A DNA stretch of 64,000 nt from Yoonia sp. GPGPB17. Its GTDB lineage: Bacteria > Pseudomonadota > Alphaproteobacteria > Rhodobacterales > Rhodobacteraceae. Position numbers and translations under genes: made by a program. The DNA lies in NCBI RefSeq assembly GCF_037892195.1, contig NZ_JATACI010000002.1, forward strand, positions 1,612,001 to 1,676,000, in the 5' to 3' direction. The notes under the pieces were generated by a model, which had not been told where the DNA came from, did no database searches, and saw only the letters and a program-made list of their open reading frames with translations. This document shows positions 1 to 64,000 of the stretch, one piece after another (the first letter of the stretch is position 1; the number at the start of each line of letters is the position of its first letter).

Positions 1-213
1 CGAAACCATCAGCGACAACGGCGTATCGAGCGATGGCTGACGGTGCGATCCAATGAGCAGTTGCATGAGCATGTCAAGCGCGCGCCATTGCATTGCGCAA
101 CAACACAAGATTTCCGCAAGAGATTTCGCTTTAAAGGTGATGATTTCTAACGCAAAATCTGCGCTTGATACTCCGGCCGCAACGCGCTGTTTTAAACCAA
201 GGGACACCTCATC
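1..213. other. Window edge, upstream of matB, no assignable gene
   Basis: Frame 1 is open on the plus strand from the window edge to a TAA at 148-150, but its conceptual product is arginine and histidine rich and matches nothing I know. Frame 2 closes at 38-40. Either could be the tail of an upstream gene cut by the window. The last 60 bases lead into matB and hold a GGGA ribosome binding site at 201-204. I cannot assign a function. Confidence 0.3.
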
Positions 214-1716
214 GTGACCAATACTCTTTACGATGCACTCATCGCACCTCATGTCGAAAACGATGATGTCTTCCTGACGCTGGATGACGGCACAAACGTA
301 ACCTACGCAAGCTTTGTGTCACGGGTCGCCCAACTGGCGCATGTGCTGGAAGACGCAGGTGTGAAACCGGGTGACAGAGTGGTGGTTCAGGCACCAAAGC
401 TGATGGACGCCGTCGCGCTGTATGGCGCGGCCGTCCAAACGGGAGCGGTCTATCTGCCGCTCAACACGGCCTACACACAAAGCGAGTTGAGCTATTTCAT
501 CACCGATGCGGCCCCTATCTTGGTTGTGTGCGATGCACGACATGAGAAAGCGATTGCTGCCATTTGTGGCGAAAACACAAAGGTCATGACCCTTGCCAAG
601 GACGGCACAGGGACACTGTCAACAAGTGCGGACGCTTGCAGCAGATGCTTTCCAACCGCGGCCCGTGGCCCGGATGATTTGGCCGCATTGCTTTACACGT
701 CAGGCACAACAGGCCGCTCCAAAGGCGCGATGATGTCGCATAAGAACCTGCTGTCCAATGCCGAAAGCCTGGTTGATCTATGGCAGATCGCCAAACAAGA
801 TCGTCTAATCCACGCCCTTCCGATTTTTCACACCCACGGACTATTTGTCGCTTTGAACACAGCTCTCTTGGCAGGAGCACATGTGCGGTTCATGGCGGCC
901 TTTGATATCGACATGCTTTTCGCAGAGATCCCTTCATCAACATTGCTCATGGGGGTTCCCACTTTCTACACCCGCCTTTTGGACGACCCACGGCTGAACA
1001 AGGAACTGGTCAAGACCATGCGGTTGTTCATATCCGGCTCTGCGCCATTGCTGGCCGAAATCCATACAGCTTTCGAGGACCGGACCGGCCACCGCATCCT
1101 TGAACGCTATGGGATGACTGAGACGAATATGATCACGTCAAACCCCTATCAGGGCGAACGATTGGCTGGCACCGTTGGCTACGCCCTGCCCGGCACAGAG
1201 GTCGTGATTACCGACAACGGCAAACCGGTTGCCCCAGGCGAAATCGGTATGATCGAAGTGCGCGGTGATAACGTCTTCCAAGGGTACTGGAACATGCCCG
1301 AAAAGACCGCAGAGGAACTGCGCGACACCGGTTTCTTTATGACCGGGGATTTGGGCGTGATGTCTGACGATGGGCGTGTCTCTATTGTCGGGCGACAAAA
1401 GGATCTGATTATCTCAGGCGGTTACAATATCTACCCCAAGGAAATCGAAGACGTGATCAACGAGATCGATGGCGTGCGCGAAAGTGCGGTCTTCGGCGTG
1501 GCGCACCCGGATTTCGGAGAAAGTGTCTTGGCGGCCATCGTCTTGGAAGACCGCACGCTTACCATCGATACAATCGCTGCTCTTGTCGCACCGAACCTTG
1601 CAAGGTTCAAACACCCAAGACGGTATATCATCACCGACGCCCTGCCCCGCAACACAATGGGCAAGGTGCAAAAGAACGTCCTGCGCGAAGCCTATGGCGA
1701 GAATGGATCGACTTAA
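214..1716 (+). CDS. matB: Malonyl-CoA synthetase (acyl-adenylate-forming)
   Basis: ANL-superfamily ligase, 500 residues, the usual length for MatB, which activates malonate or methylmalonate with ATP and CoA in the cytoplasm. The phosphate-binding loop YTSGTTGRSKG lies at residues 161-171, the adenine motif YGMTET near 297-302, the hinge and A8 region GRQKDLIISGGYNIYPKE near 393-410, and the catalytic Lys within NTMGKVQK near 480. The GTG start has GGGA about ten bases upstream. No malonyl-CoA decarboxylase is visible in the window, so the substrate call rests on overall resemblance to MatB. A broader short-chain acyl-CoA ligase is the alternative. Confidence 0.8.
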   Translation: MTNTLYDALIAPHVENDDVFLTLDDGTNVTYASFVSRVAQLAHVLEDAGVKPGDRVVVQAPKLMDAVALYGAAVQTGAVYLPLNTAYTQSELSYFITDAAPILVVCDARHEKAIAAICGENTKVMTLAKDGTGTLSTSADACSRCFPTAARGPDDLAALLYTSGTTGRSKGAMMSHKNLLSNAESLVDLWQIAKQDRLIHALPIFHTHGLFVALNTALLAGAHVRFMAAFDIDMLFAEIPSSTLLMGVPTFYTRLLDDPRLNKELVKTMRLFISGSAPLLAEIHTAFEDRTGHRILERYGMTETNMITSNPYQGERLAGTVGYALPGTEVVITDNGKPVAPGEIGMIEVRGDNVFQGYWNMPEKTAEELRDTGFFMTGDLGVMSDDGRVSIVGRQKDLIISGGYNIYPKEIEDVINEIDGVRESAVFGVAHPDFGESVLAAIVLEDRTLTIDTIAALVAPNLARFKHPRRYIITDALPRNTMGKVQKNVLREAYGENGST

Positions 1717-1805
1717 GTGTGGCGCCCGGGCAAAGCGATTGCATAGTCGCGGATCGCGTTCTGAACCTTCTTGTTTTTCAGGCTATCTGAAGCTACCCGG
1801 TCAGC

Positions 1806-2540
1806 ATGAAACGATTTCTGATCTTGCAGTTGCGTCCTGAAACGGTCGCGTCCGATGACGAATACGCATCCATTCTCGACAAGTGCCAGCTGACACCGGA
1901 TCAAACCCATCGCATACGTGTAGATCAAGAAAACATTCCGTCCGACCTGGATGTAACTGATTACGCCGGGGTGATTGTCGGCGGTGGGCCGGGCTGTGTC
2001 AGCGACCCAGCGGATCAGAAAAGCGCGATAGATGCGCGGACCGAAGGCCAGATCTTGGCGCTCATGCCGCAAATCACGTACCGCGATCACCCGTTTATGG
2101 GGTGTTGCTATGGATTAGGTATACTGGCGCATCATCTGGGTGGTGAGGTCAGCAAGGCAAAATTTGGCGAACCGGTTGGTCCTTCGGTGTGCAGGCTCAT
2201 GCCGGATGCAGAGAAAGATCCACTGCTTGAAGGTCTAGCATCTGAGTTTGAGGTGTTTGTTGGTCACAAAGAAGCCGTCCAGAGCCCACCACCAGGCACT
2301 GTGCATTTGCTCAGTTCTGCGCCCTGCCCAGTCCAGATGATCCGCCATGGTCAAAATGTCTACGCAACCCAGTTTCACCCGGAAGCAGACGCATCGGATT
2401 TTGAACGCCGCATACGTGCCTACCGCAACCACGGATATTTTCCGCCAGAAGATGCTGATCGGCTGATCGCGGTATGCCATGCGGCCAACGTGACAGCACC
2501 TGGCGAAATCCTGCGGCGTTTTGCAGCGCGTTACGGGTAA
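1806..2540 (+). CDS. Class I glutamine amidotransferase-like protein
   Basis: A free-standing GATase1-fold protein of 244 residues, resembling the amidotransferase half of GMP synthase and related gamma-glutamyl hydrolases. The oxyanion segment VGGGPG is near residue 58, the nucleophile elbow MGCCYGLG near 97-104 supplies the Cys, and QFHPE near 193-197 supplies His and Glu, so the triad looks complete. The C-terminal helix after QFHPE is longer than in a minimal domain. No synthase domain lies next to it, so the acceptor substrate is unknown. Start ATG at 1806 has only a weak ribosome binding site. It stands alone between matB and a decayed region. Confidence 0.7.
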   Translation: MKRFLILQLRPETVASDDEYASILDKCQLTPDQTHRIRVDQENIPSDLDVTDYAGVIVGGGPGCVSDPADQKSAIDARTEGQILALMPQITYRDHPFMGCCYGLGILAHHLGGEVSKAKFGEPVGPSVCRLMPDAEKDPLLEGLASEFEVFVGHKEAVQSPPPGTVHLLSSAPCPVQMIRHGQNVYATQFHPEADASDFERRIRAYRNHGYFPPEDADRLIAVCHAANVTAPGEILRRFAARYG

Positions 2541-2604
2541 GATACGCCTGTGCTACTGGACGTGTTTTGGCGATCAGCGCCTATTCCTTTAGAAGAGTTG
2601 CGCT

Positions 2605-2860
2605 ATGCCAAATCTTAAACTTGAACATCTTAAGACATTCCTGACCGTTGCGCGTTTCAAAAGTGTAAACCGCGCTGCGGAAGCCCTAAGTCTGACACAA
2701 CCTGCGGTAACCTCGCGCGTCCGGTCGCTGGAGAACAGCATCGGGACCGCGTTGTTTGACAGATCTGGTGCAGGCATGCATCTGACCAAACGCGGCGATA
2801 TTTTACTGCAATATGCCGAGCAGTTTCAGCATCTGTCCGAGCTTGTTGTGGATGCCAGCG
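2605..2860 (+). pseudogene. LysR-type regulator, N-terminal fragment
   Basis: The first 85 codons encode a clear LysR winged helix-turn-helix (LKTFLTVARFKSVNRAAEAL, then LTQPAVTSRVRSLE and GTALFDR). The reading frame then leaves LysR homology and continues 40 codons in an unrelated frame to a stop at 2982. The roughly 200-residue effector domain is missing. From about 2861 the DNA encodes hydantoinase B in another frame. This looks like a deletion that removed the end of the regulator and the start of a hyuB gene. A truncated DNA-binding domain could still be made, but regulation by it is doubtful. Confidence 0.75.
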
Positions 2861-3614
2861 GTGCCAACCGCAACCATCAATTTCACCGGCACATCCCCAC
2901 AATCCCCGTTGAACAACAATGCACCTTTGGCGATTTGCCGGGCGATGGTGCTTTATGTCGTTCGCACACTGGTCGGCGGTGACACTCCGATGAATGAGGG
3001 TTGTATAAGGCCGCTGAACCTGATTGTGCCTGAAGGCTCAATGATCAATCCGACAGCCCCGGCAGCGGTGAAATCAGGCAATACCGAAGTCAGCCAAGCC
3101 ATCGCGGATACGCTTTATGGCGCGCTGGGTGTGATCGCGGGCAATCAAGGAACGATGAATAACTTTGTCTATGGCAACGATGTTTTCCAGAACTATGAAA
3201 CGATCTGCGGTGGCCCCGGGGCAGGCCCCGATTTTGACGGGACGAGTGCGGCGCACAGCCATATGACTAACACGCGTATGACCGACCCAGAAGTGCTGGA
3301 AACGCGGTTTCCAGTGCGGGTTGAAGAATTCTCGATCAGGCGCGGGTCAGGTGGCAAGGGCAAGCATACAGGCGGCGGAATTGTGCGTCGCTTGCGGTTT
3401 CTTGAACCCATGACCGTCACCGTGCTGTCGTCCCACCGCGAATGCCCGCCCCAAGTGTGCGACGGCGGTGCCCCCGGGCAAGGTTGGTGTGAACGCGGTG
3501 CATCGCGCGGATGGTGCGACAGGGCTTTTGAAAGGGAATGACCAAACGAGCCTGGCCGCTGGAGACACATTCATCATGAAAACTCCCGGCGGGGGCGGAT
3601 TTGCGGCACCCTAG
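2861..3614 (+). pseudogene. Hydantoinase B / N-methylhydantoinase subunit, C-terminal remnant
   Basis: In the frame of position 2864 the DNA encodes the C-terminal third of a HyuB/5-oxoprolinase family protein: TATINFTGTSPQ, NEGCIRPLNLIVPEGSMINP, SQGTMNN-like NQGTMNNFVYG, YETICGGPGAGP, HMTNTRMTDPEVLE and RRGSGGKGKHTGG. After GGAPG the frame shifts at a run of C and G at 3471-3480 (one extra base). It then resumes as KVGVNAVHRADG and ends PGGGGFAAP at a TAG at 3612. The N-terminal two thirds and any start are absent. The fragment is fused directly to the LysR remnant and is most likely dead. Confidence 0.8.
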
Positions 3615-3631
3615 GGTCAGGTGACCAAGGG

Positions 3632-4745
3632 CTATCTTGTATTCAATCGCTCCAGATTGACGATTGTGGATAGCATCAGCCGGTCATGGCTCCAATCCTT
3701 GGCTGGCTGCAACGCAACTGTCATAAACAGCGCCAAACCAAGCGAGAATGCAATGATCGCATTGCCAAAACGGTGTCTGTCAACGGTGACGTTGCCATCC
3801 AGCAAAGACACGATCCGCTTCTTAAGAAAACCACCCGAGTGGCTGGCACACAGCTTAGCGATCGATCTGGACAAATGGTACGCTGGGTGTGACGATTTGA
3901 TTGGATCGATCCCCAGTCAGACTTGTGCGGCACACCCTTAAAAGGCATTCGCAATAGTCTTTGACCAAATGCCTGTTTTTGCTCAGGACCTGTTGGTCAC
4001 AGGTCAGTTCGCGCAACCGCTCGACATCGCGTTTGCAAGATGCAAATGCGGGGTTCCAAAAGAAGAATGGCCGGATCAATTCAAGCGCGATCTCCCATGT
4101 CAGATCATGCTGGCGGATGTGCTGCAACTCATGTGTTACGGCGATCCGCACGTCATTTTCCTGTGCCAGCAGACCTGTTGGCAAAACAACGTAATAGCGC
4201 CAGAGACCACGGGTTGAAAACGGGACGCGCGTTTGATGGGTGAAGCGAATGTCAACACGACCAACCCGGCGCAGCACATAGCTGCTGCGGATCATTTTCA
4301 TCAGGTACAACGTATCACGTGCGTTGCGCACTACAATGATGCAGAACCCACAGGTCAACCCGCCCAGAACCGCGTAACCCAGCCAGGTGGACAATGACGC
4401 GATCTGATGCGTGACCTCAGTGCGCCACATCAGCAGGCGTTCGAATTCAGTGGGTGCAAGGGCGATGTTTCCGTCCAGATACTGTGAGACCAGAAAATCC
4501 GACAGCCTTACGCCACTGTGCGTTGAGAGCAGGCCCCATCGCTGACAGGTCTCTACGCAGACTGCGAGCAGTGGTGAAAACACGATCATCGCGATCAGGC
4601 CGTAAAGCAGGTGAAGCTGGACCTGATATGCGCCACGCAACGACGTGTGCGCAAAAAGCTGTTTGGATGCAAACCAGATGATCGTCACCGCGACCAAGAT
4701 AATGTTGGCATCGATATAGGCGCTGAGTAGGTGTTCAGTTGTCAT
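3632..4745 (-). CDS. M56 (BlaR1/MecR1-type) membrane metallopeptidase, interrupted by frameshift
   Basis: Membrane peptidase paired with the BlaI repressor just upstream. In the BlaR1/MecR1 paradigm the M56 partner inactivates the repressor on a signal. Three to four hydrophobic segments lie in the first 150 residues, followed by the zinc motif HELQHIRQHD near residue 208 and a final transmembrane stretch (IIAFSLGLALFMTVAL) near the C-terminus. There is no penicillin-binding sensor domain, so the signal is unlikely to be sensed as in BlaR1. The frame breaks at 3853-3859 (TAA inside GCTAAGC on the coding strand). Restoring GCCGGC joins FVQIDR to a RLCASHSGGFLKKR continuation in frame, about 370 residues in total. 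The start overlaps the end of blaI by 11 bases. Confidence 0.75.
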
Positions 4746-5150
4746 TGTCGTTCAACCTCCTATCCAAGAGTGCCCGTATCTCTGTCAGTGCTTCCTCAGA
4801 CATGCCTTGATCATCGACCAAGCGCGCCACCATTGATGCTTAAGCGTGCCATCAAACAGTTTGTCTGACAGATCGCGCAGCGTCTTTGATTGATATGCGT
4901 CTTTGGCAAGCAAGGGTCGATAAACGAAGGTTTTCCCACGCTTTTCACTGGTCACAAAGTTCTTTTGTTCCATGATCCGCAGGATTGTCGCGGCCGATGT
5001 ATAGGCAAGGTTGCGATCTGGCGCGAGGTTGGCCAGCACATCGCGTACGCTTCCCTCACCCAAGGCCCAAAGCTCTGTCATGAACTCAAGCTCAACCTCG
5101 GTCAGGAATTCGCTTTTTTTCTTTTGCCGCATACCGCGCCCCATCAACAT
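4735..5150 (-). CDS. BlaI/MecI/CopY-family repressor, interrupted by frameshift
   Basis: Winged-helix transcriptional repressor of the BlaI family, about 138 residues once the frame is repaired. The recognition region (VRDVLANL, LAYTSAATILRIMEQKNFVTSEKRGKTFVYRPLL) is intact. The frame is lost after KLFDGT at GCTTAAGC, 4838-4845. With GCCGGC there, it reads on as PASMVARLVDDQGMSEEALTEI to a TGA at 4735, a normal BlaI C-terminus. ATG 5150 has GGGGGAG eight bases upstream. Methionines at 5141 and 5132 are possible alternatives. The gene is followed by its M56 partner with overlapping ends, so the two are probably translationally coupled and self-regulated through the dyad just upstream. Confidence 0.75.
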
Positions 5151-5156
5151 CTGAAC

Positions 5157-5176
5157 TGCTCCCCCATTGGGGAGTA
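5157..5176. promoter_or_regulatory. Candidate BlaI operator (inverted repeat)
   Basis: CTCCCC and GGGGAG flank a four-base spacer, with one more matching T/A pair two bases out, immediately before the blaI start and overlapping its ribosome binding site. Position and symmetry fit autoregulation by the adjacent repressor. It could also act as a weak hairpin between the glp operon and blaI, which run in the same direction 62 bases apart. Confidence 0.5.
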
Positions 5177-5212
5177 GATACTAAGACCTTCGTATGTCCA
5201 AGAATTTTCGCA

Positions 5213-5491
5213 TCAGACCTTCCAAAAACAGAAAATCCCCCATGCAATGCTGATTGCCAGCGGCCCCCATAGCGGCATCCCGAAAAAGAAGATCCAGGCC
5301 AGAAAAATGTAAGCTGTACCCAGCAGCGACAGGAACAGCCGGTCGCCTCGCGTCGTCGTCAGGCCCAGCACACCCTTGCGTTCGGACGTGCCGGGGTAGC
5401 GGATTTCGATGAAGGTGATGATGCCCATTGCGGTAAACAATCCGATGAAAAACAGCCCTGTGGGCCATGTCCATGCCATCCAGCCAAACAT
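5213..5491 (-). CDS. glpU: DUF2160 small membrane protein of the glycerol transporter (GlpU-like)
   Basis: A 92-residue, very hydrophobic protein with three predicted membrane segments (TGLFFIGLFTAMGIITFI, LFLSLLGTAYIFLAWIFF and LAISIAWGIFCFW). DUF2160 proteins occur in the rhizobial and roseobacter glycerol ABC operons (glpSTPQUV), where this member is called GlpU. Its role is not well defined. It starts one base after the stop of glpQ and is the last gene of this operon. The assignment rests on both sequence and position. Confidence 0.75.
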   Translation of the reverse strand: MFGWMAWTWPTGLFFIGLFTAMGIITFIEIRYPGTSERKGVLGLTTTRGDRLFLSLLGTAYIFLAWIFFFGMPLWGPLAISIAWGIFCFWKV

Positions 5492-5492
5492 A

Positions 5493-6290
5493 TCAGACCC
5501 TCCCTAGGGCAAAGCCCTTGGCAATGTAGTTGCGCACGAAATAGATCACGATGGCGCCGGGAATGATGGTTAGTGTCCCGGCGGCGGCCAACAGCCCCAG
5601 TTCATAACCTGCCGATGAGGCCGTCTTGGTCATCGTCGCCGCGATAGGTTTGGCGTCAACCGCTGTGAGGGTCTTGGCCAGCAGCAATTCGACCCATGAG
5701 AACATGAAACAGAAGAACGCCGCGACCCCAACGCCCGCCTTGATCGAGGGCAGAAAGATCGTGGTGAAGAACCGTGGGAAGGAATAGCCGTCGACATAAG
5801 CCGTTTCATCCAGTTCCTTGGGCACCCCGCTCATGAAGCCTTCCAAAATCCAGACCGCCAGCGGGATATTGAACAGGCAATGCGCCAAGGCGACGGCGAT
5901 ATGTGTGTCGAACAGCTCAACCGCCGAGTAGAGCTGAAAGAACGGCAGCGCAAAAACGGCCGCTGGCGCCATCCGGTTTGTCAGCAGCCAGAAGAACAGC
6001 GTCTTATCACCTAAAAAGCGATAGCGGCTAAAGGCATAAGCGGCAGGCAAGGCAACCGCGAGCGAGATGACCGTATTCAGCGATACATAGATAATCGAGT
6101 TGATGTATCCCCAGTACCACGTCGGATCGGTAAAGATCGTGACGTAGTTTTCCAGCGTAAAGCTCTGCGGAAACAGGCTGAACCCTGCCAGGATTTCGTT
6201 CGTTGTCTTGAACGACATCGCCACCAGCCAGTAGATCGGCAGCATCAGGAATGCGATGTAGATGATCGGGATGAAGGACCGCTTTTTCAT
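5493..6290 (-). CDS. glpQ: Glycerol ABC transporter permease GlpQ
   Basis: Inner-membrane permease of the MalG type, 265 residues with about six hydrophobic segments. The cytoplasmic EAA loop is visible (ELDETAYVDGYSFPRFFTTIFLP), which contacts the ATPase subunits. The start overlaps the end of glpP by four bases (ATGA). In the GlpSTPQ system it forms a heterodimeric channel with GlpP to import glycerol. The sugar-type permease family alone would not fix the substrate. The neighbouring GlpU and the large GlpV-like binding protein do. Confidence 0.8.
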   Translation of the reverse strand: MKKRSFIPIIYIAFLMLPIYWLVAMSFKTTNEILAGFSLFPQSFTLENYVTIFTDPTWYWGYINSIIYVSLNTVISLAVALPAAYAFSRYRFLGDKTLFFWLLTNRMAPAAVFALPFFQLYSAVELFDTHIAVALAHCLFNIPLAVWILEGFMSGVPKELDETAYVDGYSFPRFFTTIFLPSIKAGVGVAAFFCFMFSWVELLLAKTLTAVDAKPIAATMTKTASSAGYELGLLAAAGTLTIIPGAIVIYFVRNYIAKGFALGRV

Positions 6291-7150
6291 TTCGCGTCGT
6301 CTTTCGTCATAAGAGTGTAGAACAGCCAGCTGACCAGCAAAGTGATGGCGAAATAGATCAGTGACATCGCCGCTGCGGGGCCAAGGTCAAACTGCCCAAG
6401 GGCGATTTTCACCAAGTCGATGGACAGCAAGGTCGTAGAATTACCAGGGCCACCACCTGTCAGCACGAAGACTTCGGTGTAGATGTTGAAGCTGTCCATG
6501 AACCGCAGCAGGATCGCGATAGTCAGCACCTGTTTCATCTTGGGAAGCTGGATGTAACGGAAGACTTTGAAAGGCGATGCCCCATCGATCTTAGCTGCTT
6601 GATAATAGGCGTCAGGGATCGAGACGAGCCCGGCATAAGACAACAGTACAACCAGCGATGTCCAGTGCCAGACATCCATCGTAATGATGGTCGCCCATGC
6701 GGCTAGCGGGCTTTGCGTCATGTCGTAATCAATGCCGAGCGTCGTGTTCATCAGATAGCCCAAAAGGCCAATGTCAGGCAGGGTAAAGATGTTCCACATC
6801 GCCCCCACCACGTTCCATGGGATCAGCATCGGCAGCGCCATCAGGACAAGACAGACCGGAACCCACGGCCCTTTGCGGGGCATGGAAAGCGCGATGATGA
6901 TCCCAAGCGGCACTTCGATCAGCAGGATCAATCCGGTAAACAGGAACTGTCGGCCCAGCGCTGCATGGAACCTGTCGGAATTCAGCAGCTCTTCAAACCA
7001 GCGCAGCCCTTCCCAGAAAAACACGTTATTGCCAAAGGTCTCCTGCACCGAATAGTTGACCACCGTCATCATCGGGATCAGCGCGTTGAACGCGACCAAC
7101 AGCAAGACCGGCAAGACAAAGAACCACGCCTTATGATTTTGGGTTTTCAT
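6287..7150 (-). CDS. glpP: Glycerol ABC transporter permease GlpP
   Basis: MalF-type permease of 287 residues with six predicted membrane helices, beginning with a strongly hydrophobic N-terminus (AWFFVLPVLLLVAFNALIPMM). The EAA motif region reads IPDAYYQAAKIDGASPFKVFRYIQLP. It lies between glpT and glpQ and overlaps both by four bases, so the operon is translationally coupled. It is the partner of GlpQ in the glycerol channel. No defect is seen. Confidence 0.8.
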   Translation of the reverse strand: MKTQNHKAWFFVLPVLLLVAFNALIPMMTVVNYSVQETFGNNVFFWEGLRWFEELLNSDRFHAALGRQFLFTGLILLIEVPLGIIIALSMPRKGPWVPVCLVLMALPMLIPWNVVGAMWNIFTLPDIGLLGYLMNTTLGIDYDMTQSPLAAWATIITMDVWHWTSLVVLLSYAGLVSIPDAYYQAAKIDGASPFKVFRYIQLPKMKQVLTIAILLRFMDSFNIYTEVFVLTGGGPGNSTTLLSIDLVKIALGQFDLGPAAAMSLIYFAITLLVSWLFYTLMTKDDAK

Positions 7151-8223
7151 GACGCACCCCCTTTGGTCGCGAGCCAGCCATCGCGATAGAGCCGGGTCTG
7201 GTCTTGTTGGAATTGCAGGTGGATGGCCGCCCCTTGTTCAGGCACAGCGCCTTCTGTGATCGCCTTGATAGACGTATCACCGACCATCGCCTCAACCACG
7301 CTATGCCGCCCGATGTCGGACACTTTGCGCACGCGAGCAGGTAGGCCCTCATCGCCGATGCGCACGAACTCAGGGCGAATGCCAATCTGTGCAGCCCCCT
7401 CTTGCGTGGTCACGGCACCTTCGAGCGCCACATGGTGACCGCCCAGAAAAGCGCCGTTGTCACGCATCTCGGCGGCAAGGACATTCATGCCGGGCGAACC
7501 AATGAAATGGCCGACGAAGGTGTGGGCCGGGCGTTCGAACAATTCAACCGGCGTGCCGATCTGTACGATTTCGCCGTCCTGCATGACGACCACCTGATCA
7601 GCAAAGGTCAGCGCCTCGGTCTGATCATGCGTCACATAGATCATTGTGGCGCGCACCTTCTGGTGCAGCTCTTTCAGCTTGGAACGCAGCTTCCATTTTA
7701 GATGCGGGTCAATGACCGTGAGCGGTTCATCAAACATCACGACATTCACGTCATCACGGACCAATCCACGCCCCATTGAGATTTTTTGCTTGTTTTCGGG
7801 GGACAGGCCCGCTGCCTTGGTGCCCAACAGGTCAGTCACCTCAAGCATCGTCGCAATCTCGGTCACGCGAGCCGCAACCCGCGGCTCATCCACGCCGCGA
7901 TTGCGCAGGGGGAAGGCCAGATTGTCAAAAACGGTCATCGTGTCGTAGATGACCGGAAACTGGAAGACCTGCGCGATGTTGCGTCGGTCCGGGGGCAAGC
8001 CTGTCACGTCTTTGTCGTCAAACAGGATTTGCCCTTCAGATGGCGTCAAAAGCCCTGAAATGATGTTCAGCAGTGTCGACTTGCCGCAACCGGACGGGCC
8101 GAGCAACGCGTAGGCGCCGCCGTCGGACCAATCAAGGTCAATCTCCTTGAGCGCATAATCCGCGGAGGACGTTGGGTTCGGCTTATAGCTATGCCGCAGT
8201 TTGGACAGGGTGATCTTGGCCAT
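7147..8223 (-). CDS. glpT: Glycerol ABC transporter ATP-binding protein GlpT
   Basis: MalK-like ATPase of 358 residues. Walker A is GPSGCGKST near residues 41-49. The signature segment is unusual: LSPENKQKISMGRGLV near 130-145, where canonical subunits have LSGGQ. Walker B is VVMFDEPLTVID and the switch His is in IYVTHDQTEAL. The C-terminal regulatory domain has the TOBE-type fold. Degenerate signature motifs are known in paired ATPases, where the partner (GlpS) carries the canonical one, as seen here. It overlaps glpP by four bases and glpS by one. Confidence 0.8.
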   Translation of the reverse strand: MAKITLSKLRHSYKPNPTSSADYALKEIDLDWSDGGAYALLGPSGCGKSTLLNIISGLLTPSEGQILFDDKDVTGLPPDRRNIAQVFQFPVIYDTMTVFDNLAFPLRNRGVDEPRVAARVTEIATMLEVTDLLGTKAAGLSPENKQKISMGRGLVRDDVNVVMFDEPLTVIDPHLKWKLRSKLKELHQKVRATMIYVTHDQTEALTFADQVVVMQDGEIVQIGTPVELFERPAHTFVGHFIGSPGMNVLAAEMRDNGAFLGGHHVALEGAVTTQEGAAQIGIRPEFVRIGDEGLPARVRKVSDIGRHSVVEAMVGDTSIKAITEGAVPEQGAAIHLQFQQDQTRLYRDGWLATKGGAS

Positions 8224-9296
8224 CAGATGGCGGCTCCTGCAACGGTGGCACCGTCAGGTGCGAAGTAAAAACAAGCGGATGGATCGAGGTAGAACGGGTG
8301 GTCCGCGCCCACCTCATACGGATGAACGCCATGCGACAGCGAAACCCAATCCCCGACGGGCAGCCGGAAATGGGCCGAGCTTTCAGAGCCAGACAACTCT
8401 GTCACAAGCACGTGGCCGGACAATGATACTGTGTGTGTGTTGCTAGGCGTCGGGGTGACGTGATGGGGGCGCACGGCAACAACATAATCACCGTCAGACA
8501 GGGCATTGGCCGGACCTTTGGCGGTCCAGGTGGCATCGCCCATTTTGATTTGGTCACCGACCTTGGTGACTGCGGCCTGATTGATAGGTGGATCTGAAAA
8601 CACAGCCGCCGCAGTCAACGACCTTGGTGTGCGATACAGGTCTGCGGTACGCCCGAACTGGACGACATTGCCATCATCCATCAGGCCCGTGTAGCCGCCC
8701 AACAACAAGGCCTCTTCGGGTTCAGATGTGGCATAGACCACCACGGCCCCGCGTCCGGCGAATAGCTCGGGCAGTTGTTCGCGCAGTTCTTCACGCAGTT
8801 TGTAGTCAAGGTTCGCCAACGGTTCATCCAGAAACACCGCGCGACTTTCCTTGGCTATCGCCCGCGCCAGCGCGGTGCGCTGCTGTTGGCCACCCGATAG
8901 CTCATGTGGACGGCGGTTCAGCATGGGGCGCAGTTGCAGGATGTCGGCGGCTTCCTCGACCCGGCCCTGAATTTCGGACTTCGCCATCCCGGCCACTTTG
9001 AGTGGGGAGGCGATGTTGTCGTAAACGCTCATATGCGGATAGTTGACAAAAAACTGGTGCACCAAAGAGATATTCCGCTTCTGCGTGCTCAGTTTCGTGA
9101 CGTCCTGTCCATCCATCAGGACCTGCCCATCAGCGATAGGGTCCAATCCCGCCATCATCTTGATCAGCGACGTTTTGCCCGATCCGGTCTGGCCCAGCAG
9201 GACGTTAAAGTGGCCGGTCTCCAGCATCAGCGTGGTCGGCTTGATGTGGACCTGGCCAGCAACAACCTTGGTAATGTTCTTAATTTGAAGTGTCAT
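8223..9296 (-). CDS. glpS: Glycerol ABC transporter ATP-binding protein GlpS
   Basis: Second ATPase of the importer, 357 residues. Walker A GQTGSGKTS is near residues 35-43, the canonical signature LSGGQQQR near 134-141, and Walker B AVFLDEPLANLD near 154-165. The H-loop region reads VVYATSEPEEAL, with Ser where the catalytic switch His normally stands. GlpT has the His but a degenerate signature, so the two subunits appear complementary, with one composite active site. A TOBE-like C-terminal domain follows. Confidence 0.8.
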   Translation of the reverse strand: MTLQIKNITKVVAGQVHIKPTTLMLETGHFNVLLGQTGSGKTSLIKMMAGLDPIADGQVLMDGQDVTKLSTQKRNISLVHQFFVNYPHMSVYDNIASPLKVAGMAKSEIQGRVEEAADILQLRPMLNRRPHELSGGQQQRTALARAIAKESRAVFLDEPLANLDYKLREELREQLPELFAGRGAVVVYATSEPEEALLLGGYTGLMDDGNVVQFGRTADLYRTPRSLTAAAVFSDPPINQAAVTKVGDQIKMGDATWTAKGPANALSDGDYVVAVRPHHVTPTPSNTHTVSLSGHVLVTELSGSESSAHFRLPVGDWVSLSHGVHPYEVGADHPFYLDPSACFYFAPDGATVAGAAI

Positions 9297-9325
9297 AAGT
9301 GCCCTATCGAGGGGTCAGAGTGAGT

Positions 9326-9352
9326 GACCGAGGCCCATGACAGGCCCCGGTC
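9326..9352 (-). terminator. Intra-operon hairpin between glpV and glpS
   Basis: Arms GACCGAGGCC (9326-9335) and GGCCCCGGTC (9343-9352) pair at nine of ten positions around a seven-base loop, in the gap between the binding-protein gene and the ATPase gene. There is no T run. Hairpins in this position often protect the upstream message or partly attenuate read-through, so that binding protein is made in excess. That role is inferred. Confidence 0.45.
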
Positions 9353-9386
9353 GGTGTCGGCGCAGTAAAGCGCCAGACAGGGAGGT

Positions 9387-11125
9387 CTACTCAGATGCCC
9401 AGCGGGCAACCAACTCGTCGTAGTTGACGGTCTCACCCTGCGGTTTCTCGTTCTCAAGCGGTGGCTTGGCGCCGCCGTTTGCAAACCAGTATTCGGCCGT
9501 CTGTTCCTCGTTCAGACGTGGACCACAACCGCCATAGACGTTGGCGGCCTCATCAGCGGCCTGCATCCGGGACATGGTGATATCCATTTCCTCGGCCAGA
9601 CGGTCCATCGCCTCTTGCGGGGTAAACGCGCCAGAGTTCACGTCACCAATCTGCTGCCACCAGATCTGGGCCAGCTTTGGATAATCCGGCACGTTGATGC
9701 CGGTTGGCGACCAAGCCACGCGGTCAGGCGAGCGGTAGAATTCCACCAAGCCACCCAGTTGCGGTGCGCGCTCGCTGAAGGACTCGTGGTTGACCGTGCT
9801 ATCGCGGATAAAAGTCAGACCCACATGAGACTTTTTCACGTCGACCGTTTTGGACACGACAAACTGCGAGTAAAGCCATGCGGCCTGTGCGCGATCCAGC
9901 GGCGTGGAGTTTAGGATCGTCCATGAGCCCACATCCTGATAGCCAACCTTCTGGCCTTCTTCCCAGTAAGGGCCGTGTGGGGACGGCGCCATGCGCCATA
10001 GTGGATTGCCATCGGCATCAACCGTGTTGTTGCTTAAGCAGACTGTGGGGCCACCATGTCGGCGGTAAAGGCTGTGTACCAGAAGATCTGCTGAGCCACG
10101 TTGCCTTGTGCCAATGCAGGCAGGGACTGATAGAAGTCATAGCTTGCCGCACCCGGCGGGGCGTAGGCGCGCAACCATTCATCCCACTTGCGGATCGCAT
10201 AGACCGCAGCCGGGCCGTTGGCAGCACCACCGCGTGTCACGGATGCACCAACTGGGTTGCAAGTGCCCGCTTCCATGCGGATGCCCCATTCGTCGATCGG
10301 CACGCCATTCGGTTCACCCACCGAACCGGCACCAGCCATCGACAGCCAGGCGTCCGTCATACGCCACCCAAGGTCAGGCGCGCGTTTGCCGTAGTCCATG
10401 TGACCATAAATGCGAACGCCATCGATTTCCTGCACATCGTTGCTGAAGAACTCAGCGATGTCCTCATAAGCGGACCAGTTCACAGGCACGCCCAGTTCAT
10501 AGCCGTACTTGGCCTCAAACGCGGCTTTGTTCTCTTCATCATCGAACCAGTCCTTGCGGAACCAATAGAGGTTCGCAAACTGCTGATCGGGCAGTTGATA
10601 AAGATCGCCATCAGGGCCGGTTGTGAACTGAATGCCCATGAAGTCTTCGAGATCCAGATTGGGGTTCGTCACCGCCGCACCTTCGCTTACCATAAAATCG
10701 GTCAGGTTGCGCGCCAACTGCAAACGCGAATGCGTGCCAATCAGGTCGCTGTCGTTGACATAGGCGTCATATAGATTGCGGCCAGTTTGCATCTGGGTTT
10801 GCACGGCCTGAACGACCTCACCTTCGCCCAGAATCTGGTGGTTTACCTTGATGCCTGTGATTTCTTCAAAGGCCTTTGTCAGGACTTCGCTTTCGTAAGA
10901 ATGGGTTGGAATGCCTTCGGAGAGTACGTTGATCTCCATCCCGGCATAAGGTTGTGCGGCTTCAATGAACCACTGCATTTCAGCCATCTGTTCGTCCTTG
11001 GACAATGTGGACGGCTGGAATTCTTGATCAATCCAACGCTGTGCGGCAGCTTCATCAGCCAAAGCACTATTGGACCCCGCAACCACGGCTGAAACCGCGA
11101 CTGCGGAGAGCAGATACTTGCGCAT
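9387..11125 (-). CDS. glpV: Glycerol ABC transporter substrate-binding protein GlpV, interrupted by frameshift
   Basis: Large periplasmic binding protein, about 579 residues with its signal peptide, the size typical of GlpV. ATG 11125 is chosen because GGGAGGAG precedes it closely and a signal peptide follows (KYLLSAVAVSAVVAGSNSALA). The frame stops after MVAPQSA at GCTTAAGC, 10032-10039. With GCCGGC the protein continues GNNTVDADGNPLWRMAPSPHGPYW to the end at 9387. It is the first gene of the operon, transcribed towards glpS. Binding glycerol is inferred from the operon. It is probably intact in the organism. Confidence 0.8.
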
Positions 11126-11203
11126 CTTTTCTCCTCCCTTGAGATGTTTTGAGCCGGTTTTTGCCGACACGCCAATGTGAGCGTGGAACGCCCAATCTGT
11201 CAA

Positions 11204-11217
11204 ACTAAAATTTTAGT
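11204..11217. promoter_or_regulatory. Perfect 14-bp palindrome upstream of the glp operon
   Basis: ACTAAAATTTTAGT is perfectly self-complementary and lies about 80 bases upstream of the glpV start, in an AT-rich tract (11200-11275) that stands out from its surroundings and holds several TATA-like runs. It is a good candidate operator for the glycerol regulator, which is not encoded in this window. The rest of 11126-11455 contains the glpV leader and nothing else I can name. Confidence 0.5.
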
Positions 11218-11455
11218 AGAAAAGCTCTATTATAGTTAACTTATTGATATATTTATTTAATATAGAGGAAATGTGACAGCGCTTCATCTATGCCATGGCC
11301 CGATACGGAGGTCTTATAGCGCAGTGCCATGTCGAGTCTGGTGATTTCTGATGTAACGGTTCTCAAAAAGCTGAACCACTTTTAAACGAGCGCCAAACGT
11401 GCCAGCACCAAATGCAGTTTCGATCCGAGTGCGGGTGAAAACGACCGCCACACAC

Positions 11456-11488
11456 AAAAAAAAGCGCGCCACGGTATCCGCAGCGCGC
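11456..11488 (-). terminator. Rho-independent terminator of the 5'-nucleotidase gene
   Basis: Read on the minus strand, GCGCGC, a 13-base loop and GCGCGC are followed by eight T. It starts about 20 bases past the stop codon of the nucleotidase gene. Classic intrinsic terminator geometry. Confidence 0.8.
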
Positions 11489-11509
11489 CATAGAATAAGC
11501 TGTCAGTCC

Positions 11510-13074
11510 TTACTTCATCGTAATGCGGCCATCGGTGTAGGGCTGGTAAGGTGCATTGGCTGCGATGTACTCGGCCGTCACATCTGCAAGATCGGGGCCA
11601 TAGTCATAAGCATTCATCGCGTCTTCGAACATGGCATAGCCATCGCCGCCGTTGCGGACGTAGTTGTTGGACACAAGGCTATACGTCGCTGCCAGATCAA
11701 TCGGTGCACCACCGACCATGACGTCAGACACCCGTGAACCCGGGGCAGCGGCTGCATCAACGCTGAATGACATGCCCGCCACCTGCGGGAAGCGACCTGC
11801 GCCTTCTTCGATCTGGCCAACACCATTTTCAAGAGCCGCGACAATCGCATCACCGGTCACTTGGAACGTGGACAATGTGTTCTGGAACGGCAGCACTGTC
11901 AGGACTTCGCCCATGGTGATTTCACCAGCGTCAATTGACGCCCGCAAACCACCGCCATTTTGGATGGCGATCTGTACGCCTTGATCGGCAACGCGATCCA
12001 ACATCGCGTCTGCAACAAGGTTGCCCATCGGGCATTCCATCGCGCGGCAGACAGAACGATCGCCTTCGATGGCCTCAGCCGCATCACCAACAACGCGGGT
12101 TTTCATCTCTTCAATCGGACCGGCAAGTTCAGCTACACGCGCCACAGCACCTTCGTCTTCGGCGACGCTGGCATCCAGCAGGATCGTATCACCAGTAGCG
12201 GACGTCACATTGCCCGCATCATCAAACACCAACGTCAGGTGCCCAATGTACTTGGAATAGGCATAGGCCTGCACCACTGGCACTCCATTCACCACTGTTG
12301 GATAGGCCATGGCATCTTCGTCTGTGTTGGAAAACAGTGTATGCGAGTGCCCGCCAACAACTGCGTCAAGGCTTAAGCAACGCTTTCAGCAGCGGCCATA
12401 TCCTTGGTCACACCCATGTGTGTCAGCGCGATAATCTTGGTCACGCCTTCTGCTTCAAGTGCGGCAACGTCAGCAGCCAGGCTTTCACTCTCTGCCGTAA
12501 AGATCACTGCGTCAGAAGGGCTGGAGGTTTCAGGCGTATCTGCGGCCAGCGCCGAAATGATGCCAATACGCTCGCCACCGACTTCAAGCACAACATGGTT
12601 CTCGACCTGACCGGCGAGGATGTTTGAACTGGACACGTCGATGTTGCCAGAGATGACCGGAAAGGACACCGCATCCGTCAGCTTGCGCAGGCCTTCGTCG
12701 CCGTCATCAAATTCGTGGTTGCCGACAGCCATGACATCATAGCCGATCTGCTCCATGAACTCAGCTTCAACATCGCCCTTATAGGTCGTGTACATCAGGC
12801 TACCCTGATACTGGTCGCCTGCATCGAGAAGAACCACGTTCTCACCAGACAATTCTTCGCGCAGTTCGTTGATCTTGGTGATCACCCGCGCAATCCCGCC
12901 AAAGCATTCGCCTGCGGCGTTGTCTTCGGCGTTACACGTGGAATCGAAACGGTTGATTGGCTCGATCTGGCTGTGCAGATCGTTGGTGTGGATAATGTGC
13001 AAGGTATAGTCCGCCGTTGCCACACTTGCCGTCATGGCCAGCGCACAGGTCGTCGTCATCAAACGTAAAAGCAT
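11510..13074 (-). CDS. Periplasmic 5'-nucleotidase / UshA-type metallophosphoesterase, interrupted by frameshift
   Basis: Exported calcineurin-type phosphoesterase with a C-terminal 5'-nucleotidase domain, about 520 residues. It dephosphorylates nucleotides or related phosphate esters in the periplasm. After a signal peptide come the metal motifs HTNDLHSQ, DAGDQYQGS and GNHEFDDG. The C-terminal half has NGGGLRASIDAGEIT and NNYVRNGGDGY, which form the substrate pocket. ATG 13074 is preferred over an upstream ATG because GGGGGA precedes it and the signal peptide begins there. The frame breaks at GCTTAAGC, 12371-12378. GCCGGC restores VAGLDAVVGGHSHT, the conserved metal-binding GGHSHT block. Confidence 0.8.
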
Positions 13075-13228
13075 TGGATTGGGTCCCCCAAGGTTGGAAT
13101 AGGTCAAGCTTGGCGAGGGGGCATAGGAGAGTCAAACATTATCCCGGGTCAATCTTTCAGCGCACCATATCTGCCCGACGCACCGCCGAAAGCTTGACGA
13201 ATTTTTGTGCAAGGGTCATGAGGCATAC

Positions 13229-13561
13229 ATGCTGATCTACAAAATATTCCGGGCCGATGAATGGGCCACATTGCAGGCCGATGGAACGACGGCAGGCGCA
13301 CCAATCGATGTCGCCGACGGGTACATCCATTTCTCGACTGCCGAGACGGTTGCCGAAACTGCCGCCAAGTATTTTGCGGATGCCCAAGGTCTGGTCCTTC
13401 TGGCTGTGGAAACCGAGGGCCTGGAGCCGTTGAAATGGGAACCCGCCCGCAAAGATGTTCTGTTTCCCCACCTTTACCGCGATATGCGGATGGAAGATGT
13501 GGTTTGGGCCAAACCCCTGCCCCTCGTCGCTGGTGTTCATCAGTTTCCTGATCTGACATGA
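13229..13561 (+). CDS. DUF952 family protein
   Basis: A 110-residue cytoplasmic protein matching the DUF952 family ([48 protein letters not shown]). The family is related in fold to ADP-ribosyltransferase-like proteins, but no reaction is established. ATG 13229 is chosen for its GAGG site and because homology starts there. It overlaps the pyrD start by four bases (ATGA), so the two genes are co-transcribed, an arrangement common in Rhodobacterales. Confidence 0.75.
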
Positions 13562-14610
13562 AAGCGCTTGAAAAAATCGGCCTTGCCACCCTGCGGCGGA
13601 TCGATCCCGAGGTCGCACATGGCCTGGCACTGAAAGCCCTGAACACCGGGCTGGGGCCACGTTCAGGCCCTGTGACTTCAGATCGCTTGAAATCCACCCT
13701 TGCCGGTATCGCGTTGCCAAATCCCGTTGGATTGGCCGCTGGATTTGATAAGAACGCAACCGCGTTACACGCTTTGTCCAAAACCGGGTTTGGATTTCTT
13801 GAAGTTGGGGCGGCCACCCCCCGTCCGCAGCCCGGAAACCCCAAACCACGCTTGTTTCGGTTGGCGCAGGATCAGGCGGCGATTAACCGGTTTGGTTTCA
13901 ACAATGACGGGATGGGCGTAATCGCAGAGCGTCTTGCCGGGCGCCCCAACGGTGCTGTGATCGGACTAAACCTTGGCGCCAACAAAGATAGTGCTGACAA
14001 GGCCGCCGACTTTGCCACGGTTCTGACACGCTGCGGTCCGGTTGTGGATTTTGCCACGGTAAACGTGTCCTCGCCAAACACCGAAAAATTGCGTGACCTG
14101 CAAGGCAAGGCGGCCCTCGCGGCCTTGCTGGCCGGGGTGATGGAGGCACGTGCAGCACTTGCCACCCCAATCCCTGTGTTTTTGAAAATCGCACCAGACC
14201 TGACAAGCGATGAAATTAGCGAAGTCGCCGAAGTGGCAAATGAGTCCGGCATCGACGCGATTATCGCAACAAATACCACCTTGGATCGCGATGGTTTGCA
14301 TGGGCCGCACAAGGCCGAAATGGGCGGGCTGTCTGGACAGCCGTTGTTTGAAAAATCCACACGTGTGTTGGCGCAGCTGTCGGGCCTGACCAGCTTGCCC
14401 ATCATCGGTGTTGGTGGTGTCGGCAACGCGGATCAAGCCTATCAAAAAATCCGGGCCGGAGCCTCAGCCGTCCAGCTCTATACAGCACTTGTTTACGGCG
14501 GCATCTCGCTGGCCGCTGAGATCGCGCAAGGCCTTGATGATTTGCTCGCGCGGGATGGTTTTGCCAATGTGTCGGACGCCGTCGGATCAGGCCGCAGCGA
14601 TTGGACGTGA
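13558..14610 (+). CDS. pyrD: Dihydroorotate dehydrogenase (quinone), class 2
   Basis: FMN enzyme of 350 residues that oxidises dihydroorotate to orotate in pyrimidine synthesis and passes electrons to quinone at the membrane. Class 2 is indicated by the amphipathic N-terminal extension ([25 protein letters not shown]) and by Ser in the catalytic loop VNVSSPNT. Other motifs are [36 protein letters not shown] and the FMN phosphate site [22 protein letters not shown]. The 3' end overlaps the convergent MATE gene by 24 bases. Confidence 0.95.
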
Positions 14611-15925
14611 TGCGGGTTTGTCGGCTTCAGCCTCCAGCGCCGGATATTTCCATCCTAGCGTCACCCCGCGCACAACAAAATTCAGCAACAGGCCGATCCA
14701 TAGCCCATGGTTCTGGAACATCGCCATCAAGGGGACCACCGTCGCAAAGTAGATCGCCGCTGAGATCAGCATCATGTTGCGCATGTCTTTGGTGCGCGTC
14801 GCCCCGATAAAGATGCCGTCCAACATCCATGCTGCGACACCAACAATCGGGGCGGCCACCATATACGGCAGATAGACGCGCGCTGTTTCCCGCACATCGG
14901 GGGCGGTGGTCATGATGTCTATGATCGCCCCGCCAAACACAGCAAACGAAACAGCCAAAACCGCACAGACGATCCCGCCCCAAAGGCTGCTCAAAACTGC
15001 GCTGCGCCGCAAAGCGGCCCGCGCCCGCGCGCCCAGCGCCTGACCGACCAGCGCCTCGGCTGAAAACGCAAACCCATCCAACGCATAGGCGGTAACCTGC
15101 AGGAACTGCATCAGGATCTGATTGGCGGCCAGTTGTACGTCGCCAAAATCAGATCCGAAAAACAGAAAACTGACAAAGATCGCTTGCAACAGGACCGAGC
15201 GGATCAGGATATCCGAATTGACCATCGCCATGTGCCTAAGCCGCACAACATCAAAGACGCGCGCCATCGACCGCCACGCAGCGCGGCGAAACACACCCCT
15301 TGCAGAACCAGAGCCCCAGCACCAGACCGCCCCATTCGGCCATAAAGGTCGCCCAGGCGACACCTTCGATACCCCATCCAAGCTCAAGCCCCAGATAGAA
15401 GCTTAACGCGATGTTGGCACCATTCATGCCGACCTGCAGAACCAGGACAGCCTGCGTGCGTTCCTGCGCAATCAGCCAACCCGTTATACCGTAGAGCGCA
15501 ATGGTCGCGGGGGCGGACCAAATGCGGATTGTCATGTAGTCACGCGCCAAAGCCTCGACCTCGGCACTGGCGGGCGAAACCCAGAACGCCCCTTGGAAGA
15601 TCGCCAGTTGGGCTATGATCATAACCAAGCCCGCTGAAATCCCGATCAGCAGGGCGCGCGACAGCAAGGCGTCAACCTCGTCCACGTCCCCGGCCCCGGC
15701 TGCCTGCGAGGTCAGACCAGTTGTGCCCATGCGCAGAAAGCCAAAAATCCAATAGACTGATGACAGAATGATTGCGCCGATGCCGACAGCACCAATCGGT
15801 GCCGCTTCGCCCAGCTGGCCAACGACGGCCGTGTCGACAACGCCCAAAATCGGCACCGTGGCGTTCGACAAGACAATCGGCAAGGCAATCGCCAGGACCC
15901 TGCGATGGGTTAGGGCGTCAGCCAT
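14587..15925 (-). CDS. MATE/DinF-family efflux transporter, interrupted by homopolymer frameshift
   Basis: Multidrug/oligosaccharide-lipid-like exporter of the MATE family (about 445 residues, 12 predicted helices), closest in layout to DinF. The N-terminal half reads [37 protein letters not shown], a textbook MATE start. At 15296-15303 the coding strand has GGGG where three G would keep frame. Correcting it gives [18 protein letters not shown] and continues to the stop at 14587. The likely extra G makes this different from the nine GCCGGC-type lesions in the window. Start overlaps the thioesterase gene end by eight bases. Confidence 0.8.
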
Positions 15926-16412
15926 CGCGTTGAGGCATCAGAAAGTGCCCGGTCGCAGAGGCAAAGAGTCTGCTGCGATTATCTTGCCAAGTTTCTACAT
16001 GCACGGACGCATAACGGCGGCCAGAGCGATTGACCCGCGCGCGCGCATAGGCATCGCGCGGCAGTCCGGACCGCAGGTAGTCGACCGTAAAGTCAATTGT
16101 CTTTGGCAAGGGAATACGTGGCGCATCGTCATTGAATTTTCCCGATTCCATATCTTCCCAGATCATCTGCCAACTGAGCTCAAAAATGGCAGTGACCTCC
16201 AGAAAAGCCGCTGTGGCACCACCGTGAAGGGCGGGCAGCATCGGGTTGCCAATCAGCTTGTCCGCGTAAGGCAGGATCGCTGTCAGCTCATCACCCCTGC
16301 GATCAATCTGGATGCCTAGAAACTGAACAAACGGCACGCCTTCGACCAGCTTTTGTAAGGTTGCGTCGCGTCGTTGTTTGACGATCTGAACGGGTTCGGG
16401 ACGGCGGCTCAT
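15918..16412 (-). CDS. PaaI-type hotdog-fold thioesterase
   Basis: A 164-residue hotdog-fold protein of the PaaI/4HBT group, likely a cytoplasmic acyl-CoA thioesterase. The helix region ALHGGATAAFLEVTAIF carries the HGG signature, and DFTVDYLRSGLPRDAYARARVNRSGRRYASVHVETWQ is the typical central sheet. It overlaps both neighbours by a few bases and follows a second member of the same family, suggesting a two-gene tandem, perhaps for related subunits. The substrate cannot be told from sequence. Confidence 0.8.
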   Translation of the reverse strand: MSRRPEPVQIVKQRRDATLQKLVEGVPFVQFLGIQIDRRGDELTAILPYADKLIGNPMLPALHGGATAAFLEVTAIFELSWQMIWEDMESGKFNDDAPRIPLPKTIDFTVDYLRSGLPRDAYARARVNRSGRRYASVHVETWQDNRSRLFASATGHFLMPQRDG

Positions 16413-16849
16413 GACTTGGGCCTCTCAATCGTGAAAGCGCCCGTCGCCGTCGCAACGGGCCGCGATGGATCTGCGTCGACTGCTGTCGCGCGGATGAAGG
16501 CGACGGTGCGGGTGACATGATAGCATTCAGCTGTAGCCGTGATCCGGTCGCCGGGGGTGGCCGGACGCATGTAATCAATACGCAAATCAAGTGTCGCTGT
16601 TGCAACGGCTGCTGCGGGATGCGACATGACCGCCGCACCTGCACAGGTGTCCATCAACGCCGATACAGCGCCGCCATGGATGACCCCGGTTTCCGGGTCA
16701 CCCACAATACGGGCGTCGTAATCCATAGCAATGACCGCCTTGCCATCTGCAATATCGGTCAGTTCCATCCCAAGCTCTTTTGAATACGGAATCGCCTCAA
16801 TGAATTGGCGCGCCAGCATATCGCGGCGGTTCTTTTGTTGGTCAGACAT
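16409..16849 (-). CDS. PaaI-type hotdog-fold thioesterase (second copy)
   Basis: A 146-residue hotdog protein with VIHGGAVSALMDTCAGAAV (HGG signature and helix) and LRIDYMRPATPGDRITATAECYHVTRTVAFIRATAVD. It is diverged from its downstream neighbour but shares the order of motifs. It overlaps that gene by four bases. The first gene of this minus-strand pair, it is divergent from a MerR regulator at 16984, with 134 bases between them that would hold both promoters. Confidence 0.8.
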   Translation of the reverse strand: MSDQQKNRRDMLARQFIEAIPYSKELGMELTDIADGKAVIAMDYDARIVGDPETGVIHGGAVSALMDTCAGAAVMSHPAAAVATATLDLRIDYMRPATPGDRITATAECYHVTRTVAFIRATAVDADPSRPVATATGAFTIERPKS

Positions 16850-16983
16850 GCATTCTCCTGATCAGCGCATCTATTGGGTATCCCCGTTCGACACAATTGG
16901 CCACCATTGTTGATCTGTCGGGCCACATCCTGCGGTTGCCCCGTTTGGATGATGTCGCTACGATTGGATCAAGGGAGAAGTAA

Positions 16984-17352
16984 ATGTCGGACACCCGCCT
17001 GTCATTCAAAGAGATGTGCGCGAAATTCGACGTAACGCCACGCACGTTACGCTACTACGAATACATCGAGCTACTGCATCCTGAAAAAGAAGGGCGTTCA
17101 CGCTTCTATGGCAATAGAGAGCTGGCCCGTATGACGTTGATCCTACGTGGCAGGCGTTTTGGGTTCTCGCTTGAGGATATCCGGCAATGGCTCCTGATCT
17201 ATGAGCACGAAGGCACCGAGGCGCAAATGCGCGAATGGGTAGCATTGGCCGACAGCCAGTTGGTCGAGTTGGCAGAGCAGAAACAACAACTCGAAGAGAC
17301 GATTGCTGAATTGCAGACACTGCGCGACACCACCGCCGAAACGCTAGGGTAA
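16984..17352 (+). CDS. MerR-family transcriptional regulator (first of two)
   Basis: A 122-residue MerR protein. The winged helix-turn-helix is FKEMCAKFDVTPRTLRYYEYIELLHPEKEGRSRFY and the second part RRFGFSLEDIRQWLLIY, followed by a coiled coil (residues about 80-118, Leu/Gln/Glu rich). There are no effector-binding cysteines or sensor domain. It is a clear paralogue of the regulator at 17678. RBS is AGGGAGAAG. A role in regulating fatty acid or CoA-ester metabolism is inferred from the flanking thioesterase and beta-oxidation genes. Confidence 0.85.
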   Translation: MSDTRLSFKEMCAKFDVTPRTLRYYEYIELLHPEKEGRSRFYGNRELARMTLILRGRRFGFSLEDIRQWLLIYEHEGTEAQMREWVALADSQLVELAEQKQQLEETIAELQTLRDTTAETLG

Positions 17353-17591
17353 CCCCGGATTTGATGCGCGCCGTTGTGTCACAATACCGTCATTGCGGCC
17401 CCGCCTTCCCCAAGAAGCACTGTGCAGATGATGGCTTAGGACACAAAGACTCACCGGTAAATCAGCCCTAAAACCCCATACCAAAGCGCTTTGAGGGGAA
17501 TAATTGAATTTTTTCCCCGTTTTTTTGTTGCGCCTGACGGGGCGTCATTTTTGCTGACCTTTCGTCAACTCTGCCGTGACGCCACGTTACG

Positions 17592-17622
17592 TTTACGTGC
17601 ACGTCAACTTTGCTTGTATAGT
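17592..17622 (+). promoter_or_regulatory. Candidate MerR-type promoter with dyad operator
   Basis: The 325-base gap 17353-17677 holds ACGTGCACGT, a perfect 10-bp palindrome extended by TT/AA at its ends (17592-17607). If TTTACG (17592-17597) is the -35 and TATAGT (17617-17622) the -10, the spacer is 19 bases, the unusual length that MerR proteins need to twist promoter DNA. The next gene is a MerR regulator, so autoregulation is likely. The rest of the gap shows nothing I can name. Confidence 0.55.
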
Positions 17623-17677
17623 CATCTTATCCTTCGCAAGTGCGTGCCATTGAAACACGCATGAAAGGAATGAGAAG

Positions 17678-18079
17678 ATGACGACTGAAACATTGAACAT
17701 TCGGCAGATGTGTGACGCATTTGATGTGACGCCACGCACGCTTCGCTTTTACGAAGCCAAAGAGCTGCTGTTCCCGATCCGTGAAGGCCAGAAGCGCCTT
17801 TTCACAAAGCGCGACCGCGCGCGATTGAAGTTGATTCTCCGCGGTAAACGCTTTGGTTTCAGCCTCGAAGAGATCCGACAGTTGCTTGATCTTTATCACA
17901 TGGATGACGGCCAAGAGGCGCAGTTGTCGAAAACATATGTCCTCGCTGAAAAGCACCTTGCCGACATGGAGGCCCAGAAGGCCGAGTTGGAAGAAGCGAT
18001 TGGCGAACTGAAAGAACAGATGGCTTGGGGCGCCGAAAAGCTGGCCCAGTTGTCAAAGAAGAAAACGGTCGCTGCCTAA
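17678..18079 (+). CDS. MerR-family transcriptional regulator (second of two)
   Basis: A 133-residue MerR protein paralogous to the one at 16984: IRQMCDAFDVTPRTLRFYEAKELLFPIREGQKRLFTKRDRARLKLILRGKRFGFSLEEIRQLLDLY, then a coiled-coil dimerisation helix and a basic tail. There is no sensor domain. It sits 39 bases before the acyl-CoA dehydrogenase gene on the same strand, with RBS AAGGAATGAGAAG. In Alphaproteobacteria such MerR genes often precede fatty acid oxidation genes, so it is a likely local regulator of the beta-oxidation cluster. That role is inferred. Confidence 0.85.
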   Translation: MTTETLNIRQMCDAFDVTPRTLRFYEAKELLFPIREGQKRLFTKRDRARLKLILRGKRFGFSLEEIRQLLDLYHMDDGQEAQLSKTYVLAEKHLADMEAQKAELEEAIGELKEQMAWGAEKLAQLSKKKTVAA

Positions 18080-18118
18080 ATACGGCGCCCCCAAAACCAC
18101 GTAACGGAGAGACACCAG

Positions 18119-19894
18119 ATGCCGATCTACAACGCACCAAACAAAGACATCCAGTTCGTTCTGCACGACCTTTTGAAGGTCAGCGAGCAGGACATCCCAG
18201 GGTTCGAAGACCTTGACCGTGACTTTACAAGTGCTGTTGTCGAAGAAGCGGGCAAGGTGGCCACGGAAGTGTTGCACCCGCTAAACGTGGTCGGTGACAC
18301 CGAGGGCTGCGTGATGGAAAACGGCGTCGTGCGCACGCCAACAGGTTTCAAAGAGGCCTTCGCGCAGATGAAAGACGGCGGCTGGACCGCGATGGATTGC
18401 GATCCGGAGTACGGCGGTCAGGGCCTGCCTTACGTGATGCACACAGCAGCACAGGAACCGTTTGTCTCTGCGAACATGGCATTCAACATGTATCAGGGCC
18501 TGACCCACGGCGCCTATTCCGCGATCTATGCACACGGGACCGACGAGCAGAAGCAGAAGTATCTGCCCAAGATGGTGTCTTGCGAATGGACCGGCACGAT
18601 GAACCTGACCGAGCCGCATTGCGGTACTGATCTGGGCCTGATGCGCACCAAGGCTGTGCCAAATGGCGATGGGTCTTACAAAATTTCTGGCCAGAAGATC
18701 TTCATCTCCGCCGGTGAACACGACATGGCCGACAATATTATCCACCTCGTGCTGGCGAAGATCCAAGGCGGACCCGAAGGCATCAAAGGTGTGTCACTGT
18801 TCATCGTACCTAAGTTCATGGTCAACGATGATGGCTCACTTGGTGCGCGCAATGGCGTGGCTTGCGGTAAGATTGAAGAAAAAATGGGCATCCACGGTAA
18901 TTCGACTTGCGTGATGAACTATGACGAAGCGACCGGTTTCCTGATTGGCGAAGAGCACAAGGGCATGCGCGCCATGTTCACCATGATGAACGAGGCGCGT
19001 CTGGGTGTAGGCCTGCAAGGCTATGCTCAGGCCGAAAGTGCCTATCAGAACGCTGTCGCCTACGCCAATGACCGCCTGCAAGGGCGCGACGTGACAGGTG
19101 CGAAGAACCCCGACGGGCCTGCCGATCCGCTGATCGTACACCCTGACATTCGCCGCAACCTGATGGATCAGAAATCCTTCGTCGAAGGCGCACGCGCGTT
19201 CACCTATTGGGGCGCGATGCTGATCGACCGGGCCCATAAGAACCACGACAAAGACGCCGACGGTCTGATCTCTCTGATGACGCCTGTCATCAAAGGTTTC
19301 CTGACCGACAAAGGCTTTGAATACGCCACGGCAGCGCAGCAGGTCTATGGCGGTCATGGCTATATCGAAGAATGGGGCATGTCCCAATATGCCCGTGATG
19401 CCCGCATTGCGATGATTTACGAAGGCGCAAATGGCGTTCAGGCGCTTGACCTCGTAGGCCGCAAGCTGGCGCAGGATGGCGGTAAGCACGTGATGACGTT
19501 CTTTGAGATGGTGAAGACTTTCATCAAGGAAAACGAAGGTAATGAGGCGCTGAACACAGAGTTCCTGACACCGCTGAAAGCCGCGTCTAAAGACCTGCAG
19601 GCCGCTGGCATGTACTTCATGCAAAACGCGACTAAGCCGAACAACGCGCTCTCTGGCTCTTATGACTTCATGCACATGATGGGCCACGTCTGCCTTGGCC
19701 TGATGTGGGCGCGTATGGCAAAAGCGGCGATGGAAGCCCTTGAAAACGGTGCATCTGACACCGAATTTTATGAGACCAAGATCGCAACGGGACGCTACTA
19801 CATGGCGCGCCAACTGCCCGCGACAGCGATGCACCTTTCACGCATCAACACCGGCGGCGATACAATCATGGCGTTAGAAGCCGCAAACTTCTAA
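18119..19894 (+). CDS. Acyl-CoA dehydrogenase (long C-terminal-domain type)
   Basis: FAD enzyme of 591 residues, longer than the 380-residue housekeeping type. It belongs to the group with an extra C-terminal domain, including DmdC-like enzymes. Visible features are [11 protein letters not shown], the flavin-binding [49 protein letters not shown] and the region [50 protein letters not shown], which contains the catalytic Glu (YEG). It introduces the alpha-beta double bond. It heads the cluster with thiolase and FadB. A perfect hairpin ends its transcript. Chain length specificity is unknown. Confidence 0.85.
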
Positions 19895-19900
19895 GCTAGA

Positions 19901-19930
19901 CAAAGGCGCGCCAATTTCGGCGCGCCTTTG
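19901..19930 (+). terminator. Hairpin terminator after acyl-CoA dehydrogenase
   Basis: CAAAGGCGCGCC and GGCGCGCCTTTG form a perfect 12-bp stem around AATTTC, seven bases after the stop codon. Only a short T-rich tail follows, so it may terminate partly and let some transcripts reach the GST gene. Confidence 0.7.
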
Positions 19931-19982
19931 TTGGCTAGGGATGAAACCCTAGCCTCTGAATGGGTTGGGAGGCCTTCGCGAC

Positions 19983-20606
19983 ATGATGAAATTACACTGC
20001 TTCGGCGAAAGCGGAAACGCTTACAAGGCAGCCCTCACCCTGACACTGGCAGGTGCCGAGTGGGAGCCCGTTTTCGTAGATTTCTTCAAAGGCGCAAGCC
20101 GCAGCCCGGAATTTCGCGCGCTGAACGTCATGGGCGAAGTTCCCGTTTTGGAAGATGACGATCTTGTACTGACCCAGTCTGGTGTCATTCAGGACTACAT
20201 CAGTTCCAAGACAGGCAAACTGGGCGGCAAATCAGCCGCGGAACGCCGCGAAGTCCTGCGCTGGATGTTCTTTGATAACCACAAAGTGTCTGGCGTTGCG
20301 GGCCCACTGCGGTTCAACATGAACTTCCTGCCCGAAGACAAACGCAATGCGGATGTGAACAGCTTCATGGCCATGCGCCTCGCCTCTGCACTCAAAGTGA
20401 TGGAAACGCACTTGGACGGCCGCAACTGGCTCGCCGCGGATGACATCACCATCGCTGACATCGCCTGTGCTGGTTACCTGTTTTACACCGAAGATTTCAC
20501 CTTCGACCGTGCCGATTACCCGAACATTGACCGCTGGCTGACGGCCATCGCCGATCAGCCCGGTTGGAAACACCCTTATGACCTGATGCCGCGCGCCCTT
20601 GGGTGA
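19983..20606 (+). CDS. Glutathione S-transferase family protein
   Basis: A 207-residue GST with an N-terminal thioredoxin-like domain (KLHCFGESGNAYKAALTLTLAGAEWEPVFVDFFKGASRSPEFRALNVMGEVPVLEDDDLVLTQSGVIQDYI) and an all-alpha C-terminal domain ending DRWLTAIADQPGWKHPYDLMP. The Ser in GESGNAYK is in the position of the glutathione-activating residue of Ser-type GSTs. It sits between the acyl-CoA dehydrogenase and thiolase genes, so it may detoxify reactive enoyl-CoA or aldehyde products. That role is inferred. ATG 19983 follows GGGAGG; ATG 19986 is equally possible. Confidence 0.85.
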   Translation: MMKLHCFGESGNAYKAALTLTLAGAEWEPVFVDFFKGASRSPEFRALNVMGEVPVLEDDDLVLTQSGVIQDYISSKTGKLGGKSAAERREVLRWMFFDNHKVSGVAGPLRFNMNFLPEDKRNADVNSFMAMRLASALKVMETHLDGRNWLAADDITIADIACAGYLFYTEDFTFDRADYPNIDRWLTAIADQPGWKHPYDLMPRALG

Positions 20607-20628
20607 CGCGACCGAACTGGAGGACCCT

Positions 20629-21840
20629 ATGACCGAAGCCTATATCTATGACGCCATCCGCACCCCGCGAGGCAAAGGCCGCAAAGACGGCAGCCTGCAT
20701 GAGGTGACATCTGCGCGCCTATCCGCTGGCGTGCTGAATGCGCTGAAAGAGCGTAACAACCTTGAAGGCCACGCCGTTGAGGATGTGATTTGGGGCAACG
20801 TGACCCAAGTGGCTGAACAGGGCGGGTGCCTAGCGCGGACAGCCGTGCTGGCCTCTGATCTCGACCAGTCCATCCCCGGTCTTGCAATCAACCGGTTTTG
20901 TGCCTCTGGCATGGAAGCGGTGAACCTTGCTGCCAACCAAGTCAAAGGCGGCGCTGGTCAAGCCTACATCGCTGGCGGTGTCGAGATGATGGGCCGCGTG
21001 GCCATGGGGTCTGACGGGGCTGCGATTGCCGTTGATCCGTCCATCGCGATGGACACTTACTTTGTACCGCAGGGTATCTCTGCCGACATTATCGCCACCG
21101 AATACGGTTTTAGCCGTGATGATGCCGACCAACTGGCCATGGAAAGCCAAAAGCGCGCGAAAGCGGCTTGGGACGACAAGCGTTTCGACAGGTCTATCGT
21201 GCCGGTGCGTGATGTGAACGGCCTCGCCATTCTGGATCACGACGAATACATGCGTCCTGGCACTGATATGCAGTCCTTGGGCGGCTTGAACCCTGCCTTC
21301 CAGGCGATGGGCGAGGTGATGCCGGGCTTCGACAAAGTCGCGCTGATGAAGTACCCGCATCTGGAAAAAATCAACCACATCCACCACGCCGGGAACTCGT
21401 CCGGCATCGTGGACGGTGCGGCAGGCGTGCTGATCGCTTCCAAAGAATGGGGCGAGGCCAATGGCATCAAACCACGGGCGCGGATCAAGGGAACTGCCAA
21501 AATCGGCACCGACCCGACCATCATGCTGACCGGCCCCGTGCCCGTGACCGAAAAAATCATGGCCGATAGCGGCATGAGCATCAGCGACATCGACCTCTTT
21601 GAAGTCAACGAAGCATTCGCTTCGGTTGTCCTACGCTTCATGCAGGCATTCGACGTAGACGACAGTATGGTCAACGTAAACGGCGGCTCCATCGCGATGG
21701 GCCACCCGCTGGGCGCCACCGGCGCGATCATTATCGGCACATTGCTGGATGAATTGGAGCGCACGGGCAAGGGGACAGGCCTTGCAACGCTTTGCATCGC
21801 CTCTGGCATGGGGGCAGCCACAATCATCGAACGGGTGTAG
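20629..21840 (+). CDS. fadA: Acetyl-CoA C-acyltransferase (beta-oxidation thiolase, FadA-like)
   Basis: Thiolase of 403 residues. The acyl-accepting Cys is in NRFCASGMEAVN near residue 92. The His of GGSIAMGHPLGATGA and the second Cys of LCIASGMGAA complete the site. NEAFASVVL is also conserved. It cleaves 3-ketoacyl-CoA to acetyl-CoA plus shortened acyl-CoA. ATG 20629 has CTGGAGG at proper spacing. With FadB at 22366 it forms the usual alpha2beta2-type pair, here with a small NTF2-like gene inserted between them. Confidence 0.88.
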   Translation: MTEAYIYDAIRTPRGKGRKDGSLHEVTSARLSAGVLNALKERNNLEGHAVEDVIWGNVTQVAEQGGCLARTAVLASDLDQSIPGLAINRFCASGMEAVNLAANQVKGGAGQAYIAGGVEMMGRVAMGSDGAAIAVDPSIAMDTYFVPQGISADIIATEYGFSRDDADQLAMESQKRAKAAWDDKRFDRSIVPVRDVNGLAILDHDEYMRPGTDMQSLGGLNPAFQAMGEVMPGFDKVALMKYPHLEKINHIHHAGNSSGIVDGAAGVLIASKEWGEANGIKPRARIKGTAKIGTDPTIMLTGPVPVTEKIMADSGMSISDIDLFEVNEAFASVVLRFMQAFDVDDSMVNVNGGSIAMGHPLGATGAIIIGTLLDELERTGKGTGLATLCIASGMGAATIIERV

Positions 21841-21841
21841 T

Positions 21842-22306
21842 ATGGGTCAGGAAGCCCAAATCGCAGCGTCAGATATAGCGCAGGCCCTGTTGGAAGTGAC
21901 AGGGAATGCGTTGATGACGGGTGATTTTGAGGCATTCAAAAGTGCTTTCCATGTCCCCCAGAAAATGGCGACATTGGCAGGACCCATTCACATGGAAACT
22001 GTCGAGGACATGGAACGCGCATTTCGTGAGATGTGTCAGCATTTCAAGGTAATTGGCCTGACGGAAATGATCCGTACTTGCGTCGCAGCCGAGTACAAAT
22101 CGCCTGCATTGGTTGAATCAACCCATGTAGCAGAGCTGCTGCGCAACGGAAAACGCCTCAACGAACCCTACCCCGTCTTCTCGACGCTTCAAAAAATCGA
22201 TGGGGTCTGGAAAGTCACCGGCAGTGAATATGCGTTGGACCCCATGAACGGACAGGCTTTGGCGCTCAAGAAAGCAGACGCGTCTCATCGCCCGAATGAA
22301 AACTGA
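21842..22306 (+). CDS. NTF2-like/SnoaL-type hypothetical protein
   Basis: A 154-residue protein beginning two bases after the thiolase stop, so it is probably translated from the same message. The pattern of a helix (ALLEVTGNALMTGDFEAFKSAFHVP), a substrate-facing strand region and a final FSTLQKIDGVWKVTGSEYAL strand resembles NTF2-like folds, which host varied enzymes and ligand binders. I recognise no catalytic residues. Placement between fadA and fadB in one operon suggests a supporting role in acyl-CoA metabolism. Confidence 0.6.
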   Translation: MGQEAQIAASDIAQALLEVTGNALMTGDFEAFKSAFHVPQKMATLAGPIHMETVEDMERAFREMCQHFKVIGLTEMIRTCVAAEYKSPALVESTHVAELLRNGKRLNEPYPVFSTLQKIDGVWKVTGSEYALDPMNGQALALKKADASHRPNEN

Positions 22307-22365
22307 AATTGAGTAGGACAGGTGCAGCACCCCGCGCCATCCCCCTGACAAAAGGAATGAAAGAC

Positions 22366-24564
22366 ATGACCGATTTTACCATGAGCACAGACGCCGACGG
22401 CGTCGCCACAATCGTCTGGGACACGGTTGGCAAATCCATGAACGTGATGAACCAACAGGGGTTCCTCGATCTGGACGCGCTGGTGGATCAGGCGCTGGCC
22501 GATGACGCGATCAAAGGTGTGATCATCACCTCCGGCAAAGAAGGTTCTTTTGCTGGCGGTATGGACCTCAACATCATCGCCAAGATGAAGGAAAGCGCAG
22601 GTGATGATCCCGCGCGGGGCCTGTTCGAAGGTGTGATGGATATGCACGCGGTACTGCGCAAGATCGAACGCGCAGGCATGGACCCCAAGACCAACAAAGG
22701 TGGTAAGCCGATTGCCTGCGCCCTGCCCGGCACAGCGCTTGGCATCGGCCTGGAAATCCCACTGGCCTGTCACCGCATTTTTGCCGCTGACAACCCAAAG
22801 GCCAAGATCGGCCTGCCTGAAATCCTGGTCGGCATCTTCCCCGGTGCCGGTGGCACGACACGCCTGTCGCGCAAGCTGGGTGCGATGGGTGCTTCTCCGT
22901 TGCTGCTGGAAGGTAAGCTGAACGATCCCAAGAAGGCCAAGGCGGCCGGTGTCGTTGATGAGGTTGTCCCTGCGGATGAACTCCTATCGGCAGCCAAAGC
23001 ATGGATTCTGTCTGAGCCATCCATCGTCAAGCCATGGGACGAAAAGGGCTACAAAATGCCCGGTGGTGCACCTTATCACCCTGCAGGTTTCATGACCTTT
23101 GTCGGGGCCTCAGCCATGGTGAACGGCAAAACGCAAGGTGTCTACCCTGCCGCCAAGGCGTTGCTTTCTGCGGTCTATGAGGGCGCACTCGTGCCTTTCG
23201 ACACGGCCATCAAGATCGAGGCACGCTGGTTCACCAACGTCCTGATGAACCCGTCCTCCTCTGCGATGATCCGCAGCCTGTTCATCAACAAGGAAGCTTT
23301 GGAGAAGGGCGCAAACCGCCCCGAAGCCCCCGACCAGAAGGTCAAGAAGGTTGGCGTCATTGGTGCAGGAATGATGGGCGCCGGTATCTCGCTCGTCTCT
23401 GCTCTGGTAAGCATTGAAGTCGTCCTTATCGACAGCACGCAGGAAGCTGCGGACAAAGGCAAATCCTACACCACTGCGCATCTCGACAAAGGCATGGCCC
23501 GCAAGAAGGTCACGCAGGAAAAGAAAGACGCCGTGTTGGGCCTGATCAACGCGACCACGGACTATGACGCGCTGAAAGGCTGCGGTCTGATTGTTGAGGC
23601 CGTGTTCGAAGATGTGGGCGTTAAAGCCGACGTCACCGCCAAGGTGCAGGCCGTCACCGGCCCGGATTGCATCTTTGCGACCAACACCTCCACCCTGCCC
23701 ATCACGGAACTGGCAAAAGCGTCAAACGATGCCGAGAAGTTCATCGGTATCCACTTCTTCAGCCCCGTCGACAAGATGCTGCTGGTGGAAATCATCAAAG
23801 GCAAAGAGACTGGAGATGTGGCGGTGGCCAAAGCGCTGGATTACGTCCGCCAGATCAAGAAGACACCGATTGTCGTCAACGACGAACGCTTCTTCTACGC
23901 CAACCGCTGCATCATCCCTTACATCAACGAAGGCATTCGGATGGTGAAAGAAGGGGTGGAGCCTGCGCTGATCGAAAACGCGGCCAAACTGGTGGGCATG
24001 CCACTTGGTCCGCTGCAGTTGGTCGATGAAACCTCGGTTGATCTTGGCGTAAAGATTGCCAAGGCAACCAAAGCCGCGATGGGCGATGCCTACCCTGACG
24101 GCGAAGTCGACGAGGTGCTGTTCTGGATGTTCGATCAGGAACGTCTGGGCCGCAAGTCTAACGCGGGCTTCTATAGCTACGATGAAAAGGGCAAGCGCGG
24201 TGGCCTGTGGGATGGTCTGGCGGCCCAATACCCGGTCGCTGACGAACAGCCTGACTTGACCACGGTACAGCACCGCCTGCTCTTCGCACAAACGCTCGAA
24301 GCTGTCCGCGCGCTGGAAGAGGGCGTGTTGGAAGACATCCGCGAAGGTGACGTCGGCGCGATCTTGGGCTGGGGCTTTGCCCCTTGGTCCGGTGGCCCGT
24401 TCAGCTGGCTCGACATCATCGGCGCGCCTTATGCCGCCGAACGGTGTGACCAGTTGACCGAACAGTTTGGCGAACGTTTCAAGACACCAGACCTGCTGCG
24501 CGAAATGGCCAACAAGGGTCAGGACTTCTACAAGCGTTTCGGCACCGCCGCAAAAGCAGCCTAA
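22366..24564 (+). CDS. fadB: 3-hydroxyacyl-CoA dehydrogenase / enoyl-CoA hydratase (FadB/FadJ-like)
   Basis: Bifunctional beta-oxidation protein of 732 residues. The N-terminal crotonase domain shows GSFAGGMDLN and ALGIGLEIPLACHRIFA, with EILVGIFPGAGGTTRLSRKLG carrying the catalytic Glu region. The NAD domain begins VGVIGAGMMGAGIS near residue 327, with NTSTLPITEL and IGIHFFSPVDKMLLVEII. The C-terminal HAD domain is present. Start 22366 is preferred to 22357 because AAAGGA is about ten bases upstream of it. It ends in GTAAKAA, a normal terminus. The stop lies inside GCCTAAGC, the same octamer as one of the lesions, but here I take it as genuine. Confidence 0.88.
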   Translation: MTDFTMSTDADGVATIVWDTVGKSMNVMNQQGFLDLDALVDQALADDAIKGVIITSGKEGSFAGGMDLNIIAKMKESAGDDPARGLFEGVMDMHAVLRKIERAGMDPKTNKGGKPIACALPGTALGIGLEIPLACHRIFAADNPKAKIGLPEILVGIFPGAGGTTRLSRKLGAMGASPLLLEGKLNDPKKAKAAGVVDEVVPADELLSAAKAWILSEPSIVKPWDEKGYKMPGGAPYHPAGFMTFVGASAMVNGKTQGVYPAAKALLSAVYEGALVPFDTAIKIEARWFTNVLMNPSSSAMIRSLFINKEALEKGANRPEAPDQKVKKVGVIGAGMMGAGISLVSALVSIEVVLIDSTQEAADKGKSYTTAHLDKGMARKKVTQEKKDAVLGLINATTDYDALKGCGLIVEAVFEDVGVKADVTAKVQAVTGPDCIFATNTSTLPITELAKASNDAEKFIGIHFFSPVDKMLLVEIIKGKETGDVAVAKALDYVRQIKKTPIVVNDERFFYANRCIIPYINEGIRMVKEGVEPALIENAAKLVGMPLGPLQLVDETSVDLGVKIAKATKAAMGDAYPDGEVDEVLFWMFDQERLGRKSNAGFYSYDEKGKRGGLWDGLAAQYPVADEQPDLTTVQHRLLFAQTLEAVRALEEGVLEDIREGDVGAILGWGFAPWSGGPFSWLDIIGAPYAAERCDQLTEQFGERFKTPDLLREMANKGQDFYKRFGTAAKAA

Positions 24565-24567
24565 GCC

Positions 24568-24598
24568 TTAGGGCGCATCCCCACATGGGGGTGCGCCA
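24568..24598. terminator. Bidirectional hairpin between fadB and the sulfotransferase gene
   Basis: GGGCGCATCCCC and GGGGGTGCGCC pair around ACAT, with a G-T mismatch, between two convergent genes only 36 bases apart. It probably ends transcription in both directions. Confidence 0.55.
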
Positions 24599-24600
24599 CA

Positions 24601-25236
24601 CTACAGCGTGGTTTGATATCCGAAGCGTTCGATATCAACAGCTGCAATTTCCTGCACAATTTCAAAACTTTCCGCGTCGTAATAAACACGCCAGTCTCGG
24701 TTACGTTCTGAACGATTGATCTGCGGAATACTTAGCATAAAGCCTAAGTGTTGCCAAAGCGGCTCCAGATCGTCCGAATGCTCCAACCGGGCAAACAGAT
24801 CGCATCGCTCACGACCTGCAGCATCTGTGACGTAGGTTGCATAGCCGGTCCGGCGGAGTGCCTTCTGCACAGATCTATCACGCAGGAATTTCGCGAAAGA
24901 TACGCTCTTCGCCGCGCAAACAGCAGGATGATCAAACTCCTGCTCACCCAGCCAATGATAGTAGCTGACCATTCGGTCCCAAGGATTGCGGACCAACGTA
25001 AAAACAAACGCATCATCGGGGTACAGCCCCGCTACATCGCGCAACGTGCTGTGCTTCCAAAGGCGTCCAGGCGCGTTGATGGTCTGTTGCCGTTTGCGCC
25101 GCCGCTGCGCTTTGGGTGTATCGCCCACCAAAATGTCGTCCGCCGCCGCGCGCTCTTCCAATGCTGTCGCAAGGCTTGTCCCCCCCGTTTTGGGGATATG
25201 CACAAAAACATACCGGCGCTTGAACGAAATAATCAT
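24601..25236 (-). CDS. Sulfotransferase family 2-type protein
   Basis: A 211-residue cytoplasmic sulfotransferase-like protein. The 5'-phosphosulfate loop is YVFVHIPKTGGTSLATALE at residues 9-27 and the 3'-phosphate site is FTLVRNPWDRMVSYY near 78-92, the two hallmarks of PAPS-dependent enzymes. The acceptor is unknown. Members in marine bacteria act on glycans or lipids. It is convergent with fadB and unrelated to it in function. Nearby codon use looks ordinary. Confidence 0.75.
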   Translation of the reverse strand: MIISFKRRYVFVHIPKTGGTSLATALEERAAADDILVGDTPKAQRRRKRQQTINAPGRLWKHSTLRDVAGLYPDDAFVFTLVRNPWDRMVSYYHWLGEQEFDHPAVCAAKSVSFAKFLRDRSVQKALRRTGYATYVTDAAGRERCDLFARLEHSDDLEPLWQHLGFMLSIPQINRSERNRDWRVYYDAESFEIVQEIAAVDIERFGYQTTL

Positions 25237-25345
25237 ACCTGAAATCAGTACAGGGCCGGATCAAATTGTAAATGTCTGACAATTGAGACTTGTCATGCGA
25301 CACATTTTTCCGCTCTTATGCCAGAACACTGAAAGGGAGGCTTCG

Positions 25346-26971
25346 ATGGGTTGGATGCGTGATGAAACCGGTCTGGGCAAGCGGGCGGCAAACTATGTAC
25401 CGCTGACACCGCTGTCGCATTTGCAACGTGCGGCACTGATCTTTGCGGATCGGGAAGCTGTAGTCTATGGCCAGACCCGGTTGACCTATGCCAAATACTA
25501 CCGCCGCGTCTCGCGGTTGGCCTCTGCCCTGACCAAAGTCGGCGTGAAGCCCGGCGATGTGGTTGCCACCATCCTGCCCAATGTGCCCGCCCAATCAGAA
25601 GCCGCATTCGGAGTGCCAGCCTGCGGTGCTGTGTTGAACACGATCAACACACGGCTGGATGTGGACACGGTCGCCTATATCTTTGATCACGGCGAGGCGA
25701 AGGTCGCCTTGGTCGATAGTCAGTTTCTACCTATGGCGATGGCCGCCGTTGAACTGATGGATGGCCCCGCCCCGCTGATTATCGAAGTTCCCGATGATGC
25801 CGCAGGCGTACACGCAATAGCCGAGCAACAGAACTACGAGGATTTTCTCGCGACTGGAGACCCTGAATTCACCTGGGTTTTGCCGGAAGACGAATGGGAA
25901 AGCCTTGCATTGAACTACACCTCTGGCACGACCGGGCGACCGAAAGGCGTGGTGTACCATCATCGGGGTGCGTATCTGATGACCATGGGCACACCGATCA
26001 GCTGGGAACTGCCGCTGTTCATGCGTTACCTGCAGATTGTCCCGCTGTTTCACTGCAACGGCTGGAACCACACGTGGATGATGCCGTCTTTGGGCGGCAC
26101 GGTTGTGTGCTGCCGCGATATCTCGGCCAAGGCGGTCTATGACGCGATTGGAGACGAAGGGGTCACGCATTTTGGCGGCGCACCCATCGTGCTGAACCTA
26201 ATCGTCAATGCGAAAGAAGACGAGCGGCGCAGCTTTAATCATACCGTCGAAGTCTTTACCGCAGGCGCACCCCCTGCCCCTGCGACATTGGCCGCAATCG
26301 GAAAGCTGGGTTTCAATGTCAAACAGGTTTACGGTCTGACTGAAACGTATGGGCACGTCACCGAATGCATCTGGGAGGACGCTTGGGATACGCTGCCAGA
26401 GGACGAGCAAGCCGCGATCAAGGCGCGGCAGGGCGTGGCCTTTCCAATGATGGAAGACGTCACGGTAGTCGATGACAACATGGGTCAGGTACCGCGTGAC
26501 GGGACGACACAAGGCGAGATTGTGATGCGCGGCAATGCTGTGATGAAAGGCTATCTCAAGAATGCTGAGGCCACCGAGAAGGCCTTTGCAGGCGGCTACT
26601 TTCATTCCGAAGACCTGGCCATCCAACATCCGGGCGGCTCTATCCAAATCTCGGACCGCGCCAAAGATATCATCATCTCGGGCGGTGAAAACATCAGTTC
26701 GGTCGAAGTCGAAGGCGCGCTGATGCATCACGCAGCCATCAACCTCTGCGCGGTGGTGGCCAAACCCGACGACAAATGGGGCGAAGTGCCCTGCGCCTTT
26801 GTGGAGTTGAAGGACGGCGCCACCGCAGATGAGGCTGAGATTATCGCCTTCACCCGCGAACGGCTTGCGGGTTTCAAGTGCCCCAAGAAGGTCGTGTTTC
26901 AGGAGCTGCCAAAAACATCGACCGGGAAGATTCAGAAGTTTGAACTGAGAAAGCAGGCGAAGGCGTTCTAG
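25346..26971 (+). CDS. Acyl-CoA synthetase (AMP-forming), DmdB-like
   Basis: ANL ligase of 541 residues. Key motifs are NYTSGTTGRPKGVVYHHRGAY, the medium-chain-type segment FHCNGWNHTW, YGLTETYGHVTE, SEDLAIQHPGGSIQISDRAKDIIISGGENISSVEVE and the catalytic Lys in PKTSTGKIQKFELRKQAK. ATG 25346 follows GGGAGG. Length and sequence style resemble DmdB 3-methylmercaptopropionyl-CoA ligases as well as general medium-chain acyl-CoA synthetases. The nearby acyl-CoA dehydrogenase is also DmdC-like, but no DmdD or DmdA is present in the window, so a DMSP role is only possible. Confidence 0.8.
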   Translation: MGWMRDETGLGKRAANYVPLTPLSHLQRAALIFADREAVVYGQTRLTYAKYYRRVSRLASALTKVGVKPGDVVATILPNVPAQSEAAFGVPACGAVLNTINTRLDVDTVAYIFDHGEAKVALVDSQFLPMAMAAVELMDGPAPLIIEVPDDAAGVHAIAEQQNYEDFLATGDPEFTWVLPEDEWESLALNYTSGTTGRPKGVVYHHRGAYLMTMGTPISWELPLFMRYLQIVPLFHCNGWNHTWMMPSLGGTVVCCRDISAKAVYDAIGDEGVTHFGGAPIVLNLIVNAKEDERRSFNHTVEVFTAGAPPAPATLAAIGKLGFNVKQVYGLTETYGHVTECIWEDAWDTLPEDEQAAIKARQGVAFPMMEDVTVVDDNMGQVPRDGTTQGEIVMRGNAVMKGYLKNAEATEKAFAGGYFHSEDLAIQHPGGSIQISDRAKDIIISGGENISSVEVEGALMHHAAINLCAVVAKPDDKWGEVPCAFVELKDGATADEAEIIAFTRERLAGFKCPKKVVFQELPKTSTGKIQKFELRKQAKAF

Positions 26972-27093
26972 GCAAACTGTGGAATGCCTGCAGAGGGTCA
27001 GGGCCTTGGACAGGCAATGCCGCGGTCTGGTGGTTTCCGGCATGACAATCTGCGCCGCTCGCGCTACCCTTTTGCCAAAGGGGCAATGAGCAG

Positions 27094-28110
27094 ATGACGG
27101 CACTCGACCGATATGTACGTCTAGAGAGTGAGGCGCTATGGCGTGACGAACCGGGTGGGCAACGTCGTGATGTGACCATATCGTTTGGTGATGCGACTTT
27201 GGTGATTGCGGATCCCACAGGCCGCCCCTTGGCCCATTGGTCACTGCCTGCTTTGATCCGGCAAAACCCTGATGCTGCACCTGCGATCTATGCCCCCGAT
27301 GACGACGCCAGCGAAACGCTGGAAATCGTAGATACCACGATGGTTGAGGCAATTGAGGAGGTGCGCAAAGCGCTTGCCAAATCACGTCCACACCCGGGAA
27401 AGCTGCGCCATTGGCTGACAGGTGGGCTGATTGCGCTCTCCTTGGCCCTCGCCATCTTTTGGTTGCCCGGCGCGCTGACGCGTCAGACTCTGGCCGTTGT
27501 CCCCGCACCCAAACGCGTTGAAATCGGTATGGAAGTCTTGGGCTATGTCCAGAACCAAACGGGCCCTGCCTGCCAGTCACCACGTGCAAGTACAGCGGCG
27601 ACACGTTTGGGACAGCGTGTTTTTGGACCGGACACATCGGCACACATCATCGTGGTCCCGACATTGCAACAAGGGGCGGTTGCCCTGCCCGGCGGATTGT
27701 TCGTTCTTGATTATGGCATGCTGCAAGCAGCGGATGATCCGGCTGTGGCGGCCGGATATCTGCTGGCCGCACATACGGTTGCGATGGATCGCGACCCGCT
27801 GGAAACCATCCTGAAAGAGGCCGGTCTGGGGACCACCTTCCGCCTTCTGACCACCGGCGAGGTGCCTGATACCATCTTACAGAACAGCGCGTCCAAAGTC
27901 GTAGAGGCCGCGCAGGCAACACCCGATCCCGGGCATCTGACCATGGCATTTGCGTCAGCAACCATTCCACAAGCACCCTATCTCGCAGCCGTCGACGCGC
28001 GTACAGGCAGCATGCCGAACCTTGAGACCGACCCTTTGGCCGGTCAGGACATTCCGCTGATCCTGGATGACAGTGACTGGGTCAGCTTGCAGAACATCTG
28101 CAATATCTGA
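27094..28110 (+). CDS. Membrane-anchored protein with degenerate M48-like peptidase domain
   Basis: A 338-residue protein with a cytoplasmic N-terminal part (about 110 residues), one membrane helix (WLTGGLIALSLALAIFWLPGAL) and a periplasmic domain. That domain resembles the core of M48 zinc proteases: VPTLQQGAVALPGGLFVLDYGMLQAADDPAVAAGYLLAAHTVAMDRD corresponds to the ALPGG-leading HExxH block, but the zinc motif is replaced by AAHTVAMDRD, so it lacks the catalytic Glu and one His. If this reading is right it is a pseudo-protease, perhaps a binding or regulatory protein. Otherwise it is simply of unknown family. It is convergent with upp. Confidence 0.55.
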   Translation: MTALDRYVRLESEALWRDEPGGQRRDVTISFGDATLVIADPTGRPLAHWSLPALIRQNPDAAPAIYAPDDDASETLEIVDTTMVEAIEEVRKALAKSRPHPGKLRHWLTGGLIALSLALAIFWLPGALTRQTLAVVPAPKRVEIGMEVLGYVQNQTGPACQSPRASTAATRLGQRVFGPDTSAHIIVVPTLQQGAVALPGGLFVLDYGMLQAADDPAVAAGYLLAAHTVAMDRDPLETILKEAGLGTTFRLLTTGEVPDTILQNSASKVVEAAQATPDPGHLTMAFASATIPQAPYLAAVDARTGSMPNLETDPLAGQDIPLILDDSDWVSLQNICNI

Positions 28111-28113
28111 CTG

Positions 28114-28746
28114 CTACTTTGTCCCGAACATACGGTCACCCGCGTCACCCAGACCCGGCACGATATAGCCACTCTCGTTCAAATGGCTGTCGATGGCCGC
28201 TGTCACAATTGGTACATCTGGGTGTGCCTCGCGCATCCGCTCAATCCCTTCAGGCGCGGCCAGCAAACACAGGAAGCGGATGTTTTTTGCGCCAGCCTCT
28301 TTCAGCAAATCAATCGCAGCAACCGAAGAATTCCCTGTCGCCAACATCGGGTCCACAGCAATGACCAAACGGTCTTCCAGCTCGGTCGGCACCTTAAAGT
28401 AATACTGGACAGGTTTCAGCGTTTCTTCATCACGATAAAGCCCCACGAAACCGACCCGCGCCGATGGGATCAGTTCCAACACACCATCCAGCAATCCATT
28501 GCCCGCCCGCAAGATCGACACCAGCGCCAACTTTTTGCCATCAATGACAGGCGCGTCCATGGGTTCAAGCGGTGTGTCGATCCGCTTGGTCGTCATCGGT
28601 AGCCCACGGGTCACCTCATAGGCCAGTAACTGGCTGATCTCGCGTAGCAGCTGCCGGAAAACGGCCGTTGACGTATCGGTCTGGCGCATCAGCGTCAACT
28701 TGTGTTGCACCAGCGGATGGGTGACGTGGGTGACGTGATCTGTCAT
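28114..28746 (-). CDS. upp: Uracil phosphoribosyltransferase
   Basis: Cytoplasmic enzyme of 210 residues that makes UMP from uracil and PRPP. The PRPP loop is [21 protein letters not shown], and the uracil-binding tail [28 protein letters not shown] is characteristic. The flexible loop [35 protein letters not shown] is complete. It is the last gene of a five-gene salvage operon and overlaps add by four bases. No defects. Confidence 0.95.
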
Positions 28747-29732
28747 TGCGCAGGCTCCAGTCTTTTGGCCACGCGGGCCTTTGTGTCTTCGTCACAGAAG
28801 GCGGCCGCGAGGGCCGTGTCGTTCATCGCTTTGAAATCATCTTCACCCCAGCCGAAGGTCTGGTGCAGCATCTCGTACTCTGCCGTCATCGTGGTATGAA
28901 AAAACGGGGGATCGTCGGTTGAAATGGTCACTTTAACCCCGGCATCACGCAGCTTTTCAATCGGATGGTTTGCCCAGCCTTCAACCGCCTTCAGCACAAC
29001 GTTGGACCCGGGGCACACCTCAAGTACGATATCTTTTTCGATGATTTCGTCCATAAGCGCGGTGTCATCAATCGCACCGATCCCATGCCCGATCCGTTCG
29101 ACTTTCAAATGCCGGATCGTTTCGGCCACCATCGGCGCACCACCCCATTCACCCGCATGACAGGTCAGCGGCAGCCCCGCCTCGCGCGCCATGTCAAAGC
29201 TGTAGGCATAGTCACCGGGTCGCCCCACCATTTCACCCCCGGCCATCCCATAGCCTGTGATGAAATCGCCAAAGGTCTCCACGGCGCACATGGCGGCAGG
29301 TTTGCAGGCCTCAGGCCCAAAGTGCCGAATGCCTGTAACGATCCCTTTCAGCGTGATACCCAGCTTGTCCTCGGCTTCTTTCGCAGCATCTTCCATGGCT
29401 GCCAGATAGTCTTTCCACGCGGCCAGATCGCCACCGCCACAGAAATCAGGTGACACAAAGGTTTCCATGTAGACGACACCATGCGCCGCCGTCTCTTCCA
29501 GCACAGCCATCGTCAGGCGGCGGAAATCCTCGGGACTTTGCAGGGTCGTGCATGCCGCCTCATAAACCTGTAAGAAATGATCAAAATCGCGGAAGGCATA
29601 GCCGCCGTCCGCGTTGAATATCCCACCAATGTCGATCTGCTTTTCATGTGCGAGCTGCTTGATAAAGGACGGCGGCGCAGACCCTTCCAGATGTGTATGC
29701 AGTTCAACTTTCGGCATCGTCTGAAAGGTCAT
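28743..29732 (-). CDS. add: Adenosine deaminase
   Basis: Metal-dependent hydrolase of 329 residues converting adenosine to inosine. Zinc ligands are visible in [11 protein letters not shown] near residues 9-19, TCHAGEWGG near 195 and [12 protein letters not shown] near 274-285. The catalytic Glu lies after HAGE. It overlaps upp downstream and deoB upstream by four bases each, which shows tight coupling in the nucleoside salvage operon. An adenine deaminase of the same family is a possible alternative activity. Confidence 0.85.
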
Positions 29733-30904
29733 AAAAAGCTCTTTCCTTGGCCCGCATAGGGCACATTCAAATGGGCAGCGACAGAAGCGGCAACATCAAC
29801 AAAGTCCAATTGGCCCAGCGCTTTGGGACCCAGTCCATGCACCAGAACCGGCACGCGTTCACGCGTGTGATCTGTGCCCGCCCATGTGGGGTCATTGCCA
29901 TGATCCGCCGAGACGATCAACAGGTCATCGACACGTAATTTGGGCAACAAATCAGCCAATGCGCCATCGAACCATTCAAGGTGCCTGGCATAGCCCGATG
30001 GGTCGCGCCGATGCCCATATTCGCTGTCAAACTCGACCAGATTAGCGAAGACGAAGGACCCATCTTCAGCCTCTTCAGCCAGATCATTGATATGCCCCAT
30101 AAGCGCCACATCGCGCCCCTTGCGCAGATCATCAATGCCGCGCATCGAAAAGATATCGCCGATTTTGCCTACTGCATAAACCATGCGACCCGCGTCATGC
30201 ACATAGTCGCAGATCGTCGGCGCTGGTGGCGCGATGGCAAAATCCTTGCGGTTGGCTGTGCGGGTAAAGCTGCCCACCTCCCCCACAAAAGGGCGCGCGA
30301 TCACACGCCCAACTTTCATCTCGTGCAACGTCGGAGCAAGGTCTTTGCACAACTGCAAAAGCCGCTCCAACCCAAAGGCATCTTCGTGGGCCGCAATCTG
30401 AAGCACACTGTCGGCTGATGTGTAACAAATCGGCCAGCCGGATGTCAGATGTGCCTCGCCCTCTTCCGCAATGATTGCCGTGCCTGAGGCATGGCGATTG
30501 CCCAAAATCCCCTCAGTTCCGGCCATTTCGCAGATCAACGCGGTCAGATCAGAGGGAAACGCAGGATCAGCATCCGGGAAAGTGTGCCACTCCCACGGCA
30601 CAGGAACGCCCGCCAGTTCCCAATGACCCGAGGGGGTATCCTTCCCGCGCGACACTTCCGTTGCAGCGCCCCACGCGCCTTTCGGGTCGCCACCAAGAGC
30701 AGCCGCCTCGTCTCCGGAAGCCAGCTTCACCGCATCTCCCAAGCCTAGGGCATCCAATGTTGGTACGTTCAAACCAGCTTCGCGGGCAATATGCGCGACC
30801 GTATTGGCACCGGTATCCGGCAGGTCGCCATTGAAGAACTGATCGGCATCCGGTGCACCGCCAATCCCGACGCTATCAATCACAATCAAGAACGCACGTG
30901 GCAT
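29729..30904 (-). CDS. deoB: Phosphopentomutase
   Basis: Alkaline-phosphatase-superfamily enzyme of 391 residues interconverting ribose or deoxyribose 1-phosphate and 5-phosphate. Motifs include AFLIVIDSVGIGGAPDADQF (metal Asp), DTGANTVAHIA (phospho-Thr region), SGHWELAG, YTSADSVLQIAAHE, and LIVSADHGNDPTWAGTDHTRE (metal ligands). It links pentose phosphates released by the phosphorylase DeoA to central metabolism. The start shares TGATG with the deoA stop. Confidence 0.95.
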   Translation of the reverse strand: MPRAFLIVIDSVGIGGAPDADQFFNGDLPDTGANTVAHIAREAGLNVPTLDALGLGDAVKLASGDEAAALGGDPKGAWGAATEVSRGKDTPSGHWELAGVPVPWEWHTFPDADPAFPSDLTALICEMAGTEGILGNRHASGTAIIAEEGEAHLTSGWPICYTSADSVLQIAAHEDAFGLERLLQLCKDLAPTLHEMKVGRVIARPFVGEVGSFTRTANRKDFAIAPPAPTICDYVHDAGRMVYAVGKIGDIFSMRGIDDLRKGRDVALMGHINDLAEEAEDGSFVFANLVEFDSEYGHRRDPSGYARHLEWFDGALADLLPKLRVDDLLIVSADHGNDPTWAGTDHTRERVPVLVHGLGPKALGQLDFVDVAASVAAHLNVPYAGQGKSFL

Positions 30905-32214
30905 CAGGTGATCCCTTCTATAACCAATGGTCCGGGTGTGACTGGATCACCGATTGTGATCGCCCGTTGCACGGCCAATGCAGCGGCGACCGCTGCGTCT
31001 TCATCCGCGGCATGCACGACGCAAAGCGGATCGCCCCGGGTCACCGCAACCCCCAACCCTATCATTTCAGTAAAGCCGACTGCGGGGTTCACACGGTCCG
31101 TTTCAACATTGCGTCCACCGCCCAACCCAACAACGGCAAGGCCCAGCGCTTCGCCATCAATCGCGGCGATATGTCCGGTCTCGGGCGCAGTCACCTCACC
31201 TACGACGGGTGCTTTGGGCAGGTGCGTGTGCCAATCATGCGCCATGTCGGGTGGGCCTCCCAGGGCTGCAATCATCTGGGCAAAACGTTCCATCGCACCG
31301 CCCGAGCCAATCGCCGTCTTGACCTGTGATACCGCTGTGGCCGTATCTTCGCCCTGCATCATCAAAAGTTGCGCGCAAAGCCCCACGGTCAGGTCATAAA
31401 GGCGTGGTGCAACCGATGTGTCGCCTGCAAGAATCTCCATGCAGACGGCCACTTCCACCGCATTGCCCAGTGCGGGGGCCAGCGGTTGGTTCATATCACT
31501 GATCAAGGCCGCCGTTTTACACCCCGCCCCATTGGCCGCGTCAACCAAAGCCCGCGCCAGCGCGCGCGCCTCATCCGGTGTTTTCATAAAGGCGCCAGAG
31601 CCGCATTTGACATCAAGGATCAGGCTTTCCAACCCCGCCGCGAGCTTCTTAGACAGGATTGAGGCGGTGATCAGGTCAACACTCTCAACGGTCGCTGTGA
31701 CGTCCCGGATCGCATAAAGGCGGCGATCAGCCGGGGCGATTTGGCCTGTCGCGCTGACGATGGCGCAGCCCACCTCACGCGTGATAAGACGCAACTGTTT
31801 CTCGGTCACATTGATGTTCAGCCCCGGGATCGCCTCAAGCTTATCCAACGTACCGCCCGTATGCCCCAGCCCGCGCCCCGAGATCATAGGGACATAGGCC
31901 CCACAGGCCGCCAGCACCGGCGCAAGGATCAATGACACGCAGTCACCCACGCCGCCGGTCGAATGCTTGTCGATCACCGGCCCGGGCAAATCCCATTTCA
32001 TCACATCGCCGCTGTCGCGCATCCCTTGGGTCAGGGCAACACGGCCCGCGTCGCTTAACCCATTGAGCACAACGGCCATTGCAAAGGCACCCGCTTGCGC
32101 GTCACTGACGGCACCAGAGGCCAAACCGCTGGCGAACCATGTCAGTTCATCCTGACTGGGGGTCTGTTTTCCCCTGACTTTGGCGATGATGGCGCGGGCA
32201 TCCATGTCAGACAC
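30904..32214 (-). CDS. deoA: Thymidine phosphorylase
   Basis: Phosphorylase of 436 residues cleaving thymidine or deoxyuridine to base plus deoxyribose 1-phosphate. The signature DKHSTGGVGDCVSLILAPVLAACG (phosphate site) is near residue 82, SGRGLGHTGGTLDKLEAIPG near 112, and SKKLAAGLESLILDVKCGSGAF near 190. The C-terminal PYNP domain is present. It overlaps cdd by eight bases. With upp it would recycle pyrimidine bases. Confidence 0.95.
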   Translation of the reverse strand: MSDMDARAIIAKVRGKQTPSQDELTWFASGLASGAVSDAQAGAFAMAVVLNGLSDAGRVALTQGMRDSGDVMKWDLPGPVIDKHSTGGVGDCVSLILAPVLAACGAYVPMISGRGLGHTGGTLDKLEAIPGLNINVTEKQLRLITREVGCAIVSATGQIAPADRRLYAIRDVTATVESVDLITASILSKKLAAGLESLILDVKCGSGAFMKTPDEARALARALVDAANGAGCKTAALISDMNQPLAPALGNAVEVAVCMEILAGDTSVAPRLYDLTVGLCAQLLMMQGEDTATAVSQVKTAIGSGGAMERFAQMIAALGGPPDMAHDWHTHLPKAPVVGEVTAPETGHIAAIDGEALGLAVVGLGGGRNVETDRVNPAVGFTEMIGLGVAVTRGDPLCVVHAADEDAAVAAALAVQRAITIGDPVTPGPLVIEGIT

Positions 32215-32599
32215 GGCTCATGTAGTCGGCATCAAAACTGCCGGGCAAAAGTGCCGCAACCGTTGTTTCATGCACGACGCCATCGGTCGTTGCGAGCGTC
32301 ACCTTGACGTCGCCTTTGGCAAATTCGGCGATCTTCTGACGGCACCCACCACAGGGGCTGACAGGCTTTGGACTATCAGCAATGACAGTAATCTCGGCTA
32401 TCGCGGTCTCACCGCCCGCAACCATCGCCGCGATGGCCCCAGCCTCGGCGCAGGTCCCTTCGGGATAGGCGACATTCTCCACGTTGCAGCCAACATAGAC
32501 CGTGCCCGACGTGGACTTTAGCGCGGCCCCCACCTTGAACTTTGAATAGGGCGCATGGGCGTTTTCCCGCACGGCGCGTGCGTCGTCGATCAATGACAT
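32207..32599 (-). CDS. cdd: Cytidine deaminase
   Basis: Zinc enzyme of 130 residues, the homotetrameric short type, converting cytidine and deoxycytidine to the uracil nucleosides. HAPYSKFKVGAAL is near residue 15, the zinc Cys and catalytic Glu in GTCAEAGAIAAM near 49, and PCGGCRQKIAEF near 82 supplies the other two Cys. It is the first gene of the cdd-deoA-deoB-add-upp operon. The promoter must lie in the 57 bases before it or further upstream. Confidence 0.95.
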   Translation of the reverse strand: MSLIDDARAVRENAHAPYSKFKVGAALKSTSGTVYVGCNVENVAYPEGTCAEAGAIAAMVAGGETAIAEITVIADSPKPVSPCGGCRQKIAEFAKGDVKVTLATTDGVVHETTVAALLPGSFDADYMSRV

Positions 32600-32656
32600 A
32601 GGGCCTCCAAATCTGATCCCGTCAGAGTGTGACGGGACGCAGGCGGATGCAAGGGG

Positions 32657-33739
32657 TTAGGTCGTGATGAAGACGCCCGGCAAGACGACTTCAAGCAGCT
32701 CCAGATCATCTGACGGTTGGGCATAGCGCGTCCGCATTCCCGGTGGGATGACGAAAGCATCACCGGGGGCCAGCGTGTATGGATCTTTGCCCTCACCTTC
32801 GAGGGTTATTGTCCCCTCCATCACAAAGGTGAAGTGGATATCGGCATCGTGGCTTGACCATTCAGTGTCACCCTGCCCTTTCCGGATCACATTTACGCCT
32901 GCAACGCCCTTCGTATTGGCCGCGATGGTCGTATCGCGTGAGATGAAACCGGGCAAACGCGCAGGCAGCCATGTGGCCTTGGCCCCTTCGTTAAAGACAA
33001 ATTTCTGCCCCTGCCATTCGCGGTCGGGGCGCAGATGCGGGGTCGGCAGTGCCATATCGTGATCAATCTCTGTGATATGTTCAGCCGGGACGCCAATTTC
33101 GATCACCTCGATCCCGTCGGATGCCTCCAGAACGCGATGCCTGATCTCTGGCGGCTGAATGAAACAATCACCCGCGGTCAGGCGGATGGGTGGACCTTGA
33201 TCTTCGTACACAACATCAACCCAGCCGCGATAACAAAAGATCAGCTGAAATCCGACTTTGTGGAAATGCACCATATCGGGCACCGGTCCACCATCCGGTA
33301 TACGGATGTGGCTGGCGATGATCGACCCACCCAAACGGCTGGGGATCAGATCGCGGTATTGCATGCCCGCGCGGCCAATCACCCAGGGCGCCTGATCAGC
33401 CAAGCGACGGACGACAAAGGCATGATCCGTTTCGGGCAATACCAGCGGCGGGTTGAGCGGGTGCACTTCAACCCGTGTCCCACCCGGTGAGGTCATTTTT
33501 GTCTGCCCACTCGCAAACTCTGGATCATCGGTTAAAATCCGCAGGCCGGGGTTTGCCCCGGCAGCCTGATCCAACCGCACCCGCAATCCGTGCCCGGAAT
33601 AAACCGCTACAGTGGGGTCATCGGCGGGGTAGATCATATCCAGTCGCATGCCCAAGATGCCGCCAAAGAATCCAAGGTCTGCGCGCAAGTCCGTTGTGCT
33701 CAGGCAAACCTCGGCCCGTATTTCATGTGTCTTTGTCAT
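32657..33739 (-). CDS. Glyoxalase-like domain fused to two cupin domains
   Basis: A 360-residue fusion. Residues 5-95 form a VOC/glyoxalase-type unit (EVCLSTTDLRADLGFFGGILGMRLDMIYPADDPTVAVYSGHGLRVRL). Next comes a cupin near 145-220 (PDMVHFHKVGFQLIFCYRGWVDVVYEDQG, DCFIQPPEIRHRVLE) and a second cupin near 280-358 (EWSSHDADIHFTFVMEGTITLEGEG, GDAFVIPPGMRTRYAQ). Both cupins retain His and Glu-like metal positions. It might be a metal-dependent dioxygenase or a sugar or amine acid isomerase. I cannot name a substrate. ATG 33739 is chosen because homology begins there. It is divergent from maeB. Confidence 0.6.
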   Translation of the reverse strand: MTKTHEIRAEVCLSTTDLRADLGFFGGILGMRLDMIYPADDPTVAVYSGHGLRVRLDQAAGANPGLRILTDDPEFASGQTKMTSPGGTRVEVHPLNPPLVLPETDHAFVVRRLADQAPWVIGRAGMQYRDLIPSRLGGSIIASHIRIPDGGPVPDMVHFHKVGFQLIFCYRGWVDVVYEDQGPPIRLTAGDCFIQPPEIRHRVLEASDGIEVIEIGVPAEHITEIDHDMALPTPHLRPDREWQGQKFVFNEGAKATWLPARLPGFISRDTTIAANTKGVAGVNVIRKGQGDTEWSSHDADIHFTFVMEGTITLEGEGKDPYTLAPGDAFVIPPGMRTRYAQPSDDLELLEVVLPGVFITT

Positions 33740-33829
33740 GTTTTGCACCCTGTCCCTGCCGCAAATTATTTGCAAGAGTAGGCGCAGTGCGATTGACCTT
33801 GCGGGTTGCTTTCCGTAGGGACAAGGAAA

Positions 33830-33849
33830 ATGGTTTAATATTAAACCAT
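33830..33849. promoter_or_regulatory. Perfect 20-bp palindrome before maeB
   Basis: ATGGTTTAATATTAAACCAT is fully self-complementary and ends 14 bases before the maeB start codon, in the 124-base gap between maeB and the divergent cupin gene. Length, symmetry and site strongly suggest an operator for a dimeric repressor that would block maeB transcription or initiation. The cognate regulator is not adjacent. Confidence 0.65.
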
Positions 33850-33863
33850 ATTGGGAGGATGCG

Positions 33864-36143
<2,280 letters not shown>

Positions 36144-36145
36144 AT

Positions 36146-36176
36146 GCTGGCGGGGTTGGGACAGAACCCCGCCAGC
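36146..36176. terminator. Hairpin between convergent maeB and YHS gene
   Basis: GCTGGCGGGGTT and AACCCCGCCAGC form a perfect 12-bp stem around GGGACAG, three bases after the maeB stop and ten before the end of the convergent YHS gene. It probably acts as a bidirectional terminator. Confidence 0.7.
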
Positions 36177-36185
36177 AGCTTGGAC

Positions 36186-36662
36186 TTAGGGGTTCAGATC
36201 TGCGGGATCAGCATCTTTCACTTCGGTCCAAAGGGTCTCGGCGGTTTCGATGTAGCCGGGTATATCCTGTTGCCAGATTTCGGATACAGCTGGTGACAGG
36301 TTCAGGTAGAGCCGGTCATCAACAATGCGCCACACATCTGGGTCACCATCGAACTTGAACCCATTGGCCAGACCAAATGCGCAATACCCACCGTACTGGG
36401 GTGCATACTTTTCCGGATCAGCCTCAAATTGCGCTTTCGTTTCCTCGGATGTGAAACGATAGACCGCGCCATTGTGCACTGCGGTGATATTCACGTCACC
36501 TTGTTGCGGTTCGCCTTGGGTGAAGTACGACACCGGATCAACACCGCGCAAAGCAAGATCCGTGCTCGTGACGTTGACATCAAAGTCGGCGGCGAAGGCC
36601 GTCATGGCCAAGGTGGCCACAAGTGCGACCGCTGCGATACCAGTTTTCAGTACATTTTTCAT
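36186..36662 (-). CDS. Secreted YHS domain protein
   Basis: A 158-residue exported protein with a signal peptide (KTGIAAVALVATLAMTAFAADF) and a YHS domain: LALRGVDPVSYFTQGEP, AVHNGAVYRFTSEETKAQFEADPEKYAPQYGGYCAFGLANG. YHS modules occur in metal-related proteins and are often linked to copper or heme. The Cys of GYCAFG is kept. ATG 36662 follows AAAGGA at correct spacing and begins the signal peptide. Role not established. Possibly periplasmic metal handling. Confidence 0.78.
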   Translation of the reverse strand: MKNVLKTGIAAVALVATLAMTAFAADFDVNVTSTDLALRGVDPVSYFTQGEPQQGDVNITAVHNGAVYRFTSEETKAQFEADPEKYAPQYGGYCAFGLANGFKFDGDPDVWRIVDDRLYLNLSPAVSEIWQQDIPGYIETAETLWTEVKDADPADLNP

Positions 36663-36998
36663 CTTGTATTTCCTTTGTGTTTTCAAGCCGCGCAATACCG
36701 GCCGGTGGATCAAATAAATTGGTCATTGAATGCAAAGCCGAAGCTAGGCAGGGGACGGTATCTGCACAAATCACATACTGCTCACTGCAATTTGCGGTGG
36801 ACGTGATGCTGATTTTTTTGATGTAATAACAATACACTAGACCCATATGGTCCGCTTTGCGTAACTTGCTGTGCATCCCTGCACGTACGGCGCATGCGCG
36901 TAAGTAAAAAAGTTTACTTTGGGTCAATCCGATACGTAATCCCGTGTTGCTGAATGGGCTGCAACGGCTTAACAAATTGCCAGATTAGGGAGGGACAC
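36663..36998. other. Intergenic region between YHS gene and prpE
   Basis: Divergent promoters must lie here. The clearest structure is AAGTAAA and TTTACTT around AAAG (36902-36919), an inverted repeat about 80 bases before the prpE start, a candidate operator. The stretch 36815-36840 is AT-rich and could hold a promoter for the YHS gene. I see no small gene or RNA. Confidence 0.5.
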
Positions 36999-38893
36999 AT
37001 GAAGTATCGCGACGTATACGCCAGCTGGAAAGGCGATCCAGAAGGGTTCTGGATGGATCAGGCCAAGGCTATCGACTGGGTCACACCACCAACCAAGGCG
37101 CTCGACGACAGCAATGCCCCACTCTACCGATGGTTCACCGACGCCGAAGTGAACACCTGCTACAACGCCGTCGACCGCCACGTCGAAAATGGGCGCGGCG
37201 CACAAACTGCGATCATCTACGACAGCCCGATCACCCATACCAAACGCGAGATCAGCTACGCGGAATTACAGACACGGGTCGCCTCGCTCGCTGGTGCCCT
37301 CCGCGCCAAGGGCGTCGAAAAAGGTGACCGCGTTATCATCTATATGCCCATGATCCCCGAAGCGCTTGAGGCGATGCTGGCCTGCGCACGCCTGGGTGCC
37401 ATCCACTCTGTCGTGTTTGGCGGTTTTGCGGCCAACGAATTGGCCGTACGCATTGACGATGCGACCCCCAAAGCGATCATCGCGGGGTCCTGCGGGATCG
37501 AGCCGGGGCGCGTGGTGCACTACAAACCCTTGCTTGACGGTGCCATTGAACTGGCGACGCACAAACCCGATTTCACCGTGATCTTCCAACGTGAACAAGA
37601 GGTCGCAGACCTCATCCCCGGTCGCGACTACGATTGGCATGGGTTCCAAGCCGGTGTTGAACCTGCTGAATGTGTGCCTGTCAGAGGCGACCACCCCGCT
37701 TATATCCTCTACACTTCAGGCACCACCGGCGCGCCCAAGGGTGTTGTCCGTCCAACTGCAGGTCATCTTGTTGCCCTGAACTGGACCATGAAGGCGATCT
37801 ACGATGTTAACCCCGGTGAGGTTTTCTGGGCGGCTTCTGATGTTGGTTGGGTCGTGGGACACTCATACATCTGTTACGCCCCACTGATCCACGGCAACAC
37901 CACCGTAGTCTTCGAAGGTAAGCCTATCGGCACCCCCGATGCGGGGACGTTCTGGCGCGTGATTGAGGAATACGATGTTAAATCATTCTTCACCGCCCCC
38001 ACCGCCTTCCGCGCGATCAAACGCGAGGACCCGCAAGGCGAGATGATAAAGGACTACGACGTCTCCGGTTTACGGGCGCTTTATCTGGCGGGCGAACGCG
38101 CGGACCCCGACACTATCGAATGGGCGCAACGCGTCATGGGCGTGCCAGTCTACGATCACTGGTGGCAGACGGAAACGGGCTACACCATCGCCTAAGCAAC
38201 CCCGCAGGGATTGAAGCGCTACCGGTGAAAATCGGATCGCCCACCGTGGCGATGCCCGGCTATGACGTACAGATTCTGGACGAGGCGGGCCATGAAATGA
38301 AACCGGGTGAACTGGGTGCCATCGCCGTGAAACTGCCCCTACCCCCCGGCACCTTGCCGACGCTTTGGAACGCCGAAGACCGGTTCATCAAATCCTACCT
38401 CAATACCTTCCCCGGCTACTACGAGACGGGTGACGCAGGCATGATTGATGAAGACGGCTATCTCTACATCATGGCGCGCACGGATGACGTGATTAACGTC
38501 GCCGGGCACCGGCTTTCAACCGGCGCGATGGAAGAAGTTCTGGCCGGGCATCCTGATGTGGGCGAATGTGCCGTCATCGGCGTGACGGATGAGTTGAAAG
38601 GCCAACTGCCCATGGGGTTCGTCTGTCTGAACAAAGGGTGTGACCGCCCGCACGACGAAATCGCCAAGGAGGTCGTGACATCGGTACGCCAGACGATTGG
38701 GCCGGTGGCCGCCTTCAAACTGGTCGCGGTGGTGGACCGGTTGCCTAAGACACGTTCTGGTAAAATCCTGCGCGGGACCATGGTCAAAATTGCTGACGGG
38801 CAGGACTTCAAAATGCCCGCCACGATTGATGATCCGGCGATCCTCGATGAAATCAAGCAAGCCTTGATCCCCATGGGGTATGCGCAAGGCTGA
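36999..38893 (+). CDS. prpE: Propionyl-CoA synthetase (PrpE), interrupted by frameshift
   Basis: Acetyl/propionyl-CoA synthetase, about 631 residues, activating propionate to propionyl-CoA. Motifs are YTSGTTGAPKGVVRPTAGH near residue 240, VFWAASDVGWVVGHSYICYAPL, YDHWWQTETGYTIA, YETGDAGMIDEDGYLYIMARTDDVINVAGHRLSTGAMEE and the catalytic Lys in TRSGKILRGTM. ATG 36999 follows AGGGAGG. The frame breaks after TIA at GCCTAAGC (38190-38197). GCCGGC gives TIAGNPAGIEALPVKIGSP, the expected family sequence. It is probably functional in the organism. AcsA-type acetate activation is the alternative. Confidence 0.85.
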
Positions 38894-38996
38894 CGGGTCT
38901 GGCCCACTGATGCGTGGTTTTGGCGCAGCAAAGCGACGCCGCGTCATGATTGATCTGTCCGAGTGATTGTCGTCCTCTGATAAAAAGGAGGCGACA

Positions 38997-39728
38997 ATGA
39001 TTGCTACTTTACGTGTGCTGTTGGCAATGGGCAGCTTGCAAAGACTGGTCCCGCTTTGGATCGTCGGTATAGCGACTCTATTTTTGGCCTACAGCCATTG
39101 GATGATCCTTGCTGTGGCTTACGGTATGGTGCTGCAATTCTTCGTTGAGTACCTGATGCACCGCTTTCTGCTGCATCGTGAACCCCCTCAGGACCAGCCG
39201 ACGTTCAACGCCCTCTACCGTTCGCATATCGGCCATCATGAGTTTCCAACGAATCCGGAGTTCTTTACCGGCGACGACCATTGGTATCCGGTGCGTTTCG
39301 CCGCCATTTCCCTTTGCATTCACACAATCATTCTCTGGCCGTTTATCGGCATTGGGTCTGCGGCAGCCTTTGCGGTTGTGGCGCTTTTTGTCGGCTCGAT
39401 CACCGCCTTTGCTTTCTACGAATACTGCCACACCCTCGCCCATCTGAAAGTCCCCAAGGGCTGGTTTGGGCAGCGGGTGACCCGCAGCCATCTTGTGCAT
39501 CATTTTCAGGACCATGACGCCACTTATCACGTCAGCTTTGGCATGGGTTGGATCGACCGGCTTTTCGGCACCCGTTATGACCAAGAGGTCGCCAAGGCGC
39601 GCTACGACCGTGAAACGATCATGAGCATCGGGATGGACCCAGAGGACCTGCGCCTTGTGACAGCACGCAAATCCCTTGGCATCACCCGCAAACCAGGTGA
39701 GCGCAAGACAGAACCAAAACAGGCCTGA
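38997..39728 (+). CDS. Fatty acid hydroxylase / sterol desaturase superfamily membrane protein
   Basis: A 243-residue integral membrane di-iron oxygenase. The histidine boxes are HRFLLHRE near residue 57, HIGHHEF near 78, HTLAH near 144 and HLVHHFQDHD near 165, as needed for two irons. About four membrane segments flank them. ATG 38997 follows AGGAGG. In Alphaproteobacteria, members hydroxylate fatty acyl chains, ceramide-like lipids or carotenoids. The substrate is not evident here and the gene stands alone between prpE and a CIA30 protein. Confidence 0.78.
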   Translation: MIATLRVLLAMGSLQRLVPLWIVGIATLFLAYSHWMILAVAYGMVLQFFVEYLMHRFLLHREPPQDQPTFNALYRSHIGHHEFPTNPEFFTGDDHWYPVRFAAISLCIHTIILWPFIGIGSAAAFAVVALFVGSITAFAFYEYCHTLAHLKVPKGWFGQRVTRSHLVHHFQDHDATYHVSFGMGWIDRLFGTRYDQEVAKARYDRETIMSIGMDPEDLRLVTARKSLGITRKPGERKTEPKQA

Positions 39729-39815
39729 TCTACGCGCCCCGTCCGGGTTTCATCGGTACATGGCGAAGTCGATTTTGTCTCTCGCAAGGTCGCCTGACCG
39801 CCCTATATCAGCCTT

Positions 39816-40355
39816 ATGCGACTTATCCTGACACTTCTATTGTTAGGGGCTCCTGCTGTGGCCGAAACAATGCTGATCGAGAATTTTGCCGAAGGTTCTG
39901 AAACCCGATGGCGCTACGTCAGTGACCGGGTGATGGGTGGTGTATCAGACGGTGGCGCGGCGCTTGGGTCCGAGGATGGTATCACCTACGCACGCCTCAG
40001 CGGCACGGTCAGCACCGCCAACAACGGTGGCTTCATTCAGATCCGGCATGATCTGGAAATGCGGCTGCCTGCGGACGCCACAGGGATCACGCTCCGCGTG
40101 CGGGGGAATAGGGCGACCTACTATGTCCACCTGCGCCCCGATGCCGCACGGCGACCCTGGCAGTTCTATCAGGCCGCGTTTGAGACGACGGCGGGTTGGC
40201 AGGAAGTTGTACTACCTTGGTCAGCGTTTCGAGCACGTGGCAGCTTGGCGCCCGCCTTCGCACCGACCGATCTGCGCAGTATTGGGATTGTGGCTTATGG
40301 AATAGACTATGAAGCCCTGTTGGATGTGGATTGGATCGGGGCTGCAACAGACTAG
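39816..40355 (+). CDS. CIA30-family (NDUFAF1-like) exported protein
   Basis: A 179-residue protein with a short signal peptide (LILTLLLLGAPAVA) followed by a CIA30/NDUFAF1-type jelly-roll domain: RWRYVSDRVMGGVSDGGA, GFIQIRHDLEM, ITLRVRGNRATYYVHLRPDAARRPWQFYQAAFETTAGWQEVVLPWSAFRARG, LRSIGIVAYGIDYEALLDVDWI. The mitochondrial relative assists complex I assembly. The bacterial periplasmic members are uncharacterised and may bind carbohydrate or other ligands. An NDUFS4-like complex I protein is encoded 3 kb away, but direct linkage is not shown. Confidence 0.75.
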   Translation: MRLILTLLLLGAPAVAETMLIENFAEGSETRWRYVSDRVMGGVSDGGAALGSEDGITYARLSGTVSTANNGGFIQIRHDLEMRLPADATGITLRVRGNRATYYVHLRPDAARRPWQFYQAAFETTAGWQEVVLPWSAFRARGSLAPAFAPTDLRSIGIVAYGIDYEALLDVDWIGAATD

Positions 40356-40357
40356 CA

Positions 40358-40696
40358 TTAAGCATCTGTTGGATAGTCAGTGCGAATAACGACACGATCA
40401 CCCCAGTAGACGATCTTTGGGCTGGCATCGAGCCACAGCTCAAACCATGCATGGTCTTTCAGAATGGGTTCATTGGGCACCGCCATCCCGGAAATCCGGT
40501 GATGCTTATCCTTTCTCTCAACAAGCTCGATTGGCCAAATCCACTTATGGAACGCCCATCTTACGACCATTGCATTCGGGTTGCTGGGATCAATCACTAC
40601 ATCGTAGGTCTGCGCAACTAAACTGAATGTGATCGATTGCTTGGCGAAAGATGGCCGCTCATCTTCGTAAATGCGTTGCCAATCATCGGTTGGCAT
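40358..40696 (-). CDS. Hypothetical protein downstream of nadK
   Basis: A 112-residue product in the same direction as nadK, beginning 12 bases after its stop, so probably co-transcribed. It contains AQTYDVVIDPSNPNAMVVRWAF and HAWFELWLDASPKIVYWGDRVVIRTDYPT, which look like beta strands of a small globular protein. No family is recognised and no signal peptide or membrane segment is seen. Convergent with the CIA30 gene. Confidence 0.5.
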   Translation of the reverse strand: MPTDDWQRIYEDERPSFAKQSITFSLVAQTYDVVIDPSNPNAMVVRWAFHKWIWPIELVERKDKHHRISGMAVPNEPILKDHAWFELWLDASPKIVYWGDRVVIRTDYPTDA

Positions 40697-40708
40697 CTCA
40701 ACTCCACC

Positions 40709-41473
40709 TCAAGCAAACTGCTCTCTGATCAACCGCTCTTCCAACCCATGCCCCGGATCAAACAGTATCCGGTGCCGGATAGACGGCTCAGAGTGGATTT
40801 CCACGCTCACCACATCCCGCACGGATTTGCCATCCGCATCCGCCATCACCGGCCGTTTGGCGGGGTCAATCACGTCGAACCTTACCACCGCCTTTTTTGG
40901 CAGCAACGCGCCGCGCCAGCGGCGGGGCCGGAACGCGGACATCGCCGTCAGCGCCAGCACATCCGACCCAATCGGCAAGATCGGCCCGTGTGCAGAGTAG
41001 TTGTAAGCCGTTGACCCCGCAGGTGTTGCCAAAAGCGCGCCATCGCAGACCAGCTCATTCATCCGCAGCCGCCCGTCCACGGTGATCCGCAACTTCGCCG
41101 CTTGCGGGCCCGCGCGCAGCAAGCTGACCTCGTTAATCGCCAAGGCTTCGTGCATCGCTCCATCCACACAGAGCGCTGTCATGGCCAGCGGGTTGATCAC
41201 CTCTTCCTCGGCCTCATCCAGCCGGGCCTGCAGATCATTGGCGTGATATTCGTTCATCAAGAAACCAACAGTCCCGCGGTTCATCCCGTAAACCGGCACA
41301 TCCAGCCCCTGGGTCGCATGCATCGTCTGTAACATGAACCCGTCACCACCCAGTGCCACGATCACATCCGCCTCGGCCTGTGGCACATCGCCATGCGTTG
41401 CGGCCAGTTCGCGCAGGGCCGTCTGCGCAATCGGCACAGGGCTGGCAACAAAGGCGATCTTGGGGCGAGGCAT
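40709..41473 (-). CDS. nadK: NAD kinase
   Basis: Enzyme of 254 residues making NADP from NAD and ATP (or polyphosphate). The catalytic GGDG is in IVALGGDGFMLQTMH near residue 45, followed by YGMNRGTVGFLMNEY, and the NE/D motif in LAINEVSLLRAG. Then VCDGALLATPAGSTAYNYSAHGPILP is the nucleotide-binding segment. ATG 41473 (MPRPKIAF) is chosen because family homology starts there, although the frame stays open another 56 codons upstream with no recognisable sequence. It is divergent from glyA. Confidence 0.92.
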   Translation of the reverse strand: MPRPKIAFVASPVPIAQTALRELAATHGDVPQAEADVIVALGGDGFMLQTMHATQGLDVPVYGMNRGTVGFLMNEYHANDLQARLDEAEEEVINPLAMTALCVDGAMHEALAINEVSLLRAGPQAAKLRITVDGRLRMNELVCDGALLATPAGSTAYNYSAHGPILPIGSDVLALTAMSAFRPRRWRGALLPKKAVVRFDVIDPAKRPVMADADGKSVRDVVSVEIHSEPSIRHRILFDPGHGLEERLIREQFA

Positions 41474-41661
41474 AGGCGCAGGTTCCTGAACAGTTCCGAC
41501 AAGTTGTGCGGTGATCCCACCCGAAACGCAAGCCGCCGATACGAAACGGAATGTGACGGACTCATAAAGGTCTTGGTCGTTTTGATGCTTTTGACAACGG
41601 CTTTCCTGCGCTATGAGGGCGCAAGTTTGAATTTCTGCCACCTTTTAAGGGGAATGCACCC

Positions 41662-42957
41662 ATGAACGTCACAGTCCGCGACGACGGCTTTTTCACCGAA
41701 ACACTCGAAACCCGCGACCCGGCGATCCATGCAGCGATGCAAGCCGAACTCAAACGCCAGCGGAAAGAAATTGAGCTGATCGCGTCCGAGAACATCGTCT
41801 CTGCCGCCGTCATGGAAGCCCAAGGCGGCGTGATGACGAACAAATACGCCGAGGGCTATCCGGGCCGCCGCTATTACGGTGGCTGCGAACATGTGGACGT
41901 GGCCGAAAACCTTGCCATCGCGCGCGCCAAACAACTGTTCAATTGTGAATTCGCCAACGTGCAGCCAAACTCTGGCTCGCAGGCCAACCAGGGCGTGTTT
42001 CAGGCGCTACTTCAGCCCGGCGATACGATCCTTGGCATGTCGCTGGATGCCGGTGGTCACCTGACACACGGCGCTAAGCCGAACCAATCCGGCAAATGGT
42101 TCAATGCGGTGCAATACGGCGTGCGCCAACAGGATAGCATGTTGGACTATGACGAAGTGCAGCGCCTTGCCACGGAACACCAGCCCAAGATGATTATTGC
42201 CGGCGGCTCTGCCATTCCACGCATCATCGATTTTGCGAAAATGCGCGAAATTGCGGACAGCGTCGGTGCTTACCTCTTGGTGGACATGGCGCATTTTGCC
42301 GGTCTGGTCGCCTGTGGCCTCTACCCCTCGCCTTTCCCGCATGCACATGTGGCAACGACTACGACCCACAAAACCCTGCGCGGCCCACGTGGCGGCATGA
42401 TCGTCACCAATGACGAGGCGATTGCCAAGAAGTGCAACTCCGCCATCTTCCCTGGTATTCAGGGCGGGCCATTGATGCATGTGATCGCTGGCAAGGCTGT
42501 GGCTTTTGGCGAAGCGCTGCGCCCCGAATTCAAGACTTATCAGGAGCAGGTCGTGAAGAACGCCCAAGCGCTGGCCGATCAGCTGATGAAAGGTGGTCTC
42601 GATATCGTCACCGGCGGCACGGACACCCATGTGATGCTGGTTGATCTGCGCCCCAAAGGCGTCAAGGGCAACGCGACCGAAAAGGCTTTGGGTCGCGCGC
42701 ATATCACCTGCAATAAGAACGGCATTCCGTTCGATCCCGAAAAGCCGATGGTCACATCCGGCATCCGCCTCGGCTCGCCTGCGGGCACCACGCGTGGCTT
42801 TGGCGAACCTGAATTCCGCCAGATCGCCGACTGGATCGTGGAAGTGACCGAAGGTCTGGCGGCCAACGGCGAAGACAACAACGGCGCCGTCGAAGCCAAA
42901 GTGCGCGCCGAAGTCGAGGCGCTCTGCGATAGATTTCCAATCTACCCAACGCTCTAG
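41662..42957 (+). CDS. glyA: Serine hydroxymethyltransferase
   Basis: PLP enzyme of 431 residues interconverting serine and glycine with tetrahydrofolate. The active-site Lys is in [19 protein letters not shown] near residue 240. Other motifs are [67 protein letters not shown] and [29 protein letters not shown]. The gene holds the only intact GCCGGC I found in the window, at 42199-42204. It also holds a natural in-frame GCTAAGC (Ala-Lys) at 42073. A strong hairpin follows the stop. Confidence 0.96.
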
Positions 42958-42965
42958 TATGCGAA

Positions 42966-42992
42966 GGCCCGGCGGGAACGCCGGGCCGCTTT
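42966..42992 (+). terminator. Rho-independent terminator of glyA
   Basis: GGCCCGGCG and CGCCGGGCC form a perfect 9-bp stem around GGAA, then GCTTT, eight bases past the glyA stop. Confidence 0.75.
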
Positions 42993-43187
42993 GGCATTCA
43001 ATAGGCCAAGGGCGACTTTGAGTTCAAAGTCACCGGTTCTGCGCGCTGCCCGAGTGTGAGCTGTGTTGATTTCGGCTTAACCTTGGGTCGTTGGCAGGCG
43101 CCCGCCTGAGTTCTCCGCTGACAGCAGAACCATACGAACGCGGTGCTCCACAAGTTCTCGAGATGCCAGCAACAAAGGAGCCGATGC

Positions 43188-43277
43188 GATGGCCTACGTG
43201 ACCTTGGGGTTCACGCGCATGTCAACACGACCTCGGGATATGTCCGGGAGCGGAGCAGGCACATTGCCAAAGGAGTG
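43188..43277 (+). pseudogene. Possible tyrosine recombinase (integrase) C-terminal remnant
   Basis: The translation from 43188 reads DGLRDLGVHAHVNTTSGYVRERSRHIAKGV, which resembles the last part of tyrosine recombinases, where a LGHxxxxTTxxYV motif carries the nucleophilic Tyr (here at 43239-43241). The Gly-His pair of the family is disturbed by an inserted Val. There is no upstream catalytic domain. It points towards the 3' end of the tRNA-Arg, 65 bases away, a usual attachment site. The match is short, so this is tentative. The surrounding 42993-43341 shows nothing else. Confidence 0.4.
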
Positions 43278-43341
43278 AATTGTGGAACACTTGAGAAGCA
43301 TTTGACACAACGCTCTCAGCTCGCAAATCCCCTTATTCATA

Positions 43342-43418
43342 TGGCGATCCGACAAGGACTCGAACCCTGAACCTGCTGATTAGAAGTCAGCTGCTCTATC
43401 CAGTTGAGCTATCGGACC
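43342..43418 (-). tRNA. tRNA-Arg (anticodon UCU)
   Basis: On the minus strand the acceptor stem GGTCCGA pairs with TCGGATC (one G-T). The anticodon stem GCTGA/TCAGC carries the loop CTTCTAA with anticodon TCT, the T arm reads CAGGG-TTCGAGT-CCTTG, and the 3' end is G plus an encoded CCA. It decodes AGA. A possible integrase remnant lies next to its 3' end. Confidence 0.93.
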
Positions 43419-43475
43419 GCACGGGCGCGTGTATGGCTTGCAAGTGTTAGGTTTGGCAAGGGAAAATAGAACATC

Positions 43476-43787
43476 TCAGTGTGTCCACGCCCCACGACGG
43501 TTTGTGGCAAAATTTTCACCATAGCCGCCGGGCCGGATATTGGCCTTGCGTGACTTGGGTTCGCGCACCACCGCGTCAATTCCATTCTCGCGGGCATACT
43601 CAAGCGCCGCTTCCTTTGTATCGAACGCAAGCTTAACCTGTGCCTGGGTATCCGAGGACGATGTCCAACCCATCAAAGGGTCAACCTCGCGCGCGGTCTC
43701 AGCCACATGTTCCAGCACCCAATGCTTCGTCTTAGCCGTGCCAGAGGACATGGCGGTTTTGGCGGGCTTATAGATTCTTGCGCGCAT
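43476..43787 (-). CDS. ETC complex I subunit, NDUFS4-like accessory protein
   Basis: A 103-residue protein of the family annotated as ETC complex I conserved region, the bacterial counterpart of the 18-kDa NDUFS4 subunit. Motifs are [60 protein letters not shown] and [15 protein letters not shown]. In Alphaproteobacteria it joins NADH:quinone oxidoreductase at the peripheral arm. It stands apart from the nuo operon, as usual. RBS GGGAGATG is present upstream. Confidence 0.88.
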
Positions 43788-43861
43788 GGCTGCATCTCCC
43801 TTGGCTGCACTCTATATGTGCAAAATGAGTTGGTTGCGCAAGCATGAGAGGGGGTCACCGG

Positions 43862-43905
43862 CAAAATCTTCCAAGATTTTGGCCCAGAGTTTTTGAAAAC
43901 TCTGG
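43862..43905. repeat. Double palindromic hairpin unit (REP-like or terminator)
   Basis: Two perfect hairpins lie side by side: CAAAATCTT-CC-AAGATTTTG (43862-43881) and CCAGAGTTTT-TG-AAAACTCTGG (43884-43905). They sit between the end of the M29 aminopeptidase gene and the start of the NDUFS4-like gene, both on the minus strand. They would terminate the upstream gene. The compact two-hairpin form also resembles repeated extragenic palindromes. No second copy was seen in this window. Confidence 0.6.
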
Positions 43906-43910
43906 CGCCC

Positions 43911-45147
43911 TCACGCCCATTCACCGCCCCGCATCACAGGCACACGCTCACCCGTTTTTGTGATCCCATCAATATCCACCGCATCAGATCCCATCATCCA
44001 ATCCACATGGATGATACTCTGATTGCCACCCTTTTGCTTCAACTGTTCAGGCGAGAGCTCAGACCCACCTTCAATCGTATCGGCATAGCATTGCCCCAAC
44101 GCGATATGGCACGACGCATTCTCATCAAAAAGCGTGTTGTAAAACAGCGTCCCAGACTGGCTGATCGGACTGGAATGCGGCACCAGCGCCACCTCACCAA
44201 TCCGGCTCGCACCATCATCGGTTTTGAGCAAGGCGTTCAACACATCCTCACCCTTGCTCGCCGTCGCCTCTACGATGCGGCCCGCCTCAAAACGCACCGC
44301 TATGTCCTCAATCACATTGCCCTGATGGGCGAGTGGTTTGGTCGCTGCAACAGTCCCATCCACTTTATAGGCATGCGGGCAGGTAAAAACCTCTTCGGTC
44401 GGGATATTCGGCTGACACGTCACACCATTCAACGCGGGCGACGCCCCGCCCTTCCAGATATGGCCATCCGCCAAACCCAAATGCAGGTCTGTGCCCGGTC
44501 CGGTGTAGTGCAATGCCGCAAAATCCTGCGCGTTCAGCCAGTTCACCCGCTCTTTCAACGTAGCCGTATGGGTTGCCCAATTCGCCACAGGATCATCGCC
44601 ATCCAAACGGGATGCTGCATAGATGGCATCCATCAACTTGCCCTGCGCCTCGTCCACCGGCAGATCGGGGTACACTTTGGCCGCCCAAGCCGCCCCAGGA
44701 TAGGCCACGATATTCCAATTAACTTCAAACCCCACAATCGGGTTCATTGCAGGTTTTGCGGCAATCGAGGTCGCCTTACTCAATCGGGCAACCTTTTCAG
44801 GGTCTTGCGCAGCCAGGAGCATTGGGTCGTCGCCCGTGATCGCCATCCGCGCCGCACCGCCCTTGAAGGCCGCTGCCATCCCCTCAAACAGCCATTCCGG
44901 GGCGCGATCAAAACTTTCATCCGGCGCATGCTCATAGCGCGCCAGCGTGATCGCATCATCATTGAAGAAGGGGGTCACAATGCCCGCGCTAAGCCTTATA
45001 GGCATGGACGGCAATCAGGCGCACGAGATCGAGGGCCGCCATCGGTGCCGTAATCACCAAATCTTGCCCCGGTTGCAGGTTTACACCGGTGCGCACAGCC
45101 ACTTCGGCAAGACGGTCAAGTTTGGCAGGGTCAATATGGTCGGACAT
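43911..45147 (-). CDS. M29-family aminopeptidase (AmpS/thermophilic type), interrupted by frameshift
   Basis: Metal aminopeptidase of about 411 residues. M29 features include NWNIVAYPGAAWA, FNPIGMG-like substrate region, FTCPHAYKVDGTVAATKPLAHQGNVIEDIAVRFEAGRIVEATASKGED (metal ligand Glu), LFYNTLFDENASCHIALGQCYADTIEGG and IIHVDWMMGSDAVDIDGIT (His and Asp ligands). ATG 45147 (MSDHIDPAKLDRLAEVAV) fits family starts. The frame is lost after AVHAYKA at GCTTAGC on the coding strand (44988-44994). GCCGGC restores AYKAGAGIVTPFF, the conserved sequence. Minus-strand gene ends at the double hairpin. Confidence 0.82.
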
Positions 45148-45221
45148 GGGGTGTGCCTTTTTTGGGTGATGTCCAATATGACGTGCGGCATCATCGTGCA
45201 AAGGTCAACAGGTGGGTAGGG

Positions 45222-45632
45222 TCAAAACACCCGCTGTTCGGCGCGACGCACTTCAAACCCGCCACCTTCGAGATTGGTGCAGGTGACCCCAGTGCGTTCT
45301 GAACGACAGGTGATCCCATCAAGGATGGCGCGTCGTCCATAGGGCAGGACGCGGCGCCCTTCTGGGGCGGCGTTAGTATCCGTCACACAGATTAATCCGC
45401 CGACGCCCGTTTGATTCAGGCCGAATGAGGTACCCCAACGCCCCTGACACGTGGCAGGACGACGCGTGTAGGTTTGCTGGTCAACGCCTAGGTCACAACG
45501 GACAGCCAGCGGCGCATCGCGCGACATATCGCAACGGATATTGCCGGAAGGGGACTGAAACGAGATATCCGCATCAGCTGCTGCGATGCTGCCAAAAATT
45601 GTCAGAACAACTGCGAAAACACATCGATACAT
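45222..45632 (-). CDS. Secreted Cys-rich protein, DUF6636-like
   Basis: A 136-residue exported protein: signal peptide (YRCVFAVVLTIFGSIAAADA), then six cysteines in a pattern SPSGNIRCDM, VRCDLG, ATCQGRWG, LICVTDT, GITCRSERTGVTCTNLEGGGFEVRRAEQ. This matches small periplasmic proteins labelled DUF6636, likely with disulfide pairs. Function is not known. It lies upstream of, and in the same direction as, the aminopeptidase gene, with 74 bases between. Confidence 0.65.
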   Translation of the reverse strand: MYRCVFAVVLTIFGSIAAADADISFQSPSGNIRCDMSRDAPLAVRCDLGVDQQTYTRRPATCQGRWGTSFGLNQTGVGGLICVTDTNAAPEGRRVLPYGRRAILDGITCRSERTGVTCTNLEGGGFEVRRAEQRVF

Positions 45633-45821
45633 GCGAAACTACAAGCCCAACCCGGTCACTCTGGCACACCTAGCACGATCAAACGGCAAGATGAAATTCA
45701 ATCTCTCGCGATAACAGCCCGTAAGCCGAAAATGACCTGCTATTGTTTCGCCTCGCCCATGTCCGGCGTTCCGGCACCCCTTGTCTTTAGCATGGCGTTC
45801 GCAGAAAACGCCCATGTCAGC

Positions 45822-46628
45822 ATGGGAGAGCGCAACGTGCAGCAAGCCAAACAGGACATGATCAACCGGGCTGAAATGGTCGCTGCGCGTTGGCAGCTGA
45901 CACTGGACGCTTCACCCCTCAAACACACGGCTGACCGGGTGGTATATAAAGTGAACGCCGCTGATGGGCTGGCCGTTCTCAAGCTCAACCGCAAATTTGG
46001 GTCAGAGGGCGGGTCAATCCCGTTCTTGCGAGGGCTGCCTGACGGGATTGGCGTCAAGCTTTTGCGCGTCAGCCCATTGCGCCGCGCCATGCTGCTGTCA
46101 TGGTTAGAGGGGCCGACCCTTGATATGCTGGTTGCACGAGGCAACGAAGCACGGGCTGAAAGACTTCTAGCTCAGGTCGCATCTTCTCTTTCCAAGGCTA
46201 AATTCAGACGGATGGCCCTGATTCAGCGCTTGAACTGGCGCGTTCAGAAACGATTTGACGGTTTTGCACCACGCCTCAAGAACACTGCGCAAAGTGCCGA
46301 TTTCGCGCGGGCCAAGTCCGCGTTTGACGTTTTGGTTGATACGATGCCGCCCGAGGTTGTGATCCATGGAGATTTGCACTTTGGCAACATCATCGACACA
46401 GCGCAAGGACCCCGCTTCATCGACCCCAAAGGGTATCGGGCAGACCCGGCGGCCGAGTTCGCGGCAGCTTTCAGCGCCGCACAGCCTGACCCCGCGATAG
46501 CTGAATTCAAACAACGGATCACGCGCCGCGCAGCAGTCTACGCCCCAGCAATCGAGGCTGATCCACTGCGGCTGATACGCTGGGGTGCCGTCCTCTATTC
46601 GAACAAGATTTCCATCGATCTCTCATGA
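45822..46628 (+). CDS. Aminoglycoside phosphotransferase (APH)-family kinase-like protein
   Basis: Protein-kinase-like fold of about 268 residues. The catalytic loop VIHGDLHFGNIIDT (Asp and Asn) is near residue 185 and the metal motif RFIDPKG follows. DRVVYKVNAADGLAVLKLN marks the ATP-binding Lys region. It resembles APH(6)/streptomycin kinases, but chromosomal homologues often act on other small substrates. The start is uncertain: ATGs at 45732, 45792, 45822 and 45858 are in frame, none with a strong ribosome site. After the stop, 46625-46690 encodes a conserved-looking tail ([14 protein letters not shown]) in another frame, so the 3' end may be shifted at a CT repeat near 46618. Confidence 0.65.
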   Translation: MGERNVQQAKQDMINRAEMVAARWQLTLDASPLKHTADRVVYKVNAADGLAVLKLNRKFGSEGGSIPFLRGLPDGIGVKLLRVSPLRRAMLLSWLEGPTLDMLVARGNEARAERLLAQVASSLSKAKFRRMALIQRLNWRVQKRFDGFAPRLKNTAQSADFARAKSAFDVLVDTMPPEVVIHGDLHFGNIIDTAQGPRFIDPKGYRADPAAEFAAAFSAAQPDPAIAEFKQRITRRAAVYAPAIEADPLRLIRWGAVLYSNKISIDLS

Positions 46629-46785
46629 CCAATCAGACAGACCGCACGGACCCATATCTTGGCGCATTTCTTGATCTCGCCGAGGTCTGACCGGACGACA
46701 CCCTACTGACACATCCTGTCAGCAGTCGCCCTTGAACCCCCATCCAAACGCGTCAAATATAGCAGTACCCCAAAGGATCCTCGCC

Positions 46786-48988
46786 ATGGCTGACGCTGCT
46801 ACCGACGCTCACCACTATCTGTCCAACCCCGCCCCTGACGTCAAAACCCGCGAAAAGCTGGAGGGTGGCAAGCAGTTCGTGCTGCAAACCGAATTCGCAC
46901 CGGCAGGGGACCAGCCACAGGCGATCAAAGAGCTCTCCGAAGGCATCATGAACGGCGAACGTGATCAGGTGCTGCTGGGTGCCACCGGCACTGGCAAAAC
47001 CTTCACGATGGCGAAGATGATCGAGGAAACGCAGCGCCCGGCGATCATTCTTGCCCCGAACAAAACCTTGGCGGCCCAGCTCTATGGCGAGTTCAAAGGG
47101 TTCTTCCCCGACAACGCCGTCGAGTACTTTGTCTCTTACTACGACTACTACCAACCCGAAGCCTACGTTGCGCGCTCCGACACTTACATCGAGAAAGAGA
47201 GCCAGATCAACGAACAGATCGACCGGATGCGCCACTCGGCCACCCGCGCACTGCTCGAACGCGACGACGTGATCATCGTCGCCTCAGTCTCCTGCATCTA
47301 CGGCATCGGCTCGGTCGAAACCTACGGCGCCATGACGCAAGACCTTCACATCGGGCGCGAATACGATCAGCGCAAGATCATGGCCGACCTGATCGCCCAG
47401 CAATACCGGCGCAACGACCAGGCCTTCCAACGCGGCACATTCCGGGTGCGCGGCGATAGCTTGGAAATCTGGCCCGCTCACCTGGATGATCGCGCATGGA
47501 AGCTGTCTTTCTTTGGCGAAGAGCTGGAAAATATCACCGAGTTCGACCCGCTGACAGGCGATAAAACCGACACCTTTGAAAAGGTCCGCATCTACGCCAA
47601 CAGCCACTACGTCACACCGCGCCCCACGATGCAGCAGGCCATCATTGGCATCAAAAAGGAACTGCGCATCCGCCTCGACCAATTGGTGGGCGAAGGCAAA
47701 CTGCTGGAAGCGCAGCGCCTCGAACAGCGCTGCAACTTCGACCTCGAAATGCTCGAGGCGACCGGCGTCTGCAACGGCATCGAAAACTACTCGCGCTACC
47801 TGACGGGCCGTGCACCCGGCGAACCGCCCCCTACCCTTTTCGAATTCATCCCCGACAATGCCATCGTCTTCGCGGACGAAAGCCACGTCTCCGTCCCCCA
47901 AATCGGCGGCATGTACAAAGGCGACTATCGGCGCAAGTTCACATTGGCCGAACACGGGTTCCGCCTGCCGTCCTGCATGGATAACCGACCCCTGAAATTC
48001 GAAGAATGGGACGCCATGCGCCCGCAATCGGTCTTCGTCTCGGCCACGCCAGCAGCGTGGGAGCTGGAACAGGCAGGCGGTGTCTTCACCGAACAAATCA
48101 TCCGCCCCACCGGCCTGATCGACCCCGAGATCGAAATTCGCCCTGTCGATATGCAAGTTGACGACCTGCTGGATGAGGTCCGCAAGGTCGCCGCCGACGG
48201 CTATCGCACGCTGGTCACGACCCTGACCAAACGCATGGCCGAAGACCTGACCGAATACATGCACGAACAGGGCATCAAGGTCCGCTACATGCACTCCGAC
48301 ATCGACACGATTGAGCGTATCGAAATCCTGCGTGACCTGCGCTTGGGTGCTTTCGATGTCCTCATAGGGATCAACCTGCTGCGCGAGGGGCTCGACATCC
48401 CCGAATGTGGGCTGGTGGCCATCCTCGACGCCGACAAGGAAGGCTTCCTGCGTTCTGAGACGTCGCTGGTGCAAACCGTCGGTCGTGCGGCGCGAAACGC
48501 CGAAGGGCGCGTGATCATGTACGCCGACCGCATCACCGGTTCGATGGAGCGGGCAATCAAAGAGACCAACCGCCGCCGAGCCAAGCAGATGGCCTATAAC
48601 GAAGAACACGGGATCACGCCACAGACGGTCAAAAAGAACGTCGAGGATATCCTCGCTAAGCCTCTACAAAGGCGACGTCGACATGAACCGGGTTACTGCG
48701 AAAGTCGACAAACCCATGGCCGGGGCCAACCTACAGGCCGTATTGGACGGGCTACGCACCGACATGCGTAAAGCGGCCGAGAACCTCGAATTCGAAGAGG
48801 CCGCAAGACTACGGGACGAGGTGAAACGGCTGGAAACTGTGGAACTGACGGTTGCAGACGACCCGCTGGCGCGACAGCAGGCCGTGGACAGGGTGGTGGA
48901 TGACGCGCAGAAAGCATCTGGGCGGAGCACCGGCGGGCGTGGGGGCATGCGCGGCGGGAAGTCGCGGTATGGTGGGAAGAAGAGGTGA
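46786..48988 (+). CDS. uvrB: Excinuclease ABC subunit B, interrupted by frameshift
   Basis: DNA repair helicase-like subunit, about 734 residues, that verifies damage delivered by UvrA and recruits UvrC. Walker [14 protein letters not shown] is near residue 64, the beta-hairpin [22 protein letters not shown] near 118, helicase motif [16 protein letters not shown], and [26 protein letters not shown] and [12 protein letters not shown] complete the motor. The C-terminal UVR domain ([18 protein letters not shown]) lies after the lesion at GCTAAGC, 48655-48661. GCCGGC restores [21 protein letters not shown] 46786 follows AAGGATCC. Loss of uvrB would be surprising, which supports an artefact. Confidence 0.9.
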
Positions 48989-49410
48989 CGCCTGCTGAGA
49001 GGTATGAGTGGTGTAACCAGGAAGAAGAACGACTTTTGTTGGGCGGCTACGTAATTTCTGAGTGGGCGACGCTGATGTCCTACGAAGCGCACACTTGCTT
49101 CACTTCTGGCGCAGATATTTCGACAATAATTTTGGCAGCGTCGACCTGTGAAACCTATCTACAGTCTGAACTTGGCCACGAAAGAATGACGTTCGCAGAT
49201 TTGATAGACGCGTCCGGTCTGGAGGATGACCTGCAGTTCCAATTGCACACACTTAGGCGCAAACGTAACGGCTGGGTGCATCCAGACAAAGTAAGAACGT
49301 CAAAGGAGCTGGGCTGCTACTCAGAGGCTTACACTCCCGAATTGCTGGATGACGCAAAACATAGCTATTCGACAATGCTTCGCACCCTTTTTAGTTTCCC
49401 GCTCGTCTAG
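48985..49410 (+). CDS. Hypothetical protein, possibly HEPN/DUF4145-like
   Basis: A 141-residue protein starting with GTG four bases before the uvrB stop, so translation may be coupled. Residues 40-100 (ISTIILAASTCETYLQSELGHERMTFADLIDASGLEDDLQFQLHTLRRKRNGWVHPDK) form two helices ending in RNGWVH, similar to the RxxxxH region of HEPN-type proteins, some of which are RNases. Base composition looks more AT-rich than its neighbours. I cannot assign a function; the HEPN reading is a guess from the motif. Confidence 0.45.
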   Translation: MTPAERYEWCNQEEERLLLGGYVISEWATLMSYEAHTCFTSGADISTIILAASTCETYLQSELGHERMTFADLIDASGLEDDLQFQLHTLRRKRNGWVHPDKVRTSKELGCYSEAYTPELLDDAKHSYSTMLRTLFSFPLV

Positions 49411-49532
49411 GAACCGTAGGGTGGGCGAAACCAACACCCGCACGCATTGGCGGGTTCCACTCACACCACGCCACCCCAAAAACCTTAACGCCACATTCAC
49501 ACATCCACCGCACGCCCCTTTAACCCCCAAAA

Positions 49533-49574
49533 CCGTACACCGCGTACATACAGGTTGTGTACGGCTTGTGTACG
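49533..49574. repeat. Short inverted and direct GTGTACG repeats
   Basis: CCGTACAC (49533-49540) and GTGTACGG (49557-49564) form an 8-bp inverted repeat, and a third GTGTACG follows at 49568-49574, eleven bases after the second. The cluster lies 130 bases before a small exported protein gene in the 294-base gap 49411-49704. It may be an operator array. The rest of the gap shows no gene. Confidence 0.35.
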
Positions 49575-49704
49575 CATTGCATACGCCGCTCATCCCAACA
49601 AACCCCAGGATTAACGGGCGATTCTGTGGCTGCCCTGCCCGCGCCGCGTTACCACTCCACAGCACGTTGCTTGCCCGCCGCGCCGATCCCCCTACATCCC
49701 ACTC

Positions 49705-50133
49705 ATGCGCACTGCTCTCGCCTTCCTCATCCTCGCCTCCCCCGCCGCCGCGTGGGAGTTTTCGGCGAGCCCGATCTGCACCCTGACCGACATGTCCGCG
49801 ACCGGCGATATCACGGTCACCTACGACCCCGCGATCACCGAATACACCATCACAGTCACCCTGCCCGAGGGCCGCTGGCCGGGCGAGCCTGTCTTCGGCA
49901 TGGCCTTCGCCGATGACCGCCCCATCAGCATCCAGACCGACCGCCATATCATCAGCCCCGATGGCCGCAGCATCACCGTCAAAGACCGCGGGTTTGGCAA
50001 TGTCCTCAACGGGTTAGAGTTCAACAGCCGCGCCTATGCGATGCTGGGCGAAACAACGCTTGGATTCGATTTGACCGGGATCGGCCCCGCGATAACAGCC
50101 TTTCGCAACTGCCCAGCGGACAACCTCGCCTGA
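49705..50133 (+). CDS. Small exported protein of unknown function
   Basis: A 142-residue protein with a signal peptide (RTALAFLILASPAAAWEF) and a beta-rich mature region (SPICTLTDMSATGDITVTYDPAITEYTITVTLP, VFGMAFADDRPISIQTDRHIISPDGRSITVKDRGFGNVLNGLEF). One Cys near the N-terminus of the mature part and one near the C-terminus could form a disulfide. The ATG of the next gene starts on its stop codon base, so the two are in one transcript. No family recognised. Confidence 0.6.
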   Translation: MRTALAFLILASPAAAWEFSASPICTLTDMSATGDITVTYDPAITEYTITVTLPEGRWPGEPVFGMAFADDRPISIQTDRHIISPDGRSITVKDRGFGNVLNGLEFNSRAYAMLGETTLGFDLTGIGPAITAFRNCPADNLA

Positions 50134-50603
50134 TGGCCAAACGTGACCCCATCAACCCCACCGATGATGATGCACGCAGGCTGGCGCAAGACCTACTGGC
50201 CCAGACACGCTATGGCGCGTTGGCTGTCACCCACCAGGGTGCCCCCTATGTCGCCCGTGTCGCGATGATCTGGCATGAGGGGGTAATGCTCAGCCTTATT
50301 TCCACCCTCTCACTGCACACGCAGGCGATCCACGCTGACCCCGCTTGCGCCGCTTTGATCGGCGAACCGGAGGGTAAAGGCGACCCCCTCACCCATCCAC
50401 GTATGACCTTGATTTGCAAGGCAGAAATGACAGACAAGGCTACGCTGAAAACAGCATGGCTTACCGCCATTCCCAAAGCAAAGCTCTACTACGATTTCGC
50501 CGATTTTCAGATGTACCGCCTCAAAACAACCGAAGCCCACCTAAACGGGGGCTTCGGGAAGGCGTATCATTTGTCGCCTGATGATTTGAGGGCGGGCGCT
50601 TAG
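50133..50603 (+). CDS. Pyridoxamine 5'-phosphate oxidase-like (HugZ-type) protein
   Basis: A 156-residue split-barrel flavin/heme-binding protein: DDARRLAQDLLAQTRYGALAVTHQGAPYVARVAMIWHEGVMLSLISTLSLHTQAIHADPACAALIGEPEGKGDPLTHPRMTLICKAEM. The family includes heme-utilising HugZ and F420/FMN-dependent oxidoreductases. This short form lacks the C-terminal DUF2470-type domain of full HugZ. Cofactor and substrate are not evident. It follows the exported protein gene with a one-base overlap and is convergent with tauC. Confidence 0.7.
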   Translation: MAKRDPINPTDDDARRLAQDLLAQTRYGALAVTHQGAPYVARVAMIWHEGVMLSLISTLSLHTQAIHADPACAALIGEPEGKGDPLTHPRMTLICKAEMTDKATLKTAWLTAIPKAKLYYDFADFQMYRLKTTEAHLNGGFGKAYHLSPDDLRAGA

Positions 50604-51934
50604 CCCTTGCCCTTCCAAGGCACCAGCCATTTTTCGGCCTGGCGCATCAGCATATCAATGCTGAAACCGATGATGCCAATCAGGACAATCCCCATCAGAA
50701 CGATATCTGTGCTTTGGAATTTCGAAGCCACCATGATCATCATGCCAGCACCCTTTTCCGCCGCGACAAGTTCGGCGGCAACCACAGTGCCCCAGCATAC
50801 ACCCATCGCAACCCGTGCGCCTGTGAAGATTTCAGGCAACGAGTTGGGAATGATGACATGGCGCATGATCTGCCACTTTGAGGCCCCCAGACTGTAAGCG
50901 GCATGCACCTTGGAAATCCGGACGCCAGACACTCCAGAACGGGCAGCAATCGCCATGATCCAAAGAGCTGCGAGGAACAGCAGGATGATCTTGCCCACCT
51001 CACCAATACCGGCCCAGATGATCACGAGCGGGATCAGCGCAAGCGGCGGTACAGGACGCATGAATTCCACAATCGGGTCAAACCACCCCCGGAACCAGTT
51101 GGACAGGCCCATCGCATAACCCAGCGGAATCCCGACCAACGCCCCCAGAAAGAAGCCCACGATTACGCGGAACAACGAGTAGCCAAGGTGTTCGGCCAAT
51201 GTCGAGTTACGATAACCCACGGTCGCGATTTCGCTCAGTCGGCTCCATACGGCTTCGGGTGCTGGCAACCAGATCGGCTCCATCTGAATGCCGGTCGATG
51301 GGATGATGTTCAGTGTCCCCTTGTCAGACATGGCCACGCGTCCGAATGCGATATCAACAGACCCACCCGGCGCAATCGCCTGGCCATCAACAGCTGTGAT
51401 AAAGGTCTCTTCATCGCGGCCCATTTCGTCATTGCGGTCCACACGTAGAAGCTCACTACGATAGACAGGAATTGCCACTGCATCATTCTTTGCAATGCCA
51501 TCGCCGTCAGCTACTTCTGGCGCATCCACCTCTTCGCCGGTGGGGTGCACAACAACCGAAACAGTTGCATTGTCGCTATCGCCCGCTGGCGTCGTGATGG
51601 TGTATTCAAAGCTACCATCACCGATGAAGGGGCCCGGCGCGTGCATGAAGCCCGGCAAGAGCTTGGAACCAGTGAACGCGCCCCAAAGAACGAAGATCAA
51701 AACAATCGAAACAACCGATGCAGCCGTGTTCGATGTCACCGCGCTTTCATCGCCAAAGGTCACCGTTTTGAGCGATCCATAGTCGTGTTTCGGCGTCAGC
51801 AGGCGCTTCACACCACTCCAGATCACCATCATCAACAGGATGATCAGAATGTAACCGATGACATAAGGTGCCGCTGCAAAGAGCGTTACCAAAACGGCCC
51901 AGAGCTCGGACCAGAGATTTCCCAAAAGTTCCAT
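50600..51934 (-). CDS. tauC: Taurine ABC transporter permease TauC, with long N-terminal extension
   Basis: Inner-membrane permease of the taurine importer. At 444 residues it is much longer than the roughly 270 of typical TauC. Residues 1-100 hold two membrane helices (VIGYILIILLMMVIWSGV and AASVVSIVLIFVLWGAF). About 100-215 is a hydrophilic, probably periplasmic insert rich in Asp and Val. The standard SsuC/TauC core follows, with EAA loop KVHAAYSLGASKWQIMRHVIIPNSLPEIFTGARVAMG. It overlaps tauB by one base. It is the last gene of tauABC and convergent with the HugZ-like gene. Confidence 0.85.
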   Translation of the reverse strand: MELLGNLWSELWAVLVTLFAAAPYVIGYILIILLMMVIWSGVKRLLTPKHDYGSLKTVTFGDESAVTSNTAASVVSIVLIFVLWGAFTGSKLLPGFMHAPGPFIGDGSFEYTITTPAGDSDNATVSVVVHPTGEEVDAPEVADGDGIAKNDAVAIPVYRSELLRVDRNDEMGRDEETFITAVDGQAIAPGGSVDIAFGRVAMSDKGTLNIIPSTGIQMEPIWLPAPEAVWSRLSEIATVGYRNSTLAEHLGYSLFRVIVGFFLGALVGIPLGYAMGLSNWFRGWFDPIVEFMRPVPPLALIPLVIIWAGIGEVGKIILLFLAALWIMAIAARSGVSGVRISKVHAAYSLGASKWQIMRHVIIPNSLPEIFTGARVAMGVCWGTVVAAELVAAEKGAGMMIMVASKFQSTDIVLMGIVLIGIIGFSIDMLMRQAEKWLVPWKGKG

Positions 51935-52737
51935 TATGCGTCCTCCGCCCGGCCCATGATTTCTTCTTCCATGTCCCAGATCATCCCGAGGATTTCCTCG
52001 CGTGTTTCACCGAATTTTGGATGCTTCTTGACTTCGCGCAGATCCTGACCGACGCCCATCTCTGCAAAAGGCAGACGGTATTCTGTATGAATACGACCAG
52101 GACGCGGTGCCATAACAATCAAGCGTTCGCCCAAAAGAAGGGCCTCTTCCACTGAGTGCGTGATCAGAATGATCGTCTTGCCTGTCTCTTTCCAAAGCTT
52201 CAGGACCAGACCCTGCATTTTTTCGCGGGTCAACGCATCGAGCGCACCCAGCGGTTCGTCCATCAAGATCACATCAGGCTCATTTGCAAGGCAACGGGCC
52301 AAGGCAACGCGCTGTTGCATACCGCCCGACAATTCGTATACGGCCTTTTCCTTGAAGTCCTGCAAACCCACGACATCCAGCAAGTGGTCTACAATCTCGA
52401 CCTTTTCGGCCTTGGGCATGCCCTTCATTGATGGTCCAAAGCCTACGTTTTCCCGTACGCTCATCCACTCAAACAAGGCGCCTTGCTGGAACACCATGCC
52501 GCGTTCGGCGTCAGGTCCCGTGACCGTGTGCCCATTGAGAATGATGTTCCCATCGGTTGGGGCCAGAAAGCCCGCAACGATATTCAAAAGCGTTGTCTTC
52601 CCGCAGCCCGAGGGCCCCAAGACCGACAGCAGCTCACCTGCCTTAAGATCGAGAGAGACGTCCTTCAACGCTTGCACCGACGACCCATTTGGCAGGTCAA
52701 AGCGCATCGATAGCTTATCTATTTGTAACCCTGACAT
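51934..52737 (-). CDS. tauB: Taurine ABC transporter ATP-binding protein TauB
   Basis: ATPase of 267 residues for taurine uptake. Walker A LGPSGCGKTTLLN is near residue 39, signature LSGGMQQRVALAR near 138, Walker B DVILMDEPLGALD near 157, and the switch His in LITHSVEEA. It belongs to the nitrate/sulfonate/taurine ATPase group. The start is separated from tauA by 106 bases containing two hairpins, and the end overlaps tauC. Confidence 0.9.
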   Translation of the reverse strand: MSGLQIDKLSMRFDLPNGSSVQALKDVSLDLKAGELLSVLGPSGCGKTTLLNIVAGFLAPTDGNIILNGHTVTGPDAERGMVFQQGALFEWMSVRENVGFGPSMKGMPKAEKVEIVDHLLDVVGLQDFKEKAVYELSGGMQQRVALARCLANEPDVILMDEPLGALDALTREKMQGLVLKLWKETGKTIILITHSVEEALLLGERLIVMAPRPGRIHTEYRLPFAEMGVGQDLREVKKHPKFGETREEILGMIWDMEEEIMGRAEDA

Positions 52738-52759
52738 GGCTTATCCCATTGTTTCCCCT

Positions 52760-52835
52760 GAAAATCCCTAGCGGATCGTCAGGGATTTTCACGATAAAGA
52801 ATGGAGGACTGGCGCGCAGTTTCCTACGCGCCAGT
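52760..52835 (-). terminator. Two hairpins between tauA and tauB
   Basis: GAAAATCCCT/AGGGATTTTC (52760-52769 and 52781-52790) and ACTGGCGCG/CGCGCCAGT (52808-52816 and 52827-52835) are perfect stems in the gap after the tauA stop. They probably stabilise the tauA message and limit read-through, giving more binding protein than ATPase. Confidence 0.6.
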
Positions 52836-52843
52836 ACTTGCAG

Positions 52844-53851
52844 TTACATGTCGTTGACGGCCTGCAGTGGGCCAGCGTTCACAGCGCCTTCATAGCTGTC
52901 CAGCGATGATGCGATCGAGCCGGATTCGACGAATACGTCGGCTACACCCTTCATGAAGGCCGGTGCAGCACCACCAAGCCATGCTTCGGACAACTGCGTT
53001 GGAACATCAGGGAACACGAATGTTGCCATTGTTTCCGCAGTTGCATCTTCATCCATACCAGCGTCGTTTGCGATCACGGGCAGCATCTCTGCAACGCCCG
53101 AACCATCGTTCCAAGACGCGTTTGCTGCGGCTGTCACCTCAAGGAACTTCGCAACCAGCTCCGGGTTTTCAGCAACGAAACCTGCAGGTGCGGATGTCAC
53201 ATCAAACACCAGAATGCCCAGCGCTTCTTTCTCAGCGCCCGTCAGAAGCACGTTGCCGTGCTCTTTCATGCGGCGCAGCGCACCACCCCAGCCGCAAGAC
53301 ATATCGACCTGCCCCTGCGCCAAAGCAGCAGCGCCTTCCGCTGGTGCCATATCCACAACGTCAAGCGACGCAAGATCGACACCGAAGTGATCCATCTGGC
53401 GCAGGAAGCCATAGTGTGCGGCCGTACCAAGCGGGACAGCGACTTTCTTACCAGCAAGTTCGTCTGCGCTGTCTTTGTCGATCTCAAGGCCTGAGGATAC
53501 AACGCAGTTGTCGTTCTCAGCGTAAGATACAGCCACGTCTAGGATCTGAAGGTCTTGACCGGCGGATGCGGCGACAACAAAGGGTGGTACACCCTGACTG
53601 ACGGCAATCTGTACATCGCCGGATGCCATAGCGGCTGACATTGCAGTACCAGAATCAAAGCTGACCCAGTTCACAGTCACACCCATCTCTTCGTCGTATG
53701 TGCCATTTACTTTGGCAAACTGGAACGGCATTGGCCATTCGAGGAAGTAGGCAACGGTGATTTCGCCGTGACCATCGGCAACAGCTTGGGTGGTGCCTGT
53801 CATCAGTGCAACGCCAGCGGCAGCGCCCATAAGTGCGTTTTTGATATTCAT
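52844..53851 (-). CDS. tauA: Taurine ABC transporter substrate-binding protein TauA
   Basis: Periplasmic binding protein of 335 residues with a signal peptide (KNALMGAAAGVALMTGTTQAVA). The mature part starts DGHGEITVAYFLEWPMPFQFAK and contains VNWVSFDSGTAMSAAMASGDVQIAVSQGVPPFVVAASAG, VGVPLGTAAHYGFLRQM-like KVAVPLGTAAHYGFLRQM, and VDMSCGWGGALRRM, typical of the TauA/SsuA group. ATG 53851 follows GAGAAAAGA and begins the signal peptide. It heads tauABC and is divergent from tpa. Taurine specificity rests on the locus context. Confidence 0.92.
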   Translation of the reverse strand: MNIKNALMGAAAGVALMTGTTQAVADGHGEITVAYFLEWPMPFQFAKVNGTYDEEMGVTVNWVSFDSGTAMSAAMASGDVQIAVSQGVPPFVVAASAGQDLQILDVAVSYAENDNCVVSSGLEIDKDSADELAGKKVAVPLGTAAHYGFLRQMDHFGVDLASLDVVDMAPAEGAAALAQGQVDMSCGWGGALRRMKEHGNVLLTGAEKEALGILVFDVTSAPAGFVAENPELVAKFLEVTAAANASWNDGSGVAEMLPVIANDAGMDEDATAETMATFVFPDVPTQLSEAWLGGAAPAFMKGVADVFVESGSIASSLDSYEGAVNAGPLQAVNDM

Positions 53852-54331
53852 TCTTTTCTCCCATGTTGCGGCCCTTGGTTTAAGGACCACCTGTGTTGAC
53901 GGTTTGCCCGCCTTGCAATGATAGCTGAGCATGAAATTTCTTGGGCTCCAAGTCCGAACATGCGCAACCGACTATGTGGCGCCTTGAAAGGGCGTCCGAT
54001 TGGGCTCGCGCTTTTCTGAATGCTCAGACAAGCGGCAAGTCGAGGTCCACCGAAGGAAATCCATGCGCCCACGTCAATCATGGATATTTGGGCCGTCGTC
54101 GTTGAAAATGTCGCGTCACACTCTTCTACTCGCATGATTATCTTATTTTTCAGCGCCTTAATAGAGCAGCACCACTGTATTCATTGATTCCAGCGCGCTA
54201 TCTGGCTATACTTTTGCAAATGAATTGGCCCTATCGAGATCGCCATAGCTGCAGGCAAGTTATGACAGTTCCGGGTGAAAGCAGTTTTTGGATTCGCACA
54301 CCCTTTCCCGCACAAAAATGGAGCATCGGAC
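53852..54331. promoter_or_regulatory. Divergent tauABC / tpa control region
   Basis: A 480-base gap between divergent taurine genes. On the minus strand CTGGAATCAA (54184-54193) matches the CTGGACCTAA box in eight of ten positions with the downstream boxes, and CTGGCTATAC on the plus strand starts at 54202, so this may be the TauR site. AT-rich stretches at 54136-54180 suit promoters. No small gene is evident. The box match is weaker than those before tauR and xsc. Confidence 0.5.
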
Positions 54332-55716
54332 ATGGATACGCAGACATTCGCAAACGATCCCGAGACTGTCATCGAAGCTGACCGGGCACATGTCTGGCAC
54401 CACCTGAGCCAGCATAAACCTTATGAAACAGTAGACCCCCGGATTATCGTCGAGGGGAAAGGCCTGCGGGTCTGGGATATCAAAGGTAAAGAACATATCG
54501 ACGCCGTATCTGGTGGTGTCTGGACGGTAAACGTCGGCTATGGCCGCGAAAGGATCGGCAAAGCCATCTCGGATGCCGTCACCAAGATGTGCTTCTTCGG
54601 CGGCACCGCTAAGCGACAATCCCCGGCGCACAATTTGCCGAGATGCTGATCGACAAGATGCCCGGTCTGGACCGAGTCTATTATGCCAACTCTGGCTCAG
54701 AGGCGAATGAAAAGGCATTCAAGATGGTCCGCCAGATCAGCCACAAACACTATGGCGGAAAGAAACAAAAAATCCTCTACCGCGAACGTGACTACCACGG
54801 CTCCACCATCGCGACAATGTCTGCGGGCGGTCAGGACGAGCGCAACGCGCAGTACGGGCCTTTCACGCCGGGCTTTGTGCGTGTGCCACATTGTATGGAG
54901 TATCGTTCACAGGACGGCAGTCTTGGCGAAGAGTACGGCGCGAAGGCCGCTCAGGCGATTGAAGACGTGATTTTGGCAGAAGGTGCCGACACCATCGGCG
55001 CGTTGTGCCTTGAGCCGATTACTGCGGGTGGTGGCATCATCGTCCCGCCAAAGGGGTACTGGGAGCGTGTTCAGGAGATTTGCAAGAAGTATGATATTCT
55101 ACTGCATATCGATGAAGTGGTTTGCGGGATCGGACGGACCGGGACATGGTTTGGTTATCAGCAATTCGGCGTCCAGCCTGACATCGTGACAATGGCGAAA
55201 GGCGTGGCCTCAGGCTATGCGGCGATTTCCTGCTGCGTCACAACAAATCGCGTCTTTGACATGTTCAAGGATGAGACGGACCACCTTGGCTACTTCCGCG
55301 ATATCTCGACCTTCGGTGGGTGCACCGGCGGCCCTGCTGCCGCGATCGAAAACATGAAGATTATCGAGGAAGAAGATCTGCGCGGAAACTCTGTCGCGAT
55401 GGGCGAGCACCTGCAAGGCAACCTGCACGCGCTGATGGAAAAGCATAAGTGGATCGGCGACGTGCGCGGCATGGGCCTGTTTGCGGGTGCTGAGTTGGTG
55501 AAGGACCGCAAGACAAAAGAACCCGTTGATGAAAAACACGTCGGCGCCATCGTGGCGGACTGCATGGCGCAGGGTATCGTCATTGGTGCGACAAACCGGT
55601 CATTGCCCGGCTATAACAATACCTTGTTGTTCGCACCCGCGTTGGTGGCGACAGCAGATGACCTCAACCAGGTCACAGCTGCCGTTGACGAAGCGATCAC
55701 CCGCGTCTTGGGCTAA
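54332..55716 (+). CDS. tpa: Taurine-pyruvate aminotransferase, interrupted by frameshift
   Basis: PLP aminotransferase (class III), about 461 residues, making sulfoacetaldehyde and alanine from taurine and pyruvate in the cytoplasm. Visible are RIIVEGKGLRVWDIKGKEHIDAVSGGVW, YYANSGSEANEKAFKMVRQ, LCLEPITAGGGIIVPPKGYW, ILLHIDEVVCGIGRTGTWFGYQ and the PLP Lys in DIVTMAKGVASGYAAISC. ATG 54332 gives MDTQTF. The frame breaks after FFGGTA at GCTAAGC, 54608-54614. A GCCGGC repair plus removal of one G yields TAGTIPGAQFAEMLIDK. Nearly all of the enzyme lies after the break. Probably intact in the organism. Confidence 0.88.
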
Positions 55717-55853
55717 AAACGGGTTGGCGCAGGGACGACCAGTTCCTGCGCCGACACCTCGCAAGGCGCGTGCAGCGTCTTGGACGTGGCAACAGTTGCG
55801 AGGCAAGTAAGACCAAGCCCAGCGATAAAGGCGATCTGCAGCAGTTTCATCAT
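55713..55853 (-). CDS. Possible small exported peptide
   Basis: A 46-residue product with a signal-peptide-like start (LLQIAFIAGLGLTCLATVATSKT) and a short mature part containing one Cys (HAPCEVSAQELVVP). The double ATG at 55853/55850 has GGAGACGG seven bases upstream. It is convergent with tpa and its stop overlaps the tpa stop. It may be a small lipoprotein-like or secreted peptide. Family unknown. Confidence 0.4.
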   Translation of the reverse strand: MMKLLQIAFIAGLGLTCLATVATSKTLHAPCEVSAQELVVPAPTRF

Positions 55854-55923
55854 CCGTCTCCGACAAGCTATGCTTATGAAACGGGCTACACCCATGTTTC
55901 CGTCGCGGGAATCTGCACGTTGC

Positions 55924-55982
55924 TGGACATAATTCTTGCCACAAGACAGCATGGCTTGAAGTCACAGAGACTTAGGTCCAGT
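55924..55982. promoter_or_regulatory. TauR boxes upstream of tauR
   Basis: CTGGACATAA (plus, 55924-55933) and CTGGACCTAA (minus, 55973-55982) lie before tauR. The second sits in an AGACT...AGTCT inverted repeat. The same decamer appears before xsc. MocR-type TauR proteins bind such repeated boxes, so autoregulation is likely. Confidence 0.6.
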
Positions 55983-56007
55983 CTGGCACTCAAAATAGGG
56001 CCAGACT

Positions 56008-57468
56008 ATGTCCATCTCAGTTGAAACATTCTTCCTCGATCCCTCTGCCGAAGGTACGCTGCAGGCGCGTATCCAACAGATGGTTGCACAGGGTATTCTT
56101 GCGGGGCGGTTCCGTCCGGGCGAACGGCTGCCATCATCGCGCAAGATGGCGTCCCATCTGGGTGTGAGCAGGATCACCGTGACTTTGGCCTATACAGAGC
56201 TGGTCGCGGATGACTATCTGACATCGCGCGGCAGATCGGGGTACTTTGTATCGGACAACGCGCCCGAACCCCCCGCCTTTCCCGCGCAGCGCTTTAATGC
56301 AGGCACAGTCGACTGGGCGCGGACCATCGGACAACGTTTCACGCCGGGACTAAGCCTTAATAAACCAGCGAATTGGGCCGACCACCGCTATCAGTTTATT
56401 TACGGCCAAGCCGACAAGACGCTCTTTGACAGCGCCAACTGGCGGCTATGCGCATTACGTGCTTTAGGGATGCGGGACTTCAGCGCCCTCACATCTGACT
56501 ATTTTGATGGCGATGATCCGCAATTGGTCGATTTCATTGCTCGTCAGACCTTGCCGCGCCGGGGTATCCTAGCCAACCCCGAGGAGATTCTGATCACAAT
56601 GGGCGCGCAGAATGCGCTGTGGCTTTCAGCACAGGTTCTTTTGAACAGCCGACGTCGGGCCGCAATCGAGGATCCTTGCTATCCGGCACTCCGTACCATC
56701 CTGACACAGTCCCGTTGCCAACTCAGCGTAATACCCGTGGATCATGACGGGCTGCCGCCGCACGATTTGCCGGACCAAACAGATGTCGTCTTCACTACGC
56801 CAAGCCACCAATGCCCCACGGCGGCAACAATGCCACTTGAGCGACGCCAGGCCCTTTTAGAGAAAGCTGAAACCGAGGATTTCGTGATTGTGGAAGATGA
56901 TTATGAATTTGAGATGTCATTTCTGAAATCCCCATCCCCGTCTTTGAAATCGCTCGATAAGAACGGCCGGGTGATTTACGTTGGCTCCTTCTCCAAATCC
57001 TTGTTCCCCGGTTTGCGCCTTGGCTATCTGGTCGGACCAGCGCCGTTCATCCGCGAGGCCCGCGCACTGCGCGCGACTGTTCTGCGCCATTCACCTGGCC
57101 ATATTCAGCGCACGCTCAGCTACTACCTATCCTTGGGACATTACGACGCGCTCGTCCGGCGCATGAGCAAAACATATCATGAGCGGCGGCAGGTCATGGT
57201 CAACGCACTGGGCGAACATGGGCTGACCATTGCGGGTCAGGGGACATACGGTGGTTCCTCGGTCTGGCTCAAAGCACCGGATGGTGTTGATACACGGCGT
57301 CTTGCTGAACGTTTACAGGGCGATAGCGTCTTGGTCGAACCCGGGGCGCCGTTTTTTGCAGGTGAAGACCCACCAAACAATTATCTCAGACTGGCCTATT
57401 CTTCGATCCCGGCTTCGCGCATCTCTGAGGGAATTCGCTTGATTGCGAACGCAATCCAGAATAACTGA
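56008..57468 (+). CDS. tauR: MocR-family taurine regulator TauR
   Basis: Fusion of an N-terminal GntR winged helix (ARIQQMVAQGILAGRFRPGERLPSSRKMASHLGVSRITVTLAYTELVADDYLTSRGRSGYFV, residues 15-78) and a class I aminotransferase-like domain (486 residues in total). The PLP-binding Lys is in VIYVGSFSKSLFPGLRLGYLVGP near residue 330. It is the characterised activator of taurine genes in Rhodobacter. Location between tpa and xsc, and the boxes before it and xsc, support that role. ATG 56008. Confidence 0.92.
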   Translation: MSISVETFFLDPSAEGTLQARIQQMVAQGILAGRFRPGERLPSSRKMASHLGVSRITVTLAYTELVADDYLTSRGRSGYFVSDNAPEPPAFPAQRFNAGTVDWARTIGQRFTPGLSLNKPANWADHRYQFIYGQADKTLFDSANWRLCALRALGMRDFSALTSDYFDGDDPQLVDFIARQTLPRRGILANPEEILITMGAQNALWLSAQVLLNSRRRAAIEDPCYPALRTILTQSRCQLSVIPVDHDGLPPHDLPDQTDVVFTTPSHQCPTAATMPLERRQALLEKAETEDFVIVEDDYEFEMSFLKSPSPSLKSLDKNGRVIYVGSFSKSLFPGLRLGYLVGPAPFIREARALRATVLRHSPGHIQRTLSYYLSLGHYDALVRRMSKTYHERRQVMVNALGEHGLTIAGQGTYGGSSVWLKAPDGVDTRRLAERLQGDSVLVEPGAPFFAGEDPPNNYLRLAYSSIPASRISEGIRLIANAIQNN

Positions 57469-57534
57469 TTTTTGAGACCATGCGTCTCAAAAAAAATGTC
57501 ACTGGCAATAAGAACGATGATCAACTGGACCTAA
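57469..57534. promoter_or_regulatory. xsc leader: hairpin and TauR boxes
   Basis: TTTTTGAGAC/GTCTCAAAAA (57469-57478, 57484-57493) is a perfect stem directly after the tauR stop. Then CTGGCAATAA (57502-57511) and CTGGACCTAA (57525-57534) form a direct repeat 23 bases apart, roughly two helical turns, on the same face of the DNA. This is the best candidate TauR-binding site driving xsc-pta-ackA. Confidence 0.65.
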
Positions 57535-57627
57535 CGCCAATGGGTTGCCGAACTTAATGTCAGCGCAGCAAAAGGGGGGATTCTGCGCCCCCGTTTTCTA
57601 TGGAATTTTAGGGAAGGACCCACCGCC

Positions 57628-59400
57628 ATGAAGATGACTACCGAAGAAGCCTTCGTCAAAACGCTCCAAGCACACGGCATCCGTAACGCATTCGGGATCA
57701 TCGGCTCTGCCATGATGCCAATCTCTGACATTTTCCCAAAAGCTGGCATCACCTTCTGGGACTGCGCCCACGAAATGACCGCTGGTATGATGGCCGACGG
57801 CTACACGCGTGCAACTGGCGAAATGTCGATGATGATCGCGCAAAACGGTCCTGGCATTACGAACTTCGTCACATCTGTGAAGACCGCGTACTGGAACCAC
57901 ACACCTTGTTTGCTGGTCACGCCACAAGCGGCCAACAAGACCATCGGCCAAGGTGGTTTCCAGGAAATGGAACAGATGAACCTGTTCGCTGACTGTGTGG
58001 CTTATCAGGAAGAAGTCCGCGACCCGACACGCATTTGCGAAGTGCTGGCACGCGTGATTTCCAAGGCGCACCGGTTGTCCGGCCCGGCCCAGATCAACAT
58101 CCCTCGCGATTTCTGGACTCAAGTGGTCGATATCGAAATTCCAGCGCCGATCAATTTTGAGGTCTCGCCCGGTGGGACAGACTCCATCACTGCGGCTGCT
58201 GAAATGCTCTCCACCGCCAAATTCCCGGTCATCCTGAACGGCGCTGGCGTTGTTTTGGCCGAGGGTGGCATCGAAGCCTCCCGCGTTCTGGCTGAAAAGC
58301 TCGATGCACCTGTCTGTGTCGGCTACCAGCACAACGACGCATTCCCCGGCAACCACCCGCTGTTTGCAGGTCCTTTGGGCTACAACGGGTCCAAGGCTGG
58401 TATGGAGCTGATCAGCAAAGCTGACGTTGTTCTGGCATTGGGCACACGTTTGAACCCCTTCTCCACATTGCCCGGCTATGGCATTGATTACTGGCCCACA
58501 AACGCCAAGATCATTCAAGTCGACATCAACCCTGACCGTATTGGCCTGACCAAGAAGGTCACTGTGGGTATCGTGGGCGATGCGGCAAAGGTTGCCACTG
58601 GAATCACCGCACAACTGGCGGATACCGCAGGCGACGCGGGCCGCGCAGAGCGTAAGAACACAATCGCACAAACCAAATCGGCTTGGGCGCAGGAACTGAC
58701 CTCGCTTGATCACGAACAGGATGATCCGGGCACCACATGGAACGAACGCGCACGCGCCGCCCGCCCTGACTGGATGTCCCCGCGCATGGCATGGCGCGCT
58801 ATTCAGGCTGCAATGCCTGAGGATGCGATCATCTCCTCCGACATCGGCAACAACTGCGCGATTGGTAACGCTTACCCAAGCTTCCCAACCGGGCGTAAGT
58901 ACCTTGCACCCGGCCTCTTTGGTCCATGTGGCTATGGTCTGCCAGCGATTATCGGTGCGAAGATCGGTCAGCGCGACGTGCCTGTAATTGGTTTCGCAGG
59001 TGACGGCGCATTCGGTATCTCTGTAAACGAGCTGACGGCAATCGGTCGCCGTGAATGGCCCGCCATCACACAGATCGTGTTCCGCAACTACCAGTGGGGT
59101 GCTGAAAAGCGGAACTCGACGCTGTGGTTCAACGACAACTTCGTCGGGACAGAGCTGGACACACAGGTGTCCTACGCTGGCATCGCCAATGCATGTGGCC
59201 TGAAAGGTGTTGAAGCCCGTTCCATGGACGAGCTGACCGAGGTGCTGAACCAAGCAATCAAGGATCAGATGGAGAACAACAAAACCACGTTGATCGAAGT
59301 TATCCTGAACCAAGAACTAGGTGAGCCGTTCCGCCGTGACGCGATGAAGAAACCTGTCGAAGTGGCCGGTATCGACGCATCCGACATGGCAGCTGAATAA
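57628..59400 (+). CDS. xsc: Sulfoacetaldehyde acetyltransferase
   Basis: Thiamine diphosphate enzyme of 590 residues that splits sulfoacetaldehyde with phosphate into acetyl phosphate and sulfite. The Glu near the N-terminus is in FWDCAHEMTAGMMADGYTRATGEM. The cofactor motif is FAGDGAFGISVNELTAIGRREWPAITQIVFRNYQWGAEKRN. GTRLNPFSTLPGYG is in the middle domain. Length and sequence are typical for Xsc and distinguish it from acetolactate synthase. RBS GGGAAGGAC. Transcribed with the TauE-type exporter, pta and ackA. A 571-codon open frame on the opposite strand is a shadow. Confidence 0.96.
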   Translation: MKMTTEEAFVKTLQAHGIRNAFGIIGSAMMPISDIFPKAGITFWDCAHEMTAGMMADGYTRATGEMSMMIAQNGPGITNFVTSVKTAYWNHTPCLLVTPQAANKTIGQGGFQEMEQMNLFADCVAYQEEVRDPTRICEVLARVISKAHRLSGPAQINIPRDFWTQVVDIEIPAPINFEVSPGGTDSITAAAEMLSTAKFPVILNGAGVVLAEGGIEASRVLAEKLDAPVCVGYQHNDAFPGNHPLFAGPLGYNGSKAGMELISKADVVLALGTRLNPFSTLPGYGIDYWPTNAKIIQVDINPDRIGLTKKVTVGIVGDAAKVATGITAQLADTAGDAGRAERKNTIAQTKSAWAQELTSLDHEQDDPGTTWNERARAARPDWMSPRMAWRAIQAAMPEDAIISSDIGNNCAIGNAYPSFPTGRKYLAPGLFGPCGYGLPAIIGAKIGQRDVPVIGFAGDGAFGISVNELTAIGRREWPAITQIVFRNYQWGAEKRNSTLWFNDNFVGTELDTQVSYAGIANACGLKGVEARSMDELTEVLNQAIKDQMENNKTTLIEVILNQELGEPFRRDAMKKPVEVAGIDASDMAAE

Positions 59401-59402
59401 GC

Positions 59403-60149
59403 TTGCTATTCGACCTTGGCCCCGGCACGGCGGCGGCCCTAGCATTTGCTTTGCTTGGGGCCGCCTATGTCCGGGGCTATTCGGGTTTTGGGTTCTCGGC
59501 GATCTTCATCGCTTTCGCGGCCCTTGTGACAAACCCACTCCCTCTCATCCCGGTGGTCTTTGCATGCGAAGTGTTGATGACAGTCTTTCAAGCCCGCGGC
59601 ATTCGCGGTCATGTGGACTGGCGTCGCGTGCTTTGGCTGCTGTTGGGGGCGGCCATCGCGCTGCCGTTCTCGGTCAGTGTGATCCTTTCAGTGGGCGAGG
59701 AAACGGCTCGGATCACCATCTCAGCGATCATTCTTGTTCTGTCACTGGTCTTGCTGACCGGTTGGACACTCAAAACCCGCATTGGCCCGCTTGGCCACGG
59801 CGGTGTGGGCGTCATTTCTGGGGCTTGCAACAGCGCCGGAATCGGCGGGTTGCCCGTCGCCGCATTCATGTCAGCACAACCGATGGAAGCCGCGGTTTTT
59901 CGCGCGACCATGATCGTCTATCTGACCGGGCTCGACCTGATCACACTGCCCTGGCTTTGGGCAGGCGGTTTGGTGACATGGGACACGGTAAAAGCGCTGG
60001 CAATGGCCTTTCCGATCCTCGGCTTGGGGATTTGGCTCGGCAGTCGACAATTTCTCTCCGCTTCCCCTTCGACATTCCGACGGTTTGCGGTGATGCTGCT
60101 TCTAACCCTCTCTGTTCTGGGCCTGCTTCGCGTCGTTTTAAGGATGTAA
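59403..60149 (+). CDS. tauE: TauE/SafE-family sulfite exporter
   Basis: Polytopic membrane protein of 248 residues with about eight hydrophobic segments. Motif YVRGYSGFGFSAIFIAFAALV opens it and GVGVISGACNSAGIGGLPVAAFMSAQPMEAAVFRATMIVYL is the conserved second half. The start is TTG at 59403, two bases after the xsc stop. TauE-type proteins export sulfite made by Xsc. A second member lies at 62150 and a YeiH protein at 62911, so this locus has three candidate exporters. Confidence 0.85.
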   Translation: MLFDLGPGTAAALAFALLGAAYVRGYSGFGFSAIFIAFAALVTNPLPLIPVVFACEVLMTVFQARGIRGHVDWRRVLWLLLGAAIALPFSVSVILSVGEETARITISAIILVLSLVLLTGWTLKTRIGPLGHGGVGVISGACNSAGIGGLPVAAFMSAQPMEAAVFRATMIVYLTGLDLITLPWLWAGGLVTWDTVKALAMAFPILGLGIWLGSRQFLSASPSTFRRFAVMLLLTLSVLGLLRVVLRM

Positions 60150-60150
60150 T

Positions 60151-61086
60151 ATGACCTCACCTTTCCTCTCTCCCCGCACGGCGCAAGCGCCTGCAGATTT
60201 GATCGCCCGTGCGCAGACCTATGGCGCGCCACGGGTCGCGATTGCCCGCGCCTACGCGCCCTTGCCCATGGAGGCGGCTGAAGATGCGACGAAAGCAGGC
60301 ATCATGGTGCCTGTCTTTGTCGGTGAAGCCGATATGATCCGCGCCGAGGCGGCCAAACTGGATTGGGATATCTCAGGCTACGCTCTGCACGATACAACGG
60401 GTGAGGAAGAAGCAGGCCAAACAGCAGCGGCCCTTTGCGGCGCTGGCGAAGCTGACGTTCTGATGAAGGGGCAGTTGCACACCGACGTCTTCATGAAATC
60501 CGCCGTTAGCCGCGATGCAGGGCTGCGCACCGGCAATCGGTTTGTGCATATCTTCCACATTTCACACCCGGACGGCGGCAAGCCGATCCTGATCTCTGAC
60601 GCCGCAGTCAATGTCTCCCCTGATCTTGCAACCCGGCAGTCTGCGATCATCGAGGTGGAAAAACTGCTGAACAAATTAGGCAACGCTCGCCCCAAGATTG
60701 CGATCCTATCAGCGACTGAAAGCATCATCCCATCCGTGCCAAGCTCTGTTGATGGGCGCGCGCTTGCAGATTGGGCGCGCGAAAATGTGGTAAGCAGCGA
60801 TGTTTCAGGGCCATTGGCGCTTGATCTGATCATGTCACCCGAGGCTGTCGCCACAAAGAAATTAAGCGACGATCCTGTTGCGGGTCAGGCAGACGCGATC
60901 ATTGTGCCGGATATCGTATCGGGCAACGCGCTGTTCAAAGCTTTTGTCTACCTGACCGGTGGCTGTGCTGCTGGCGTTGTCACCGGCGCGAAGGTGCCGA
61001 TCCTGCTCACCTCACGCGCCGACCCACCAGCAGCGCGGATCGCATCAGCGGCCCTTGCCGCCATCAGTTGCGGTTTGCCAAAATGA
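60151..61086 (+). CDS. pta: Phosphate acetyltransferase
   Basis: PTA_PTB-family enzyme of 311 residues making acetyl-CoA from the acetyl phosphate produced by Xsc. Conserved features are VFVGEADMIRAEA, EADVLMKGQLHTDVFMKSAVSRDAGLRTGNRFVHIFHI, LISDAAVNVSPDLATRQSAIIEVEKLL, and ILSATESIIPSVPSSVDGRALADWA. It is the short form without N-terminal regulatory domain, as in taurine operons. The ATGA overlap with ackA shows coupling. Confidence 0.92.
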   Translation: MTSPFLSPRTAQAPADLIARAQTYGAPRVAIARAYAPLPMEAAEDATKAGIMVPVFVGEADMIRAEAAKLDWDISGYALHDTTGEEEAGQTAAALCGAGEADVLMKGQLHTDVFMKSAVSRDAGLRTGNRFVHIFHISHPDGGKPILISDAAVNVSPDLATRQSAIIEVEKLLNKLGNARPKIAILSATESIIPSVPSSVDGRALADWARENVVSSDVSGPLALDLIMSPEAVATKKLSDDPVAGQADAIIVPDIVSGNALFKAFVYLTGGCAAGVVTGAKVPILLTSRADPPAARIASAALAAISCGLPK

Positions 61087-62149
61087 TCCTGGTGCTAAAC
61101 GCGGGCTCCTCCTCGCTGAAAATCGAGGTTTTTGACGAAGCGCTTGGCTCTGTCATTTCGGGCCGCGTGACGAACCTTGGGACATCCGGGGAACTGAAGC
61201 TGGGCGACACGACCTCCCCGGTCGAGACCCGCGACCACGCCCATGCGCTCGAATTGATGTTGGCAGCCTTGGCGGACGCCGGTTTCCCACTGTCGTCTTT
61301 CGCCGCCGCTGCACATCGTATCGTACATGGTGGGGCCGTGATGACCCAACCTGCACGGCTGCGTCCGCCCGTGATCGCCACCATCGAAAGCGTGATCCCC
61401 CTTGCACCGCTACACAATCCCAACAACCTCGCAGGTGTGTACGCATTAAAGGATATGGCACCAGATCTGCCACAGTATTGCAGCTTTGGGACGGCCTTTC
61501 ACGCCACCAATCCAGAGGTTGCGACGCGCTACGCCATCCCGCAAACGCATCATGATGCGGGCATCCGCCGGTACGGTTTTCATGGGTTGTCTTACGCCAA
61601 CATGGTCGCTGATTTCGGCAAGGCGCTGCCGGAACACCTTCTTGCGTTCCACCTTGGCAACGGCGCCAGCCTTTGCGCGATCCACAATGGCAAATCCATC
61701 GCGACGTCGATGGGGTATTCGCCGCTGTCAGGTCTGACGATGGGCACGCGTTCCGGTGACATCGACGGTGCCGCTGTGCTGCGCATGTCCAAGTCGCTGG
61801 GCGAGGATGAGACGGACCGGATGCTGAACAAGAATTCCGGCCTGCAAGCGCTTGTTTAGGCGACAACAATATGAAGACCTTGTTGGAACGCAACGACGAC
61901 GACGCCAAATTCGCAGTAGAGCATTTCTGCTACTGGGCCGCGCGTCATGCGGGGTCAGCCGTTGTTGCAATGGGTGGCCTTGATGCCGTCGCCTTTACCG
62001 GTGGCATTGGCGAGAATGCGGCCCCGATCCGCGATCGGATCATGGAACTGCTCGCATGTTTTGGCGACGTCCCGGTGCATGTCATCGCCGCCGACGAGGA
62101 GAAACAAATCGCCCGCGATGCCCTTGCCTTGATCGCAGAGGGGCGTTGA
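61083..62149 (+). CDS. ackA: Acetate kinase, interrupted by frameshift
   Basis: Acetokinase of about 355 residues giving acetate and ATP from acetyl phosphate. N-terminal LVLNAGSSSLKIEVF, AAHRIVHGG, IPLAPLHNPNNLAG, GIRRYGFHGLSYANMV and LAFHLGNGASLCAIHNGKSIATSMGYSPLSGLTMGTRSGDID are intact. The frame is lost at GTTTAGGC, 61854-61861; GCCGGC restores SGLQALAGDNNMKTLLERND. GGIGENAAPIRDRI follows. The start overlaps the pta stop. It permits acetate overflow alongside Pta. Probably intact in the organism. Confidence 0.9.
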
Positions 62150-62914
62150 ATGCTGGAAAGCCTGCTCACCGCTGTGGATCTGACCGCCCGAGAATTCTCA
62201 ATCCTGACTGTGATCGTGATCTTGGCCGGTATTGTCCGGGGTTTTTCAGGCTTTGCACTATCGGCTATCGTCATGGCCAGCGCCGTAATCATCTTGCCGC
62301 CTGTGCAACTGATCCCCATTTGCTGGTGGCTTGAGATGTCAGCATCGATACTCATGGCCAGGGGCGGTTGGGCGGAAGCAGACCGTGGGGTTGTCTGGGG
62401 CCTTGTTATCGGATCGACGATTGGCGTGCCTTTTGGCCTGATGCTGACAACGGCGGTTTCACCCGACACCAGCAAGCTGCTCGCCTTGGTCCTGATTATC
62501 GCACTGGCGATCACGCAACTTGCCAAGATCAGGCTACCATTTCTTGCCACCAAGCTCGGGCTCTATGGGTCGGGCTTTACGGCCGGTGTCGCGACCGGCA
62601 TCGCCAGTGTGGGCGGGATGGTGATTGCCATTTATGTGCTGTCACAAAACGCTTCAGCGAACAAGATGAGGGCGGCATTGGTCCTGTTTCTGTTTATCAG
62701 CTCGCTCACCTCCATGATCACGCTGCTGTACTTCGGCGTGATGAACAGCACCGCAGTGGCACGTGGCCTAGCGTTGGCGATCCCGACCACGATTGGCGTG
62801 ATGCTGGGCCAACGGTTATTCAATCCCACCTTCGCCCCGTACTACAAACCCGTCTGCCTGACGCTCTTGTGTATCTTGGCCATGGCAAGCATGACACGCA
62901 CGGTGATGGCATGA
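62150..62914 (+). CDS. TauE/SafE-family membrane exporter (second copy)
   Basis: A 254-residue polytopic protein beginning directly at the ackA stop. The two repeats IVRGFSGFALSAIVMASAVIILPPVQLIPICWWLEM and GVATGIASVGGMVIAIYVLSQNASANKMRAALVLFLFI mark the family. It is diverged from the TauE-type protein at 59403, so it may have another substrate, such as sulfoacetate or sulfite. Stop overlaps the YeiH start by four bases. Confidence 0.8.
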   Translation: MLESLLTAVDLTAREFSILTVIVILAGIVRGFSGFALSAIVMASAVIILPPVQLIPICWWLEMSASILMARGGWAEADRGVVWGLVIGSTIGVPFGLMLTTAVSPDTSKLLALVLIIALAITQLAKIRLPFLATKLGLYGSGFTAGVATGIASVGGMVIAIYVLSQNASANKMRAALVLFLFISSLTSMITLLYFGVMNSTAVARGLALAIPTTIGVMLGQRLFNPTFAPYYKPVCLTLLCILAMASMTRTVMA

Positions 62915-63915
62915 ACATGGATGCCCTGAAAGATCGCAGTAAAGACCTGTTCCCAGGCGTTGTTGTCGCGGGCATGACCGCGATCACAGCACAATGGCTT
63001 GCCGAACACTATGCGACACCTGCCATGCTGCTGGCGTTGCTGCTCGGCATTGCTTTGTCATTCTTAGGCGAAGAGGGCAAAACCGTCCCCGGTATCGGTT
63101 TTTCCGCACGGACCTTGCTGCGCCTTGGCATCGCATTGTTGGGCGCACGGATCAGCTTTGAACTGACCGCACAATTGGGCCTGCCAATTGTGTTGCTCAT
63201 CGTAGGCGCTGTCGTCGCGACGATTGGCTTTGGTCTTTTGATTGGCCGGTTTTTCGGCGCAAAATGGCGGTTTTCACTGCTGACTGCTGGATCGGTCGCT
63301 ATTTGTGGCGCCTCCGCCGCCTTGGCCATCGCCGCGATCCTGCCCAAGGATGAACGCTCAGAGCAACGTCTGCTTTTCACAGTGATGGGTGTAACCGTTC
63401 TGTCCACCATCGCGATGATCGCCTATCCCGTCATCGTCAATTTGCTGGATCTGTCGGACCTCGCCGCCGGTGTCTTCTTGGGCGGGACCATTCATGATGT
63501 GGCGCAGGTTGTCGGCGCGGGGTTTTCGATCTCTGAAAGCGTTGGGGATACCGCCACATTGGTCAAGCTCATCCGCGTGTCGATGCTGGCCCCTGTTGTA
63601 ATCATCGCGGCCCTCGTGATCCGCAGCTTTGCGACACCTGACACCGATGGCGAACGCCCCCCTATCATTCCAAGCTTCGTGGTGGGCTTTCTGGTGCTGG
63701 CGACGCTCAACTCCTTTGGCTTCATTCCCACAGTGGTCGCCGATCTGATGTCCACCGCGTCCCGCTGGCTCTTGCTGACGGCGATCGCCGCCGTTGGTAT
63801 GAAAACCAACCTCAAACAGGTTCTTGCCGTGGGCGGTTCAGCTATCGCGCTGATCATTGTCCAGACCATTTTCATTGCAACCGTCATCCTATCCGGGGTT
63901 TACTTCCTCACCTAA
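62911..63915 (+). CDS. YeiH-family putative sulfate exporter
   Basis: Membrane protein of 334 residues with about ten hydrophobic segments, family UPF0324/YeiH, often annotated as sulfate exporter. Conserved segments are LLRLGIALLGARISFELTAQLG, SVAICGASAALAIAAILP, GVFLGGTIHDVAQVVGAGF and LLLTAIAAVGMKTNLKQVLAVGG. The ATG 62911 overlaps the TauE-type stop. Its place in the tau operon fits exporting sulfate or sulfite from taurine oxidation. Activity is inferred. Confidence 0.82.
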   Translation: MNMDALKDRSKDLFPGVVVAGMTAITAQWLAEHYATPAMLLALLLGIALSFLGEEGKTVPGIGFSARTLLRLGIALLGARISFELTAQLGLPIVLLIVGAVVATIGFGLLIGRFFGAKWRFSLLTAGSVAICGASAALAIAAILPKDERSEQRLLFTVMGVTVLSTIAMIAYPVIVNLLDLSDLAAGVFLGGTIHDVAQVVGAGFSISESVGDTATLVKLIRVSMLAPVVIIAALVIRSFATPDTDGERPPIIPSFVVGFLVLATLNSFGFIPTVVADLMSTASRWLLLTAIAAVGMKTNLKQVLAVGGSAIALIIVQTIFIATVILSGVYFLT

Positions 63916-63938
63916 TAGCCGCCCGAAAGGTAAGCCAA

Positions 63939-64000
63939 ATGTCACTTGATCAGCCACAGCTTGATACGTCGCCCAAGGTCTCGGATGAGGTCCGCAAAAC
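63939..64000 (+). CDS. Start of a gene cut by the window edge
   Basis: ATG 63939 follows GAAAGG and encodes MSLDQPQLDTSPKVSDEVRK before the window ends. I cannot identify it from 20 residues. The ending is reminiscent of the region just before the Cys-rich cluster of molybdopterin oxidoreductases, and a sulfite-oxidising enzyme would suit this operon, but that is only a guess. Confidence 0.45.
   Translation, partial: MSLDQPQLDTSPKVSDEVRK

Follow-up and report, generated by a model that had tools for sequence, protein, structure and literature searches.

The window analyzed here, a 64,000-nucleotide stretch of the genome of Yoonia sp. GPGPB17, an alphaproteobacterium of Rhodobacteraceae type, raises the question of why nine of its genes are interrupted at closely similar short words containing TAA. 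All nine words listed in a preliminary description were found in place, each at a frame break. On the minus strand, they lie in an M56 peptidase-like gene (3853..3859; GCTTAGC on the plus strand, GCTAAGC on the coding strand), a BlaI-like (PF03965) gene (4838..4845; GCTTAAGC), a solute-binding protein gene initially named glpV (10032..10039; GCTTAAGC), a 5′-nucleotidase gene, between its metallophosphatase and 5_nucleotid_C halves (12371..12378; GCTTAAGC), and an M29 peptidase gene (44988..44994; GCTAAGC on the plus strand, GCTTAGC on the coding strand). On the plus strand, the words interrupt prpE, which encodes a propionate-CoA ligase-like protein (38190..38197; GCCTAAGC), uvrB (48655..48661; GCTAAGC), a class-III aminotransferase gene initially named tpa, which has one more surplus base (54608..54614; GCTAAGC), and ackA (61854..61861; GTTTAGGC). 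The only match of the glpV product is SBP_bac_1, and the product of the BlaI-like gene matches PF03965, with a weak CopY score that falls under the cut-off of that model. Counted in either orientation, these word types occur 13 times in the window, and the frame breaks hold nine of them. The other four are at 15234, 24559, 42073 and 50598; two of them, 24559 and 50598, resemble natural stops, and the one at 42073..42079, on the plus strand, is a genuine GCTAAGC without lesion in an unbroken serine hydroxymethyltransferase (SHMT) gene, the same gene that contains the sole GCCGGC remaining in the window (42199..42204). The outer GC...GC is retained in eight of the nine words, and the central CG is the part that differs. 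Across the nine sites, word length varies (7 or 8), three codon phases are represented and the net offsets are +1 and +2, with no single value. At site after site, 1 or 2 bases are gained at the central CG, which often becomes the palindrome TTAA.

We searched the two halves of each gene separately against relatives, on the coding strand and with one ORF per source; for the five left-hand genes, 87 of 295 genomes gave no score in one relative search. One open ORF spans both halves, with constant spacing, in 27/27 relatives for glpV, 10/10 for the 5′-nucleotidase, 19/19 for prpE, 16/16 for M29, 34/34 for uvrB, 16/16 for ackA, 10/10 for the BlaI-like gene and 6/6 for tpa. Compared with the window, the spacing in relatives is 1 base shorter in M29 and uvrB, and 2 bases shorter in glpV, the 5′-nucleotidase, prpE, ackA, the BlaI-like gene and tpa; in the latter, one of the two bases lies outside the word, in agreement with the extra surplus base claimed for this gene. 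The weakest site is M56, where the modal spacing was found in only 3/7 relatives, with 49% identity. Mean amino-acid identity to relatives on either side of the break is 69–97% in eight of the nine genes. Were the words real mutations that have truly broken these genes, such relative-like coding on both sides would require all breaks to be recent. The second residue of the pair at the break is Gly in all relatives of glpV (27/27), the 5′-nucleotidase (10/10), M29 (16/16), uvrB (34/34) and ackA (16/16), and in just 11/19 for prpE. The lesion word was absent from 29/29 same-genus uvrB loci, and uvrB relatives display GCAGGC, GCGGGC, GCCGGC and similar hexamers at the site. The expectation that relatives lack the lesion is thus borne out at eight of the nine sites, M56 being weak. 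GCCGGC itself is mostly not what relatives carry there, which, under the refuting condition given in the preliminary description, counts neither for nor against the proposal.

These comparisons also bear on programmed recoding, in which the words would be real and the ribosome would shift or hop past the TAA to make a full-length protein. The downstream halves are still conserved and relatives encode one protein, as such a mechanism would predict, but it is difficult to reconcile with net offsets that are +1 at some sites and +2 at others, with three codon phases, with words that are palindromic and lie in either orientation, and with relatives without such words at these sites. Given that recoding also does not predict a matching loss of GCCGGC, we give it practically no credence. 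The retained outer GC...GC, the variable length and the three codon phases point to an error at the signal level rather than to a biological recoding signal.

The genome as a whole holds 166 copies of GCCGGC versus 1225 of the reversed word CGGCCG, a ratio of 0.14 that is the lowest among 25 same-genus genomes (0.37–1.02 in the other 24). GCCGGC is the most under-represented 6-mer in relatives too, so some of the deficit reflects real avoidance of the word; in a 380-kb sample of the genome, 11 GCCGGC are called as GCCGGC (166 in the whole genome). The density of GCTTAAGC is 39 per Mb here versus 3.4–16.4 in the 24 other same-genus genomes. In one of these, G001, GCTTAAGC outnumbers its reversed word by a larger factor (40:12, compared with 166:70 in this genome), but its density reaches just 15 per Mb. 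A Markov test of 7- and 8-mer over-representation did not show GCTTAAGC as raised, a test that is blind here, as the sub-words rise along with GCTTAAGC. Based on the preserved outer bases and on the genome-wide deficit, we infer that GCCGGC was the original word.

We then considered same-strand switches of coding frame, counting a lesion word if it lay within 40 nt. The results show a lesion word at 19 of 144 switches in 380 kb of the genome, where ~1.6 would be expected (Poisson 2e-14), and at 0/93 in 326 kb from five relatives; the switch rate per 100 kb is 37.9 here versus 28.5 in relatives. Many of the 125 switches without the motif resemble abutting genes. Beyond the nine genes, lesions also interrupt an RNase E/G gene as well as GatB and GAPDH, so that real mutation would mean the joint loss of GatB, GAPDH, RNase E/G, uvrB and ackA. 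The assembly comprises 4.21 Mb in five contigs, which fits a native long-read assembly without short-read correction, and its completeness is 96%, with 17 of 24 same-genus relatives reaching 98–100%. A second, differently read copy of 107 word flanks was looked for, and none was present in the sequence compared.

The NaeI recognition site is GCCGGC, and the genome encodes a NaeI-family endonuclease (PF09126, 1.1e-39), which matches the solved NaeI structure 1ev7 at 2.2e-19 with VDCK/VDIK aligned. Directly upstream lies a C5-cytosine methyltransferase gene (PF00145, 1.5e-69), a homologue of which adjoins NaeI in 12/12 loci fetched from other genera. The NgoMIV-type endonuclease PF09015 had no match here, and none in 14 control genomes either. 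An enzyme for GCCGGC, as anticipated in the preliminary description, is thereby present in kind, its target being assigned by family, and the restriction-modification system of the strain probably methylates GCCGGC. In support of such an activity, the enzymes tabulated by RIMS-seq include a methylase of GCCGGC for which m5C is assigned to base 3 (PMC8565308). The excess of GCTTAAGC is absent from 23 other NaeI-bearing genomes, showing that NaeI alone does not produce the word and arguing against a biological lesion. A 63% identical methyltransferase is encoded in G007, of the same genus, yet the GCCGGC ratio is normal there (0.96) and GCTTAAGC shows no excess.

The pair revives the question of real mutation, which could arise if NaeI cut under-methylated GCCGGC sites and the ends were joined in an error-prone manner: the strain does encode an enzyme of the family that cuts GCCGGC, and the words are centred on that site. 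Mutation driven by NaeI is contradicted, however, by the 23 other NaeI genomes without word excess, and we regard it as highly improbable. Real mutation and recoding were both rejected as causes. Alternatively, a basecaller or polisher might fail on GCCGGC by sequence alone, with no DNA modification, a possibility favored by the fact that insertions are unusual for m5C in those published cases whose text was accessible. Against it, the faulty motif is the very one matched by the restriction-modification pair of the genome, and the reversed word CGGCCG is still common (1225). A pure sequence fault would moreover be expected in any genome from the same pipeline, and no excess appears in 23 NaeI and 24 same-genus genomes, which may, however, stem from other pipelines. 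We consider such a fault very unlikely.

Taken together, the GCCGGC deficit, the GCTTAAGC excess, the intact relatives and the enzyme pair support the proposal that recurrent miscalling of modified GCCGGC in the consensus of a long-read assembly is the simplest cause, and we put the probability that this is so, and that the lesions are absent from the DNA of the cell, at roughly 90%. In the living bacterium, all nine genes are almost certainly intact. We infer the GCCGGC at each site, its methylation, the platform and the miscall step. In this model, the C5-cytosine methyltransferase paired with the NaeI-family endonuclease would methylate both strands of GCCGGC, with the third base as the probable target. 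In native long reads, most likely Oxford Nanopore, the modified central C-G step would change the signal, and the basecaller would put TTAA, TAA, TTA or CTAA for the central CG. With the same error in most reads, the consensus would retain the TAA word, and wherever GCCGGC lies inside a gene, the 1 or 2 added bases would break the frame. If cytosine at a NaeI-type site carried a bulkier or unusual modification, the insertion type of the miscall would be accounted for, although a modification other than, or beyond, plain 5-methylcytosine seems unlikely.

By rough extrapolation, a single motif may account for a few hundred spurious pseudogenes in a contiguous public genome, and studies of pangenomes, pathways and essentiality would be misled by the apparent loss of uvrB, gatB or ackA. 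Conversely, a missing word together with a recurrent frame-breaking word can indicate a modification enzyme ahead of any methylation measurement, and the insertion-type error spectrum provides a useful test case for basecallers.

Programmed ribosomal frameshifting and bypassing are characterized by an out-of-frame stop with conserved coding on both sides. The lesion sites likewise have conserved coding flanking an out-of-frame stop, but their offset and codon phase are not fixed, their lengths vary and relatives have no signal. As in NaeI loci, an endonuclease domain and an adjoining C5 methyltransferase are found in this genome; identity to the 12 NaeI loci is 72–77% for the methyltransferase and only 33–39% for the endonuclease. 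Among the literature titles and abstracts searched, none reported GCCGGC read as a TAA-bearing word, and a partial text on another species describes Nanopore reading of methylated GCCGGC without such a problem (PMC12871193). Motif-specific modification errors of Nanopore that survive polishing have been published with Modpolish (PMC10687267), where the passages at hand describe mainly substitutions (C/T and G/A ambiguity), indels not being the source, and modification-mediated consensus errors, again mainly substitutions in the sections available, appear in PMC11610573 (Lohde et al.) and PMC12392509. As far as these excerpts go, the lesions resemble Modpolish-type errors in affecting one short motif, in being strain-specific, in surviving in the consensus and in involving the strain's own modification system, and differ from those substitutions in that 1 or 2 bases are gained, CG becoming TTAA, TAA, TTA or CTAA.

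The nine TAA-bearing words that the preliminary description took for miscalled GCCGGC, in M56, BlaI-like, glpV, 5′-nucleotidase, prpE, M29, uvrB, tpa and ackA genes of Yoonia sp. GPGPB17, are all present where it placed them. The assembly that holds the window comprises 4.21 Mb in five contigs (completeness 96%), and the pool of same-genus relatives comprised 55 further genomes; the best matches of the 5′ piece of uvrB are from Rhodobacteraceae and other alphaproteobacteria. We searched the 240 bases on either side of each site separately against the open frames of relatives, on the coding strand and with one ORF per source. The two halves lie in a single ORF, at one constant spacing, in every relative matched for glpV (27/27), 5′-nucleotidase (10/10), prpE (19/19), M29 (16/16), uvrB (34/34), ackA (16/16), the BlaI-like gene (10/10) and tpa (6/6). 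Compared with relatives, M29 and uvrB each have one surplus base in the window, and the remaining six genes each have two; for tpa, one of these falls beyond the word itself and is the extra base noted there earlier. The reported frame breaks thus hold in eight genes, while M56 is a weak site (seven relatives, 49% identity, modal spacing in three). In a nucleotide alignment of uvrB, all 29 same-genus loci and nine loci from other genera are a base shorter than the window. The words at this site in the same-genus loci vary (GCAGGC, GCGGGC, GCCGGC and similar), so GCCGGC was not taken from relatives; we infer it at the strain's sites from the outer bases, which are kept, and from a genome-wide deficit.

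GCCGGC occurs 166 times in this genome versus 1225 for the reversed word, a ratio of 0.14, compared with 0.37-1.02 (median 0.71) in 24 genomes of the pool. A 380-kb sample was used for frame scoring and 6-mer Markov statistics; there, no other 6-mer is as strongly under-represented as GCCGGC (11 sites versus about 157 expected). It also ranks first in the uvrB loci of relatives (149 kb; 24 versus about 78 expected), showing that the genus truly avoids the word and that the deficit in our strain goes beyond this avoidance. Conversely, GCTTAAGC, an 8-mer form of the lesion word, has 166 copies, or 39 per Mb versus 3.4-16.4 in the genus, about 130 above the genus median. Its ratio to the reversed word, 166:70, is not the most extreme, being 40:12 in G001, a same-genus genome that is 83% complete. 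If GCTTAAGC accounts for the same share of lesions as it does in the window, one third, extrapolation gives a few hundred in the genome.

At 40 GCTTAAGC sites (14 in the sample and 26 in 20 targeted regions, low-confidence calls counted), the frame was offset by two bases at 22, unchanged at six and offset by one base at two, the remaining 10 either changing strand or lacking a clear call. A search of the genome for the words inside broken genes had been proposed: in our frame model, 19 of 144 same-strand switches lie no more than 40 nt from a lesion word, where about 1.6 would be expected, versus none of 93 in five relatives. Outside the window, 17 genes cut by GCTTAAGC had delimited pieces, and 10 were classified through their separate halves: a NuoF-like subunit, GAPDH, CbiD, CobB, RNase E/G, a Hint-domain protein, a phage portal, an alpha-amylase-like enzyme, O-acetylhomoserine sulfhydrylase and GatB. 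In four of them, the same Pfam profile runs on over the lesion: GAPDH (1-92 then 95-158), CbiD (1-45 then 56-254), O-acetylhomoserine sulfhydrylase (1-289 then 299-380) and GatB (1-37 then 40-276), whose loss is unlikely in a living strain. In the remaining six, one half had no match or matched a different profile.

The words also have a real background occurrence, and a 7-mer by itself is not diagnostic. Four of the 13 occurrences in the window fall outside the nine sites: at 42073, within an unbroken SHMT gene; at 24559, closing a 751-aa ORF in which the hydratase and dehydrogenase domains are both complete; at 50598, at the end that a gene shares with its relatives, to which it is 99% identical across 99 residues; and at 15234, a possible further lesion, where GCCTAAGC lies in a minus-strand stretch (14587-15925) with two MatE-domain ORFs in different frames that overlap at 15254-15387. 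Among the sites of the 380-kb sample that could be scored with confidence, GCTAAGC in one orientation left the frame intact at three of seven and shifted it at four (15 more were too weak to score); in the opposite orientation, it left the frame intact at one of four and shifted it at two, with one strand change (six too weak). GCTTAAGC gave a two-base shift at six of seven scored sites (seven too weak). In five same-genus relatives, the part right of the tRNA-Arg (43342-43418) has a syntenic counterpart and positions 1-43342 have none; the left two thirds of the window are possibly an island or a rearrangement.

A GCCGGC-recognizing methyltransferase had been suggested as a further check. In region L122 (contig C2, 2806000-2824000), a 294-aa protein matches the NaeI family (PF09126, 1e-39) and solved NaeI (1ev7, 2e-19), its VDIK aligning with NaeI VDCK. 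Directly upstream, on the same strand, lies a 318-aa C5-cytosine methyltransferase (PF00145, 1.5e-69), whose homologues, 72-77% identical, adjoin NaeI in 12 of 12 NaeI loci from other genera, whereas the endonucleases of those loci are 33-39% identical to that of L122. The predicted restriction-modification system is of a known kind, NaeI-type. Its target would be that of the family, as NaeI recognizes GCCGGC. The central CG of GCCGGC comprises position 3 and its opposite-strand mirror, and eight of the nine words differ from GCCGGC there; GTTTAGGC differs at the second base too. A RIMS-seq table lists a methylase acting on GCCGGC, with the m5C placed at position 3 (PMC8565308). Also in L122 (9603-12487), a SIR2-like protein is followed by a HerA-type ATPase, with strong PADLOC SIR2 and HerA model matches, likely a defence pair adjoining the system. 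On the 37-kb contig C4 (region L121, 7650-9783), next to plasmid-like genes, another C5-cytosine methyltransferase accompanies a predicted type II endonuclease (PADLOC PDLC03404).

Of 394 family genomes, 24 including this one have a NaeI match, that of genome G099 being a fragment. The other 23, many of them in tens of contigs and perhaps short-read assemblies, have at most 41 copies of GCTTAAGC and a ratio to the reversed word of at most 0.45, versus 2.37 here, indicating that NaeI or the motif alone is insufficient to make the word. The same-genus genome G007 (locus L115) encodes a methyltransferase that has 63% identity to the NaeI-linked enzyme and may or may not share its target; this genome has a normal GCCGGC ratio and no GCTTAAGC excess.

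Taken together, these results support the preferred explanation of the preliminary description, a miscall at modified GCCGGC, which the NaeI-type pair strengthens; the breaks in the nine genes are very probably not biological. Native long reads would carry a modified central C-G step, most reads would share one wrong call, and the consensus would retain the error. Motif-bound modification errors that outlast polishing are described for Nanopore data (PMC10687267, at Listeria GCAGC and GCTGG; PMC11610573). Two points fit less well: those errors are mainly substitutions, whereas the words in our strain gain bases, and excerpts of a Nanopore study of methylated GCCGGC in another species describe no such problem (PMC12871193). 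Possible reasons for the misfit are an older basecalling model, a lack of polishing or a modification of greater bulk.
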